In this document: piece after piece, positions 1-64,000 of the stretch
Layout of the letters: each line of letters starts with the position of its first letter
How positions within the stretch are numbered: position 1 is the stretch's first letter
Assembly (NCBI GenBank): GCA_030141605.1
Contig: JAQGDQ010000189.1
Span: forward strand, 291,217 to 355,216
Length of the DNA: 64,000 nt
DNA from: Tubiluchus corallicola
Lineage: Eukaryota > Priapulida > Priapulimorpha > Priapulimorphida > Tubiluchidae
Reading direction: 5' to 3'
The notes under the pieces: generated by a model
What the model was told of the DNA's origin: nothing
Database searches by the model: none
The model's input: the letters and a program-made list of their open reading frames with translations, nothing else
Translations under genes and position numbers: made by a program

Positions 1-210
1 ATCTCCATGTTCACTGTCAAGACTCACACTGCAGCACAAAGCAAAAAAATCTCCATGCTCACTGTCATAGTCTAGCAGAAGTTCAGCAGCAGTCATAATC
101 TTGGCTCGATCTTCCGTTGAGTGGATTCCGAGCTCATCCAGGTCCAAATCCACGATCTCCTTGAATCGATCCAGCGAATACCCATTCAGCATGAAAACGC
201 TGACGTACGA
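1..210 (-). CDS. SASH1: SASH-family exon: SAM domain
   Basis: The exon begins after a pyrimidine-rich acceptor ending TTTCAG and continues the SH3 exon in phase 0. The translation starts SYVSVFMLNGYSLDRF and includes DLDELGIHSTEDRAKIM and LLLDYDSEHGD, which fits the SAM domain that follows SH3 in SASH1-type proteins (NGY, DLDEL and LL-YDS landmarks). The reading frame stays open to the window edge. After DYDSEHGD there is an in-frame 48-bp tandem duplication (DSEHGD recurs 16 codons later). One unit contains an acceptor-like tract ending CTGCAG, so the true exon end is uncertain and may lie between about 90 and the window edge. Confidence 0.88.
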
Positions 211-1282
211 CTGAAATAACGATATAAAAACCATTTTATTGCAAAACTTGAAAAGAATTTATTCGAAGTGTGCGGACATTTTGAAATCTAATCACGAAAA
301 TCAAAAAATGGTGGCTCTTGTTAAAACAGAATGTAATTTTGCAGCACAAAATACACAATGTCTAAACATGGTTTAATAACTAGTTTACAACATTATTATT
401 GCCGAATTATACTAACTGTTCTAACCAACTAATTCTATTACTAGCAAAGGCCCCGCAAAAAATTTTGCGTATAAATACACGTATAATCAAAAATGCGTGA
501 ACATCCTACATAGTCTTCACTTATAAAGCAAAGCCAGCAGCAGCAGTTTTTACTGAATTAAAATTAAAAGGTTATAGGCAGATTATAATGGATGACGTCA
601 CAACAATGGATTTGCGTCAGCAGTTTTTCAAGCGAAAATTGCCAAAAATAGAACATCTAATTAACTCGTCGGTACTCCTCTGTGTACTCCTCGGTATTTT
701 AGTGTCCTAAAATATAACCCACATCATCGTGTAGCCCTGTTCTTCCTCTTTCTAAAGAGCCATATATCTCTTTCCGAAAGTCCCACCAGGCGCCGCTAGA
801 ACGTTTTTTCCGCATGCTGTTTGGTCAAAATTTCGAAAAAACCGCGAGTTTGGTCCGGGAAAACGCCCGTTGCCTATTTCTATTATTCTAACCAGTTCTA
901 CAAACCATTCTATTATTGCCGTATGCTACTCAGACTACAGTAGAGGTGAACAAGTCATTTTATTTTTAGTTATCCAAAAAAACTGCTGTTTGATATTTGA
1001 TTAAAGGTTCAATTTGTCGTTTTCACAGGCTGTGGTGTGTTGGCTAACGTTGATGTGCGACCCAATCTTGCTTTTTACGAACGATGTCTCGAAATTTCGC
1101 ACAACTTGAACTAATATTCTGGTTCCGAGGTGTTCGAGTTATACATAGCTTGCTGTATGTTGCTTTTTAATCATTGCTTTTACTGAATTTAAAGACGAAC
1201 AGTAGTATTATTGGATCGCAATGAATGAAACTTGCTTTGGCAGTAGAAAAAATTAAAACATTTGAAAGACTTTCTACCTCAC
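211..1282. repeat. Intron with a stray copy of the array's 5' dispersed repeat
   Basis: From about 430 to 890 this intron carries a diverged copy of the repeat found at 29950-30600, 35700-36395, 39235-39700 and 45140-45500 beside the cysteine-rich genes. Shared landmarks in order are a CAGCAGCAGCAGTT tract, a segment about gaacatctaattaactcg, AAAGAGC near ATATAT, and GGGAAAACGCCCGTT. The cysteine-rich coding sequence itself is absent. The repeat is therefore a dispersed element and not specific to that gene family. I see nothing else in this intron. Confidence 0.7.
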
Positions 1283-1498
1283 CTCTAGTCCGATGCGCTT
1301 CAGCATCTCCTCTGTCGATTGAGGTCTGCTCCTACGACACACCTTCTTCCGTGGTCCACGCCGAGGTCTGGGCCGGGTTTCGTCGGTGTCGCTCATAAGT
1401 CGAACGTTGATGAACTTGAAAGTGCCGACGCGTGATCCCAGCATCCCCTTCCAGGTACCGGTCTGGGGCATGCTGATGACGTCAATGACGTCACCTTC
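1283..1498 (-). CDS. SASH1: SASH-family exon: SH3 C-terminal half and basic linker
   Basis: This exon is 72 codons long, starts and ends in phase 0, with acceptor ATCTAG and donor GAG|GTGAGG. It begins EGDVIDVISMPQTGTWKGML and continues with VGTFKFINV, the second half of the SH3 fold: the conserved Trp of GTWKG and the GTFKF strand match SASH1. A strongly basic linker follows (RPRPRRGPRKKVCRRSRP) and then STEEMLKRIGLE, the standard lead-in to the SAM domain. In vertebrate SASH1 the basic stretch after SH3 is a nuclear-localisation-like segment. Confidence 0.92.
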
Positions 1499-2778
1499 CT
1501 AGATGTAAAAGACAGAGTGGGCGATGTAGCAGTCTGGACAGAGAAGGCGGGACAACTGACGACCTTTTGTAGGGCTTGTGGAGTTATGTGCGGGTTGCTA
1601 TAATGAAAATGCATTGGCGGATTTAGGGGGGTGTGCCCAAGGGGCCTGGACCCTTCCTTTCACAGTAACTGTTACAACACACCAAATTAATATTTTCTCT
1701 GAATTATAAGCATTAGAACAATTTGCTAAATCCTAAAGCATACGAAAATTATGTACATCATGTACATTTCGGTGACTAGAATGTAAATTATTCAGTAAAG
1801 AGAGCATTAGGATGAAAAGAATCCTGTGAATGGCGTGGATTATTTACACATACTCGGTGCGAGTAGTGCTTATAAAGCGCAGGGTCCGTCAGACTCACAG
1901 ACCGAAAGTCTAAAGTTACAGACCCTGCACCTAAAGAAGAAACAATGTCTCGCCGGGTATTTAGGTTTCTCATCATTTAATTATTTATAAGCCTATCCGT
2001 AACACATGTTAGTAGCACAATTTCCATCTTTCAGTCAACAATATTCAACTGAATTGACGAAAACATTGGGTACCTCATTGTTGTTGCAGCTTCTTAGGAA
2101 ACGTCTCTTGAGAAGTTGTGCACAGGAATAATGAGTTAACTCATTTTATCATCTAGTAACTTATTTTACTTTAGAGTAAGTTGAATGCAACAAAATTTAG
2201 CTGTAATCAGTTGGCATGAGTCATGTGATTGCCTTTGCCAGAAGTAAATCAACATGTCATTTGAAGCTAGTGCTCACCTTGGTGTATTTTGTTTGCTCAT
2301 TGATTCCTTGTGGTTAAACGATTTAAATAGGCCAAGACTTACACAGGGTAAAGTATAAAAGCTAGTGGTAAACAATTACTTAATTCACTGATTAAAAAGC
2401 AATTGCTGTTTTTGAATTAACACCTAAATTTTGCATCCTTAATGGCAAAAAACTTTTGAAAAATGGCTTTGTAAACTAACCTTTTCTTCGACCAAGGCCT
2501 GAAAAGCCTAAAATCAACGAAATTAAGCTCCTGACCCCATTGGGGCAGCTTACAAAGCTCACCCAGACCTCCTAGTTGTTTCCTGTTCTGTTTGCCATGA
2601 GACCCCTTACGTAAATAATTACACTTTTAAGCGCTGGGTGCAAGCTAGAACTTGTCAGAATAAATTCCTTAGGCATACTTATCATAATGTTTAATGATTA
2701 CCATACAGGCAGATACTGGATAAAGTAAAATCAGTGATAATTTGCCTGGAGTTTTATTACATGCACAAAAGTACTTAC
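1499..2778. other. Intron, nothing recognised
   Basis: AT-rich intronic sequence between the two SH3 exons. I see no exon, repeat array or element in it. Confidence 0.6.
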
Positions 2779-2903
2779 CTTGAGCTTCAGAGCATCGGTG
2801 TCATACGGACTGGGCGTGTAGTCTTTAACAACTCGAGCTCTGGCAACAAAAGGTCCCGTGTAAACTGGTTCATCTAATTTCTTTGCAACAACGTCGTTCA
2901 CAC
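2779..2903 (-). CDS. SASH1: SASH-family exon: SH3 N-terminal half
   Basis: Acceptor TTTTCAG and donor AAG|GTAAGT. The first two bases complete a glycine codon begun in the 6625-6715 exon, and the exon ends in phase 0. The translation contains [20 protein letters not shown] and then [29 protein letters not shown] and LKLK are hallmark residues of the SASH-family SH3 domain, whose second half is on the next exon. Confidence 0.93.
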
Positions 2904-3088
2904 CTGAAAATAATGGTAAAGAGTTGCTAACTTCTTGTCAACATACAAAAAACATGTCGCTTGTTTCGATGTTGTTTCTTTAACAATTTACTGTCACATT
3001 TCCACTGCACCCGCACAGACACGCACTTTTCTGTCCGCACGTTTTACGTCCGCAAAAGTTGTTTACATTTGGGACCGCACTCACTCTG

Positions 3089-4188
3089 TACGACACATCA
3101 TAAATACGCAAAAATTATAGTGTGAAATTCTAGACATGAGGCTTTCTAGAAGATTTTTATTTTGCTGTGGCAGTTAAAGAAAAATGCATTTTTGGCTACA
3201 CCCAATATCTTAATATCTAAATATCCAATATTTTATTCTCTTTCATTTCTCTTCCTTCTTTCTCCTGCAGGCTCAGTGCCCCGACAGGATTTAATGTACT
3301 GATTAGTAAACCAAAGCGATTAGCATCAGAGGTACTCGAAATGCAAATAAACAGTGCACATGAAAGGTCATGGTATAATGAAGTAGTTGAGGCTGCAAAA
3401 AATATACCGTAGATGCTAATAAAGAAAGGGTGAAGGTCATGAAAAAGTCTGAATGGAAGAGAGAAATAAAGAATAAGATTGAATGTTGTATAAAGAATGA
3501 ACGTGCAGAAAAATGCAGGAGGAGCACTAAATTAGGATTTTTAAGGCATACCGAGTGGAAATGACAAAATTACATAGACACATGTAAGTCAGAAGAGGAT
3601 AAAGATATACTGAAAATAAGACTGAATATGATTAAAGATACGACACATCATAAATACGCAAAAATTATAGTGTGAAATTCTAGACATGAGGCTTTCTAGA
3701 AGATTTTTATTTTGCTGTGGCAGTTAAAGAAAAATGCATTTTTGGCTACACCCAATATCTTAATATCTAAATATCCAATATTTTATTCTCTTTCATTTCT
3801 CTTCCTTCTTTCTCCTGCAGGCTCAGTGCCCCGACAGGATTTAATGTACTGATTAGTAAACCAAAGCGATTAGCATCAGAGGTACTCGAAATGCAAATAA
3901 ACAGTGCACATGAAAGGTCATGGTATAATGAAGTAGTTGAGGCTGCAAAAAATATACCGTAGATGCTAATAAAGAAAGGGTGAAGGTCATGAAAAAGTCT
4001 GAATGGAAGAGAGAAATAAAGAATAAGATTGAATGTTGTATAAAGAATGAACGTGCAGAAAAATGCAGGAGGAGCACTAAATTAGGATTTTTAAGGCATA
4101 CCGAGTGGAAATGACAAAATTACATAGACACATGCAAGCCAGAAGAGGCTAAAGATATATTGAAAATAAGACTGAATATGATTAAAGT
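3089..4188 (+). repeat. 550-bp tandem duplication, two copies
   Basis: The block 3089-3638 recurs at 3639-4188 with an offset of exactly 550 bp and near-identity over almost its whole length. Mismatches cluster in the last 60 bp, where the second copy runs on into further retrotransposon sequence. Each copy starts with intron sequence (cgacacatcataaatacg) and ends inside a LINE-like coding remnant, so the duplication happened after the LINE fragment inserted. The identical 74-codon antisense open frames in the two copies are by-products. Confidence 0.92.
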
Positions 4189-4520
4189 TAAAGGGAACTA
4201 CAAGAATGAGTTTCAGGATCAGTTATTATGCCCAGTGTGTGAGGAAGATGATGACACTACTGAACATATGCTTACAGATATTACAGATATGTTACAGATA
4301 TGGAGAATGGGAAAAAATTTTGAACTCAGATGTATTAATGAACAGTGAAAAGGAAGGATTGCTAGAAATTAGAAATCTAGTGAACGAATGCATGGAATAC
4401 AGGATAAAGACATTAAACTGGAAAAAGAAAACTAAAAGATCAGCGTTATAGAAGAATAGACTTTGCACCCTATAAAGGTGCCCGCCTCTGATAGGTGGAG
4501 AGAGTCGAGTATCGCAATCG
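3280..4520 (+). mobile_element. 5'-truncated, decayed LINE remnant with C-terminal zinc-finger motif
   Basis: Conceptual plus-strand translation with frame breaks shows EWKREIKNKIECCIKNE, ERAEKCRRSTKLGFLR, KIRLNMIKVKGNYKNEF and LLCPVCEEDDDTTEHML. A CPxC...TxEHxL motif near the end of the reading frame is typical of the C-terminal region of several non-LTR retrotransposons. A short 3' region with CCCGCCTCTGATAGGTGG follows. Several stops and the 550-bp duplication show that it is dead. I cannot assign a clade. Confidence 0.6.
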
Positions 4521-5099
4521 CAAAGAATCAAAGTATTGGTCGACTTTCACTTGACAATATTTCATTCGGTGGTGAAAGAAAACAGTGAGCATTTCAATGA
4601 AATCTTGTGCGAAAGTTTAAAAAAAACTACTGTGCCTTTTCTCCTTCCTGATCGCTAGTCTATTACAGAATGGTTTGATTTTACATGCTCATATGTTGAA
4701 ATTTTTACCACGTTTCTAGTGGAATTTCAAAAGAATTTAGCTATGTTCATTTCACATAAAGCATGGCTTTTATTTTAAAACTAGCAACGTTTTGAAGCTT
4801 GTCACTTTCTCTGCTGTAATAGTACGACTAATGGAATTTTCCAGAAAAAGTCGAAATACCGTGGCAACAACATGTATAAATATACATTACATATTTGAAA
4901 AATATGTGCACAATAGAATCACAAATAGTTGAGTGAGACCGAGGGCGTATCTAGACCGGTACTTTTACCCCTATTTTTATGGATTACTGCTACACATTCA
5001 GCACAAACGGTATGTAGGAAGCTCCTTCACTGATGCGAGGTGTATGTGACCGCGGAAACCGAGCTGTTTAAAGGCGGAGTTTGCGAAAAATTGAGGTTA

Positions 5100-5340
5100 A
5101 AAATCGATCAATTTCGCTGTGATCATAGGGTCCCTTATATGCGAGGTAATTTACCCGGGTTTTTATTACGCGGGACCTGAAGATATCGTCTCTTATAACC
5201 GAAAGGCCCTCATATCCGAGTACCTTATATATGAAGATTTCTACATAGGAAAAACGTTACGAAAAATCGGGACCGGTGTAGGTGGTCCCTTATATGCGAG
5301 TACCCGAGGTGTACGTGGCTTTCTGTGCGGGCGCAGTGGA
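5100..5340. repeat. Degenerate short-period repeat (CCCTTATATGCGAG motif)
   Basis: The motif ccttatatgcgag and relatives (cctcatatccgag, ccttatatatgaag, tcttataaccgaaag) recur five times within about 200 bp, and two outer copies, GTCCCTTATATGCGAG, are exact. The open frame across it is a by-product. The rest of the intron from 4520 to 6624 shows nothing I recognise. Confidence 0.45.
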
Positions 5341-6624
5341 AGCAACAAATGTGGAAAACAATGATTTGCAAATGCGCACTATTGTTCTAGAGTCATAGAG
5401 TCTGTGTCTGTAGGCAGAGTGGAAACGTAGCCTAAGTCAGTGTGAATATTACAGAAAAAAAGAAATACATGTAGCGGAGGTCAAAATTCACAGGTGTTTA
5501 GTGATCATAATTAAGCAACATGCCACCCAGTCAGTAAATGGATTAGCGACTGACAGGAAAACTGCATCTGAGAATATTTTACCTGCTTCACTGCTTTGAC
5601 CACTTGCCTCTTACAAGGGACAATATGTATTCGAAAGTGGCATCTTTGGCAGTTCAGTGTCTCCTCTTAAACAACTGTCCTAAAAAATTAGCTATGTTAT
5701 GGTCCTGCCACACTAGCTAGACTCTGATCAACAGCGGCGGTTCGTAGTTAAAATGAGTGGGGGTAAACAAACAAACGTATGAAAGTTTATACATAAACTT
5801 GATAAAATCCTAAACAAAAAATATTGTTTGCTTACTAATAGCCTAAATTGTCGCAGTTTAAGTTTGATCTATTGATGGTAAACACGGGACAACTGACAAC
5901 AAACTGTGTGAGTAACAGTACTTTCTCTACCAGAGCTCAGACGCATACGCACAGCAGCCAAACACCGCATTGCTGGACTGCTCCGTGCTGGGCTGTGAAG
6001 CAAACAGCACTACTCACGTGCTCTGATTCAGTATAAGTATGAAGAATGAAGTAAAGAAAAAAGACTTATTATATTGAATATTATCGATAATATTGAGTGA
6101 AAATAGGGGGTCCTGAACTTTCACAGTACCTATACACAAGCTGCCATTGCTGGTCAACCAGACCATGCGCCCGCTATCACAGAAGTGCTGAATCTCTTTT
6201 GCAGAGCAACAAGCTGTAAAAAATTAGTCTGCTGCATATAGAGACACTTACCTTGGACCTTTCAAAGACATTCAGCACTTTATGGCTCTGGAGAAAAAGA
6301 TTACAAGAGGTCAGAAAAGGGAGTTACAAAAAATCAATAAATTTTGCAAATGCAAGTAGTAACAGTACCACCAGGTGAAGCCAGGCAGAATGTTTGGAAA
6401 AAACATTAACAGGACAAAAAAACCTGGAATCCAAGAACTGACTTTACTGTTTGCTGGAATTATGAAATATCCATACAGTTTTCATCTGGTCATTCAGAAA
6501 TCTTAATCATAGGTTCTCGTTTTTTCAGTGGCTTCAATAGTGGTTTCAGTCGTTACTCCAGTATTTCCTTTCTTCTGAAATATTCGCACTGACTTATCAG
6601 CAATTCTACCAAATATTAGATTAC

Positions 6625-6715
6625 CAAAACTATGTCTGCTGGTGATTTTCTGTAAACTGTCAGAAGAACTGGCGGAGCACATGGTAGCCTCGCTGCTCGC
6701 GTCATCGCTGGTATC
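6625..6715 (-). CDS. SASH1: SASH-family exon: serine-rich linker before SH3
   Basis: Acceptor GATTTCAG, phase 0 in. Translation DTSDDASSEATMCSASSSDS then LQKITSRHSFG. The donor I use is TTTTG|GTAATC, which is weak, but it leaves one base that pairs with the first two bases of the SH3 exon to give Gly, so the phases match. Vertebrate SASH1 has a comparable Ser-rich segment (VESLRSSLSG type) just before SH3. If the weak donor were skipped, the frame would run about 40 codons further and stop before SH3, which would give a truncated isoform. Confidence 0.75.
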
Positions 6716-6842
6716 CTGAAATCACAAAAGTCGAACTGAATTGAATTTAAACTTCACTGGAATACGGATTCATCACAGTTCCGCATAAAGAGCAATTAAA
6801 CATTTCTTCGCTTGAAATCTCATTGTTCACTAGACACGTCAT

Positions 6843-7345
6843 TGCAGGGATGAGAATGACAAATTGCAAAAAACTCTGAAACAGGCCGGGGGTTTTGGGG
6901 CCACCTAGGCCCCTAATGGGGTTGAGGGGCAAAGTCCCCATGGGGGTTCAAGGGGGCGAAGCAACAAATTTTGTGACCATAGAGTTCTAAGTGGACTTAA
7001 AATATCAGTTACCTTGTTTCATGCATAATTTAAAACACCCAACTATCAAGGATACATCATACCTAATTGTCTCAAAAACGCAAAAGTATATAAAAACTGT
7101 CTGCAATCGACTCAAATAACTCTGCACAATTGATTCTATGTTTTTACACATAGAGATATACACGTGGTTACATTGATGTACGTGATGTAAACAAAGTGAT
7201 GGCCTGCCAACTAGCGGTCAGCTTGTGAAATAATGTACAGGGTCCGTAATTTTCTCAATGAATTTACGCGATTTACAAAAATGGCACTACTGGTCTTCCA
7301 AAAACTCGGAATTCCGCGTAGCCACGGAAAATTCTCATCCCTGCA
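6843..7345. mobile_element. About 0.5-kb inverted-repeat element (MITE-like), copy 1
   Basis: Starts TGCAGGGATGAGAAT and ends ATTCTCATCCCTGCA, a perfect 15-bp terminal inverted repeat, flanked on both sides by TCAT. A second copy at about 52753-53273 has the TIR variant TGCAAGGATGAGAAT, and an inverted relative of the interior is at 61980-62420. Shared interior landmarks are ATGTAAACAAAGT and a segment about ctgtctgcaat. No coding capacity is seen. It is a non-autonomous DNA element of unassigned superfamily. Confidence 0.75.
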
Positions 7346-7452
7346 TCATTGTCATTAGCGGCATTAGTACCAGCTGTTTGGTAAGTCCCAGTTCAGAAGA
7401 GACAAACGGATAGACAAGCAATCGTGAGTGACAACAGTCACACTTTACTTAC

Positions 7453-7554
7453 GTGGTGTTCACTCCGGGACCGGAATCGATTCTGAACTTTGTTCTTCAT
7501 ATCCTTTCTCATCTCTTTGACTCGTCCAACCAAACTGCTGCCACGCCTCAGTTT
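7453..7554 (-). CDS. SASH1: SASH-family exon: short basic helix, first exon common to all isoforms
   Basis: 34 codons, phase 0 at both ends, acceptor TTCTTTCAG and donor CAC|GTAAGT. Translation KLRRGSSLVGRVKEMRKDMK then NKVQNRFRSRSEHH. It matches in position and character the SASH1 segment containing KKVKSVKETMRKRMSKKY. Because it accepts phase 0, it can be joined to any of the three upstream alternatives ending in phase 0 (53323, 22020, 13835). Confidence 0.88.
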
Positions 7555-7914
7555 CTGAAAGAACAAACCAGAAATTTACTGAGACACTGTGACGTCACAG
7601 TATTACGCCATCGCTGACGAACATTCTGAAATCACAAATATGGACAGTAAATTAAAATCTGATACTGGAGAGAGTAAACATAAAAATTATAAAGGAAGCT
7701 TTAAGGCAGCAGAATTATAATTACTGGAACTTCACACTGACAGAAAGCAATGAGCCTTTTGACAAACGTAAAGTGACTTACGTTCGTTAAAAACGTAAAG
7801 CGGTCAAAATCAACAAGAAATGGAAGGTCTGAATCTTACAGAAAATCAATAGAACGTTCTGCAATATAACAATTAACGTACTCGTCAACAAGGGGATAAG
7901 TGATTCGCCTTTCA

Positions 7915-8935
7915 CGAAATGTCACTCATGGTTCACTGACTATGACAAGACGGGTCACTCATGGTTCACTGACTATGACAAGACGGGTCACTCATGGTTC
8001 ACTGACTATGACAAGACGGGTCACTCATGGTTCACTGACTATGACAAGACGGGTCACTCATGGTTCACTGACTATGACAAGACGGGTCACTCATGGTTCA
8101 CTGACTATGACAAGACGGGTCACTCATGGTTCACTGACTATGACAAGACGGGTCGGTCACTCATGGTTCACTGACTATGACAAGACGGGTCACTCATGGT
8201 TCACTGACTATGACAAGACGGGTCACTCATGGTTCACTGACTATGACAAGACGGGTCACTCATGGTTCACTGACTATGACAAGACGGGTCACTCATGGTT
8301 CACTGACTATGACAAGACGGGTCACTCATGGTTCACTGACTATGACAAGACGGGTCACTCATGGTTCACTGACTATGACAAGACGGGTCACTCATGGTTC
8401 ACTGACTATGACAAGACGGGTCACTCATGGTTCACTGGCTGTGACATGAAAGGTCACTCATAGTTTACTGTTTGTGACAAGGTAGGTCACTCGTGGCTCA
8501 CTGACTATGACAAGACGGGTCACTCATGGTTCACTGGCTGTGACATGAAAGGTCACTCAGAGTTTAGTGTTTGTGACAAGGTAGGTCACTCTTGGCCCAT
8601 TGACAATGACAAGACTGGTCACTCATGGTTCACTGACTGTGACATGAAAGGTCACTCATATCATAGTTTACTGTTTGTGACAAGCTGGCTCACTCTTGCC
8701 TCATTGACTATGACAAGACGGGTTATTCGTGGCTCACTGACTATGACAAGACGGGTCTCTCGTGGTTCCCTGACTATGACAAGACGGGTCACTCATGGTT
8801 CGCTAACTGTGACAAGAAAGGTCACTCATAGTTCGCTGTTTGTGCCAAGCTGGGTCACTCTTGGCCCACTGACTATGACAAGACTGGTCGGACATGGTTC
8901 ACTGGCTGTGACAAAACGGGTCAGTCTTTTCTCAC
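7915..8935 (+). repeat. 33-bp minisatellite, about 30 copies
   Basis: Unit is GGGTCACTCATGGTTCACTG plus 13 bases ending CAAGAC. The first half (to about 8440) is almost perfectly homogeneous; the second half contains variant units with larger differences. Because 33 is divisible by three the array stays open in two frames and produces long repetitive open frames that I do not regard as genes. It lies in the intron next to the 7453-7554 exon. Confidence 0.95.
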
Positions 8936-9344
8936 TGCTTGTGAGTCACGAAAATTTGACCACTTTCCAACTATGGCCTACATTTGCATTGCTATTTACC
9001 CTGAAAACTGTAGAAGGACTGAAAGCCTGTCCTCATCATCTCTTGTATATTGATTAGCTGATAATAATATTTTGCTGAGCGCTGTTACTTCCCATATATA
9101 TCAAGCTAACATGTTAACTAGAATGGCTTCCTTGTGCACGCAATATACATCCGTCAATATTAGCACTATATTGAATCACTCAGGAAGCGAGCAGAACCGT
9201 GTAATCAAGGTCAGAATGTATGGACGTATGACGTTTTCAGTGAGACTATTGCGTGCTATATCAGGTATTATGGAGCTAAAGCACTTGTTTGGTCTACTCA
9301 GAAATTAGATAGGTGACCACCGTGGATAACTTTAATTCGCAGAG

Positions 9345-10022
9345 TGGGTAAAACATGTGGCATAAAGGGTAGGAAAACCGCTGCTATTTTTGGTTACTCG
9401 GTGTAGCCTGGGTAGAACTTTAGTGTAGAGACTACGGACAGCGGGTAAAACATGTTGCATGCAGGGTAGGAAAACCTCTGCTATTTTGGTAACTTGGTGC
9501 AGCCTGGGTAGAACTTTAGTGTAGAGACTACGGACAGCGGGTAAAACATGTTGCATAAAGGGTAGGAAAACCGTTGCTATTTTTGATAACTTGGTGCAGT
9601 CTGCGTAGAACTTTAGTGTAGAGACTACAGACAGCGGGTAAAACATGTTGCATAAAGGGTAGGAAAACCGCTGCTATTTTTGATAACTTGGTGCAGTCTG
9701 CGTAGAACTTTAGTGTAGAGACTACGGACAGCGGGTAAAACATGTTGCATAAAGGGTAGGAAAACCGCTGCTATTTTTGATAACTTGGTGCAATCTGCGT
9801 AGAACTTTAGTGTAGAGACAACGGACAGTGGGTAAAACATGTTGAATAAAGGGTAGGAAAATCGCTGCTATTTTTGATAACTTGGTGCAATCTGCGTAGA
9901 ACTTTAGTGTAGAGACAACGGACAGTGGGTAAAACATGTTGCATAAAGGGTAGGAAAACCGCTGCTATTTTTGATAAATTGGTGCAGTCTGCGTAAAACT
10001 TTAGTGTAAGAGACTACGGACA
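9345..10022. repeat. 97-bp tandem repeat, 7 copies
   Basis: Units start GGGTAAAACATGTTGCATAA and end near GAGACTACGGACAGC. Offsets between copies are 97 bp, and variation is limited to a few positions (cagtctg/caatctg, actacgg/acaacgg). The overlapping 71-codon antisense frames spaced 97 bp apart are by-products. Confidence 0.95.
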
Positions 10023-10044
10023 GTATAACAACAAAAATCCACAA

Positions 10045-10150
10045 TATAAAATTTCCAGTTCAGGAATCGAACCTAGTTCCTCTGACTACTGGTCAGACTT
10101 ATTAATCATTTTACTGTCAAATTACCTGCTGACCAATGTTTGCTTGTAAC
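10045..10150 (-). repeat. Possible tRNA-derived fragment (B-box-like motif)
   Basis: On the minus strand AGGTTCGATTCCTG matches the pol III B-box consensus. About 50 bp upstream TGGTCAGCAGGTAATTTG loosely resembles an A box. I could not fold a convincing cloverleaf, so it is at best a decayed tRNA or SINE head. Confidence 0.25.
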
Positions 10151-10159
10151 AATAAAGCC

Positions 10160-11380
10160 AGTGAAATCAATCATAACAGCAAACAGCAAAAGTTTCAAAC
10201 TTAGCTTCATCTGTCTAGAGTTGACACAGTCATACTACGGTTAGCAATCTTGACCGTTAATTAGAGAGTCCCATCCATTAGTCAGTGGGTCCCATACAGA
10301 TAAGATAGTGCTCTTTTGAGACTTGCCATATCGTAAAAGAAGTAGAAGAGCCCATTAAGTCTCAAAAGTTCTGTATTTTTCACAGAAGTTTTCATCCATC
10401 ACGGATTTCCATCAGCTTCACAGAGAGATACAATAATAAAAATTAGGGGGCTTGATTTCTGTGGACGCCAAAACGGTTTTGTTGGGCATCTTTTTTTCAG
10501 GAGTTTGATGATATTTTGATGATAAGTCATTTGAAACCAGCATTTGTTTAAAGTATGAAAAATAATCAGAGCATTTGCAGCACACAATTCGCTAACTAAG
10601 GAAAAATTTAAATTACTATGTCTTGTTAAAATGTTAAATAGAGATAAGCTTTGTGCATTATTGTGCACAACGATCTATCATCAACTACTGAGCGATTGTG
10701 CTCGAGTCTTTACAGTTAAAAAATCTCGATAGAATCGAACGTGGCCGACAGAAAAGCGCGGTGTTCACCTGTTCCATAAACTTGATGCAGTATTGATTTG
10801 CTTCGTTTTTTCAACGGCGAATAAAACACAATTGAAAACATGACTGCCCAGCCAGATCTCAAAATTTCATAAATTTCACCATCTTTAAAATAAACAATTA
10901 ATTAATTATTTAACAAACAATTAATTTTAATTTATTAGACTCCAAATAATAAACAATTATAAAAGACAAATGTCCAATGCCAACACACACGAAATTTCAC
11001 TCGTGATTAATCAGCGTCGTGCTTTTAAAAGGCAACAATTTCGCCTCATAATTAGTTTAACTTCATAACAAAACTGCCGCGCGTTTAATTAATTCTCTCT
11101 CGGAAAAACGTCCACTCGGAAATATTGATTTTAACAACAAAATCGGTCTGATTAAAGCTTTTTCAAAGGCGGCAAGTTTATAATGGTCAGCTCCGTAGCC
11201 GTTGACGTTAATTAAATCATTGAATCAAGTAGGTTAGGTAGTGAAACAACATATTTTACATTTTTAATCTAACCACCGGTTTATGATACGAATGAAACAA
11301 TATCATTAATAATAATAAACTGTTTTGTTTGTTAATTTCGTCCACAAGCGTTCTTTAACTTAAGTGATAACACAAAAGAG
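10160..11380. other. Intron, nothing recognised
   Basis: AT-rich intronic sequence with no exon having splice borders and no repeat array. It includes ATTAATTTAATTTATTAG-type low-complexity tracts near 10900. Confidence 0.5.
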
Positions 11381-11388
11381 GTGAGAGA

Positions 11389-11389
11389 C

Positions 11390-11420
<31 letters not shown>

Positions 11421-11532
11421 AGCAGGGCGAAAGCGAGGGACAGAGGTGAGAGAGAGAGAGAGAGAGAGAGGGGGGAGGGGGAGAGAAAGCGGGAGAGCGA
11501 GAGAAGGGGCGAGAGGGACAGAGGGGGTGAGG

Positions 11533-11611
<79 letters not shown>

Positions 11612-11780
11612 AAAAGGGTGAGAAAGAGAGAGACGGGGAGACAGCCAGAGAGAGATGGAAAGAGGGGGTGAAAGGGTGAGGGAGAGAAGAGAGAGAGTGA
11701 GAAAGAAAGAGGGAGAGAAAGAGAGCGAGAGAGGGAGACACCGAGAGAGAGAGAGAGGAACGGAAAGAAAGAGACGACAA
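11389..11780 (+). repeat. (GA)n-rich purine microsatellite
   Basis: About 390 bp of almost pure purine on the plus strand, GAGAGA runs interspersed with GGGGGA and AAAG units. The 140-150-codon Ser/Leu-rich frames on the opposite strand are repeat by-products. Long purine tracts of this kind can form triplex (H-DNA) structures. Confidence 0.95.
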
Positions 11781-12639
11781 GACAAAGAGATTCACTAAGT
11801 TTGTCATATAGCGTGATTTTGTGTTTATATAACCCTGCTCCTAGGATTGAATATCAATACATCAACGTCAATGTTAGCAAATACAGGCAGAAAGCACAAT
11901 AATGCCACTACTGACAGGTTATTGAGAATATTATCCCTGGTTCAGTCTATTAAAATCTTGTTTCAGTCGGCTTAATTCACTCTACAGTAGACGAGGTAAT
12001 ACGCCTCGCAGCAATCTTACTGCCGGAACTCACGGTTGAGAGTTCAGCAGCGCAATGAATGGCCATTAACTGAATGGGTGACATCAAGCTGTGAGAGCGT
12101 ATCCTGTCAGCTGATAGTGTCTTTTATCTGTTACGCAGAGAATGGAATCTCCCAGCGTTTTTTGCTCTGGGAAATTTTGTAAATTTGTAATTCCGTCGAA
12201 CGTATGACAGCCGTAATTAAATAAAAAAGTTCTAAACCGGATCGCCTACAGCAAGGAATTCATTTAGCGGTAACTTCTGCTTATACGAGCCATTATGAAA
12301 CATTTACACTGGATGTTCTAGAAATAAAAATAATGGTGCCACTGTTTCCTAACAAAGCTCTTATTTTTTACTTTCTCTTGTATTTTAAACAAACTTCTAA
12401 CCAGATTAGTGGCAAAATAACGTGCCCTAAGCACTATATAGGCTATAATAACACATTCTTTGCATTTTACAACTGATAATTATGAGAATACTACAGATTT
12501 ATATGTGGTTATTTCGTAAAATCACTTATAGTTTATGATTATATTAAGAATTCTATAGTGTAATAATAAATTTTTGCAAACAATTTCTGGTATACGATGC
12601 ATATGAGGTACACAGTGTAAAAGTTCTGATAGTGCTTTT

Positions 12640-13140
12640 AAAAAGGAAGACTGCAAAAGCGTTTTTGATAATTAAATAATAGATTAAAATGTTAATTGAT
12701 GTCGGACGAGCCCAACTATTCATGACGTCACAAACGAACATAAATTTCAACAATAAAAACATTGCATGAACGTGTTTCACGTGTTTGCGAAAGCGAAAAT
12801 TGAAGCACGGTGCTACTGTAAGATATTCAGTGTGTTGTAATAAAACTAGGCAAGTTTTAAGATGAAAATTCAAATTTCAAATTTGCCGCTGTGATCATGT
12901 ATGAGCTGTCAAACGTAAATAGTTCGTCATAAACTAACACATCTGAACTGATAGGTACAGCACCTGTTTTGGTGAAACGCGTTTTTGATAACAGTGAAGA
13001 ACTAGTGGCGCGAACGTGAAATTGTATTTGTGTGGTAATAATTCTTTCACGTAAGTCATTTTTGAAGAAATAGTACGTTTCCTTTCAATATTTTAAAGAG
13101 TAGATTATTTTGATCTACAGTTTAAGATTGGATCCGGTTT
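12640..13140 (+). mobile_element. Dispersed 0.5-kb repeat family, copy 1
   Basis: Shares order and sequence with 25025-25555 (same strand), 51620-52115 (opposite strand) and, for its 3' third, 21770-21935. Landmarks: GATAATTAAATAATAGATTA, CAAGTTTTAAGATG, GTCAAACGTAA, AACACATCTGAACTGATAGG, GAACTAGTGGCGCGAACG, TGTGTGGTAATAATTCTTTC. No coding frame common to the copies. Family unknown. 11790-12640 shows nothing I recognise. Confidence 0.8.
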
Positions 13141-13192
13141 GCTTTAAGAAAATTCTCTTTGCTGATTTTATACAGAGGCGTTCGATTTTTTT

Positions 13193-13380
13193 ATGCTAAG
13201 ATGGTACAATGTACTTCCTTCTTATGTACCATATAGTTATGCGTTTATGCTAAGATGGTACAATGTACTTCCTTCTTATGTACTATATAGTTATGCGTTT
13301 AAGCTAAGATGGTACAATGTACTTCCTTCTTATGTACTATACAGTTATGCGTTCATAGTTACATATAATTATGTACCATA
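13193..13380 (+). repeat. 54-bp tandem repeat, 3+ copies
   Basis: Unit begins ATGCTAAGATGGTACAATGT and ends TATAGTTATGCGTTT. Three full copies plus a partial one, almost identical. The unit length is a multiple of three, so a short Tyr-rich frame results, which I do not call as a gene. 13390-13834 holds nothing recognised. Confidence 0.92.
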
Positions 13381-13834
13381 AAGCACTTGTTAAGGCGTGT
13401 TTAACTATTAAAATTAGTAGTAGAGCTAGTATGAACTAATATCCAATAATGGAAAATTATATTATGGTTGCACACACACAAAAAGTACCTAATAATTCAT
13501 AGAGTTGTTTTAAAGCACTAAAACTCAGCTGTCCTACCGTTGGAAAACATATAGATGTAGGCGGATTGCGTGTTTTACTTCTAAACAGCAGCTATTACAT
13601 GAAATGTAGCTCAAAGGTAGACCTAAAGTGGGTAACTTGATCTAAATGGTCACAGCCTTGTCATTTACCATTTTAGAATAATCTGCATTAACGTTGTTTA
13701 AATGAAGTTCAGACATCAAGTAGTTGATGGAGTAACAAATTTGTTTACTGATACACGAATAGTAAGTTATTTATTTGTAAAAAACGGTAAAAAAAACCTG
13801 ATGCAGCTAGTAAGTATTGAACGTCTTAACTTAC

Positions 13835-15385
13835 TTCCAAATGAAGGATAAGATTACCAATTCCAACTCCAGTCTTAGAAATCTCTCCGGAGATATTGTC
13901 ATGCACAGAATTATTAAACAATGACCAGTCTTTCTCTACAGTTTCACTGGCATTGTTGCTGCCGATTGATGTCTCATTGTTGCCAATCTCATTGTTCTGC
14001 ATCACAATTGTGTTGCTGTCGTTTTCATGCACAATATTCTTGGGTAACAAGACATGATTTTCGAGAAAAGGATCAACACTTCCGTTACTGACAATGTCAT
14101 TGCTATCAACTTTCGTGCTTGGTTCTTCACAGTCACCAGTTTCAGTATGTGTTGTTACCTTTAGAATTCCATTCAGATGACTACTACTGTCACTTACTTT
14201 ACCAGATGTCACGAAACTCCTGAAGGTTTCCGAACCGCTAATTTTCATGACATCGTTCCGCAAAATATTACCCACTTTCTTAGAGAGCATGTTGGCTTTT
14301 TTGTTAGCCTTTTCCCACAGAACTCTGCCATCGATGTCATATTTTGAGTTTTTCATCTTAATACTGCCATTGGTATCCTCGTGTTCATTTGCTGCATTGC
14401 CATTAGTTTGCTTCAGACCTTCTGATGTTGGACTGGATTTACAATGGAACTCAAGCGATGCATCGGTATACTCATGTTCATTTGCTCCATTGCCATTACT
14501 TTGCTTCAGACCTTCTGATGGTGGACTGGATTTACAATGGAACTCAAGCGATGCATCGGTATACTCATGTTCATTTGCTCCATTGCCATTACTTTGCTTC
14601 AGACCTTCTGATGGTGGACTGGATTTACAATGGAAGGTATCCTCATGTTCATTTGCTCCATTGCCATTACTTTGCTTCAGACCTTCTGATGTTGGACTGG
14701 ATTTACAATGGAAGTCAAGCGATGCATCAATGGGGTTTTCGGCACGATGCTTCTCACAGATACTAGATATTTGTTGTTCGGTGTTCTTTTGCAAAACAGT
14801 AGGACATAACATTCCCTTTCGCTTTGCACATCTTGCAAGTTTAAGCGTATCGTGAATGTCTACACTTGATTTAATGTCATATACATCAAAGCTTACATCA
14901 GCATCGAGTGTTTCATTGCATCTGCTCACATCACCGTCTTGATTTGCAATTTTACTGCGCGTTATTTTATCTGCAGAAAATTTGCTCCATCGAAATTTTG
15001 CCATTGGAAAGACAGACATGAGAGACGACTTTGGGCTTTGGTTACATACACCAACTGCTGCATGTGTGTCTGTAACTTTGGCGGCTGTGGGTGTGAGGAG
15101 TTCAGCAACACCTACAGGTAGATCATGTTCATTCTGGTTATCATCAAGTTCGTCAGCATTATCGTTAGAATTAGCAACTGTCTCACAGGCATCATCGATT
15201 CCAACAGCATCTTTGTCATTCTTAACAATGGTTACCTGTTCGAATCCCCCACGATCTGAATCTGTCTGCTTCAGGGAATCCTTTATCACCTCAGATGAGA
15301 AGCTTTCCTCTGCTTTAAGGTGTACACTAGACTCGTTGGTCGAGTAAGAATGGCCCAATGAGAAAAACTGCTTCAGTTTTGCCAT
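13835..15385 (-). CDS. SASH1: SASH-family alternative 5' coding exon, 517 codons, with internal coding repeats
   Basis: Starts at ATG 15385 (MAKLKQFFSLGHSYS) and runs open to donor GAA|GTAAGT in phase 0, which matches the 7453-7554 exon. An open frame extends 11 further codons upstream without an ATG or a convincing acceptor, so I read it as a first coding exon. The protein is acidic and Ser/Asn-rich. Around residues 220-345 there are four copies of a segment of up to 31 residues containing FHCKSSPPSEGLKQSNGNGA, with 93-bp units. A more basic stretch near residues 370-400 (KKANMLSKKVGNILRND) is similar in character to the following common exon. No domain recognised. The antisense frames of 100-200 codons over it are shadows. 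Confidence 0.8.
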
Positions 15386-16000
15386 AAACGTTTCACAGAC
15401 ATCAGCGTTTACACACAAATACGAAACATTCGCAACTAGTAGGCATCAAGGGACATTCTTAAGCACGGTTCACATTTAGCAGTCGCTTGTATGCGTACTG
15501 ATTGTCAAAACGCACACCAAGTATGCGTGTAGCATACAGTAGTAAACTGGGGACGATCGTTTACACGCAATATACACTTACTCACGCTCGTAATGAGAGA
15601 ACATTACAGTCATTGGTCTACAGCGTTATAGTATAATGTCTTTACACACCAGTGGACTCATCTCAGCAGCGCATCGTCATTAAGTGAATAACACGAGCGC
15701 TTTGATGTGTTAGAGTACGCATGATAGCAATCGTTTGTAACGCGTTCTGCAAGTTTCACTTCGGTTCACCTGCATGATGATGTCATCAAGCAAAGAATTT
15801 ATTATCTGTCTGCATGACGAAACGGACGCTCAAACACATCACCAACCGGATATTCAAATAAACACTAACTTTTTTATAATTCATTTCTTTTCTCTATCTC
15901 TGTCTATTATTTTATCTTAACTACTCCCCGTTTTTCTATAATTCTCTTTCTTGTAAATTAAGTCGTTTTTTTACACTTTTCATGGTGGTCTTACGAGCTT
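15386..16000 (-). promoter_or_regulatory. Inferred promoter region of the 13.8-15.4 kb alternative exon
   Basis: No acceptor precedes the ATG exon convincingly and the sequence immediately upstream is less AT-rich than neighbouring intron, with scattered CpGs (tatgcgt, gatcgt, cacgctcg). A start site here is inferred from gene structure only; no TATA box or initiator is evident. Confidence 0.3.
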
Positions 16001-19000
16001 TGCTTCTTGACCACCATGCAGCATCTATTTCTTGTTGACAAACTATTATGTAGTTTAGTAACTATGCTAGTACAATTCTGTTAAATTTTTGTAATTATAT
16101 TTGGAATTTTTTCCCTAACTATATCATGCTATAGTATACTAATGTAGTTCTGTTACAATTATTGTAACTATATTTCATTTTCTAGTTAGAGGGCATAATA
16201 GTTAAAGATAATAATGCAAATTGTAATGTAAAAATACATGTTGAAGTGATAATAAATTACAATTAAAATTACAAAAACACCAAGAGAATGTCTGTTTGCC
16301 AAAAATGCATGTCGTCTTCGATCTCAATTCTTTGAATTCAATTGTCATAAAACAAGAACCAAAAATTTGATGAAATTCAACGTTTTCAAACCCTTAAAAA
16401 AATTTAAATAAACGTCGTCTAAAAATGAAACGATGTCGTTTATTTCCGGTTTGACTTGTCGATGTTACGATAACGTACAGGTATGAATGAATACGAAAAA
16501 ATGTAGAATATTCAGCGCTGTACATCATAGTAACAATAATATAATCTGTACTGTACTACCGAAGAATATGGTACTGTACTATGGTAATTTTAATGGATGT
16601 ATATACATATGTATAAAACCTACAACAACTTATTTGCAACTTTTTTTGAAAATCCAGTCAAGATAAATATAAAAAGATACAATACCAGACATAATGAGTA
16701 TATACCAAGACGTTTTTGAACAAATATGGCGAAACATTTCATTAGCTATATGGGACTAGTCCTATGGAATAGACTAAGCCGCAATTCAAAATGTAGTCAC
16801 TCCCTTTCAACTTTAAAAAAACCGTCAGAAAAGAAATATTGAGAGTAACACAGTTTGATAATGGTAATCACCTGCATTCTTTTTCCCCAGTAATCTTAAT
16901 AAAACGTGACTAGGCTCAACAGGTTACTGAACACTTTATAATCATGATCAGTTTTTCTTAGTTCTCGCTCCATTTCATCTTTCATTCACTACCGCCCACT
17001 TTCATGTATATATTATCATTATTTCAATTATTAATCATTTCTTTAAGATTTCCACGTACAGTTTGGACTGTCAAGTTATGCTTTTAGGCTCAAACTGTAT
17101 GCATCAAAATTATTCTGTAATGTAATTTGCACATGTATATGCTGCATAAGAATCTCTTTTGTAATTTCTGGATTATATTGCATTTATGTTTATAAACTTC
17201 AGTGAAATTATCTGTATTTTTATTATAACTGTTAGATGCAGAGTGGAAATAAATAAACTTAGAACTTATACCATGGAACGCTGTACAGTACGAAAAGATG
17301 TCTCTTTTTCTGAAACCCATTTCGTCTTAGCCTCATCATACAGTTAGATTTTCAGTATCAGATATCAATGAAGTCCTAAATAGAATATGAAATGTACTCA
17401 ACCCAAATTAAAATAAATGATAAAATTTAGTAGCAAAGCTTTCGTGTGCATTTAAGATCGTATTCATGCTCACAAGGGTATTGCTAGTTCGCACAAGGGT
17501 ATCGCTAGTTCGCATCCTAGGAACAAATTCGCGTCTGTACTTTACGGTTGGGTTGGCCTACATTTTCATTCATTCGATCAAACGTTTGATTCATCTCTTT
17601 GAGGCAATTTGTCATCATCAACGTGGCTCTCTTAACGATAAAGAATCCTCTAATTTATCAAGCAGCACATTAACCGCTTGCACGCACACTAGAGAATTAT
17701 TATCAACGCTGACACACAAGCGATGAGCAACACTTCAGCTCGCTAGGGAGCACTTTTTCCAGGTCACTGGCCTTGATGAAACGCAGCACTGTCCCTCCCC
17801 GGGGTGTCTACTGCAAGGTCAGTATCCTTCTCCGGACAATAAGAGTTTTTCCTCCCGAAAAAAGAAAACACTCTTTAGCGGAGTAATCTTTCAATGTTAT
17901 TGTAATAAATAAGTGTGGAACTCAAAGCACTGCTTGTAATTTGTCTTTAATGACCATGCATACAAAAGTAGCTGATGTCAGAGCAAAGACACATTCTCGT
18001 AAACAAACATGTGGTTATCCGATTTATCCCGTGAACTCACAAACCATGGCAGTTCTATTTTACTTTGTTTTTACTTTAAATTTATTTCATACTTTAAGCA
18101 TTACATAACATTTAAAAACACTCAACTATACCACAAAATTATTATGGAAACTAAGAATATATTTACATACATGTATATACATGCATACGCACCCATACAC
18201 AAAACACAAATGCACAAGACAAATCATTAAAAAAACAAGATACAGAGGCAAAAAACTCAATGAAAATCATAATATTATTTATCAACAATTATCAATTCGA
18301 AGTTTGAAGTGTCCAGGAAATCTAGGGTATGCTACACGCTAGACAGTTAAAGGAAAAGTCAACCCTTCTAGGCGGTTAGGCTTATTTCAATATTCACAAA
18401 AAATGCTAGAAGGATTTAGTAATAAAGCTGCAATAAGCGCCTCGTGTAACTAGTAAAGTCACTTGAAAGTCGCGATCATTTCCTGCTCATTTTCAATGTC
18501 CATTTTTCCTTCAATGACGTCATTGGTCTTGAACGAAAGTAGCGCACAGTGTCAATATTCATCAAAAGTACAAGGTTTTACAAAAAATTAAATTTCATAA
18601 TATTTTTGCGTGAACATTAGGTAAGTTATAGAAGTAAGAATGAGTTTAAGCAGCGCGCGCTTACGGAAAGGCACGAAGCGCTTACGAAAAGTCACGAAGC
18701 GTCCCCGTCATGATTTTCAAGTGAATGGCAGCCACTACGCCTGAAAGTCTAGTAACGTTAATGCATTCTCCTGACGAACATCAACACAAATTTTAGCAAA
18801 CATTACAAAACCAACAGACGTAGTAATTACGTTATCACTGCCTGTAATCATCAAATATTCAAACATTGCAAATGTGCGTGTTGATGACGAAGATTATGTT
18901 AATGATGACATCATTTCATTAAAGCTGTGAATTCATTACTGCGTTTCTTCAAATCTCTGAGTAAAAAAACGTATATTGCTTACTTAAACTGTTCACTGTT

Positions 19001-20570
19001 TATTGCTGTGGCAGTTCGATTTTTAACTTAAAGAACAAGTAAAGGGGCATCTGAAGTGGTTTCAGAAAAATTGCCTCAAAAAACTATATTATTTTACAGC
19101 AATTTTATGCATGTATCGTACTCGCGATGGAAGGATTTCTTGTTTGTTTTCATTTTAAATCTCTTGTAATACTGTTTCGACCGCGCCATTACATGACGTC
19201 ACATGCGCACAAAGTAAATCACGTGAAGAAACGGAAATGTTAAACTATGTCACAAGAAACTTCCTATTGAAAGTTATATTACTTAGCATTTCACTTACCT
19301 GCTTGAAAGATTTATGTAACTAGAAAAAAAATTATTAATTATTTAAAATGTTTTCACCAATTGGTAAAGTGTCGCTGACTCACTCTCCAGGGTGCGCCAC
19401 TTACTCACGAAAAATGTATTTTTAATCTTATTGACAAGATACAGTAGTTCAAAATTTTAGTTAGTTAGTGACGTGTGCGCTAGGAATGCTCTGATTACTT
19501 TTTCAAACTTTACACAATCTTATCTAAATTTGTTTCAAATAACTTATCGTCAAAATGGCTGCGCCCAGCGATCACCGGCAGGAGTTTAAGCTTACACGTT
19601 TCATACAGCGTTACTGTTAAAACAAGCTCTCTATACAATAAGACAGCATTTAAAGGATATTTCAAGACTATTTTTAAGCTGTATATGTGAGGGGTGTTTT
19701 CTTGTGCTTTAAATAAAGCCGGCATTGAATGATTGAGACATTTAAGATAGCACAGAATCACGCTGTGCTATTTACTCCTACACATTATGAGGCCAATATA
19801 TTATAGTGTTATCAGAGAGGCCCATTGTCCAATCCATCAAGTTGCATGACTACTGCTTCAGCCTCTCTACTCAAGGTTGTGCAGAATCTCAGTACGAAGT
19901 CTAAATTGGTCTGTTTGTCCAATTAGCTGTGTATTAAGCTACGGTATTAACCCAGTTATGTCACAGATTAAGAGAGGGAGGGACTGAGTACTAGAATTAG
20001 GCGTATTTACGCAACTTAGCGAGTCTTTGATTGAATGGAACGTGAAGACGAGATGAGGACCATTTTGCCGCGGGAGGGGGGGATTCTATAACTCTAAACT
20101 GTCCCCTTGCAGAAAACTTCTTCAAATTGTTCTATACGAGGCGAGGGAAAAATACGAGTGTTTGCCGTCTGTAATAAGCCTTTTCGCACTTCCAGCGAGT
20201 GATGATGATCGCGAAAGGTCTAAGGTTAAGTGTAACAGACGAATATGCGTACACTTGACAACGCTTCGCAGCCCATGTTATGGTAAACGTAATTAGGAAA
20301 AGGGACGAATGTAAACTATAATGCATAATTAAGTAAAGTTACTGAACTAATGCGGCAGACGGTTTTGCTTTACCCACATGTCACATGACGGCTGTAGTTA
20401 AGACTTAATCCGAATCCTGCTAATCCCAATCTCGCTAATCCTACATTAAAGATGCTTCATCCCCCCCCGGCTCATTATAAACTATAGATGCTTTACTGGG
20501 AATTTCTCATCACAGAAGTGGGGAACGGTCATCCTGCAGAAGACCACTGCCAACTGACCACACCTGGACT
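16000..20570. other. Long intron stretch, nothing firm
   Basis: AT-rich intronic DNA. Short open frames have no splice context or recognisable homology. Near 18660-18715 there is a small direct repeat (cacgaagcgcttacg / cacgaagcgtccccg). I see no array or element. Confidence 0.5.
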
Positions 20571-20573
20571 GAA

Positions 20574-20798
20574 TCAGCCACTGACCACTTCATTCCCGTT
20601 GACAAAAATCAATCGGCGACAAGTCAATATAACGAATTTCATTTCATCAACGTCAATGCCTGCAAGGCACTGGGAGAAACCACTAAGAGAGGCTGAGGAT
20701 GAAGCAATCACACTTTTGATGCTGTGGGAAGCTGAGGAAGAAGCACTCAGACTTGTGACGCTCAGGGAATCATTAAACTCGCTATAAACCTCGCAGCG
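20574..20798 (-). CDS. Possible additional exon (Ser-rich), uncertain
   Basis: A good acceptor TTGTATTGCAG is followed by an open minus-strand frame RCEVYSEFNDSLSVTSLSAS and more Ser-rich sequence, similar in composition to the SASH Ser-rich regions. No clear GT donor in a compatible phase was found before the stop, so the 3' end is unknown. An opposite-strand frame of 99 codons overlaps it. It could be an alternative or terminal exon, or chance. Confidence 0.25.
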   Translation of the reverse strand, partial: RCEVYSEFNDSLSVTSLSASSSASHSIKSVIASSSASLSGFSQCLAGIDVDEMKFVILTCRRLIFVNGNEVVSG

Positions 20799-21504
20799 CT
20801 GCAATACAAACTATAAAATCTTTAAAATACAGCAGCAATTGCACAGCGTCTGAAAATAATCAGAAAACAATACAGTCTGGTCAGTGTGCAGCTGCATATA
20901 TGTTAGTAATCACTTCTCATTGGATGACGATATTACACATCTTCTTCTTCATGGGAATGCAAGCTTAAGCTATGAAATATTATAGTCTAAAAATGTAATA
21001 TTGTTTTGCAAAAAAAATTTTAATATGGTGTTTGTAAATGTCCATTTATTGTATATAATTAGGCCTTAGTTTTGCACTTTAGTTTTTTTAGTATGCACTG
21101 GACGCATTTGTCTTGAACAATGTTGTTATTTTAACATTACGCTGAGGCTTACTCAATTTTATTATAATGAGTGAACCATTTTAATGACAAATAACGAATT
21201 AATAAAAATGATTGTTTAATATTTCAATGTTTTCAAGATTTTATTATTTGCACAAAACGTTTTTGAAATTGATAATTTTTAATTAATCGGCTGAGACAAT
21301 GTTTAATTTTTTTAACTATAATATTTTTAACATTGTACATGTTGCATATACCACATTATGACCTAGTCTATATTGAGCAGTCCTGTTTTCTTATTTTCAG
21401 TGGTATGATACTATAGGCCTACTAATCCATGTTGACTTCCAATGTAAATCTGTCACGTTATTTGAAGTGTTTGATTCAAGCCAAATAAAACTATGTTTAA
21501 AATA

Positions 21505-21745
21505 AAAAACTAACTTATGATTATTTGCGCCATACAAGCCAACTGGCACTGTAAGGAGAACTAAAGCACGTTTTTGTTCAGTGTTGTAAAGATAGGATTT
21601 ATTCCGTAGCTTCACTGCAGCACTGTGCCAGACCATTGAGGTAAAAATAACTTATGATTATTTGCGCCATACAAGCCAACTGGCACTGTAAGGAGAACTA
21701 TAGCACGTTTTTATTCAGTGTCGTAAAGCCAGGACTTATGAAATA
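21505..21745 (+). repeat. Local direct duplication of about 95 bp
   Basis: The segment starting AACTTATGATTATTTGCGCC at about 21512 recurs at about 21648 with a few substitutions. A partial copy of the 0.5-kb dispersed family (GAACTAGTGGCG... to TTTAGGATTGG) follows at 21770-21935. 20805-21505 holds nothing recognised. Confidence 0.8.
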
Positions 21746-21769
21746 ACTAGCAAATGGCGAAATGCACGT

Positions 21770-21935
21770 AACAGCAAAGAACTAGTGGCGTGAACGTGAA
21801 ATTACTTTTGTGTGGTAATAATTCTTTCACGTAAGTCATTTTTGAAAAAGTAGCATGTTTCCTTTCAATATTTTAAAGAGTAGATTGTTTTAACTTACAG
21901 TTTAGGATTGGGTCTAGTTTTCCTTTAAACTTCCA
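21770..21935 (+). mobile_element. Dispersed 0.5-kb repeat family, truncated copy
   Basis: Matches only the 3' third of the family seen at 12640-13140, from AAGAACTAGTGGCG through TTCTTTCACGTAAGTC to GATTGGGTC. Confidence 0.8.
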
Positions 21936-22019
21936 GGTCTGACTTGATTCCCAGACACTGCCTGTCTGGCAAATCGGCCAAGCAAAGCAACTAGCCCATT
22001 CATCTAATCACTAACATAC

Positions 22020-22088
22020 CTTTTTCTCTTTTGGAGTTTTTGCTTCTTCGGTGGAAGGCTTTGATGATATACTGCCGTCATCCGCCAT
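22020..22088 (-). CDS. SASH1: SASH-family alternative first coding exon (23 codons)
   Basis: ATG at 22088 in a good start context (GGCAACATGGCGG), translation MADDGSISSKPSTEEAKTPK then EKK, followed by donor AAG|GTATGT in phase 0. That phase is the one needed to join the 7453-7554 exon (or the 6625 exon). Sequence upstream on the minus strand is CpG-containing and lacks a clear acceptor, consistent with a first exon. The short acidic/basic, low-complexity N-terminus is typical of an alternative start. Expression is not shown by sequence. Confidence 0.65.
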
Positions 22089-22818
22089 GTTGCCTAGCGG
22101 AGCAAGTGCTGCGTAACTATTGCACGGCACTGATGAATGTTAGCGTCATTATTTGAAGAGGTTTGACGCAAGTGAACTCTATTTTATTACTTAAAAACTC
22201 AGTTCAAAACAACAGCCCTGCTAAGAGCTTTCTATTCGTCGAACTAGCAAGTTTCAAAACTTCCAATTTCATTAATTGCACACGTATTCGCTGATAATTA
22301 GTCTAATTAGTCCCGCTTCTTTGACTATTATCAGATAAGCGTGCCACTAGAATCAATTTCACTTTCATTTGGTAACGACCGAGTCAAAACGACACGATAA
22401 TGGCCACTAACATTTCACAAATCACGCTAATTCGAAAATTTCACCAGTTCAAACACTCCAAGTGTAACAGACACGAAGCAGAGAGAAAGAACGGTTACCT
22501 AGTAGCAAGCTGGGCACGGGCAGCTGGCAAGCATGGGAGAAGGAACGGGAAAGAGGACAGATAGGCTTCCCTAAATGCGGATCTAATTACATAACACGAG
22601 GAGACCTTTCCCACGTTAAGGTCTGTTCACAGTTTAGAATAACACAAGCGCTGCAGCTGCACGACTATAGTTGCTGTAGGATGATCCATTGTATACGCCT
22701 GGACCAATGCCAGGCTAGCAGCTGTATTCTGTTAATTATAAACACCGATTGTCTGTTTATCCACTAAATGTAACTGATAAAAAGATAAATTATTGAGAAA
22801 TATAATGATTATCATATA

Positions 22819-23257
22819 AAAACACGAAAATGCCAGCTTCTAGGGATCAATGTTTATTGAGTGACTGCCTCTGTCACTTTCAGATTGACATGCTGCTGGT
22901 TTCCCTTATTGTAGTTCCCAGTTGTAAATTTTGAAAAATCTAGAAGTTGTGTTTTTTTCTTATAATGCTTACTGTTGTGGTTATTCGTTATGCAGACTTG
23001 GATTAATTGTTTACCTGTTGTGTTGTTTACCTATTGTCTTTTTTGATTCTCATGTGTTAGGTAAAAATTTTGTACATTTCTTTGCAATTTCCTCCCGTTA
23101 CAAACCTGGTTTATTTTGATAGTTAAATTATAATCTGTTGTTTTCAGTTTCAGTTTGTGCCTTTGTATCGTTAACGTATTACTTGTTCTTTTTTGGCTTC
23201 ATTTATAGTTTGATAATGGCTTCAATAGCCGAAACGATCGACGCTCAATAAACATGT
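22819..23257 (+). mobile_element. Retroposon fragment flanked by a 13-bp target-site duplication
   Basis: TGATTATCATATA occurs at 22806-22818 and again at 23258-23270, an exact 13-bp direct repeat flanking the insert. The insert ends ...CGATCGACGCTCAATAAACATGT, with an AATAAA and a small stem (GGCTTCAATAGCC) just before, in the manner of LINE 3' tails. No intact reading frame. Orientation is plus by its 3' end. Confidence 0.75.
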
Positions 23258-23289
23258 TGATTATCATATAGACAGTTAATGTCGTATCA

Positions 23290-24045
23290 TTAAAACCAGC
23301 AGACAACACGTTTATGAATATTCCTTCAACGGTAACACATCACAAACAGTTACAAATTACCACATAATAAGTGACCAATTGGTGAAAAGCAGACAACACG
23401 TTTGCTGATAAGAGTTCACTGTTACTATAAATTCCTACAATGGTAACACATCACAAACAGTTATGAACTACCACATAATAAGTGACTAATTGACGAAAAG
23501 CAGACAACACGTTTGCTGATTAGATTTCACCATTACTGTATATTCCTTCAACGGTAACACATCACAAACAGTTACGAATTACCACATAATAAGTGACTAA
23601 TTGATGAAAAGCAGACAACACGTTTGCTGATTAGAGTTCACTGTTACTATAAATTCCTACAATGGTAACACATCACAAACAGTTATGAACTACCACATAC
23701 TATGTGACTAATTGACGAAAAGCAGACAACACGTTTGCTGATTAGATTTCACCGTTACTGTATATTCCTTCAACGGTAACACATCACAAACAGTTACGAA
23801 TTACCACATAATAAGTGACTAATTGATGAAAAGCAGACAACACGTTTGCTGATTAGAGTTCACTGTTACTATAAATTCCTACAATGGTAACACATCACAA
23901 ACAGTTATGAACTAACACATAATAATTGACGAAAAGCAGACAACACGTTTGCTGATTAGATTTCACTGTTAATGTATATTCCTACAATGGTAACACATCA
24001 CAAACAACTACGAACTACCACATAAGTAACGAATTGATGAACAGA
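23290..24045 (+). repeat. 111-bp satellite with alternating dimer (higher-order) structure
   Basis: CAGACAACACGTTTGCTGAT occurs at 23501, 23612, 23722 and 23833, period 110-111 bp, with related starts at 23299, 23390 and 23937. Successive units alternate between two variants: type 1 with ttactgtatattccttcaac and type 2 with ttactataaattcctacaat. The true repeat is therefore a dimer of about 222 bp. Confidence 0.93.
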
Positions 24046-24424
24046 AACACAAATGCGTAAACGAAGCTTCACCACAGCTGTAAGTCAAATTTTGGTACGA
24101 ATTTGATTTGAAAACGAATTTTGTTAGCAAAAAATGTGAAAATAGGGTGACTGCCAGTTAACAATGTCAAATTTTACTTTGCGTTTTATGCAAACAAGTT
24201 CTCCTACTGACGGAAGTAATTTTTTGATTTCCGTGAATAAAACTCGGCGATTTCAAATGCACTACGCCAACGGCTGACATTTCCTACACCATACGCCAGA
24301 CGTACGTATCTTAAATTCTCGTAAAATCGCAAATTCAAAGCAGAAAGAATCTCTAGCCGTTTTCAATGAAGCCAGGTTACACTACACAAGTTGATACATG
24401 TAAAAACTATTACACTAACGATCG

Positions 24425-24690
24425 CAAAGCCCTAATTCACTAGACGTTCCACTTCGCTGACTCTGAATCACGCCGCCTCAAAAAAGAACCCGCCAGGAAT
24501 CTGTCACCGCGTTTTTCTACAAGCTCGCGAACAACAGACGTCATTTCGCCGCGCGCAACGCTGCCGACGGCTCATTTTCGCGCTCCCGACACAACAGAAA
24601 AGATGATTGACGGCAAAAAGCAATCCATGCACCTCTCGCGAAAAGGAAATCAGACATTAGCACAGACCGCCGGTTGTGTGAAGCACTTTC
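24425..24690. promoter_or_regulatory. CpG-rich patch, possible promoter or 5' exon
   Basis: Within AT-rich DNA this patch is clearly rich in CpG (ccgcgcgcaacg, gctcgcga, cgcgctcccgac) and contains TGACGT-type CRE half sites (GACGTCATTTCG). It lies between the 22.0 kb alternative exon and the gene array, so it could serve either. No ORF or splice signal is convincing. Confidence 0.3.
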
Positions 24691-25024
24691 CAGCAATAAC
24701 AGTGATTTCTTGTGACGCACCGCTCAAGAGAAACACAATCTAAATGTATAGAGCGTTTCGTATTAAACGTTACTGGATTTATCCTGGCAGCTCAGGCTCA
24801 GTAATCAATAAAACCGGAAGGAGGGCAATGCTCTGTTAAGAAGCCCAAATCTCTCGCGAGAAGAGAGGTTATTATGAGTTATAATCTGGTCTGAGCTTGC
24901 AGGTGACAAATGAGACAAAGGAGCGGAAGTGAACTCGATTTTTAAAGGAAGACAAGATGATTTTTCATATACTACCCCATTTTCAAATACGATAAAAAGT
25001 ATACATTTTAACACGATTAACACT

Positions 25025-25555
25025 GCAAAAACGTTTCTGATAATTAAATAATAGATTAAAATCTTAATTAGCAGCGAGCAAGCTCAACTATTGATGACAT
25101 CACAAACTAACAATTTTCAGCAGCAAAAATATTCCACTAGCGTGTTCACGTGTTTACGAAAACGAAAATTAAAGCACAGAGCTACTGTAAGATGTTCAGC
25201 GTGTTGTACTAAAACTAGACAAGTTTTAAGATGGAATTTCAAATTTGCTGGTGTAATCACGTATGAGCTGTCAAACGTAAGTAGTTCGTCATAAACTAAC
25301 ACATCTGAACTGATAGGTACAGCACCTGTTTTGGTGAAACGCGTTTCCGAAAAACAGATAACAGTGAAGAACTAGTGGCGCGAACGCGAAATTGTGCTTG
25401 TGTGGTAATAATTCTTTCACATAAGTCATTTTCGAAAAAAATAGTACGTTCCCTTTCAATATTTCAAAGAGTAGATTGTTTTGACATACAGTTTAAGATT
25501 GGCTCCAATTTAGCTTTGACCTACAGTTTAAGATTGGGTCCAATTTAGCTTTAAG
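25025..25555 (+). mobile_element. Dispersed 0.5-kb repeat family, copy at left edge of the gene array
   Basis: Near-complete copy of the family described at 12640-13140, followed by a short duplication of its last 45 bp (ACAGTTTAAGATTGG twice). An inverted copy at 51620-52115 lies at the opposite edge of the cysteine-rich array. Confidence 0.85.
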
Positions 25556-25624
25556 TCTTGTGACCTCTCTAATCACAGAGCATTTTTTTTTAAATCTTGA
25601 GGCACTTGAGCTTCGTCGAATGAC

Positions 25625-26140
25625 CAAATGATGAATACACTGTGCTCTAAATATACGTTATTCTATATCACTAGGAGGCAGCACTGTAGACAATGATGAA
25701 TACACTGTGCTCTAACAATACGTTATTCTATATCACTAGGAGACAGCACTGTAGACAATGATGAACACACTGTGCTCTAACAATACGTTATTCTATATGA
25801 CTAGGAGACAGCACTGTAGACAATGAGGAATACACTGTGCTCTAATAATACATTATTCTATATCACTAGGAGACAGCACTGTAGACAACGATGAATACAC
25901 AGTGCTCTAACAATACGTTATTCTATATCACTAGGAGTCAGCACTGTAGATAATGATGAATACACTGTGCTCCCTATATCACTAGGAGACAGCACTGTGG
26001 ACAATGATGAATACACAGTGCTCTAACAATACGTTATTCTATATCACTAGGAGGCAGCACTGTAGACAATGATGAATACACAGTGCTCTAACAATATGTT
26101 ATTCTATATCACCAGGAGGCAGCACTGTAGACAATGATGT
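25625..26140 (+). repeat. 65-bp tandem repeat, about 8 copies
   Basis: Unit GTAGACAATGATGAATACAC ... CTAGGAGACAGCACT, period 65 bp. One unit is shortened by about 20 bp near 25970. Confidence 0.93.
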
Positions 26141-26224
26141 ATTTTTTAGCAAAGCATTTTTATCTTTCCTGTAACAAGGGGTAACCACTTGAACTTACAA
26201 CCTGCTCACTGCCAACTTGCTTTT

Positions 26225-26532
26225 AAAACTTTTTCTCAAACAGAATAATTGGAATCTGGAATCAACTCTCTGAGTGCCTCCTTGGTCTGTGTTCAGAGTA
26301 GCAAATCTTACCATGTAAATCTTAATAATCATTTATTTTTTAACAGGCCTGTGCAAGTAGCCTTGGCAGTTTGTGCTTTGATCACAAATCTTTTAACAAG
26401 ACACTATTTTATCTGTAAAATTTTTATTCTGTGCTGCATATACGTTTTGCCTGGTTTAATATTTTATACTAACTCGTAAATATTCTTAATATTTTTGTAA
26501 TAAAGATTACGTATTAAACTAAATTAAACTAA
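26225..26532 (+). mobile_element. LINE 3' end, copy 1
   Basis: The plus strand encodes NFFSNRIIGIWNQLSECLLG then a stop. The motif NRIIxIWNxLxE is the usual C-terminal ending of many LINE reverse-transcriptase ORFs. About 240 bp of 3' UTR follow with AATAAAG near the end. 5' truncated. The same tail recurs at 30604-30882 (+), 38949-39225 (-) and as a stub at 51583-51620 (-), always on the outer, 3' side of a cysteine-rich unit. Confidence 0.75.
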
Positions 26533-26665
26533 GGGTGTCCCATAAATCTTACGGATTGGAAATTTATCAAACTATCATGTTACTTTATTTCCATAATTCT
26601 CGTCAGCCTCATTTTATCTCTGGTATAAAAGCGAAGGAGTTTGCAATTCCTCGCATAATTAAAAT
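26533..26665 (+). repeat. GGGTGTCCC-headed repeat block, copy 1
   Basis: Begins GGGTGTCCCATAAATCTTAC directly after the LINE tail and ends near TTTGCAATTCCTCGC. Copies at 30883-31020 (+), 38820-38950 (-) and 51000-51135 (-). The GGGTGTCCC start resembles mariner-type termini, but no second terminus is seen. Confidence 0.55.
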
Positions 26666-26800
26666 ACGTTCACCCTTGTCCTAACCCTAATCCTAATCCT
26701 AACCCTATCCTTATCCCTCACCCTAATCATAACCCTATCCTTATCCCTCACCCTAATCCTAACCCTATCCTTATCTCTCACATTAATCCTAACCACGTTA
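26666..26800 (+). repeat. Degenerate telomere-like repeat (CCCTAA variants), unit A
   Basis: Runs of CCTAACCCTAATCCTAATCC mixed with CCCTATCCTTATCCCTCAC. Equivalent blocks: 31020-31115 (unit B), 38670-38815 (C), 44985-45130 (D), 50650-50995 (E). Each carries the G-rich strand in the transcriptional sense of its neighbouring gene. It is internal and degenerate, so not a chromosome end. Confidence 0.9.
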
Positions 26801-26804
26801 GTGA

Positions 26805-27145
26805 TTCTCTATAAACTCGAACTTAGCACTCAATGGTAGAGCCTCAATACGTGTGTGGCAGTACCGGGACGTATCATAGCTACAGTTAGGTGTGAATATG
26901 TCCTCCCACTACGAGGTCAACACCCATAATGAGCACCGTGAACAAAACAGTATAGAGCAAATATCAAGTGACGATTCATCTATTGACTAAACAGCCTACC
27001 GTTCCTTAACTAAGGTCGAAAAGCAAGCACCTTGACCACTAAGCTATTCCCCTCAGACTTCTACATGCATACCAGTTACATGGAGCAGTTGAAGTACTAT
27101 GAAAGTAAAGAAAATTTATTGAAAATAATCAAGCAGAGAACAAGC
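26805..27145 (-). repeat. Conserved 3' block with tRNA A-box-like motif, unit A
   Basis: On the sense strand of the adjacent gene this block contains GAATAGCTTAGTGGTCAAGG, which fits a pol III A box, and about 180 bp further AAGTTCGAGTTT, which partly fits a B box. Copies at 31190-31555 (-), 38235-38590 (+), 44560-44905 (+), 50200-50575 (+). Box spacing is far too long for a tRNA; it could be a SINE-like sequence carried along by duplication. Confidence 0.45.
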
Positions 27146-27149
27146 AAAA

Positions 27150-27375
27150 AATACTTAATTGCTTACTTGTTCATTTGTTTGTTTGTGTGCTTGGTTATTT
27201 GCTTGTTTAGTTGTTTGCTTGTAGGTTTAGTTATTTGCTTACTTGTTTAGTCGTTTGCTTGGTTAATTGGTTACTTATTAGTTCTTTGTTTATGTGGTTG
27301 GTTATCTGCTTACTTGTTTAGTTGTTTGCTTGGTTATTTGGATACTTGTTTAGTTGTTGTTTGTTCACACGCAAA
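27150..27375 (-). repeat. 3' minisatellite of gene unit A (GTTTGCTTG type)
   Basis: Imprecise tandem units of about 35-40 bp built from TTGCTTACTTGTTTAGTTGT and GTGTGCTTGGTTATTTGC on the plus strand. Equivalent arrays follow the other genes at 31600-32010, 37665-38205, 43920-44505 and 49515-50165. In some frames they encode hydrophobic Leu/Phe/Cys-rich repeats; these are by-products. Confidence 0.92.
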
Positions 27376-27540
27376 CCTATTTACTTGTAAGTATATTTGT
27401 TTGTCTATCACTATTCTCTACAATGGCCTAAGTCTCTGCTAATTTTCCTACTAACAACCACAAGGCCAGTAATAGGTCTGTGAGACATCAACAAATAAAT
27501 ATCAACAAGAATGTAAATTAAAAATAAACATCAAATCAAA

Positions 27541-29448
27541 TTAATTAACAGGAGGATTCCGTTCCAATGTAAATAACCCATCAGGAGGAGTTTCTAAACG
27601 TACCAGCACTTTTTTCTTCTTTAGTTCTTTTTTGTATTTTTCTTGTCCTCTGTTAGGCCAACCATTCATTGGTGGATCTATAGGTGTGCAGTTGCATTTC
27701 TGAATTTGCATAAAGAGACGATAATTGTTCTGCCAGTCTTTCAAAGGGCACACGAGTACCCCGCCTGCAGGCACCGCTGAATAAAACGTGAAATTCGCAT
27801 TGTAGTGGAACACGGTGTACGACTCGCTTTCAGAACCGAATATGTCTTTTTCTGCTTCACTGTAATTCAAGTCAACAAATGAGAACTTCATTAAGGTAGG
27901 AAATGTGTTATTCCACTGCCTGCATTCTATGTCACATTTATCTCTGCACTCTGAGTCAATTCCATCTTTCAAACTGCAGTTTTTTTCGCACGTTGACTGA
28001 CAGTAGTTGTAGTCTCTAAATGGCGAATGCCGCCGACGTCGTCTGGTATGCCTTGTCTTCGGTCTTTTGCCTTTACATGTTGCAATGCATTTGATCTTGC
28101 ACACTTCTGGATCTTTAGTAGCATCACACAGATTTTCACACTCTGCAACACAATCCTCAAATGACGTAGGCATGACTGTTGTTGGTGACGTTGTTGTTGT
28201 TGTTGTCCTTGTCCTTGTCACTGAAGTCATTGTTGTTCTTTTTCGTGCTGAGGTTGTCATCGGCAGCGGAAAAGGCTGACAGTTTTCTGTGCAATTTTTT
28301 CTACATTTCCGTAATTCGCTATATTCGATATCACCAAGGCACGGACCAAAACAATAGCAGAAACAGTTATACTTTTCTCTACAAGTCTTTTTGCAATCTG
28401 GTACACACATATTCTGATTTTCCTCTGCTGCACATCGGCCTGCGCAGACAGAATCACAATATTTAATTCTGTACTGCAGGCAACCATTTATTTTCCAGCA
28501 GTTGCGTTCACTGTAAGCCTCGCGGTCCCTTTCGCATTCAGTGCGACTCAGGTCTTTTATTCTAGCACAGTTAGGTTTGTATTCACGGACGAGCTTTTTT
28601 ACACAAACACAATGAAGATTTTTACAATCATTCTTACACATCTCATTTGCATGCATGCAGTCATTTTTACACTCTTCGTTCTTACATGTTTCTATGCAGG
28701 CTTGCTCTACAATATTACACGTGCGCTCACACCTGCATCGACACTTAGCACCCTTCACATGATTGTGTAGGGCACAGTATTGTGGGCACACACTTTCACA
28801 CTCATGTCTCTTGTCCCTCCCACGACAATTACGTTTACAGGTCGCTATGCAGTCTTTATAGTATGTACAATTTCGGAGCACCAGCGGGGGGTTGTATCTT
28901 TTGACTCGTTTGGCTCGTTTTATCCTCTTTGTTGTTCTGTTTGTCCTCATATTTTGCCATTTAGGAGCTGAGCTTTTTTGATAAACAGGACTGATGTTTT
29001 CAAACACTTTTAAGCTGACTGATACAATGTCACAGCGTGCACGTTTCTCATTACTGTCAAAAATCGCTGCAAGGCAAATTCTTTTTCCAGTCGGTTTTTC
29101 TGTGGACTCCTTTATTTCGATGCCACAGTCCTTCAGTTCGTTCCACGTTACATATCTTATAGACTCTAAGTTGATTTCAGACTGCTTCATTAAGTAATGC
29201 TCGATGTAGTCTTCCTTGCAAATCGTTTCAGCTGAATCATAACCTGAGAATGTTCCTGAGTCAATTTCAAATTTTGTTTGAGAACTATTGACTGGACGAG
29301 TGAAGTTGCAAATGCTTGGCGAAGTTTGACCAGAATTGTTTGGGTAAGATATTCGAAATCCGCACGTTTCAACGAAAAATAAGACAAAGTTTAACCAGCT
29401 TAATGCACGAGATTTTGAATCGCATCTACGGGTTAGCAAAAACCACAT
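27541..29448 (-). CDS. Cysteine-rich secreted precursor, unit A (single-block, 635 aa)
   Basis: Uninterrupted frame with the start MWFLLTRR shared by paralogues B, D and E. Residues about 14-29 (ALSWLNFVLFFVETCG) are a probable signal peptide. 31-160 is a conserved N-domain with sequons. 170-184 is a basic cluster with KRIKR and KRVKR, candidate convertase sites. 190-395 is Cys-rich; 396-430 is a Thr-rich linker; 432-460 a six-Cys module; 467-475 RRRRRH; 482-510 another six-Cys module; 515-635 a C-domain (MKFSFVDL, PAGGVLVCPL, lysine-rich tail). Four modules fit C-x3-C-x3-C-x8/9-C-x3-C-x3-C. It carries only one copy of the block that is doubled in B, D and E, and EYSE replaces the CIEE/CSEE seen elsewhere, losing one Cys. 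Family unknown; extracellular role inferred. Confidence 0.88.
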   Translation of the reverse strand: MWFLLTRRCDSKSRALSWLNFVLFFVETCGFRISYPNNSGQTSPSICNFTRPVNSSQTKFEIDSGTFSGYDSAETICKEDYIEHYLMKQSEINLESIRYVTWNELKDCGIEIKESTEKPTGKRICLAAIFDSNEKRARCDIVSVSLKVFENISPVYQKSSAPKWQNMRTNRTTKRIKRAKRVKRYNPPLVLRNCTYYKDCIATCKRNCRGRDKRHECESVCPQYCALHNHVKGAKCRCRCERTCNIVEQACIETCKNEECKNDCMHANEMCKNDCKNLHCVCVKKLVREYKPNCARIKDLSRTECERDREAYSERNCWKINGCLQYRIKYCDSVCAGRCAAEENQNMCVPDCKKTCREKYNCFCYCFGPCLGDIEYSELRKCRKNCTENCQPFPLPMTTSARKRTTMTSVTRTRTTTTTTSPTTVMPTSFEDCVAECENLCDATKDPEVCKIKCIATCKGKRPKTRHTRRRRRHSPFRDYNYCQSTCEKNCSLKDGIDSECRDKCDIECRQWNNTFPTLMKFSFVDLNYSEAEKDIFGSESESYTVFHYNANFTFYSAVPAGGVLVCPLKDWQNNYRLFMQIQKCNCTPIDPPMNGWPNRGQEKYKKELKKKKVLVRLETPPDGLFTLERNPPVN

Positions 29449-29830
29449 TATTGCAAGAGATATTGCACAACAATATGTAGCCGTAAAAGTATCAAATCAT
29501 CACCTGCTGACTTTTAGCAGCTTTACAGACTGCAGAATTCTGAATTTATTATACCACAAGTTCTTTCTCTTTTTACGGTGGTTACCCCAGTACAGAGTAG
29601 TTAGAATTGTGGAACTGATTTCTTCATGGAATAAATTTGAAGACAATGCTAAAACCATCTTCATTGTCTGCAGGAAGTTCCCAGGTTTGTCATGCTTAAT
29701 GAATTGTCCTGGTCTTGGTTCTAAAGAAGCTATTGTCTCTTAAGTTTGAACTAATTTCTTATATGATTCAGTAACTTCATAATCAAATGACTAAAAATAT
29801 TTTGTCACTTAATGGTATATATTAATTTCG
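29449..29830 (-). promoter_or_regulatory. Conserved 5' flank of unit A with TATA-like box
   Basis: About 0.35 kb immediately upstream of the ATG is nearly identical to the flanks of B (35280-35670), D (40035-40432) and E (45805-46209), including TACTCTGTACTGGGGTAACC, the segment near TTGTCTTCAAATTT, and CCTGCAG. On the minus strand TATAATAA lies at 29546-29553, about 100 bp upstream of the start codon. It includes 5' UTR; the start site is inferred. The far end is a CA/TA microsatellite. Confidence 0.5.
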
Positions 29831-29840
29831 CTGGTATGTT

Positions 29841-30600
<760 letters not shown>

Positions 30601-30603
30601 GAC

Positions 30604-31115
30604 TCCCTGAGTGCCTCCTTGGTCTGCGTTTAGAGTAGAAAACTTTTTAAAAAAACGTTTAAAAGTGTAAATCTTAATAATCATTTATCTTTTAACAGGC
30701 CTGTGCAAGTAGCCTTGGCAGTTTGTGCTTTGATCCCAAATCTTTAACAAGACACTATTTTATCTGTAAAATTTTTATTCTGTGCTGCATATACGTTTTG
30801 CCTGGTTTAATATTTTATACTAACTCGTAAATATTCTTAATATTTTTGTAATAAAGATTACGTATTAAACTAAATTAAACTAAGGGTGTCCCGTAAATCT
30901 TACGCATTGGAAATTTATCAAACTATTATGTTACTTTGTTTCCATAATTCTCGTCAGCCTCATTTTATCTCTGGTATAAAAGGGAAGGAGTTTGCAATTC
31001 CTCGTGTAATTAAAATACCTTCACCCTAATCCTAATCCTATCCTATCCTTATCCCACACCCTAACCCTAATCCTAATCCCAATCCTAGCCCTATCCTTAT
31101 CCCTCAACCTAATCC
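30604..31115 (+). mobile_element. LINE 3' end copy 2, with GGGTGTCCC block and telomere-like repeats
   Basis: Same three-part sequence as 26225-26800: LINE tail (30604-30882; ACTCCCTGAGTGCCTCCTTG onward), GGGTGTCCCGTAAATCTTAC block, then CCCTAATCC/CCCTATCCTTAT repeats to about 31115. Confidence 0.75.
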
Positions 31116-32174
31116 TCTTCACGAACTAATTTTTGCTTGTGTAGAATTGTAAACTTTAGCCCACAAATGTTTCAATATTGTATTTATTTTCTTCCACAGT
31201 TAGTGACTCTATAAACTCGAACTTAGCACTCAATGGGAGAGCCTCAATACGTGTGTGTGGCTGTACCGGAACATATGATAGCCACAGTTAGGTGTGAATA
31301 TGTCCTCTCTCTACTAGGTCAACACCCATAATGAGCACTGTGAACAAAACTGCATAGAGCAAATATCAAGTGACGATCCGTCTATTGACTAAACAGCCTA
31401 CCGTTGCTTAATTAATGTCGATAAGCAAGCACCTTGACCACTAAGCTATTCCCCTCAGACTTCTACATGCATACCAGTTACATTGAGCAGTTGAAGCACT
31501 ATGAAAGTAAAGAAAATTTATTGAAAATAATCATGTAAAGAACAAGCTAAAAATACAGTTCAGTTTCAAAAATATCTTTACAGCAAATTCATTACAACAA
31601 TATCTTTACTTGTTTATTTGTTTGTTGTATGCTTGGTTATTTGCTTACTTGTTTAGCTGTTTGTTTGTGTGCTTGGTTATTTGCTTACTTGCTTAGTTGT
31701 TTGTCGTGTGCTTGGTTATTTGCTTACTTGTTTAGGTGTTTGTTTGTGTGCTTGGCTATTTGCTTACTTGTTTAGTTGTTTGTTTGTGTGCTTGGCTATT
31801 TGCTTACTTGTTTATCTGTGTGCTTGGTGATTTGATGATCTGTTTAGTTGTTTGTTTGTGTGCTTGGTTATTTGCTTACTTGTTTAGTTGTATGCTTGTG
31901 TGCTTGGTAATTTGCTTACTTGTTTAGTTGTTTGTGTGGTTGGTTATCCACTTACTTGTTTAGTTATTTGTTTGTGTGCTTGGTTACTGTTTATTTGTCT
32001 AGTTGTTTGTTCACATGCATACCTATTTACTTGTAAGTATATTTGTTTGTCTATCACTATTCTCTACAATGGCCCAAGTCTCTGCTAATATTTCTACTAA
32101 CAACCACAAGGCCTTAACACATTAACAAATAAATATCAACAAGAATTTAAATTAAAAATAAACATAAAATCAAA
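31116..32174 (-). repeat. Unit B 3' flank: A-box-like block, minisatellite, 3' UTR
   Basis: 31190-31555 matches the conserved block with GAATAGCTTAGTGGTCAAGG. 31600-32010 is the GTTTGCTTG-type minisatellite, longer than in A. 32011-32174 is a conserved 3' UTR-like stretch. No canonical AATAAA is evident in sense orientation close to the stop. Confidence 0.7.
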
Positions 32175-35100
32175 TTAATTTACAGGAGGATTCCGTTCCA
32201 ATGTAAATAACCCCTCTAAACGTACCAACACCTTTTTCTTCTTTAGTTCTTTTTTGTATTTTCTTTGTCCTCTGTTAGGCCAACCATTCATTGGCAGATC
32301 TATAGGTTGGCAGTTGCATTTCTGAATTTGCATAAAGAGACGATAATTGTTCTGCCAGTCTTTCAAAGGGCACACGAGTACCCCGCCTGCAGGCACCGCT
32401 GAATAAAATGTGAAATTCGCATTGTAGTGGAACACGGCGTACGACTCGCTTTCAGAACCGAATATGTCCTTTTCTGCATCACTGTAATTCAAGTCAACAA
32501 ATGAGAACTTCATTAAGGTAGGAAATGTGCTATTCCACTGCCTGCATTCTATTTCACATTTATCTCTGCACTCCGAGTCAATTCCATCGTTCAAACTGCA
32601 GTTTTTTTCGCACGTTGACTGACAATAGTTGTAGTCTATAAATGGCGAATGTCGCCGATGTCGTCTGGTATGCCTTGTCTTCGGTCTTTTGCCTTTACAT
32701 GTTGCAATGCATTTGGTCTCGCACACTTCTGGATCTTTAGTAGCATCACACAAATTTTCACACTCTGCAACACAATCCTCAAATGACGTAGGCATGACTG
32801 TTGTTGGTGACGTTGTTGTCGTTGTCTTTGTCCTTGTCACTGAAGTCATCGGTGTTCTTTTTCGTGCTGAGGTTGTCGTCGGCAGCGGAAAAGGCTGACA
32901 GTTTTGTGTGCAATTTTTTCTACATTTCCGTTCTTCGCTACATTTGATATGACCGATGCACGGACCAAAACAATAGCAGAAACAGTTATATTTTTCTCTA
33001 CAAGTCTTTTTGCAATCTGGTACACACATATTCTGATGTTCCTCTGCTGCACACCGGCCTGTGCAGATAGAATCACAATATTTAATTCTGTTCTGCAAGC
33101 AACGACTTATTATCCTGCATTTGTGTTCACTGTATCTCTCGCGATCCCTTCCACATTCAGTGCGATTATTCAGGTCTTTTATTCTGGCACAGTTAGGTTT
33201 GTATTGACGGACGAGCTTTAATACACAAACACAATGAAAATTTTTACAATCATTCTTACACATCTCATTTGCATGCTTGCAGTCATTTTTACACTCTTTG
33301 TTCTTCTTACATGTTTCTATGCAGGTTTGCTCTTTAGTATTACACATGCTTTCACACCTGCATCGACACTTAGCACCCTTCACATGATTGTGCAGGGCAC
33401 AGTATTGTGGGCACACACTTTCACACTCATTTCTATTGTCCCTCCCACGACAATCGCGTTTACAGGCCGCTATGCAGTCTTTATAGTAAGTACAATTTCG
33501 GAGCACCAGCGGGGGGTTGTATTTTTTCTTGCTGGCTGGTTTGGCTGATCTTTTATGACGTCGTTTTACCCTCTTTGTCCTTGCAGTTTGCGATTTAGGA
33601 GCTGAGTTTTTCTGAGAAACAGCGCTGATACCAGCATTGTAGTGGAACACCGTGTAATCCCTTTCAAAACCGAATACATCCTTATCTGCTTCACTGTAAC
33701 TCAAGTCAACAAATGAGAACTTCATTAAGGTAGGAAATGTGTTATTCCAGTTCCTGCATTCTAGTTCACATTTATCTCTGCACTCTGAGTCAATTCTGCC
33801 TTTCTCCCAACATTTCTTCTCGCATGTTGATTGACAATTATAGTCGTAGCCACTAACTGGCAAATGTCGTCGTCGTCTGGTATGCGTTGTCTTCTCTCTG
33901 TAGGATTTACATATTGCAATGCAGCTGGTCTTGCACAGTTCTGGATCTTTAGTAGCATGACACAAACCTTCACATTGTGATACACATTTGTCAAATGACG
34001 AAGACGTGACTGTTGTAGGTGATGTTGTCGTTGTTTTTGTCCTTGTCATTGAAGTCATCGTTGTTATTTCTGGTGCTGAAGTTGTCGCCGGCAGCGGAAA
34101 AGGCTGACAGTTTTGTGTGCAATTGTTTCTACATTTCCGTTCTTCGATACATGGGATATCACCAAGGCACGGACCAAAACAATAGCAGAAACATTCATAT
34201 TTTTCTCTACAAATCTTTTTGCAATCTGGTACACACATATTCTGATTTTCCTCTGCTGCACATCGGCCTGCGCAGATAGAATCACAATATTTAATTCTGT
34301 TCTGCAAGCAACGACTTATTATCCTGCATTTGCGCTCACTGTATCTCTCGCGATCCCTTTCGCATTCAGTGCGATTATTCAGGTCTTTTATTCTAGCACA
34401 GTTAGGTTTGTATTCATGGATGAGCTTTAATATACAAACACAATGAAGATTTGTACAATCATTCTTACACATCTCATTTGCATGCTTGCAGTCATTTTTA
34501 CAATCTTCGTTCTTACATGTTTCTATGCAGGTTTGCTCTACATTATTACACATATGCTCACATGTGCATCGACACTTAGCACCCTTCACATGATTGTGTA
34601 GGGCACAGGCTTGTGGGCACACACTTTCACACTCATTTCTGTTGTCCCTCCCACGACAATTACGTTTACAGGTCGCTATGCAGTCTTTATAGTAAGTACA
34701 ATTTCGGAGCACCAGTGGGGGGTTGTATTTTTTGGCTCGTTCGGCTCGTTTTATCCTCTTTGTTGTTCTGTTTGTCCTCATATTTTGCCATTTAGGAGCT
34801 GAGCTTTTTTGATGAACAGGACTGATGTTTTCAAACACTTTTAAGCTGACTGATACAATGTCACAGCGCACTCGTTTCTCGTTATTGTAGAAAATCGCTG
34901 CAAGGCAAATTCTTTTTCCAGGCAGTTTTTCTGTGGACTCCTTTATTTCGATGCCACAGTCCTTCAGTTCGTTCCACGTTACATATCTTATAGACTCTAA
35001 GTTGATTTCAGACTGCTTCATTAAGTAATGCTCGATGTAGTCTTCCTTGCAAATCGTTTCAGCTGAATCATAACCTGAGAATGTTCCTGTGTCAATTTCA

Positions 35101-35279
35101 AATTTTGTTTGAGAACTATTGACTGGACGAGTGAAGTCGCAAACGCTTGGCGAAGTTTGACCAGAATTGTTTGGGTAGGATATTCGAAATCCGCATGTTT
35201 CAACAACAAATAAGGCAAAGTTTAACCAGCTTAATGCACAAGATTTAGAATCACATCTATGGGTTAGCAAAAACCACAT
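32175..35279 (-). CDS. Cysteine-rich secreted precursor, unit B (double-block, 1034 aa)
   Basis: Intact frame. 1-160 signal peptide plus N-domain; basic cluster at about 174-184 (KRIKRAERAKK). First mature block about 185-549: Cys-rich region, Thr-rich linker near 400-426, two six-Cys modules, RRRRH, and a C-domain cut short after HYNA. A second basic spacer 566-586 (KRVKRRHKRSAKPASKKK) is followed by a second full block 587-1034 ending in the complete C-domain. The blocks are offset by about 402 residues and both start NPPLVLRNCTYYKDC. Eight modules fit C-x3-C-x3-C-x8/9-C-x3-C-x3-C. Near the C-terminus four residues present in A and E (TPPD/TPPE) are missing. Predicted secreted, many disulfides, multiple possible cleavage products. 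Not matched to a known family. Confidence 0.88.
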   Translation of the reverse strand: MWFLLTHRCDSKSCALSWLNFALFVVETCGFRISYPNNSGQTSPSVCDFTRPVNSSQTKFEIDTGTFSGYDSAETICKEDYIEHYLMKQSEINLESIRYVTWNELKDCGIEIKESTEKLPGKRICLAAIFYNNEKRVRCDIVSVSLKVFENISPVHQKSSAPKWQNMRTNRTTKRIKRAERAKKYNPPLVLRNCTYYKDCIATCKRNCRGRDNRNECESVCPQACALHNHVKGAKCRCTCEHMCNNVEQTCIETCKNEDCKNDCKHANEMCKNDCTNLHCVCILKLIHEYKPNCARIKDLNNRTECERDRERYSERKCRIISRCLQNRIKYCDSICAGRCAAEENQNMCVPDCKKICREKYECFCYCFGPCLGDIPCIEERKCRNNCTQNCQPFPLPATTSAPEITTMTSMTRTKTTTTSPTTVTSSSFDKCVSQCEGLCHATKDPELCKTSCIAICKSYREKTTHTRRRRHLPVSGYDYNCQSTCEKKCWEKGRIDSECRDKCELECRNWNNTFPTLMKFSFVDLSYSEADKDVFGFERDYTVFHYNAGISAVSQKNSAPKSQTARTKRVKRRHKRSAKPASKKKYNPPLVLRNCTYYKDCIAACKRDCRGRDNRNECESVCPQYCALHNHVKGAKCRCRCESMCNTKEQTCIETCKKNKECKNDCKHANEMCKNDCKNFHCVCVLKLVRQYKPNCARIKDLNNRTECGRDRERYSEHKCRIISRCLQNRIKYCDSICTGRCAAEEHQNMCVPDCKKTCREKYNCFCYCFGPCIGHIKCSEERKCRKNCTQNCQPFPLPTTTSARKRTPMTSVTRTKTTTTTSPTTVMPTSFEDCVAECENLCDATKDPEVCETKCIATCKGKRPKTRHTRRHRRHSPFIDYNYCQSTCEKNCSLNDGIDSECRDKCEIECRQWNSTFPTLMKFSFVDLNYSDAEKDIFGSESESYAVFHYNANFTFYSAVPAGGVLVCPLKDWQNNYRLFMQIQKCNCQPIDLPMNGWPNRGQRKYKKELKKKKVLVRLEGLFTLERNPPVN

Positions 35280-35670
35280 TATTGCAAGAGATGTTACACA
35301 ACAATATGTAGCCGTAAAAGTATCAAATCATCATCTGCTGACTTTTGGCGGCTTTACAGACTGTGGAATTCTGAATTCATAATACCACAAGTTTTTCTCT
35401 TTTTACGGTGGTTACCCCAGTACAGAGTAGTTAGAATTATTGTGGAACTGATTTCGTCATGGAATTAAATTTGAAGACAATGCTAAAACCGTCTTCATTG
35501 TCTGCAGGACGTTCCTAGGTTTGTCATGCTTACTGAATTGTCCTGGTCTTGGTTCTAAAGAACCTATTGTCTCTTAAGCTTGAACTAATTTCTTATATGA
35601 TTCAGTAACTACGGTTCTGACTAAAAATCTTTTATCACTTAATCGTGTATATTAATTTCGCTGGTATGTT
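35280..35670 (-). promoter_or_regulatory. Conserved 5' flank of unit B
   Basis: Same conserved block as unit A. The TATA-like element differs: sense strand reads GTATTATGAATTC where A and D have GTATAATAAATTC. Unit E shares the altered form. Confidence 0.45.
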
Positions 35671-36395
35671 ATACATATATATATATATATATATAAGATT
35701 CGAGGCTACAGCTTCGACGGCGGCACCATTTGCGGCGATCGATACATCAAATGAAAGGTCTAGATCTAGTGTCGTGCCATTGGGGGTTTATTTTTCGAAT
35801 CAGGCCTACCAGGTGGAACGGGGGCGAAAAACCTCCAAAAATGGCCATTTTTCGGCCGTTTTTTTTTTGCAAAACTTATACCGCTGAGACCTGGAGAACG
35901 GGAACGGGCCAGGAGTGATGATGGTGTGTGCCATAGGCATATTTAGAATTCGCGATTTTTCGAAATTATTCGTTTAGAACCCAACTCGCGATTTTTCGAA
36001 ATTTTGATCAAACAGCCTGCAGCAAAAATGTTCTAGCCCTGCCCGGTGGGACTCAGAAGAAGATATATAGCTCTTTAGAAAGACGAGGAACGGGGCTGCA
36101 CGACGGTGTGGGCTATGTTTCAGGACACCTCAACCAAGACGAGTACTGACGAGTTAATTAGATGTTCTATTTTTGGCAATTTTCGCTTGAAAAACTGCTG
36201 ACGCAAAGCCATTGTTCTGGCGTCATCCATTATACTCTTCCTATAACCTTTTAACTTTAATTCAACTGCTGCTGCTGGCTTTGCGTTATAAGTGAAGACT
36301 ATGTAGGATGTTCGCGTATTTTTGATTATAAGTGTATTTATATGCAAAATTTTTTCCGGGGCCTTTGCTAATCACTATAATTTTTGTTATGACTT
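35671..36395 (-). repeat. Unit B outer 5' region: short TA tract and dispersed repeat block
   Basis: TA tract, then GAGGCTACAGCTTCGACGGC, GGTCTAGATCTAGTG, GGCGAAAAACCTCC, and the CAGCAGCAGTTG-type end near 36280. Same order as in units A, D and E. Confidence 0.8.
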
Positions 36396-36628
36396 GTTAT
36401 TTAGCAGACATAAGCAGGTGGTGAAGGAAAATAGCAAATGATTGTTGTTGTGCTGTTGTTAATTGTTGCTGTCACCATTTGTGTTGATGGATCCACATGT
36501 ATATGTAGATCTGGTAATATATTTCTTGGCAATTGTGCTATCTGTTTGATTAACTGTTGCTGTTGTTGTTGGTGGTGGCAGTGGTGCTGCAGCTGCTTGA
36601 GCTATAATAATTAACCAATGACTTGCAT
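36396..36628. other. Centre of the inverted array; low-complexity GTT/GCT tracts
   Basis: This 230-bp stretch between outward-facing units B and C is not shared with the other units. It is rich in TTGTTGTTG and TGCTGTTG triplets and holds no gene I can support. Confidence 0.6.
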
Positions 36629-37494
36629 AGAACCAAGACTAAGAGAACTCAGTAAACTTGGGAGCTTCCGGAACACAACGGAAACAACAAACTGCTGGAA
36701 AATAAATCGTTGCTTGCAGTACAGAAATAAATATTGTGATTCTATCTGCACAGGCCGGTGTGCAACAGAGGAAAATCAGAATATGTGTGTACCAGATTGC
36801 AAAAAGACTTGTAGAGAAAAATATAACTGTTTCTGCTACTGTTTTGGTCTGTGCATCAATGATATCCCATGTATCGAAGAATGGAAATGTAGAAAAAATT
36901 GCACACAAAACTGTCAGCCTTTTCCACTGCCGACGACAACCTCAGCACGAAAAAGAACGCTGATGACTTCAGAGACAAGGACAAAGACAACAACAACGTC
37001 ACCAACAACAGTCACGCCTACGTCATTTGAGGATTGTGTTGCAGAATGTGAAAATTTGTGTGATGCTACTAAAGATCCAGAAGTGTGCAAGACCAACTGC
37101 ATTGCAATATGTAAAGGCAAAAGATCGAAGACAAGTCATACCAGACGACATCGGCAGCATTCGCCATTTAGAGACTACAACTATTGTCAGTCAATGCGCG
37201 AAAAAAAAATTCAGTTTAAAAGATGGAATTGACTCGGAGTGCAGAGATTTATTCACGTTTTATTCAGTGGTGCCTGCAGGCGGGGTACTAGTGTGCCCTT
37301 TGAAAGACTGGCAGGACAATTACCGACTCTTTATACAAATTCAGAAATGCAACTGCACACCAATGAATGGTTGGCCTAACAGCGGACAAGAAAAATACAA
37401 AAAAGAACTAAAGAAGAAAAAAGTCCTGGTACATTTAGAAACTCCTCCCTAGCTGTTATTTACATTGGAACGGAATCCTCCTGTTAATTAATTT
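36629..37494 (+). pseudogene. Unit C: truncated cysteine-rich gene copy
   Basis: 36629-36662 matches the conserved 5' flank (GAACCAAGACTAAGAGAACT vs the flank of D/E) and then joins abruptly at about 36690 to the middle of the coding region (NCWKINRCLQ). The signal peptide, N-domain and first Cys modules are deleted. Further damage: a shift in an A-run near 37200, loss of the segment between the last Cys module and the C-domain at about 37250, and a stop (CCCTAG where E has CCCGAG) at about 37450. An open frame of 204 codons survives but starts in flank sequence. It retains two complete six-Cys modules. Its 3' flank is preserved. Confidence 0.88.
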
Positions 37495-38820
37495 GATTTG
37501 ATGTTTATTCTTAAATTACATTCTTGTTGATATTTATTTGTTGATGTTTCACAGACCTATTGCGGGCCTTGTGGTTGTTAGTAGAAAAATTAGCAGAGAC
37601 TTAGGCCATTGTAGAGAATAGTGATAGACAGACAAATATACTTACAAGTAAATAGGTTTGCATGTGAACAAACAACTAAACAAATAAACAGTAACCAAGC
37701 ACACAAACAAACAACTAAACAGGTAGGCAAATAACCAAGCACACAAGCAAACAACTAAACAAGTAAGCAGATATCCAACCACACAAATAAACAAGTAAGC
37801 CAATAACCAAGCGCACAAACAAACAGCTAAACAGGTAAGCAATTTAATAAGCACACAAATAAACAAGTAAGCAGATAGCCAACCACATAAACAAAGAACT
37901 AACAAGTAACCAAGCAAACGACTAGACAAGTAAGCAAATAACTAAACCTACAAGCAAACAACTAAACAAGTAGGCAAATAACCAAGCACACAATCAAACA
38001 ACTAAACAAGTAAGCAAATTACCAAGCAAACAACTAAACAAGTAGGCAAATTACTAAGCGCACAAGCATACAACTAAACAAATAAGCAAATGGCCAAGCA
38101 CACAAACAAACAACTAAACAGGTAAGCAATTTAGCAAGCACACAAATAAACAAGTAAGCAAATAACCAAGCACACAATAAACAAATAAACAAGTAAAGAT
38201 AATGTTGTAATGGATTTGCTGTAAAGATATTTTTGAAACTAAACTATATTTTTAACTTGTTCTTATTTTTTTCCGTTCATAGTACTTCAACTGCTCTATG
38301 TAACTGGTATGCATGTAGAAGCCTGAGGGGAATAGCTTAGTGGTCAAAGTGCTTACTTATCGACCTAAATTAAGCAACGGCAGGCTGTTTAGTCAATTGA
38401 CAGATCGTCACTTGATATTTGCTCTATGCAGTTTTGTTCACGGTGCTCATTATGTGTGTTGACCTCGTAGAGAGAGGTCATATTCACACCTAACTGTGGT
38501 TATCACACATTCCGGTACTGCCACACACACGTATTGAGGCTCTATCATTGAGTGCTAAGTTCGAGTTTATAGAGTGACTAACTGTGGAAGAAAATGAATA
38601 CAATATTGAAACATTTGTGGGCTAAAGTTTACAATTCTACACAAACAAAAAATTAGTTTGTGAAGCGGATTAGGGTGAGGGATAAGGATAGGGCTAGTAT
38701 TAGGGTTAGGATTAGGGTGAGGCATAGGGATAGGGTTAGGATTAGGGTGAGGGATAAGGATAGGTTTAGGATTAGGGTGAGAGATTGGGATTAGGGTTAG
38801 GATTAGGGTGAAGGTATTTT
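37495..38820 (+). repeat. Unit C 3' flank: UTR, minisatellite, A-box-like block, telomere-like repeats
   Basis: Same order as other units: 3' UTR-like to 37660, minisatellite 37665-38205 (CAAATAACCAAGCACACAAA type), conserved block 38235-38590 with GAATAGCTTAGTGGTCAAAG, TTAGGG-like repeats 38670-38815. Confidence 0.85.
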
Positions 38821-39230
38821 AATTACGTGAGGAATTGCAAACTCCTTCCCTTTTATACCAGAGATAAAATGAGGCTGACGAGAATTATGGAAATAAAGTA
38901 ACATAATAGTTTGATAAAATTCCAATGCGTAAGATTTACAGGACACCCTTAGTTTAATACGTAATCTTTATTGCAAAAATATAAAGAATATTTACGAGTT
39001 AGTATAAAATATTAAACCAGGCAAAATATATATGCAGCACAGAATAAAAATTTTACAGATAAAATAGTGTCTTGCTAAAAGACTTGTGATCAAAGCACAA
39101 ACTGCCAAGGCTACTTGCACAGGCCTGTTAAAAGATAAATGATTATTAAGTTTTACATCTTTTAAAAATTTTTTTAAAAAGTTTTCTATTCTTAACACAG
39201 ACCAAGGAGGCACTCAGAGAGTCCATAAGA
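38820..39230 (-). mobile_element. GGGTGTCCC block and LINE 3' end, copy 3 (minus)
   Basis: Reverse complement of the 26225-26665 sequence, ending at ACCAAGGAGGCACTCAGAGA near 39210. Confirms that the LINE tail was part of the duplicated unit before inversion. Confidence 0.75.
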
Positions 39231-39234
39231 AAAA

Positions 39235-39900
39235 TTATAGTAACTAGCAAAGGTCCAGGAAAAAATTTGCGTGTGTTTGTACATTATGAGTATAAATACA
39301 CTCATAATCAAAAATACGTGAACATCCTACATAGTCTTCACTTATAATGCAAAGCCAGCAGCAGCAGTTGAATTAAAGTTAGAAGGTTATAGGCAGAGTA
39401 AAATGGATTGTGTCAGAACACTGGCTTTGCATCAGCAGTTTTCCAAGCGAAAATTGGCAAAAATAGAACATCTAATTAACTCGTTGGTACTCCTCTTGGT
39501 TGAGGTGTCCTAAAACACAGCCCACACCATCGTGCAGCCCTGTTCCTCCTCTTTCTAAAGAGCTATATATCTTCTTCCGAGAGTCTCAGCAGGCGGCCCT
39601 AGAACATTTTTTTCTGCAGGCTGTTTGGTCAAAATTTCAAAAAAATCGCAAGTTGGGTCCAGGAAAAAACCTGTTACGGGACGCAGTGGCCCTCTCGCAA
39701 ATTCTAATTATGTCTATGACATGCACCATTGAACGGATTATCTACCCATGGCCAGCACCACCCATGGCATGGCCCGTTCTCGTTCTTCAGATCTCAGACG
39801 TATAAGTTTTGCAAAAAACGGCCAAAAAATGGCCATTTTTGGAAGTTTTTCACCCCCGTTCCTCCTGGTAGGACCGATTCGAAAAATGGCGCAACACTTT
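39235..39900 (+). repeat. Dispersed 5' repeat block upstream of unit D
   Basis: Copy of the block at 29951-30600, plus orientation here, carrying CAGCAGCAGCAGTTGAATTA, CTCCTCTTGGTTGAGGTGTC and GGCCATTTTTGGAAG-type segments. Confidence 0.8.
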
Positions 39901-40014
39901 CGTTTGACGTATAGATCGCCGCAAATGGTGCCGCCGTCGAAGCTGTAGCCTATATATATATATAGGCTACAGCTTCGACGGCGGCACCATTTGCGGCGAT
40001 CTATACGTCAAACG
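39901..40014. repeat. Perfect 114-bp palindrome
   Basis: Two 57-bp arms are exact reverse complements with no spacer (centre between 39957 and 39958). Each arm holds GCCGCAAATGGTGCCGCCGT and GCTGTAGCCTATATAT. Other units carry only one arm at this place (e.g. 45735-45790, 35700-35755). Confidence 0.95.
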
Positions 40015-40034
40015 ATATATATATATGTGTGTGT

Positions 40035-40432
40035 GTGTGTGTAACGTACCAGCGAAATTAATATATATACGATTAAGTGACAAAGGATTTTTAGTCGGAA
40101 CCAAAGTTACTGAATCATATAAGAAATTAGTTCAAACTTAAGAGACAATAGCTTATTTAGAACCAAGACCAGGACAATTCATTAAGCATGACAAACCTGG
40201 GAACTTCCTGCAGACAATGAAGACGGTTTTAGCATTGTCTTCAAATTTATTCCATGAAGAAATCAGTTCCACAATTCTAACTACTCTGTACTGGGGTAAC
40301 CACAGTAAAAAGAGAAAAAACTTGTGGTATAATAAATTCAGAATTCTGCAGTCTGTAAAGCCGCTAAAAGTCAGCAGGTGATGATTTGATACTTTTAAGG
40401 CTACATATTGTTGTGCAACATCTCTTGCAATA
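40035..40432 (+). promoter_or_regulatory. Conserved 5' flank of unit D with TATA-like box
   Basis: Homologous to the flanks of A, B and E. TATAATAA is at 40328-40335, about 100 bp upstream of the ATG. Preceded by TG/TA microsatellite at 40014-40065. Confidence 0.5.
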
Positions 40433-43400
40433 ATGTGGTTTTTGCTAACCCGTAGACACGATTCTAAATCTCGTGCATTATGCTGGTTAAACTTTGTCTT
40501 ATTTTTCGTTGAAACGTGCGGATTTCGAATATCCTACCCAAACAATTCTGGTCAAACTTCGCCAAGCGTTTGTAACTTCACTCGTCCAGTCAATAGTACT
40601 CAAACAAAGTTTGAAATTGACACAGGAACATTCTCAGGTTATGATTCAGCTGAAACGATTTGTAAGGAAGACTACGTCGAGCATTACTTAATGAAACAGT
40701 CTGAAATCAACTTAGAGTCTATAAGACATGTAACGTGGAACGAACTGAAGGACTGCGGCATAGAAATAAAGGAGTCCACAGAAAAACCGACAGGAAAAAG
40801 AATTTGCCTTGCAGCGATTTTCGACAGTAATGAGAAACGAGCTCGCTGTGACATTGTATCAGTCAGCTTAAAAGTGTTTGAAAACATCAGTCCTGTTTAT
40901 CAGAAAAGCTCAGCTCCTAAATGGCAAAATATGAGGACGAACAGAACAACAAAGAGGATAAAACGAGCCAAACCAGTCAAACCAGCCAAAAAACACAACC
41001 CCCCGCTGGTGCTCCGAAATTGTACATACTATAAAGACTGCATAGCGACCTGTAAACGTAACTGTAGTGGGAGGGAGAATAGAGATGAGTGTGAAAGTGT
41101 GTGCCCGCAAGAATGTGCCCTACACAATCATGTGAAGGGTGCTAAGTGTCGATGCACATGTGAGCACAAGTGTAATAATGTAGAGCAAACCTGCATAGAA
41201 ATATGTACGACGAACGAAGAGTGTAAAAATGACTGTAAGCATGCAAATGAGGTGTGTAAGAATGATTGTAAAAATCTTCATTGTGTTTGTGTATTAAAGC
41301 TCGTCCGTGAATACGAACTTAACTGTGCTAGTATAACAGATGAGAATAATCGCACTGAATGCGAAAGGGATCGCGAGAGATACAGTGAGCGCAACTGCAG
41401 GAAAATAAATCGTTGCTTGCAGAACAGAATTAAATATTGTGATTCTATCTGCACAGGCCGGTGTGCAGCAGAGGAAAATCAGAATATGTGTGTACCAGAT
41501 TGCAAAAAGACTTGTAGAGAAAAATATAACTGTTTCTGCTATTGTGTTGGTCCGTGCACTGACCATATCAAATGTATCGAAGAACGGAAATGTAAAAAAA
41601 ATTGCAGAGAAAACTGTCAGCCTTTTCCGGTCCCGACGACAACATCAGCACCAGAAATAACAACGATGACTGCAGTGAAAGTAAATAAAGATACCAGGAT
41701 AAAGACAACAACAACAACTGTGACAACAACATCACCTACAACAGTCACGCCTACACCAGTTGACGAATGTGTATCACAATGTGAAGGTCTGTGTCATGCT
41801 ACTAAAGATCCAGAACTGTGCAAGACCAACTGCATTGCAAAATGTAAATCCTCAGCACCAGAAATAATAGCGATGACTGCAGTGAAAGTAAATAAAGATA
41901 ACAGGATAAAGACAACAACATCACCGGCATCAGTTGAAGACTGTGCACCACAATGTGAAGGTTTGTGTGATGCTACTAAAGATCCAGAACTGTGCAAGAC
42001 CAACTGCATTGAAAAATGTAAATCCTACAAGGAGAAGACAACGCGTACCAGACGACGACGACATTTGCCAGTTAGAGACTACGACTATAATTGTCAATCA
42101 ACTTGCGAAAAGAAATGTTGGGAGAAAGGCAGAATTGACTCAGAGTGCAGAGATAAATGTGAACTAGAATGCAGGAACTGGAATAACACATTTCCTACCT
42201 TAATGAAGTTCTCATTTGTTGACTTGAGTTACAATGAAGCAGAAAAGGACATATTCGGTTTTGAAAGGGATTACACGATGTTCCACTACAATGCTAGCAT
42301 CAGCGCTGTTTCTCAGAAAAACTCAGCTCCTATATCGCAAACTGCAAGGACAAAGAGGGTAAAACGACGTCATAAAAGATCAGCCAAACCAGCCAACAAC
42401 AAAAAATACAACCCCCCGCTGGTGCTCCGAAATTGTACATACTATAAAGACTGCATAGCGACCTGTAAACGTAATTGTAGTGGGAAGGAGAATAGAAATG
42501 AGTGTGAAAGTCTGTGCCCGCAAGAATGTGCCCTACACAATCATGAGATGGGTGCTAAGTGTCGATGCAGGTGTGAGGGCAAGTGTAATACTAAAGAGCA
42601 AACCTGCATAGAAATATGTCAGACAAACGAAGAGTGTAAAAATGACTGCAAGCATGCAAATGAGATGTGTAAGAATGATTGTAAAAATCTTCATTGTTTT
42701 TGTGTATTAAAGCTCGTCCGTGAATACAAACCTAACTGTCCTGGTATAAATGATCGTATTGAATGCGAAAGGGATCGCGAGAGATACAGTGAGCGCAACT
42801 GTGGGAAAATAAGTCATTGCTTGCAGCACAGAATTATATATTGTGATTCTATCTGCGCAGGCCGGTGTGCAGCAGAGGAAAATCAGAATATGTGTGTACC
42901 AGATTGCAAAAAGATTTGTAGAGAAAAATATGAATGTTTCTGCTATTGTTTTGGTCCGTGCCTCAATGATATCCCATGTAGCGAAGAACGGAAATGTAGA
43001 AAAAATTGCACACAAAACTGTCAGCCTTTTCCGCTGCCGACGACAACCTCAGCACGAAAAAGAGCACTGATGACTTCAGTGACAAGGACAAGGACAACAA
43101 CAACAACGTCACCAACAACAGTCACGCCTACGTCATTTGAGGATTGTGTTGCAGAGTGTGAAAATCTGTGTGATGCTACTAAAGATCCAGAAGTGTGCGA
43201 GACCAACTGCATTGCAACATGTAAAGGCAAAAGACTGAAGACAAGGCATACCAGACGACATCGGCGGCATTCGCCATTTATAGACTACAACTATTGTCAG
43301 TCAACGTGCGAAAGAAACTGCAGTTTAAAAGATGGAATTGACTCGGAGTGCAGAGATAAATGTGACATAGAATGCAGGCGCTGGAATAACACATTTCCTA

Positions 43401-43675
43401 CCTTAATGAAGTTCTCATTTGTTGACTTGAGTTACAGTGAAGCAGAAAAGGACGTATTCGGTTCTGAAAGCGAGTCGTACACCGTGTTCCACTACAATGC
43501 GAATTTCACGTTTTATTCAGCGGTGCCTGCAGGCGGGGTACTCGTGTGCCCTTTGAAAGACTGGCAGAACAATTATCGTCTCTTTATGCAAATTCAGAAA
43601 TGCAACTGCACACCTATAGATCCTGCAATGAATGGTAGGCCTAACAGAGGACAAAAAAATACAAAAAAGAACTAA
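40433..43675 (+). CDS. Cysteine-rich secreted precursor, unit D (double-block, extra module, 1080 aa)
   Basis: Start MWFLLTRRHDSKSRAL as in paralogues, with signal-like 14-29. First block about 188-620, basic spacer KRVKRRHKRSAKPA near 641-655, second block to the end. In the first block the Thr-rich linker plus six-Cys module is itself duplicated (SAPEITTMTAVKVNKD near 406 and SAPEIIAMTAVKVNKD near 474), giving nine six-Cys modules in all. The first basic cluster is partly changed to KPVKPAKK. Relative to A, B and E the A-run at about 43652 is one base shorter, so the frame shifts and ends at NTKKN, losing the conserved Lys-rich C-terminus; the lost coding sequence remains in another frame to about 43757. 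Whether it still makes a functional product is unknown. Confidence 0.85.
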   Translation: MWFLLTRRHDSKSRALCWLNFVLFFVETCGFRISYPNNSGQTSPSVCNFTRPVNSTQTKFEIDTGTFSGYDSAETICKEDYVEHYLMKQSEINLESIRHVTWNELKDCGIEIKESTEKPTGKRICLAAIFDSNEKRARCDIVSVSLKVFENISPVYQKSSAPKWQNMRTNRTTKRIKRAKPVKPAKKHNPPLVLRNCTYYKDCIATCKRNCSGRENRDECESVCPQECALHNHVKGAKCRCTCEHKCNNVEQTCIEICTTNEECKNDCKHANEVCKNDCKNLHCVCVLKLVREYELNCASITDENNRTECERDRERYSERNCRKINRCLQNRIKYCDSICTGRCAAEENQNMCVPDCKKTCREKYNCFCYCVGPCTDHIKCIEERKCKKNCRENCQPFPVPTTTSAPEITTMTAVKVNKDTRIKTTTTTVTTTSPTTVTPTPVDECVSQCEGLCHATKDPELCKTNCIAKCKSSAPEIIAMTAVKVNKDNRIKTTTSPASVEDCAPQCEGLCDATKDPELCKTNCIEKCKSYKEKTTRTRRRRHLPVRDYDYNCQSTCEKKCWEKGRIDSECRDKCELECRNWNNTFPTLMKFSFVDLSYNEAEKDIFGFERDYTMFHYNASISAVSQKNSAPISQTARTKRVKRRHKRSAKPANNKKYNPPLVLRNCTYYKDCIATCKRNCSGKENRNECESLCPQECALHNHEMGAKCRCRCEGKCNTKEQTCIEICQTNEECKNDCKHANEMCKNDCKNLHCFCVLKLVREYKPNCPGINDRIECERDRERYSERNCGKISHCLQHRIIYCDSICAGRCAAEENQNMCVPDCKKICREKYECFCYCFGPCLNDIPCSEERKCRKNCTQNCQPFPLPTTTSARKRALMTSVTRTRTTTTTSPTTVTPTSFEDCVAECENLCDATKDPEVCETNCIATCKGKRLKTRHTRRHRRHSPFIDYNYCQSTCERNCSLKDGIDSECRDKCDIECRRWNNTFPTLMKFSFVDLSYSEAEKDVFGSESESYTVFHYNANFTFYSAVPAGGVLVCPLKDWQNNYRLFMQIQKCNCTPIDPAMNGRPNRGQKNTKKN

Positions 43676-45130
43676 AGAAGAAAAAAGTGCTGGTACGTTT
43701 AGAAACTCCTCCTGAGGGGTTATTTACATTGGAACGGAATCCTCCTGTTAATTAATTTGATTTGATGTTTATTTTTAATTTAAATTCTTGTTGATATTTA
43801 TTTGTTAATGTCTCACAGACCTATTACGGGCCTTGTGGTTGTTATTAGAAAAATTAGCAGAGACTTAGGCCATTGTAGAGAATAGTGATAGACAGACAAA
43901 TATACTTACAAGTAAATAGGTTTGCATGTGAACAAACAACAACTAAGCAAATAAACAGTAACCAAGCACACAAACAAACAACTAAACAAGTAGGCAGATA
44001 ACCAACCACATAAACAAAGAACTAACAACTAAAAAATTAACCAAGCAAACGACTAAACAAGTAAGCAAATAACTAAACCTACAAGCAAACAACTAAACTA
44101 GTAAGCAAATAACCAAGCACACAAACAAACAAATGAACAAATAAGCAATTAACCAAGCACACAAACAAACAACTAGACAAGTAAGCAACTAAATAAGCAC
44201 ACAATAAATAAATAAACAAGTAAGCAAATAGCCAAGCACACAAACAAACAACTAAACAAGTAAGCAAATAACCAAGCACAAACAAACTACCAACTAAACA
44301 AATAAGCAAATAACCAAGCACACTAACAAACAACTAAACAAATAAGCAAATAACCAAGCACACGACAAACAACTAAGCAAGTAAGCAAATAACCAAGCAC
44401 ACAAACAAACAACTAAACAAGTAAGCTAATAACCAAGCACACAAATAAACAAGTAAGCAAATAACCAAGCACATGCAAACTGACAAACAAATAAACAAGT
44501 AAAGATATTGTTGTAATGAATTTGCTGTAAAGATATTTTTGAAACTGAACTGTATTTTTTGCTTGTTCTTTGCATGATTATTTTCAATAAACTTTCTTTA
44601 CTTTCATATTGCTTCAACTGCTCCATGTAACTGGTATGCATGTAGAAGTCTGAGGTGAATAGCTTAGTGGTCAAGGTGCTTGCTTATCGACCTTAGTTAA
44701 GCAACGGTAGGCTGTTTAGTCAATAGACGGATCATCACTTGATATTTGCTCTAGTTCACGGTGCTCATTATGGGTGTTGACCTCGTAGAGAGAGGACATA
44801 TTCACACCTAACTGTGGCTATCACATGTTCCGGTACAGCCACACACACGTATTGAGGCTCTACCATTGAGTGCTAAGTTCGAGTTTATAGAGTCACTCAC
44901 TATGGAAGAAAATGAATGCAATATTGAAACATTTGTGGGCTAAAGTTTACAATTCTACACAAACAAAAAATTAGTTCGTGAAGCGGATTAGGGTGAGGGA
45001 TAAGGATAGGGCTAGTATTAGGGTTAGGATTAGGGTGAGGCATAGGGATAGGGTTAGGATTAGGATGAGGCATAGGGATAGGGTTAGGATTAGGGTGAGG
45101 GATAAGGATAGGTTTAGGATTAGGATACCT
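43676..45130 (+). repeat. Unit D 3' flank: former C-terminus, UTR, minisatellite, A-box-like block, telomere-like repeats
   Basis: 43676-43757 is the out-of-frame remainder of the coding region. Then 3' UTR-like, minisatellite 43920-44505, conserved block 44560-44905 with GAATAGCTTAGTGGTCAAGG, TTAGGG-like repeats 44985-45130. The GGGTGTCCC block and LINE tail found in A, B and C are absent; telomere-like DNA runs straight into the next unit. Confidence 0.85.
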
Positions 45131-45139
45131 ATCTAGGTT

Positions 45140-45798
45140 TAGATACGCGAACATCCTACATAGTCTTCACTTATAATGCAAAGCCAGCAGCAGCAGTTGA
45201 ATTAAAGTTAAAAGGTTATAGGCAGAGTAAAATGGATTGCGTCAGAACAATGGCTTTGCATCAGCAGTTTTCCAAGGGAAAATTGCCAAAAATAGAACAT
45301 CTAATTAACTCGTCGGCACTCCTCTTGGTTGAGGTGTCCTATAACATAGCCCACACCATCGTGCAGCCCTGTTCCTCCTCTTTCTAAAGAGCTATATATC
45401 TTCTTCCGAGAGTCTCAGCAGGCGGCCCTAGAACATTTTTTCTGCAGGCTGTTTGGCCAAAATTTTGAAAAAATGGCGAGTTGGGTCCGGGAAAACGCCC
45501 GTTACAGGACGCCGTGGCCCTCTCGCAAATTCTAAATACACCTATGACATTCGCCATTGAACGGGCTATCTATCCATGGCCAGCACCATCCATGGCCTGT
45601 TCCCGTTCTTCAGACGTATAAATTTTGCAAAAAACGGCCGAAAAATGGCCATTTTTGGAGGTTTTTCGCCCCCGTTCCACCTGGTAGGCCTGATTCGAAA
45701 AATAAACCCCCAACGGCACGACACTAGATCGAGACCTTTCATTTGACGTATCGATCGCCGCAAATGGTGCCGCCGTCGAAGCTGTAGCCTCGAATCTT
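45140..45798 (+). repeat. Dispersed 5' repeat block upstream of unit E
   Basis: Copy of the block at 29951-30600 with a single arm of the 39901-40014 palindrome at about 45735-45790. Confidence 0.8.
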
Positions 45799-45804
45799 AT
45801 ATAT

Positions 45805-46209
45805 ATATATATATGTATAACATACCAGCGAAATTAATATATACGATTAAGTGATAAAAGATTTTTAGTCAGAACCGTAGTTACTGAATCATATAAGAAA
45901 TTAGTTCAAGCTTAAGAGACAATAGGTTCTTTTGAACCAAGACCAGGACAATTCAGTAAGCATGACAAGCCTGGGAACTTCCTGCAGACAATGAAGACGG
46001 TTTTAGCATTGTCTTCAAATTTAATTCCATGACAAAATCAGTTCCACAATAATTCTAACTACTCTGTACTGGGGTAACCACCGTAAAAAGAGAAAAACTT
46101 GTGGTATTATGAATTCAGAATTCCACAGTCTGTAAAGCCGCTAAAAGACAGCAGATGGTGATTTGATACTTTTATGGCTACATATTGTTGTGCAACATCT
46201 CATGCAATA
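45805..46209 (+). promoter_or_regulatory. Conserved 5' flank of unit E
   Basis: Homologous to the flanks of A, B and D. The TATA-like site reads GTATTATGAATTC as in B. A substitution creates an in-frame ATG at 46174 (A has ACG, D has AAG at that place), which would add 12 residues (MATYCCATSHAI) to the protein. Confidence 0.45.
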
Positions 46210-49200
46210 ATGTGGTTTTTGCTAACCCGTAGACACGATTCTAAATCTCGTGCATTATGCTGGTTAAACTTTGTCTTATTTTTCGTTGAAACGTGCGGAT
46301 TTCGAATATCCTACCCAAACAATTCTGGTCAAACTTCGCCAAGCGTTTGTAACTTCACTCGTCCAGTCAATAGTTCTCAAACAAAGTTTGAAATTGACAC
46401 AGGAACATTCTCAGGTTATGATTCAGCTGAAACGATTTGCAAGGAAGACTACATCGAGCATTACTTAATGAAACAGTCTGAAATCAACTTAGAGTCTATA
46501 AGATATGTAACGTGGAACGAACTGAAGGACTGTGGCATCGAAATAAAGGATTCCACAGAAAAACCGACTGGAAAAAGAATTTGCCTTGCAGCGATTTTTG
46601 ACAATAATGAGAAACGTGCACGCTGTGACATTGTATCAGTCAGCTTAAAAGTGTTTGAAAACATCAGTCCTGTTTATCAGAAAAGCTCAGCTCCTAAATG
46701 GCAATATATGAGGACAAACAGAATAACAAAGAGGATAAAACGAGCCAAAAAATACAACCCCCCGCTGGTGCTTTATTGTACATACTATAAAGACTGCATA
46801 GCGACCTGTAAACGTAATTGTAGTGGGAGGGAGAATAGAAATGAGTGTGAAAGTGTGTGCCCGCAAGAATGTGCCAGACACAATCATGAGATGGGTGCTA
46901 AGTGTCGATGCAAGTGTGAGCATACGTGTAATACTAAAGAGCAAACCTGCATAGAAATATGTAAGACAAACGAAGAGTGTAAAAATGACTGCAAGCATGC
47001 AAATGAGGTGTGTAAGAATGATTGTAAAAATCTTCATTGTGTTTGTGTAAAAAAGCTCGTCCGTGAATACGAACCTAACTGTGCTAGTATAACAGACGAG
47101 AATAATCGCACTGAATGCGAAAGGGATCGCGAGAGATACAGTGAACACAAATGCAGGATAATAAGTCGTTGCTTGCATAACAGAATTAAACATTGTGATT
47201 CTATCTGCACAGGCCGGTGTGCAGCAGAGGAAAATCAGAATATGTGTGTACCAGATTGCAAAAAGACTTGTAGAGAAAAACATGAATGTTTCTGCTATTG
47301 TGTTGATCAGTGCATCGGCTATATCAAATGTATCGAAGAACGGAAATGTAGAAAAAATTGCAGAGAAAGCTGTCAGCCTCTTCCGCTGCCGACGACAACC
47401 TCAGCACCAGAAATAACAACGAATACTTCAGTGACAAGGACAAAAACAACAACAACAACTGTGATAACAACATCACCTACAACAGTCACGCCTACATCAG
47501 TTGACGAATGTGTATCAGAATGTGAAAGTTTGTGTGATGCTACTATAGATCCAGAACTGTGCAAGACCAAATGCGTTGCAATATGTAAAGCCAAAATACC
47601 TAAGACAACGCATACCAGACGACGTCGGCGGCATTCGCCATTTAGAGACTACAACTATTGTCAATCAACATGCGAGAAGAAATGTTGGGAGAAAGGCAGG
47701 ATTGACTCAGAGTGCAGAGATAAATGTGAAATAGAATGCAGGAACTGGAATAACACATTTCCTACTTTAATGAAGTTCTCATTTGTTGACTTGAGTTACA
47801 GTGAAGCAGAAAAGGACATATTCGGTTTTGAAAGGGATTACACGATGTTCCACTACAATGTTAGCATCAGCGCTGTTTCTCGGAAAAACTCAGCTCCTAA
47901 ATCGCAAACTGCAAGGACAAAGAGGGTAAAACGACGTCATAAAAGATCAGCCAAACCAGCCAACAACAAAAAATACAACCCCCCGCTGGTGCTCCGAAAT
48001 TGTACTTACTATAAAGACTGCATAGCGGCCTGTAAACGTAATTGTAGTGGGAGGGAGAATAAAAACGAGTGTGAAAGTGTGTGCCCGCAAGAATGTGCCC
48101 TACACAATCATGAGATGGGTGCTAAGTGTCGATGCAGGTGTGAGCGCAAGTGTAATACTAAACAGCAAGCCTGCATAGAAATATGTAAGACAAACGAAGA
48201 GTGTAAAAATGACTGCAAGCATGCAAATGAGGTGTGTAAGAATGATTGTAAAAATCTTCATTGTGTTTGTGTATTAAAGCTCGTGCGTGAATACAAACCT
48301 AACTGTCCTAGTATAACAGACGAGAATAATCGCACTGAATGCGAAAGGGATCGCGAGAGATACAGTGAGCGCAACTGCGGGAAAATAAGTCGTTGCTTGC
48401 AGCACAGAATTAAATATTGTGATTCTATCTGCGCAGGCCGGTGTGCAGCAGAGGAAAATCAGAATATGTGTGTACCAGATTGCAAAAAGACTTGTAGAGA
48501 AAAACATGAATGTTTCTGCTATTGTTTTGGTCCGTGCCTCAATGATATCCCATGTAGCGAAGAACGGAAATGTAGAAAAAATTGCACACAACACTGTCAG
48601 CCTTTTCCGCTGCCGGTGACAACCTCAGCACCAGAAATAACAACGATGACTTCAATGACAAGGACAAAAACAACAACAACAACTGTGACAACAACATCAC
48701 CTACAACAGTCACACCTACGTCAGTTGACGAATGTGTATCAGAATGTGAAAGTTTGTGTGATGCTACTATAGATCCAGAACTGTGCAAGACCAAATGCGT
48801 TGCAATATGTAAAGCCAAAATACCGAAGACAACGCATACCAGACGACGTCGGCGGCATTCGCCATTTAGAGACTACAACTATTGTCAGTCAACGTGCGAA
48901 AAAAACTGCAGTTTAAAAGATGGAATTGACTCAGAGTGTAGAGATAAATGTGACATAGAATGCAGGCAGTGGAATAACACATTTCCTACCTTAATGAAAT
49001 TCTCATTTGTTGACTTGAATTACAGTGATGCAGAAAAGGACGTATTCGGTTCTGAAAGCGATTCGTACACCGTGTTCCACTACAATGCGAATTTCACGTT
49101 TTATTCAGCGGTGCCTGCAGGCGGGGTACTCGTGTGCCCTTTGAAAGACTGGCAGGACAATTATCGTCTCGTTATGCAAATTCAGAAATGCAACTGCACA

Positions 49201-49344
49201 CCTATAGATCCACCAATGAATGGTTGGCCTAACAGAGGACAAGAAAAATACAAAAAAGAACTAAAGAAGAAAAAAGTCCTGGTACATTTAGAAACTCCTC
49301 CCGAGGGGTTATTTACATTGGAACAGAATCCTCCTGTTAATTAA
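46210..49344 (+). CDS. Cysteine-rich secreted precursor, unit E (double-block)
   Basis: I place the start at the MWFLLTRR methionine conserved in all paralogues (1044 aa); an in-frame upstream ATG at 46174 would give 1056 aa. Probable signal peptide, N-domain, basic cluster (KRIKRAKK), then two mature blocks separated by KRVKRRHKRSAKPANNKK. Each block holds four six-Cys modules, a Thr-rich linker (TTTTTVITTSPTTVTPTS type), RRRRRH and FSFVDL; only the second has the complete C-domain (PAGGVLVCPLKDWQDNY, Lys-rich tail, NPPVN end). In block one the usual LVLRNCTYY is LVLYCTYY, removing a sequon. The frame is fully intact, consistent with an active gene. Function unknown; extracellular, disulfide-rich, probably cleaved. 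Confidence 0.88.
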   Translation: MWFLLTRRHDSKSRALCWLNFVLFFVETCGFRISYPNNSGQTSPSVCNFTRPVNSSQTKFEIDTGTFSGYDSAETICKEDYIEHYLMKQSEINLESIRYVTWNELKDCGIEIKDSTEKPTGKRICLAAIFDNNEKRARCDIVSVSLKVFENISPVYQKSSAPKWQYMRTNRITKRIKRAKKYNPPLVLYCTYYKDCIATCKRNCSGRENRNECESVCPQECARHNHEMGAKCRCKCEHTCNTKEQTCIEICKTNEECKNDCKHANEVCKNDCKNLHCVCVKKLVREYEPNCASITDENNRTECERDRERYSEHKCRIISRCLHNRIKHCDSICTGRCAAEENQNMCVPDCKKTCREKHECFCYCVDQCIGYIKCIEERKCRKNCRESCQPLPLPTTTSAPEITTNTSVTRTKTTTTTVITTSPTTVTPTSVDECVSECESLCDATIDPELCKTKCVAICKAKIPKTTHTRRRRRHSPFRDYNYCQSTCEKKCWEKGRIDSECRDKCEIECRNWNNTFPTLMKFSFVDLSYSEAEKDIFGFERDYTMFHYNVSISAVSRKNSAPKSQTARTKRVKRRHKRSAKPANNKKYNPPLVLRNCTYYKDCIAACKRNCSGRENKNECESVCPQECALHNHEMGAKCRCRCERKCNTKQQACIEICKTNEECKNDCKHANEVCKNDCKNLHCVCVLKLVREYKPNCPSITDENNRTECERDRERYSERNCGKISRCLQHRIKYCDSICAGRCAAEENQNMCVPDCKKTCREKHECFCYCFGPCLNDIPCSEERKCRKNCTQHCQPFPLPVTTSAPEITTMTSMTRTKTTTTTVTTTSPTTVTPTSVDECVSECESLCDATIDPELCKTKCVAICKAKIPKTTHTRRRRRHSPFRDYNYCQSTCEKNCSLKDGIDSECRDKCDIECRQWNNTFPTLMKFSFVDLNYSDAEKDVFGSESDSYTVFHYNANFTFYSAVPAGGVLVCPLKDWQDNYRLVMQIQKCNCTPIDPPMNGWPNRGQEKYKKELKKKKVLVHLETPPEGLFTLEQNPPVN

Positions 49345-50995
49345 TTTGATTTGATGTTTATTTTTAATTTAAATTCTTGTTGATATTTATTTGTTAATGT
49401 GTTACAGACCTATTACGGGCCTTGTGGTTGTTAGTAGAAAAATTAGCAGAGACTTAGGCCATTGTAGAAAATAGTGATAGACAAACAAATATACTTACAA
49501 GTAAATAGGTATTCATGTGAACAAACAACAACTAAACAAATAAACAGTAACCAAGCACACAAACAAACAACTAAACAAGTAGGCAGATAACCAACCACAT
49601 AAACAAAGAACTAACAAGTAACCAATTAACCAAGCAAACAACTAAACAAGTAAGCAAATAACCAAGCACACAAACAAACAAATGAACAAGTAAGCAATTA
49701 ACCAAGCATACAAACAAACAACTAGACAAGTAAGCAAATAACCAAGCTCAAAATAAATAAATAAACAAGTAAAGCAAATAACCAAGCACATGACAAACAA
49801 ATAAACAAGTAAGCAAATAACCAAGCACACAAGCAAACAACTAAACAAGTAAGCAAATTACCAAGCACACAAGCATACAACTAAACAAGTAAGTAAATAG
49901 CCAAGCACACTAACAAACAGCTAAACAGGTAAGCAATTTACCAAGCACACAAATAAACAAGTAAGCAAATAACCAAGCACACAAGCAAACAAATAAACAA
50001 GTAAGCAAATAACCAAGCACACAAGCAAACAAATAAACAAGTAAGCAAATAGCCAAGCACACAAGCAAACAAATAAACAAGTAAGCAAATAGCCAAGCAC
50101 ACAAGCAAACAACTAAACAAGTAAGCAAATAACGAAGCACACAACAAACAAATAAACAAGTAAAGATATTGTTGTAATGAATTTGCTGTAAAGATATTTT
50201 TGCAACTGAACTGTATTTTTTGCTTGTTCTCTGTATGATTAGTTTCAATAAATTTTCTTTACTTTCATAGTGCTTCAACTGCTCCATGTAACTGGTATGC
50301 GTGTAGAAGTCTGAGGTGAATAGCTTAGTGGTCAAGGTGCTTGCTTATCGACCTTAATTAAGCAACGGTAGGCTGTTTAGTCAAGAGACAGATGATCACT
50401 TGATATTTGCTCTATGCAGTTTTGTTCACGGTGCTCATTATGGGTGTTGACCTCGTACAGGGAGGACATATTCACACCTAACTGTAGCTATGACACGTCC
50501 TGGTACTGCCACAGACGTATTGAGGCTCTACCATTGAGTGCTAAGTTCGAGTTTATAGAGAATCACTAACTATGGAAGAAAATAAATACAATATTGAAAA
50601 ATTTGTGGGCTAAAGTTTACAATTCTACACAAACAAAAAATTAGTGCCTGAAGCGGATTCGGGTGAGGGATAAGGATGGGGTTAGTATTAGGATTAGGGT
50701 GAGGGATAAGGATAGGGTTAGGATTAGGGTGAGGGATAAGGATAGGATTAGGGTTGGGATTAGGGTGAGGGATAAGGATAGGGTTACAATTAGGATTAGG
50801 GTGAAGGTTAAGGATAGGATAGGGTTAGGATTAGGATTAGGGTGAGGGATAAGGATAGGGTTAGCATTAGGGTGAGGGATAAGGATAGGGTTAGGATTAG
50901 GATTAGGATGAGGATAAGGATAGGGTTAGGATTAGCATTAGGATAGGGTTAGGATTAGGGTGAGGGATAAGGATAGGGTTAGGATTAGGGTGAAG
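49345..50995 (+). repeat. Unit E 3' flank: UTR, minisatellite, A-box-like block, telomere-like repeats
   Basis: 3' UTR-like to about 49510, minisatellite 49515-50165 (longest of the five), conserved block 50200-50575, then the longest telomere-like block, 50650-50995, with many GGTTAGGATTAGGGTGAGGG units. Confidence 0.88.
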
Positions 50996-51129
50996 GTATT
51001 TTAATTACGCGAGGAATTGCAAACTCCTTCCCTTTTATACCAGAGATAAAATGAGGCTGACGAGAATTATGGAAATAAAGTAACATAATAGTTTGATATA
51101 TTTCCAATGCATAATATTTACGGGACACC

Positions 51130-51580
51130 CTTAGTTTAATGTGGCTGAGCAATCCGATCCTTGAACCGGATTGAACTGGAGCGGCTTCTCCAGGGCGCAC
51201 GCCTGGGCAAGGTGTATGGAGATAAAGAGTTGCCCAGATAACAGAGAACCCCCTGTATTCCTCCCTGGTGTAGTCCAAAGGAAAGTGATACGTTTGGCAC
51301 CAGGTTGGCTGCAGGAGTTGCCGTAGTCAGTGAGCATGCTGCGCTGGTCCGCCTTCGGGGCTCCACTCCTGATTTGGAAGGTTAACTCCTCTACACATGG
51401 CTGTTGGGTCACTTGACCTCCTCCGCCCTCTAGCCGTGGGCTCCTTGTGCAGCGCCTCCGCCTAGTGGTGAGATACAGTGTGGGCACCCGCAAGCCTACA
51501 GCACCTGGTATTCCTAGGCGGTCATCCATCCAAGTACTAACCAGGCTCTACGTTGCTTAACTTCAGTGTCCAGACGATAT
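51130..51580 (-). mobile_element. 5S-rRNA-derived retroposon (SINE3-like), inserted in LINE tail
   Basis: The minus strand starts near 51578 with the 3' two-thirds of a 5S rRNA: AAGTTAAGCAACG, GCCTGGTTAGTACTTGGATG, GACCGCC, and CAGGTGCTGTAGGCTTG. The upstream 40 or so bases of 5S are missing. A GC-rich body of about 360 bp follows, with no long frame I trust. It sits between the GGGTGTCCC block (51000-51135) and a stub of the array's LINE tail (51583-51620), so it disrupted that tail. SINEs with 5S heads are known in several animal groups. Not a functional 5S gene. Confidence 0.75.
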
Positions 51581-51619
51581 ATATTATAAAATATTAAACC
51601 AGGCAAAACGTATTTGCAG

Positions 51620-52115
51620 CGTGTATTAGGTCAAAACAATCTACTCTTTGAAATATTGAAAGAGAACGCACTATCTTTTCAAAAAGAACTTATGTGAAAG
51701 AATTATTACCACACAAACACAATTTCATGTTCGCGCCACTAGTTCTTCCCTCTTATTTGTATTTCGGAAATGCGTTTCACCAAAACAGGTGCTGTACCTT
51801 ACAGTTCAGATGTGTTAATTTATGACAAACTACTTATGTTCGACAGCTCATACGTGATCACAGCGGCAAATTTGAAATTTGAAATTCCATCTTAAAACTT
51901 GTCTAGTTTTGTTAGTACAACGTGCTGAATATTTTACAGTTGCATTGTATTTCATTTTTTGCTTTCGCAAACACGTGCAACACGCCCGAGGAATATTTTT
52001 GCTGTTGAAAATTGTTAGTTTGTGATGTCATCAATAGTTGAGCTCGCTCGCCGTTAATGAAGATTTTAATTATCAGAAACGTTTTTGCAGTATTAATTGT
52101 GTTAAAATGTATTAA
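51620..52115 (-). mobile_element. Dispersed 0.5-kb repeat family, inverted copy at right edge of the gene array
   Basis: Reverse complement of the family at 12640-13140 and 25025-25555 (e.g. GAAAGAATTATTACCACACA, TACCTTACAGTTCAGATGTG, CATCTTAAAACTTG). 52120-52750 shows only a 28-bp duplication (GGTCATTATTCAGGACAATG twice, about 52600-52650). Confidence 0.85.
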
Positions 52116-52752
52116 CATTTTTTGCAACATAGAAGTAAACCTAAACTCCTAAAAGGGCTGGCCTCTCTTTTAAGAAGTGAGCATACTTGTCTAAAGAAGC
52201 CCAGGTATGGAGAGAAATGAAGAAAGAATACGAAAAATCACTGAAGGTATAGACAACAAGACAGGTGAAGATAGACAGACAGACAGACAGACACAGAGCT
52301 AAAAAGAATAACGTGGCGGAAGATATTAGATTAAATCAGAGAAAAGTGAGAATGTTACAACAAATAAAAATTCAAATAAGCTTGCAAAAATCTTAATTAT
52401 ACCAGCTTTGAAGAAAGATCCACAAAATGTCGTGAACGAGGCAAAACAGAAGCTAATGAGAGTTTTTGTAGGAACAAATGCGTCACTTGCGAAACATGAA
52501 ACAAACGCCAACGATACAATGAAGAGAGTAGCCACTAGGGGTCGCACCCGGTCAATATGATGCCTCTTCAAAAGAACTTTTAAAGGGGCCTTGAATCACT
52601 GGTCATTATTCAGGACAATGCTGACACTGGTCATTATTCAGGACAATGCTGAAACGACAAACTCCAACTAGTCACAGGTTGTCAAGGTAACGGGTTTTCA
52701 GAAACTTGCCAGGTTTTTGGAGCCTTTGGTGGTCTGGCAAACTTTAGACACA

Positions 52753-53273
52753 TGCAAGGATGAGAATGACAAATTGCAAAAAACTCTGAAACAGGCCGGG
52801 GTTTGGGGGCCCCGTAGGGCCCCCGTGGGGGATAAAGGAGCCCCTTGGAGCCAGCAACAAATTGCAATTTTGTGACCATAGAGAGCCTCTAAGTGGACTT
52901 AAAGTATCAATTACCTTGTTTCATGCATAATTTAAAATACCCAACTATCAAGGATACATGATACCTAATTGTCTCAAAAATGCCTAAGTACTGGCCGCTC
53001 CTATGCAAAAGTATATAAAAACTGTCTGCAATTGACTCAAATAACTCCACACAATTGATTCTATATTTTTATACATAGAGATATACACGTGGTTACACTG
53101 ATGTATGTGATGTAAACAAAGTTACGGCCTGCCAGCTAGCGGTCAGTTTGTGAAATAATGTACTGGGTCCGTAAATATTTTCTCAACGAATTTACGAGAT
53201 TTACAAAAATGGCACTACTGATCTTGCAAAAACTCGGAATTCCACATATCCGCGGAAAATTCTCATCCTTGCA
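52753..53273. mobile_element. About 0.5-kb inverted-repeat element (MITE-like), copy 2
   Basis: TIRs TGCAAGGATGAGAAT and ATTCTCATCCTTGCA; interior closely related to 6843-7345. A possible 4-bp duplication ACAT flanks it if the TIR is taken from GCAAGG. It ends only 50 bp from the 53323-53394 exon. Confidence 0.75.
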
Positions 53274-53322
53274 CATGTAACCTCAGATATACACTTACTA
53301 ATACTGTTAATGATCTACATAC

Positions 53323-53394
53323 CTTCTGCATTGCCAACAAATCGTCATAATCCGATGATGTCAGTTCATCACTGGGGCTGCACCAGGAAGACAT
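53323..53394 (-). CDS. SASH1: SASH-family exon (24 codons)
   Basis: Acceptor TTTTTCAG, donor AAG|GTATGT, phase 0 at both ends. Translation MSSWCSPSDELTSSDYDDLL then AMQK: acidic, Ser-rich, beginning with ATG right at the acceptor. No domain recognised. The preceding exon (54803-55854) also ends in phase 0. The intron that follows, if this exon joins 7453-7554 directly, is about 45.8 kb and contains the whole cysteine-rich gene array. Confidence 0.8.
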
Positions 53395-53399
53395 CTGAA

Positions 53400-54640
53400 A
53401 AACAAACATTCAAAATTTATGAGAAATTAAAATCAGACATTCAAAAATAAACACAAAAAAAAACAAAAAAAAACATTCAAAATTTATGAGAAATTCAAAA
53501 AAAAACATTCAAAATTTATGAGAAATTCAAAAACAAACATTCAAAATTTATGAGAAATTCAAAAAAAAACATTCAAAATTTATGAGAAATTAAAAAAAAA
53601 CATTCAAAATTTATGAGAAATTCAAAAACAAACATTCAAAATTTATGCGAAATTCAAAAACAAACATTCAAAATTTATGCGAAATTCAAAAACAAACATT
53701 CAAAATTTGTGCGAAATTCAAAAACAAACATTCAAAATTTGTGCGAAATTCAAAAACAAACATTCAAAATTTATGAGAAATTCAAAAACAAACATTCAAA
53801 ATTTATGAGAAATTAAAAAAAAACATTCAAAATTTATGAGAAATTCAAAAACAAACATTCAAAATTGATGAGAAATTCAAAAACAAACATTCAAAATTTG
53901 TGCGAAATTCAAAAACAAACATTCAAAATTTATGAGAAATTCAAAAACAAACATTCAAAATTGATGAGAAATTTAAAAAAAACATTCAAAATTTATGCGA
54001 AATTCAAAAACAAACATTCAAAATTTGTGCGAAATTCAAAAACAAACATTCAAAATTTATGAGAAATTCAAAAACAAACATTCAAAATTTATGAGAAATT
54101 CAAAAAAAAACATTCAAAATTTATGAGAAATTCAAAAACAAACATTCAAAATTGATGAGAAATTCAAAAACAAACATTCAAAATTTGTGCGAAATTCAAA
54201 AACAAACATTCAAAATTTATGAGAAATTCAAAAACAAACATTCAAAATTGATGAGAAATTTAAAAAAAACATTCAAAATTTATGCGAAATTCAAAAACAA
54301 ACATTCAAAATTTATGAGAAATTCAAAAACAAACATTCAAAATTTATGAGAAATTCAAAAACAAACATTCAAAATTTGTGCGAAATTCAAAAACAAACAT
54401 TCAAAATTTATGAAAAATTCAAAAACAAACATTCAAAATTGATGAGAAATTTAAAAAAAACATTCAAAATTTATGAGAAATTCATAAACAAACATTCAAA
54501 ATTTGTGCGAAATTCAAAAACAAACATTCAAAATTGATGCGAAATTCAAAAACAAACATTCAAAATTGATGCGAAATTCAAAAACAGACATTCAAAATTG
54601 ATGAGAAATTCAAAATCAGACATTCAAAAATAAACATTCA
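53400..54640 (+). repeat. 32-bp AT-rich satellite, about 38 copies
   Basis: Unit AAATTCAAAAACAAACATTC plus AAAATTTATGAG. Variants (TTTGTGCG, TTGATGAG, shortened poly-A units) recur in the same order 287 bp apart (compare about 53860-54062 with 54147-54349), so larger blocks of about nine units were duplicated. Lys/Asn-rich frames across it are by-products. It abuts the acceptor side of the 53323-53394 exon. Confidence 0.95.
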
Positions 54641-54802
54641 TCGTTTACGTTAACTTGATAAATAAAAGTTTTTGTTAGAAGCTTCAGAATTTAATTAAGA
54701 TTTCAAAGCGAAAATTTAATACAATTCAATTCGTAATTTTGGAATGAAGACTCTCTGCATTTGTAAAGCGAACAGGTCTCTTGAAACAGGGAATGCACTT
54801 AC

Positions 54803-55854
54803 CATTCTAGTGTGATCAGTGGTGCCATCTCTAGGAGTTATCGCACGACATTCTGGCTCTACGTGACTGCTTGTGGATTTATGATTGTCTGTTTGACTAG
54901 TTTTTGAGAAACTTGAATTAGCGAGTGCCATCGAATCGCGAAACACTGCACCAAGCGGAGGGCAACACCGACTAGGCTGCATGCCAAATAAGGGTGATTT
55001 TCTGCTGAATGCATTTGGAACGTACACGCTGCTGTTATTGTTCCTAGAGAATTGGCAAGCACTTACAAAAGAATAAGTCAAATTTGTGCCACTTGCTCGA
55101 GAAAAAGTCAAGTTTGTGTCAACTACTTGAGAACGAGTCAAGTTTGCACCAGCTGCCTGAGACTTTGTTAAATTTGCAGCACCCGCATTAGAAGAAACGG
55201 AGTTTGTGCTACAATGAATCAAGCTTTCACTACTTTCACTGGGCTGAATCAAGTTCGCATCTTTTGCAGGCAAGTGTGTAAGATGGGCTTTGCTAGAAAG
55301 TTTTTCCGGACTAGTTCTGGTTCTCGACTGAGCAGGCTGTTTTGTTAACTGACTTTTGTGCAGCTTCGCGGGTGACTGTTGCTTAGCAACAGATGCCGGT
55401 CTTGGAGACAAGCGACTGCTCAATTGTTTTGCCGATGAGCTTTTTCTGTTTTCGTTTTCTAATGTTTTTTCCTTGTACTGGGAAGGCAAAGTGGCACTAC
55501 TGCTTGACACGGCATTGTACATGTTACCACCGCTCTTCCGATCAACACTAGGAGTAAACGTCTGCAACGCTGGCCGAAAATGTTCATCCTTCAGCAGCAA
55601 ACCTCGATCGAGCGATGCGCACCTGACAGGTGAGGCGGAAAAATAATCAGCAGGCGGGAAACTGTGGCTGTTGATTTTCCGTCGGAATGGCTTCTGTTCC
55701 AGGTAATCGTCATTGTCCCACCGATGCAGGAATTCTCGCAAGCTGTCTTCGTCTTCTGCGCAGCATCGATGTTTGCCGAAGTACTTTAAGTCAAACACGT
55801 GAGCAATGTCTTTCAAGCTTCTCGTCGAACTTTGACAACTGCCATAGTTTGGCT
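54803..55854 (-). CDS. SASH1: SASH-family large serine-rich exon
   Basis: Acceptor ACAATGCAG, donor ATG|GTAAGT. The first two bases complete a Glu codon started in 58288-58477; the exon then has exactly 350 codons. Translation starts EPNYGSCQSSTRSLKDIAHV. Ser/Asn/Thr-rich and presumably disordered. It includes short tandem peptide repeats built on AxxxNLTxSQ (AANLTKSQ, GANLTRSQ, DTNLTFSR, GTNLTYSF). It occupies the position of the variable linker between the SLY region and SH3 in vertebrate members. Confidence 0.88.
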
Positions 55855-55974
55855 CTGCATTGTAAAAAATACATACAACAACTTGATGAACAAAGAAGAA
55901 TTTCTTTCTTTTCTTTCTTTCTCTTCTTCTTCTTTGTTAATATAAAGCAGAAAATAATAAAAGGTTTTAGGAGG

Positions 55975-56073
55975 GCTGGATTATCCCGTGGGATAGGCTA
56001 GTATAGGGCTGGATTATCCCGTGGGATAGGCTAGTATAGGGCTTGATTATCCCCTGGCATAGGCTAGTATAGG
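55975..56073 (+). repeat. 33-bp minisatellite, left part (3 copies)
   Basis: Unit GGGCTGGATTATCCCCTGGC plus ATAGGCTAGTATA. The array continues at 57376 after the hAT-like insertion. Confidence 0.95.
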
Positions 56074-57375
56074 CAGGGCACTTTATTTATGACTTTAGTC
56101 ATAAATTGCATAAATAGCTTGCTTAATACTAATTTCAGATTTTATTTATGACTATTTATGACGTGTCAAATTTTGACCAAAAATGCCATCCTGAGCTAAA
56201 AGAAATACATATTTTTAATCAGAATCTTGTATTTTGCCTTTCTTCGTTCTTCATTACATTAAAATGTAATAAAAATGTCTACTTTCATCATTCCAAGGCC
56301 TGAAGTTTCTCGTATTGTTTTGCATGCAGGCATCCCTCCAGACTGAAATCCGTGATCGTGTTTATAATAATTATAGTATCGGTTTTAATTTGTTTAGGAT
56401 GACCTATAAAATTACTGCTCATAAAAATCAATCTATTAATTAATTCGTACAGTCACAATTCGTAGCCACAATTAGTACAAGTAAATAATGTATTTTTTTA
56501 AATATCGATTTTAAATTTAATGTTGGAAAATACTATTGGCTATTACATCTTTCTAGGGAACCGTCACGTATGTTTTCTAATTAAAATTACATTAAGCAAA
56601 ATAACTAAACAAGAAAAACAGTTAAATTTTAATGACAATGAAGCAACAAATTCTCCCAAAGATAAAATATGCTCAAATTCTAGCAGACGGCATTATTCTT
56701 ATTTCTTGAGGATGAGGCAGTAAGGCACGGGAAACGCTTGCGGCAAACTCGAGCTAAAACCTACACCCAAGCCATTGACTTACGCCGCTTAGGGGTAAGC
56801 ATCGAAGTTCGGTTCGATTCGAATTCGAAAGTCACAAATTCGGTTCGATTCGAATTCGCTTTCTGGTAGAGAATGCTCACCCCTAACGCCGTTAGGATGA
56901 GAAAGGCACTGAAATGAACGTGCAAAGAAAAGAATTAGAAGTGTAGATTTCTGTTATTGTGCAGAGCGTAGGTTTGAGGCGGCAGAACTTTAGGACATTA
57001 AAATAGGTAAGCTGTCTTTAATTCAAATTTTCGATGGAACGACAACGATTCTGTCGGTGCCTATTTATTTTTTCGCGGTAACGCGCTCATTTACTTTTTT
57101 TTATTTAGGTTGCTTCTAGACGAGTTAATGACAGATCAGTTAGACAGTCTCAGTTACTGTGTTAGTCCACCAAACAGTCACGCGCAAGCTTCTTATGGAC
57201 TGCCTGTGTGTGAGGGAGAGAGAGAGAGACGGTGGAAACAGTTTTCTGTACTGAATTTTTTGTTCCATTCATCGGGAAATAATTCTTTTTCTTTCGTTAT
57301 TTATGACAAATTTGAAATCTTATTTATGACTATTTATGACTATTTTGCAAGAAAAGTCATAAATAAAGTGCCCTG
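56074..57375. mobile_element. hAT-like element (1,302 bp) inserted in the 33-bp minisatellite
   Basis: Ends CAGGGCACTTTATTTATGAC and the inverse ...CATAAATAAAGTGCCCTG. It is flanked by AGTATAGG (56066-56073) and AATATAGG (57376-57383), an 8-bp duplication with one difference. An 8-bp TSD and CAG-type ends fit the hAT superfamily. Subterminal copies of TTATTTATGACTATTTATGA occur at both ends. No transposase frame; non-autonomous. Confidence 0.85.
56788..56887. mobile_element. Small (about 100 bp) inverted-repeat insert nested in the hAT-like element
   Basis: CTTAGGGGTAAGCATCGAA at the left and GAATGCTCACCCCTAACG at the right are inverted copies with one mismatch in the core. The interior repeats TTCGGTTCGATTCGAATTCG. 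CGCCG-like bases flank both sides. Confidence 0.55.
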
Positions 57376-57860
57376 AATATAGGGCTGGATTATCCCCTGG
57401 CATAGGATAGTATAGGGCTGGATTATCCCCTGGCATAGGCTAGCATAGGGCTGGATTATCCCCTGGCATAGGATAGTATAGGGCTGGATTATCCCCTGGC
57501 ATAGGCTAGTATAGGGCTGGATTATCCCCTGGCATAGGCTAGTATAGGGCTGGATTATCCCCTGGCATAAGCTAGTATAGGGCTGGATGATCTCCTGGCA
57601 TAGGCTGGATTATCCCCTGGCATAAGCTAGTATAGGGCTGGATGATCTCCTGGCACAGGCTGGTATAGGGCTGGATGATCCCCTGGCATAGGCTGGTATA
57701 GGGCTGGATGATCTCCTGGCATTAGTATAGGGCTGGATGATCCCCTGGCATAGGCTAGTATAGGGCTGGATTATCCCCTGGCATAGGCTAGTATAGGGCT
57801 GGATTACCCCCTGGCATAGGCTGGTATAGGGCTGGATTATCCCCTGGCACAGGCTAGCAT
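57376..57860 (+). repeat. 33-bp minisatellite, right part (about 15 copies)
   Basis: Same unit as 55975-56073, with a few shortened units (ATGATCTCCTGGCATTAG) around 57590-57725. 57861-58287 is intronic with nothing recognised. Confidence 0.95.
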
Positions 57861-58287
57861 AAGTGGCAGCTCAGGGACCCACAAACATTGGTAAGATTTG
57901 GTAAAAAAAATATCTGTTTTTTCACAACAGTTGTGTTGAAATATGCCCTATTTAGCTATTTGGTTGCAATAAATAAAAAATATTCAAGACATGTGTGGGT
58001 AAGTTAGAGGGCGGTTCCGTCTAACGGAGGAGGGACATAATTTCATTAGCCTAGGGTATAAAGGTCATAATCCTGTCCTGGTTTTAGTTACTTGCTAAAA
58101 TTTAGCATTCTAATGAAGTTACAATAGACAAAATTAAATGTTTTGTAAACAGTTAGGCGCTCTGCAAGCCTGTATACACACCCAATGGCATCGTGTCTTT
58201 AATACATAACTTCAAATTAACTGAACTCACAACATACCGGCGACATCTATACTCAGAAATTTCAACTAAAGCAAATAAAAAATCTAC

Positions 58288-58477
58288 CTTTCTCTAACAT
58301 CAGAGTGAGTCTGTCTATTTGACTGTCCGACTGTTCTTTTTTCAAAGAGTTCTTAAGAAAGCTGAATGCTCTGTCTCGCTGATAGGTGGCGTTGTCGCTG
58401 TCACTGTAGTCCCACGAATGACTTGTACGTATATTGAATCTTCCACTGTTTCTTCTGCTAAACTCATAATGGCGGAC
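58288..58477 (-). CDS. SASH1: SASH-family exon downstream of the SLY motif
   Basis: Acceptor TATTTGCAG, donor AAAG|GTAGAT, phase 0 in and 1 out. Translation VRHYEFSRRNSGRFNIRTSH, then SWDYSDSDNATYQRDRAFSF and LKNSLKKEQSDSQIDRLTLM. It directly follows the SLY exon and corresponds to the SASH1 stretch after EEALARLKEYEAQHRQS, which includes an acidic DSD-type segment and a basic helix. Confidence 0.88.
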
Positions 58478-58611
58478 CTGCAAATAGCATTAGCAAATGA
58501 CTCAAGAACAGAAAAAAATTAAAGAAATATTAGTGGAATTGTTAAGATGTCTAATTTAAAATGAAAACATGTCAAAGATTATAAATAGTTTTTACACTTA
58601 TTTGCACTCTG

Positions 58612-60212
58612 CTAGTCAAGTCCCTTTCCTGACCCTTTACTAGTCAAGTCCCTTTCCTAACCCTTTACTAGTCAAGTCCCTTTCCCAACCCTTTACTAGT
58701 CAAGTCCCTTTCCCAACCCTTTACTAGTCAAGTCCCTTTCCTAAACCTTTACTAGTCAGGTCCCTTTCCTAACCCTTTACTAGTCAAGTCCCTTTCCTAA
58801 CTCTTTACTAGTCAAGTCCCTTTCCTAACCCTTTACTAGTCAAGTCCCTTTCCTAACCCTTTACTAGTCAAGTCCCTTTCCCAACCCTTTACTAGTCAAG
58901 TCCCTTTCCTAACCCTTTACTAGTCAAGTCCCTTTCCTAACCCTTTACTAGTCAAGTCACTTTCCTAACCCTTTACTAGTCAAGTCCCTTTCCTAACCCT
59001 TTACTAGTAAAGTCCGTTGCCTAACCCTTTACTAGTCAAGTCCCTTTCTTAACCCTTTACTAGTCAAGTCCCTTTCCTAACTCTTTATTAGTCAAGTCCT
59101 TTTCCTAACTCTTTATTAGTCAAGTCCCTTTCCTAGCCCTTTACTAGTCAAGTCCCTTTCCTAACCATTTACTAGTCAAGTACCTTTCCTAACTCTTTAT
59201 TAGTCATGTCCCTTTCCTAACCCTTTACTAGTCAAGTCCCTTTCCTAACCCTTTACTAGTCAAGTCCCTTTCCTAACCCTTTACTAGTCAAGTCTCCCTT
59301 TCCTAACCCTTTACTAGTCAAGTACCTTTCCTAACTCTTTATTAGTCAAGTCGCTTTCCTAACTCTTTACTAGTCAAGTCCCTTTCCTAACCCTTTACTA
59401 GTCAAGTACCTTTCCTAACTCTTTACTAGTCAAGTCCCTTTCCTAACCCTTTACTAGTCAAGTACCTTTCCTAACTCTTTATTAGTCAAGTCCCTTTCCT
59501 AACCCTTTACTAGTCAAGTCCCTTTCCTAACCCTTTACTAGTCAAGTACCTTTCCTAACTCTTTACTAGTCAAGTCCCTTTCCTAACCCTTTACTATTCA
59601 AGTCCCTTTCCTAACCCTTTACTAGTCAAGTCTCCCTTTCCTAACCCTTTACTAGTCAAGTACCTTTCCTAACTCTTTATTAGTCAAGTCGCTTTCCTAA
59701 CCCTTTACTACTAGTCAAGTCCCTTTCCCAACCCTTTACTAGTCAAGTACCTTTCCTAACTCTTTACTAGTCAAGTCCCTTTCCTAACCCTTTACTAGTC
59801 AAGTACCTTTCCTAACTCTTTATTAGTCAAGTCCCTTTCCTAACCCTTTACTAGTCAAGTCCCTTTCCTAACCCTTTACTAGTCAAGTACCTTTCCTAAC
59901 TCTTTACTAGTCAAGTCCCTTTCCTAACCCTTTACTATTCAAGTCCCTTTCCTAACCCTTTACTAGTCAAGTCCCTTTCCCAACCCTTTACTAATCAAGT
60001 CCCTTTCCTAACTCTTTATTAGTCAAGTCGCTTTCCTAACCCTTTACTACTAGTCAAGTCCCTTTCCCAACCCTTTACTAGTCAAGTCACTTTCCTAACC
60101 CTTTACTAGTCAAGTCCCTTTCCTAACTCTTTATTAGTCAAGTCCCTTTCCTAACAATTTACTAGTCAAGTCCCTTTCCTAACCCTTTACTAGTCAAGTA
60201 CCTTTCAAAATT
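58612..60212 (+). repeat. 28-bp minisatellite, about 57 copies
   Basis: Unit TAGTCAAGTCCCTTTCCTAA plus CCCTTTAC. About 1.6 kb. Variant units (AAGTACC, CTCTTTATTAG, AAGTCTCCC) recur as ordered blocks, showing larger segmental duplications inside the array. It lies in the intron between the SLY exon and the next exon. Confidence 0.97.
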
Positions 60213-60284
60213 CAGTAATCTGCCGTACACTTTTTAATATTTTTTAGCAATACGAGTTTCAAGAAAATATTTTTTACTACTATG

Positions 60285-60716
60285 ATTTGGATGACCAGTT
60301 GACCATACTGACCACACAATGCAAAAGTAATTATCTAGGTGTTGCACATTTGGATGACCAGTTGACCATGCTGACCACACAATGCAAAAGTAATTATCTA
60401 GGTGTTGCACATTTGGATGACCACTTGACCATGCTGACCACATAATGCAAAAGTAATTATCTAGGTGTTGCACATTTGGATGACCAGTTGACCATACTGA
60501 CCACACAATGCAAAAGTAATTATCTAGGTGTAGCACATTTGGACGACCAGTTGAACATACTGACCACACAATGCAAAAGTAATTATCTACGTGTTGCACA
60601 TTTGGACGACCAGTTGACCATACTGACCACACAATGCAAAAGTAATTATCTACGTGTTGCACATTTGGACGACCAGTTGACCATATTGACCACACAATGC
60701 AAAAGTAATTATCTAA
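60285..60716 (+). repeat. 63-bp minisatellite, 7 copies, abutting a splice donor
   Basis: Unit TTTGGATGACCAGTTGACCA ... GGTGTTGCACA, 63 bp. The last unit ends within 8 bp of the donor of the 60724-60827 exon. Open frames on both strands arise because 63 is divisible by three. Confidence 0.95.
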
Positions 60717-60723
60717 GTCTTAC

Positions 60724-60827
60724 TTGTTCAACAGCTTCTTCCATTGTTATAACACCTTCTTTCACCTGTATCATGAGACTTATTCTCTCCTCGTCCGGCA
60801 TTGTTATCTGACCAGCTGACAATGTCC
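60724..60827 (-). CDS. SASH1: SASH-family exon: SLY signature motif
   Basis: Acceptor TTTTCAG, donor CAA|GTAAGA. The first two bases complete a Gly codon from the 62557-62697 exon, and the exon ends in phase 0. Translation GTLSAGQITMPDEERISLMI, then QVKEGVITMEEAVEQ. This is the family-defining match: vertebrate SASH1 has ITMSDEERIQLMMMVKEKM, then ITIEEAL, at the same place. It predicts a short helical segment shared by SASH1, SASH3 and SAMSN1. Confidence 0.94.
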
Positions 60828-60979
60828 CTGAAAATTTTTTACAAGTTATAAAAGTGAATTACGAAGCAAATGAGCAAGTGTGGCAGGATTAGTCTGAACA
60901 TTTATCTTTTTAAGGGTCCGACTTACATCCGATTCGTCCACGACCAATCCGCCGGATCGTAATTCGACGACCACCTATA

Positions 60980-61651
60980 CAGTGTTCCCTAACTTGTCGC
61001 GGATGTTCCGTTCCAGGCCCACCCGCGATGAGTGATTTTCCGCGAAGTGGGGACGCTATACTTATTTTAGTGGTTATACGTTATTTTAAGTCTTTATAAA
61101 CCCTCCCCGCACTTTTGTACATAACCCTTTCCCATTCCCTAACCTGAAAGGGAAGAGCTGAGAGGGGGTAGCTGCGCACAGCGAAAGAAAACAATCTGCA
61201 CGGTACCTGAGCCAATCAGCGACTGGGATACAGAGCAGCATTTTCTGGCTGGTCGCTTTCCATCAATCAACCAATCGTGTGTTGTGTACAATCTCACGTC
61301 GGCAAGTAGCATCTCATGCGGGCACAAGTACTACATTTCGTTTTTGGTGTGCATTCATCCGCCGAATAAATACACTATTTACTGTAAATGGTCATTTTTA
61401 TTATTTATAATATACTTTTAATGTTAGCATTAATATTTTTAATATATTTTTATACATTTTGTGATTTTTTTATGCAAAATTCATCAAATCTATACATTAC
61501 TGCACAATACGTATTACGCATGTGCAAAAATACTTTAGACTGAGTACCGCAAAAACCCGCAAAACAGCAAAAATTCCGCGATAAATATTTTACATTAATA
61601 TTTTTTTGAAAACCCACGATAAACAAACCGCGAAGTAGCGAGGGAACACTG
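60980..61651. mobile_element. 672-bp TA-flanked inverted-repeat element (mariner/pogo-type MITE)
   Basis: Starts CAGTGTTCCCT and ends AGGGAACACTG, flanked by TA on each side. Subterminal CGCGAAGTAGCGAGGG and CCGCGAAGTGGGGACG are also inverted relatives. TA duplication and this terminal type fit Tc1/mariner/pogo. No transposase frame. Confidence 0.8.
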
Positions 61652-61879
61652 TACAAGATTTTAAGCAGTGTTTTTATTCGTAACCACGCAGCTCTTTAAC
61701 CCAACTGTTTTACTTACGCCCTAGGACAGTTATTCGCAGAGAAGGTAGGCCAAGCACATCTTCGAACCAGCCTTCAGCCTCTCCCCATTCTTACTGATAA
61801 ATAAGCCTAACTTTCCGTGCTATATAATTGACAAACGAGTTTAGTAATTTTTACAAAGCAAAATTAGCAATACACTCAT

Positions 61880-62540
61880 ATCTTGGTTTGCCGGACCTCG
61901 CTTATACGGATATCGGAAGAATCGGACAAAATGTGGACCGTTGAAAAGTGCCGCATACTATGGACACAGCCCACTGTTTCGTGAGCTGACCACTAGTTGG
62001 TGTGACGTCACTTTGTTTACATCATTGCATCAGTGTAACCAAAGAGCATGTAGCGACACGTGTGGCTACATAAAGGGTAAAGTATAAAAAAAGAAGACAG
62101 GCTATGCTCCTGGTCCTGGCTTAAACATTCAAACAGAGGAGCATGTTATGAGTAATGATCATGTTATATGATCAAAAGTCCTTTTTTGCTTTTTTGTAGT
62201 GATCTATGGACTGAACCAAAATATCATGTTCGACTATCTCTTAATTAGTCAATAAACATATATATATATATATATATATGTCAGTGTGTTTAAGTCGTTT
62301 AATATTCATAATTTCACAATAGCGATGGTGTTAGAATTATTTGAGTCAATTGCCGACAGTTTTTATATACTTTTGCGTACGAGTGGCCCGTACTAGACGT
62401 TTCTGAGACAATTAAGCGATTGATTCTACATTACCGTGAGTCTAATTCGCACACCTACAGTACTAGCTTAGTATTGGTAAATACGGACAATGGGCAAATT
62501 TGGACCGATGTCTCCGCACTTTTGTCCGGCAAACCGAGAC
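61880..62540. mobile_element. Inverted-repeat element next to the 62.6 kb exon
   Basis: GGTTTGCCGGACCTCGCTTA near 61894 and the inverse TTTTGTCCGGCAAACCGAGA near 62520 form terminal repeats of about 20-60 bp. The interior (61980-62110 and 62335-62420) is a diverged inverted relative of the 6843-7345 family (ACTTTGTTTACATCATTGCA; AGTTTTTATATACTTTTGCG). It includes a (TA)n at 62258-62280. Its edge is under 20 bp from the donor at 62556. Confidence 0.6.
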
Positions 62541-62556
62541 GCGTGTGTACTTTTAC

Positions 62557-62697
62557 CTTCGGGAAGCTTGTACGCAAACTCCGCGATGTTTTTATGAGCC
62601 GGAAGTGTAGATTTGTCCTTCTTTGAACCGAAGCGAAACAATCGTGTTAGGCCACCCTTCCGCTTGCCGTCCGAGTTGCAACACTTCTTCTGCCCAC
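62557..62697 (-). CDS. SASH1: SASH-family exon: basic segment before the SLY motif
   Basis: Acceptor GAATGCAG, donor GAAG|GTAAAA. The first two bases complete a Cys codon from the 63575-63615 exon, and one base is passed on to the SLY exon. Translation GQKKCCNSDGKRKGGLTRLF then RFGSKKDKSTLPAHKNIAEF. It corresponds by position to the Lys-rich KKKNKYFWQNFRK region of SASH1. The two phase matches on either side support the borders. Confidence 0.85.
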
Positions 62698-63039
62698 CTG
62701 CATTCAATCAGTTACAAAAATTGAAATACAAAATAATTGATTGTTGAATTAATAAATTCAGCTGTAGAGTACTGCGAAAAACCATAAATTATTTTCTAGC
62801 GAATGTATATAAGACTCCGTACCGTAAACAAGTGAACAGTTATATTAAATGAAATTCACATATGGCTAAACAGCTCAGTGTACATCAGTCGTAGTAAAGT
62901 TACTGCTTAAGTTTCAGTGATTACCAAACTTCTGATAAAAAAACAGGTTGTTTTAATTAAATGCTCTGTATCAAGCCTTTCTTGAAAGGCACAGAATCTG
63001 TTTAACATTTTCACAATAATTAGTTTTACACACTACATA

Positions 63040-63548
63040 TCAGTGTGGTGGTGCCACCTGGGTACATTTGTTAAAACTAATCAATGCATACACCAAATAT
63101 ACGTTGGCTACGGTAGTGTCGCCACCTATATTAACTAAAATTAATGAGGGCATACACTAATAACGCACATGCTCAAAACTAGATAGTGCAAGCAATGTGC
63201 TGCCATCTATGTGGGCTAAAATTAATGAACGTGAACAGTAAATGCGCAGCCATTCACATCTGTGTGGTACCAGTAGTGTGCTGCCACCTATGTGAGCTAA
63301 AATTAATGAATGTGCACATTATATAATTGTAACAAATATGACAACGGCGTTTATGTAGCACCAGCTGCGTACTGCCACCTGTGTGAGCTAAACATAATGA
63401 ATGTGCATACTATATACACAGTGGCTCATATCTGTGCAGTATCAACAGTGTGCTGCCACCTGTGTGAACTAAAATTAATTAATGCCTACACTAAATATGC
63501 AGTGCCAGCAGGGTACTGCCACCTGTGTGAGCTGAAACTAACGAGTTA
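63040..63548 (+). repeat. Degenerate repeat of about 80 bp (TGCCACCTGTGTGAGCTAAA)
   Basis: GCCACCT/GCCATCT followed by a variant of GTGTGAGCTAAAATTAATGA recurs seven times at spacings of roughly 52-90 bp, interleaved with TGTGCATACTATATA variants. More diverged than the other arrays. It ends 25 bp before the 63575-63615 exon. 62698-63040 shows nothing recognised. Confidence 0.75.
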
Positions 63549-63574
63549 GCACAAAAAAATCACATTATACTTAC

Positions 63575-63615
63575 AGTGTATTTCAGCCTGCTGAAGTTTC
63601 TCCTGTTTAAGCGCC
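63575..63615 (-). CDS. SASH1: SASH-family micro-exon (41 nt)
   Basis: Acceptor TTTTTTCACAG, donor CACT|GTAAGT. Frame ALKQEKLQQAEIH with one base carried in and one out; the base carried out joins the next exon to give Cys. A Gln/Lys-rich short helix. Too small to recognise alone; called on strong splice sites and the phase match. The preceding exon is beyond the window. Confidence 0.7.
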
Positions 63616-63742
63616 CTGTGAAAAAACAAAAATCCAATGATAACCTTTTGACTTTTAAGATCAGTTCTAAAAAACAAGTTTTGGCAGCTGTACAGACTAG
63701 GTAAAAAGAAACAAATGACTCAGACTCAAGCTGATAGTGGAG

Positions 63743-64000
63743 TACAGGGTGTCCCAGAAGTAACTGCACACTTTATATTTTCTAATTATACAGAATAAAT
63801 CAATTTGACTAATTACGCTGCTGTCCCTGTCGGAATACATCGCGTTGCTGGCTATGTCAATTAACATATGTACATTTGTATAGTTCACGTTACTTCATAC
63901 AGATGCCATCACATCTTTCTCTTTCTTTCTATTCTCTATTAACCTTTCTTTTCTACTCCTTTACTGCTCTTTTCTACTACACTCAGTCCACATTCGTTTG
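63743..64000 (+). mobile_element. Possible partial mariner-like end (GGGTGTCCCAGAAGT)
   Basis: ACAGGGTGTCCCAGAAGTAA at 63743 looks like a transposon terminus of the GGGTGTCCC type. No second end is in the window, so this is tentative. Confidence 0.25.

Follow-up and report, generated by a model that had tools for sequence, protein, structure and literature searches.

Candidate secreted precursors built from six-cysteine hairpins form a large gene family in the priapulid Tubiluchus corallicola

The six-cysteine (6C) helical hairpin is known chiefly from plant defence peptides and from short animal toxins. The plant 6C alpha-hairpinins have the core CX3CX3CX4-20CX3CX3C and come from multi-hairpin precursors (PMC11591084). 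Turgencins A and B of the ascidian Synoicum turgens are cationic peptides of 35-36 residues with the disulfide ladder C1-C6, C2-C5, C3-C4, and in one turgencin the helix was found to be populated but not stable (PMC7024374). The octocoral toxins U-GRTX-Esi20/21 are helical hairpins whose genes are intronless and duplicated (PMC11896702).

The window analysed here, a 64,000-nucleotide stretch of T. corallicola DNA, contains an array of genes with a repeated module unit, CX3CX3CX8-9CX3CX3C, that matches the published 6C core spacing (loops of 8-9 residues in copies A, B, D and E). As in the plant precursors, there are several hairpins per protein and a predicted helix-loop-helix, here modelled at moderate confidence for the hairpins of A. 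In contrast to the plant proteins (PMC11591084), those described here are from an animal, give predicted fragments with 42-49 Cys, and have an extra CxCxCx3C motif, furin-type sites and a two-part core without a Pfam or PDB match; no homology was detected. That paper admits to the 6C class peptides with no more than two Cys in addition to the core, and the predicted hairpin-bearing fragments, with 9, 42, 43 or 49 Cys, fall outside it; exactly one 6-Cys hairpin was found only in the middle tails of B, D and E. The turgencins, likened here by their description and not by compared sequences, are also animal, cationic and built on six non-adjacent Cys, but they are only 35-36 residues long (PMC7024374). 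U-GRTX-Esi20/21 and the sea-anemone acrorhagin-1 have the disulfide-stabilised helical hairpin that is predicted here, and the octocoral genes share intronless, duplicated organization, but as described in PMC11896702 they are short toxins with a single hairpin.

Two further systems resemble the family in organization. Mytilus mCRP-I precursors combine a signal and pro-region that are conserved with multiple cysteine arrays, dibasic cleavage, a fast-changing mature part and variable copy number, but their knottin arrays contain adjacent Cys (PMC10138031); no adjacent Cys occur in A, B, D or E. SCREPs are secreted proteins with repeated Cys-rich domains (PMC6262176), a label applied to one protein for its lack of cleavage sites between domains (PMC11896702), whereas here basic sites lie between the repeated modules and cleavage is predicted.

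Layout of the array and architecture of the proteins

The array, at approximately 26.3-51.1 kb, holds four long single-exon frames (A, B, D and E) and one wreck (C). The ORF coordinates agree with the five copies, strands and frame lengths of the original prediction, including its one copy with a C-terminal frameshift (D) and its one broken copy (C). A and B lie on the minus strand and C, D and E on the plus strand, diverging from approximately 36.4-36.6 kb.

27541-29448, minus strand: copy A, intact single-exon coding sequence, 635 aa, one module, 4 hairpins
28897-29448, minus strand: A residues 1-184, signal-like segment, N-terminal core and basic cluster RIKR/RAKR/RVKR
28774-28851, minus strand: A hairpin 1 (residues 200-225)
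28381-28458, minus strand: A hairpin 2 (residues 331-356), followed by CxCxCx3C
28075-28152, minus strand: A hairpin 3 (residues 433-458), preceded by a Thr-rich linker
27922-28002, minus strand: A hairpin 4 (residues 483-509), preceded by an RRRRR cluster
27544-27897, minus strand: A C-terminal region (residues 518-635), which includes the C-terminal core, with 3 Cys, common to the family
32175-35279, minus strand: copy B, intact single-exon coding sequence, 1034 aa, two modules, 8 hairpins
34428-34706, minus strand: first half of B module 1 (hairpin 1 and CxCxCx3C)
33219-33500, minus strand: first half of B module 2
36687-37449, plus strand: copy C, remnant with 5' half missing, last hairpin frame-shifted and a deletion in the C-terminal region
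40433-43675, plus strand: copy D, 1080 aa, with two modules and 9 hairpins; a frame shift cuts the C-terminus short
41930-42025, plus strand: extra hairpin of D, an internal duplication within module 1
46174-49344, plus strand: copy E, intact coding sequence, 1056 aa, or 1044 from the shared start, two modules, 8 hairpins
30166-30591: upstream end of unit A, a dispersed repeat (similar sequences at 35979-36370, 39283-39675 and 45143-45503; outside the array at 431-871)
31605-32011: 40-bp minisatellite on the 3' side of B (counterparts at 27155-27362, 37667-38196, 43932-44502 and 49521-50163)
44985-45126: telomere-like repeat at the downstream end of unit D (equivalents at 26679-26794, 31017-31116, 38667-38811 and 50655-50989)
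25001-25517, plus strand: dispersed repeat to the left of the array, present again at 51627-52112 (inverted) and at 12647-13145

The copies sit in tandem and inverted duplication units (approximately 26265-51140) that also contain the minisatellite and telomere-like repeats in all five cases and the upstream dispersed repeat in A, B, D and E. The limits first proposed for the array, 25.0 and 52.1 kb, coincide with two copies, in inverted orientation, of a dispersed repeat also present at 12.6 kb, and are not where the array ends. A giant element with inverted ends was rejected, as the same repeat occurs at 12.6 kb and partly at 21.8 kb.

Family members have an N-terminal and a C-terminal core and, except in core-only members, cysteine modules in between. 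The signal-like hydrophobic segment, cysteine modules and basic clusters noticed originally were all found, and the clusters match furin sites. In A, the most hydrophobic 11-residue window begins at residue 16, and the N-terminal core has 5 Cys after residue 30. The hairpin motif occurs 29 times in A, B, D and E (4, 8, 9 and 8 units, respectively) and was absent from 2000 shuffles of each mature region. Furin-type motifs were found at domain borders in all four proteins. Modules contain 48, 49 or 55 Cys, and the large predicted furin fragments carry a net charge of +11 to +31, basic ends counted, with 42 Cys in A and 43+43 or 49+43 in B, D and E. The fragments, approximately 34 kDa (41 in D), are larger than known hairpin peptides. 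Total Cys count was even in 17 and odd in 4 of 21 frames (19 frames, then L031 and C1877, both odd); these frames are relatives and not independent, and no P value is claimed. The idea that odd fragment counts mean intermolecular bonds is weakened by the even totals in most frames.

All four hairpins of A were modelled as two helices around a loop, ten-residue blocks having a pLDDT of mostly 55-79 and the edges 41-52. The module model was weak (mean pLDDT 49.5), the remaining four models reached 36.6-40.3, and the N-terminal model (31.5) was useless; a fold search with the models gave no match at E<=0.001. The fragment size, the Cys parity that is not universal and the weak module models speak against an effector reading.

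Genome-wide family and searches for relatives

At least 87 family matches, some of which may be alleles, were found on 26 contigs of the 343.5-Mb genome. The array is thus one corner of a larger family scattered over the genome and not the isolated set of five copies first supposed. Core-only members (L028-L030) have no hairpins, and the giant member, a 2315-aa frame with 282 Cys, has 25 (loops of 7-11 allowed; shuffled mean 0.002 over 500). Many genome copies contain stops, and many open frames are spread over divergent subfamilies.

The original statement that no named family is recognizable held in the Pfam, NCBIfam, PDB, protein, viral and prokaryote collections, and profile searches gave no strong match. 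Against a protein collection that may hold few animals, A gave 1103 candidates, none at E<=0.001; the alignment of A, B, D and E gave 1507 candidates and the C-terminal region of A gave 23, none of them at E<=10. Two peptide patterns gave 91 stretches in viral contigs and 67 candidates in prokaryote genomes, none confirmed. NCBIfam yielded a single match (E 3). Ten further family frames gave nothing above the Pfam cut-offs, the best being DUF3439 (E 0.00033, 21 bits compared to 27.1). Against PDB, the N-terminal core profile (19 of 27 genome hits) found nothing at E<=10, the C-terminal core profile (22 of 38) one match at E 3.3, and six modules taken from the giant member gave two, at E 2.1 and 6.4; acrorhagin-1 was absent from the two PDB matches of the hairpin profile. 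IL-18 (5 chains, E 0.67-0.84) matched the N-terminal region, but the match vanished with a four-copy profile and was set aside as chance, as were matches to ELMO, DUF1885, mambaquaretin and HapC. No description of this family was found in the literature searched, which is no proof of absence.

Isolated hairpins were also matched to profiles, with all 10 decoys of one set and 10 of the 14 of another (7 of 7 with Cys positions retained and 3 of 7 fully shuffled). Of fifteen short hairpins, 13 matched C_tripleX and 7 matched Ole e 6; the best Ole e 6 value (E 0.0021) does not improve on that of one decoy (E 0.0022), which sets the noise level; the GASA/snakin profile (PF02704) matched only 3 of 15 (best E 0.12).

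Selection on modules and cores

Nonsynonymous to synonymous change relative to neutral (counts in brackets) was measured in four sets of copies, the window and three further ones. C was excluded from all codon counts and D from the window C-terminal count; columns filled in fewer than half of the copies were dropped, and Thr-rich stretches were masked in the further-set and gap-masked counts. In the window modules, the ratio was 1.15 for non-Cys residues (178:56, P 0.20) and 0.05 for Cys (1:5, P 0.002), with 1 Cys loss observed compared to 28.2 expected, and the N-terminal region gave 0.48 (27:20, P 0.012). In the three further sets, it was 1.12 (22:7), 1.63 (118:26, P 0.012) and 1.53 (165:38, P 0.009) for non-Cys module residues, and 0.54, 0.31 (P 0.005) and 0.56 for the C-terminal core; module Cys changes were 0:2, 0:7 and 0:6, making 1 nonsynonymous and 20 synonymous over the four sets. 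With gap-near columns masked, the non-Cys ratios were 1.12, 1.48 (P 0.043) and 1.54 (P 0.014), and the P value combined with the window, 0.012 at the measured kappa of 2.75, varied with transition bias from 0.30 (kappa 1) to 0.002 (kappa 4). Like the window modules (P 0.20), the set L010/L017/L025 showed no nonsynonymous excess (P 0.49), and the N-terminal region of that set was neutral (1.00). The changes are not fully independent because copies exchange sequence.

These findings show that the Cys scaffold is frozen, that the rest of the module evolves at a rate no lower than neutral (1.12-1.63), and that the cores are constrained in most sets. The original proposal that selection preserves the long frames therefore stands for the N-terminal region, the C-terminal core and the cysteines, and not for the other module residues. 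Part of the apparent preservation reflects recent duplication, since the 5' flanks of the copies are 92-97% identical. No stops occurred in the window frames (9.8 expected), a count biased by the choice of open copies. Gaps in the four-frame nucleotide alignment were mostly multiples of three, with others of 8, 46, 80, 1189 and 1 base; the non-triplet gaps may come from misplacement where a module is missing and where D ends early.

Possible roles of the family

Overall, the original interpretation is upheld in the secreted-precursor features of the sequence, the lack of a named family and part of the selection; the isolated array and the preservation of whole frames are not upheld. We propose, with a probability of roughly 0.48, that this is a large gene family of secreted, disulfide-rich modular precursors whose modules are host-defence or venom-type effectors on a fixed scaffold. 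Judging from hydropathy, the signal segment would send the protein into the secretory pathway. The N- and C-terminal cores, common to members with and without modules, would fold as one unit, with a disulfide probably linking them, because the Cys number of each core is odd and their sum even. Between them, each of the 0-25 hairpins (CX3CX3CX8-9CX3CX3C) is predicted to be a helix-loop-helix with, by analogy with the turgencins, three rung-like disulfides (C1-C6, C2-C5, C3-C4). Furin-type proteases may cleave at the polybasic motifs and free the modules, singly in A and, in B, D and E, perhaps as two modules still cross-linked (42 Cys compared to 43+43 or 49+43). The armoured modules would act extracellularly against targets that change, the likeliest being microbes, prey or other organisms, and hairpin number would shift by module gain and loss as the surface diversifies on the frozen scaffold.

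That the proteins are structural, mucin-like or adhesive, with Thr-rich linkers and cross-linked hairpins forming a coat, capsule, egg envelope or glue, appears unlikely. Thr-rich linkers run throughout, N-glycosylation motifs are many, and Thr makes up 14% of each of the 2315-aa and 2752-aa frames, but furin-type sites would sever such a chain, and non-Cys module residues changing faster than neutral, with significance reached in two of the four sets, go beyond what a structural scaffold would lead one to expect. The giant Thr-rich members look mucin-like, which also fits a structural role and counts against an effector reading.

A fixed scaffold, a fast surface and changing copy number would suit diversifying reproductive proteins that serve gamete or seminal recognition; the anatomy, however, gives no pointer to gametes, and we consider this improbable. 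Protease inhibitors of the TIL type are suggested by sub-threshold matches in 3 of 4 proteins and by matches of third and fourth hairpins taken in isolation, 11 of 15 (E 0.00033 at best). Yet the scores of 17.6 bits (best whole protein) and 21.7 bits (isolated hairpin) are below the PF01826 cut-off of 24.5, 8 of 10 decoys keeping only the cysteine positions also matched at E<=0.1 (best 0.0042), and the unit has six cysteines where a TIL domain has ten, so this role is very improbable. Metal binding of the vanabin type is just as doubtful: Vanabin-2 matched three of seven half-modules, at best with E 0.047 and 14.3 bits, one of fifteen short hairpins (E 0.0052) and none of 20 decoys, but the PF11437 cut-off is 25 bits, a decoy matched a different family at E 0.0022, and no match was found at E<=1 among the 10 further frames or 6 modules. 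Vanabins have 18 conserved Cys in nine disulfides (PMC9486056), compared to 14 Cys in half-module 2 of A and the larger counts of whole modules. Decaying duplicates without a role, as the damage to C and D, the stops elsewhere in the genome and flanks conserved as much as the genes might suggest, are scarcely credible against frozen cysteines in four sets, cores constrained in most and open frames among divergent subfamilies.

Conserved cysteines with a fast-changing remainder are the pattern of some defence and venom peptides. More tentatively, and short of an even chance, the effector reading extends to a new immune or venom class of independent animal origin, genome-wide, with a two-part core, 0-25 furin-released hairpins, adjustable valency and surfaces under positive selection. 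The 6C cysteine spacing was already known; what would be added, as read from sequence, is an animal family with a two-part core and 0-25 hairpins. It would add a candidate effector class with no described relative in the collections searched here. A large animal family whose precursors string together as many as 25 6C hairpins, and in which core-only relatives persist, would show how far a scaffold can be multiplied and its surface changed.

Array layout and surroundings

Self-comparison of the window placed gene copies A and B on the minus strand and C, D and E on the plus strand, as in the original prediction. The analysis also bore out the C-terminal frameshift of D and the broken state of C, which lacks its 5' half and carries a frame shift in the last hairpin and a deletion in the C-terminal region.

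Features in and around the array
27541-29448, minus: copy A, long frame of 635 aa
32175-35279, minus: copy B, long frame of 1034 aa
40433-43675, plus: copy D, long frame of 1080 aa, ended prematurely by a frame shift near the 3' end
46174-49344, plus: copy E, long frame of 1056 aa (1044 aa if the shared start is used)
12647-13145, 21769-21928, 25001-25517 and 51627-52112: dispersed repeat, copies 81-88% identical, two flanking the array in opposite orientation

The duplication units, approximately 4-6 kb each (C approximately 2.6 kb), span 26265-51140. The earlier limits at 25.0 and 52.1 kb are not array ends; they are inverted copies of the listed repeat, also found at 12.6 and partly at 21.8 kb. 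Another dispersed repeat, with a solitary copy at 431-871, precedes each of A, B, D and E, and every one of the five units has a 40-bp minisatellite and, likewise downstream, a telomere-like repeat. In the 400-bp 5' flanks A pairs with D and B pairs with E, a grouping that the coding parts do not share. These flanks (A, B, D and E) diverge less than the synonymous sites of the modules; either gene conversion or a conserved promoter would account for the low divergence and the pairing.

Features at the start of the window
1-258, minus: SAM domain (PF07647, E 4.7e-6, over the cut-off)
1277-1498, minus: partial SH3 domain, with SASH1 as its best solved match (E 1.2e-9)
near 2823, minus: upstream part of this SH3 domain, located by a sequence motif

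The window is C1720:291217-355216 of a 343.5-Mb genome in 2344 contigs. Positions 1-2830 (minus) hold SASH/SLY-type adaptor exons (SAM plus two SH3 pieces). This gene points away from the array, and the array may be upstream of it or inside one of its introns. SASH/SLY-type adaptor genes are animal genes, and the window DNA is thus animal. A 5S rRNA-like sequence (51493-51604, minus; Rfam 41.6 bits, cut-off 38), perhaps a 5S-derived SINE, adjoins a dispersed repeat. Approximately 550 bp are duplicated head-to-tail at 99.1% identity (3089-3640 and 3639-4190), either very recently or as an assembly artefact. A 28-bp minisatellite of approximately 57 copies occupies 58612-60206, and GC skew is -0.46 over 58001-60000. 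Frames of 530 aa with 93-bp repeats (13826-15418, minus) and 366 aa (54716-55816, minus) had no family matches above cut-off.

Hairpin modules and the genome-wide family

In all four proteins (A, B, D, E) the most hydrophobic 11-residue window begins at residue 16. The hairpin unit CX3CX3CX8-9CX3CX3C occurred 4, 8, 9 and 8 times, respectively, and never in shuffled mature regions (2000 shuffles per protein); each module also holds two CxCxCx3C motifs. Across seven aligned modules, 48 of the 49 cysteine columns were invariant. The sole exception, Tyr at residue 376 of A (28321-28323), falls in the copy with one module and brings that copy's Cys count to an even number.

Furin-type motifs predicted an N-terminal piece of 148-154 aa with 5 Cys, module pieces of 289-303 aa (365 for D module 1) with net charge +11 to +31 and 43 Cys (42 in A, 49 in D module 1), a 105-106 aa piece holding one 6-Cys hairpin in B, D and E, and a nine-Cys C-terminal piece. 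The predicted fragments are mostly odd in Cys; the whole mature chains are even (A 56, B 106, D 112, E 106), as were 17 of 19 frames (L026 and L027 odd; a later count adds L031 and the C1877 frame as odd). From this bookkeeping we hypothesize that the N-core would pair with the C-terminal piece (5+9 Cys) and module with module (43+43, 49+43), the odd cysteine of one-module A being the one lost.

With A as query, at least 87 matching places were found on 26 contigs of the same genome (E<=0.001), with identities from 100% to approximately 32% and many with stops; near-identical pairs, such as the two 99% identical copies on C1059, may be alleles. The core-only member L029 matched 55 places. A joint scan of the window and 29 of the 33 fetched family stretches counted 27 N-terminal and 38 C-terminal core segments in total. 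Seven cysteine columns mark the N-terminal core (Cys in 15/16 to 19/19 rows, one column 16/19) and three the C-terminal core (19/22, 22/22 and 20/20). Two of the seven are missing in the array copies (one gap, one Tyr), which would fit loss of one disulfide. The array is one subfamily of this genome-wide family.

Members L028 (317 aa), L029 and L030 (355 aa) carry both cores and zero hairpins, and are candidates for the ancestral form. At C1877:37923-44867 (minus), a single open frame of 2315 aa contains 25 hairpins (shuffled mean 0.002, n=500) and has 282 Cys in all; an approximately 160-aa module is repeated six times in the stretch read as L034. A 2752-aa frame on another contig carries the C-terminal core. 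The modules are therefore insertions between two cores. The C1877 frame (L034, L038) also has an additional N-terminal region resembling the starts of C1166 frames.

Selection on modules, cysteines and cores

Distinct changes were compared with a neutral model (kappa, the transition bias, 2.75, taken from the flanks). In the window, nonsynonymous and synonymous changes numbered 27 and 20 in the N-terminal region (0.48 of neutral, P 0.012), 14 and 10 in the C-terminal region of A, B and E (0.50, P 0.075), 1 and 5 at module cysteines (0.05, P 0.002) and 178 and 56 at other module codons (1.15, P 0.20); modules differed from the N-terminal region (Fisher P 0.012). One cysteine loss was seen against 28.2 simulated. 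Pooled pairwise dN/dS was 0.33 (N), 0.71 (modules), 0.52 (C, D included) and 0.85 (linkers).

Ratios to neutral in three further sets (N-terminal; non-Cys middle; C-terminal; Cys changes)
L010/L017/L025: 1.00; 1.12; 0.54; 0:2
L018/L019/L020/L021/L023: 0.64; 1.63 (P 0.012); 0.31 (P 0.005); 0:7
L009/L011: 0.40; 1.53 (P 0.009); 0.56; 0:6

With gap-near columns masked, the middle ratios were 1.12, 1.48 (P 0.043) and 1.54 (P 0.014), and combined with the window gave P 0.012; with kappa set to 1 or 4 the combined P became 0.30 or 0.002, respectively. Over the four sets, the freezing of the cysteines (1 nonsynonymous to 20 synonymous) is solid, the cores are likely constrained, and diversification of module surfaces is suggested, short of proof.

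The original prediction had taken the preserved long frames as a sign of selection. Frozen cysteines and likely constrained cores speak for it; flank differences (5' 0.031-0.083; 3' in A, B and E 0.038-0.105) are below or similar to pooled dS (N-terminal 0.099, modules 0.133), which counts against the strong form of the claim. That the copies are simply decaying duplicates is very improbable.

Likeness to known families and putative function

The AlphaFold2 module model, built from seven paralogous rows, had a mean pLDDT of 49.5 (other models 36.6-40.3), and the N-terminal model was of no use. All four hairpins of A were modelled as two helices flanking a loop (model residues 16-41, 147-172, 249-274 and 299-325), with pLDDT blocks mostly 55-79 and edges 41-52. 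Fold searches gave no significant match. At E<=10, a profile of 15 isolated hairpins had two matches in the PDB, one to a vicilin-like peptide (E 0.12) and one to kappa-KTx 1.2 (E 0.24), both below significance yet of the expected shape, kappa-KTx peptides being described as helix/helix (PMC11722136).

TIL gave sub-threshold matches in three of four proteins, and eight of ten spacing-only decoys matched it at E<=0.1. Vanabin-2 was matched by 3 of 7 half-modules, 1 of 15 hairpins and 0 of 20 decoys; the likeness was read as noise, a decoy having reached 0.0022 with another family, and a faint likeness is compatible with the decoy results alone.

The window units fit the 6C motif published for alpha-hairpinins, for which multi-hairpin precursors are reported; modular precursors are also described there as typical of animal antimicrobial peptides (PMC11591084). 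Ladder disulfide pairing is reported for turgencins (PMC7024374), intronless duplicated genes for octocoral helical-hairpin toxins (PMC11896702) and, by a paper's title, an alpha-hairpinin-like peptide for amphioxus. These parallels are resemblances, not evidence of homology.

These findings make it likely, with a probability of about 0.9, that the family is genuine and encodes modular, disulfide-rich precursors in which two conserved cores enclose inserted hairpin units. As to what the modules do, the chief competing explanation is a mucin-like structural role. Since the frozen scaffold carries a free or diversifying surface, as is also reported for mussel CRP-I (PMC10138031), the modules may tentatively, at slightly under even odds, act as host-defence or venom-type effectors.
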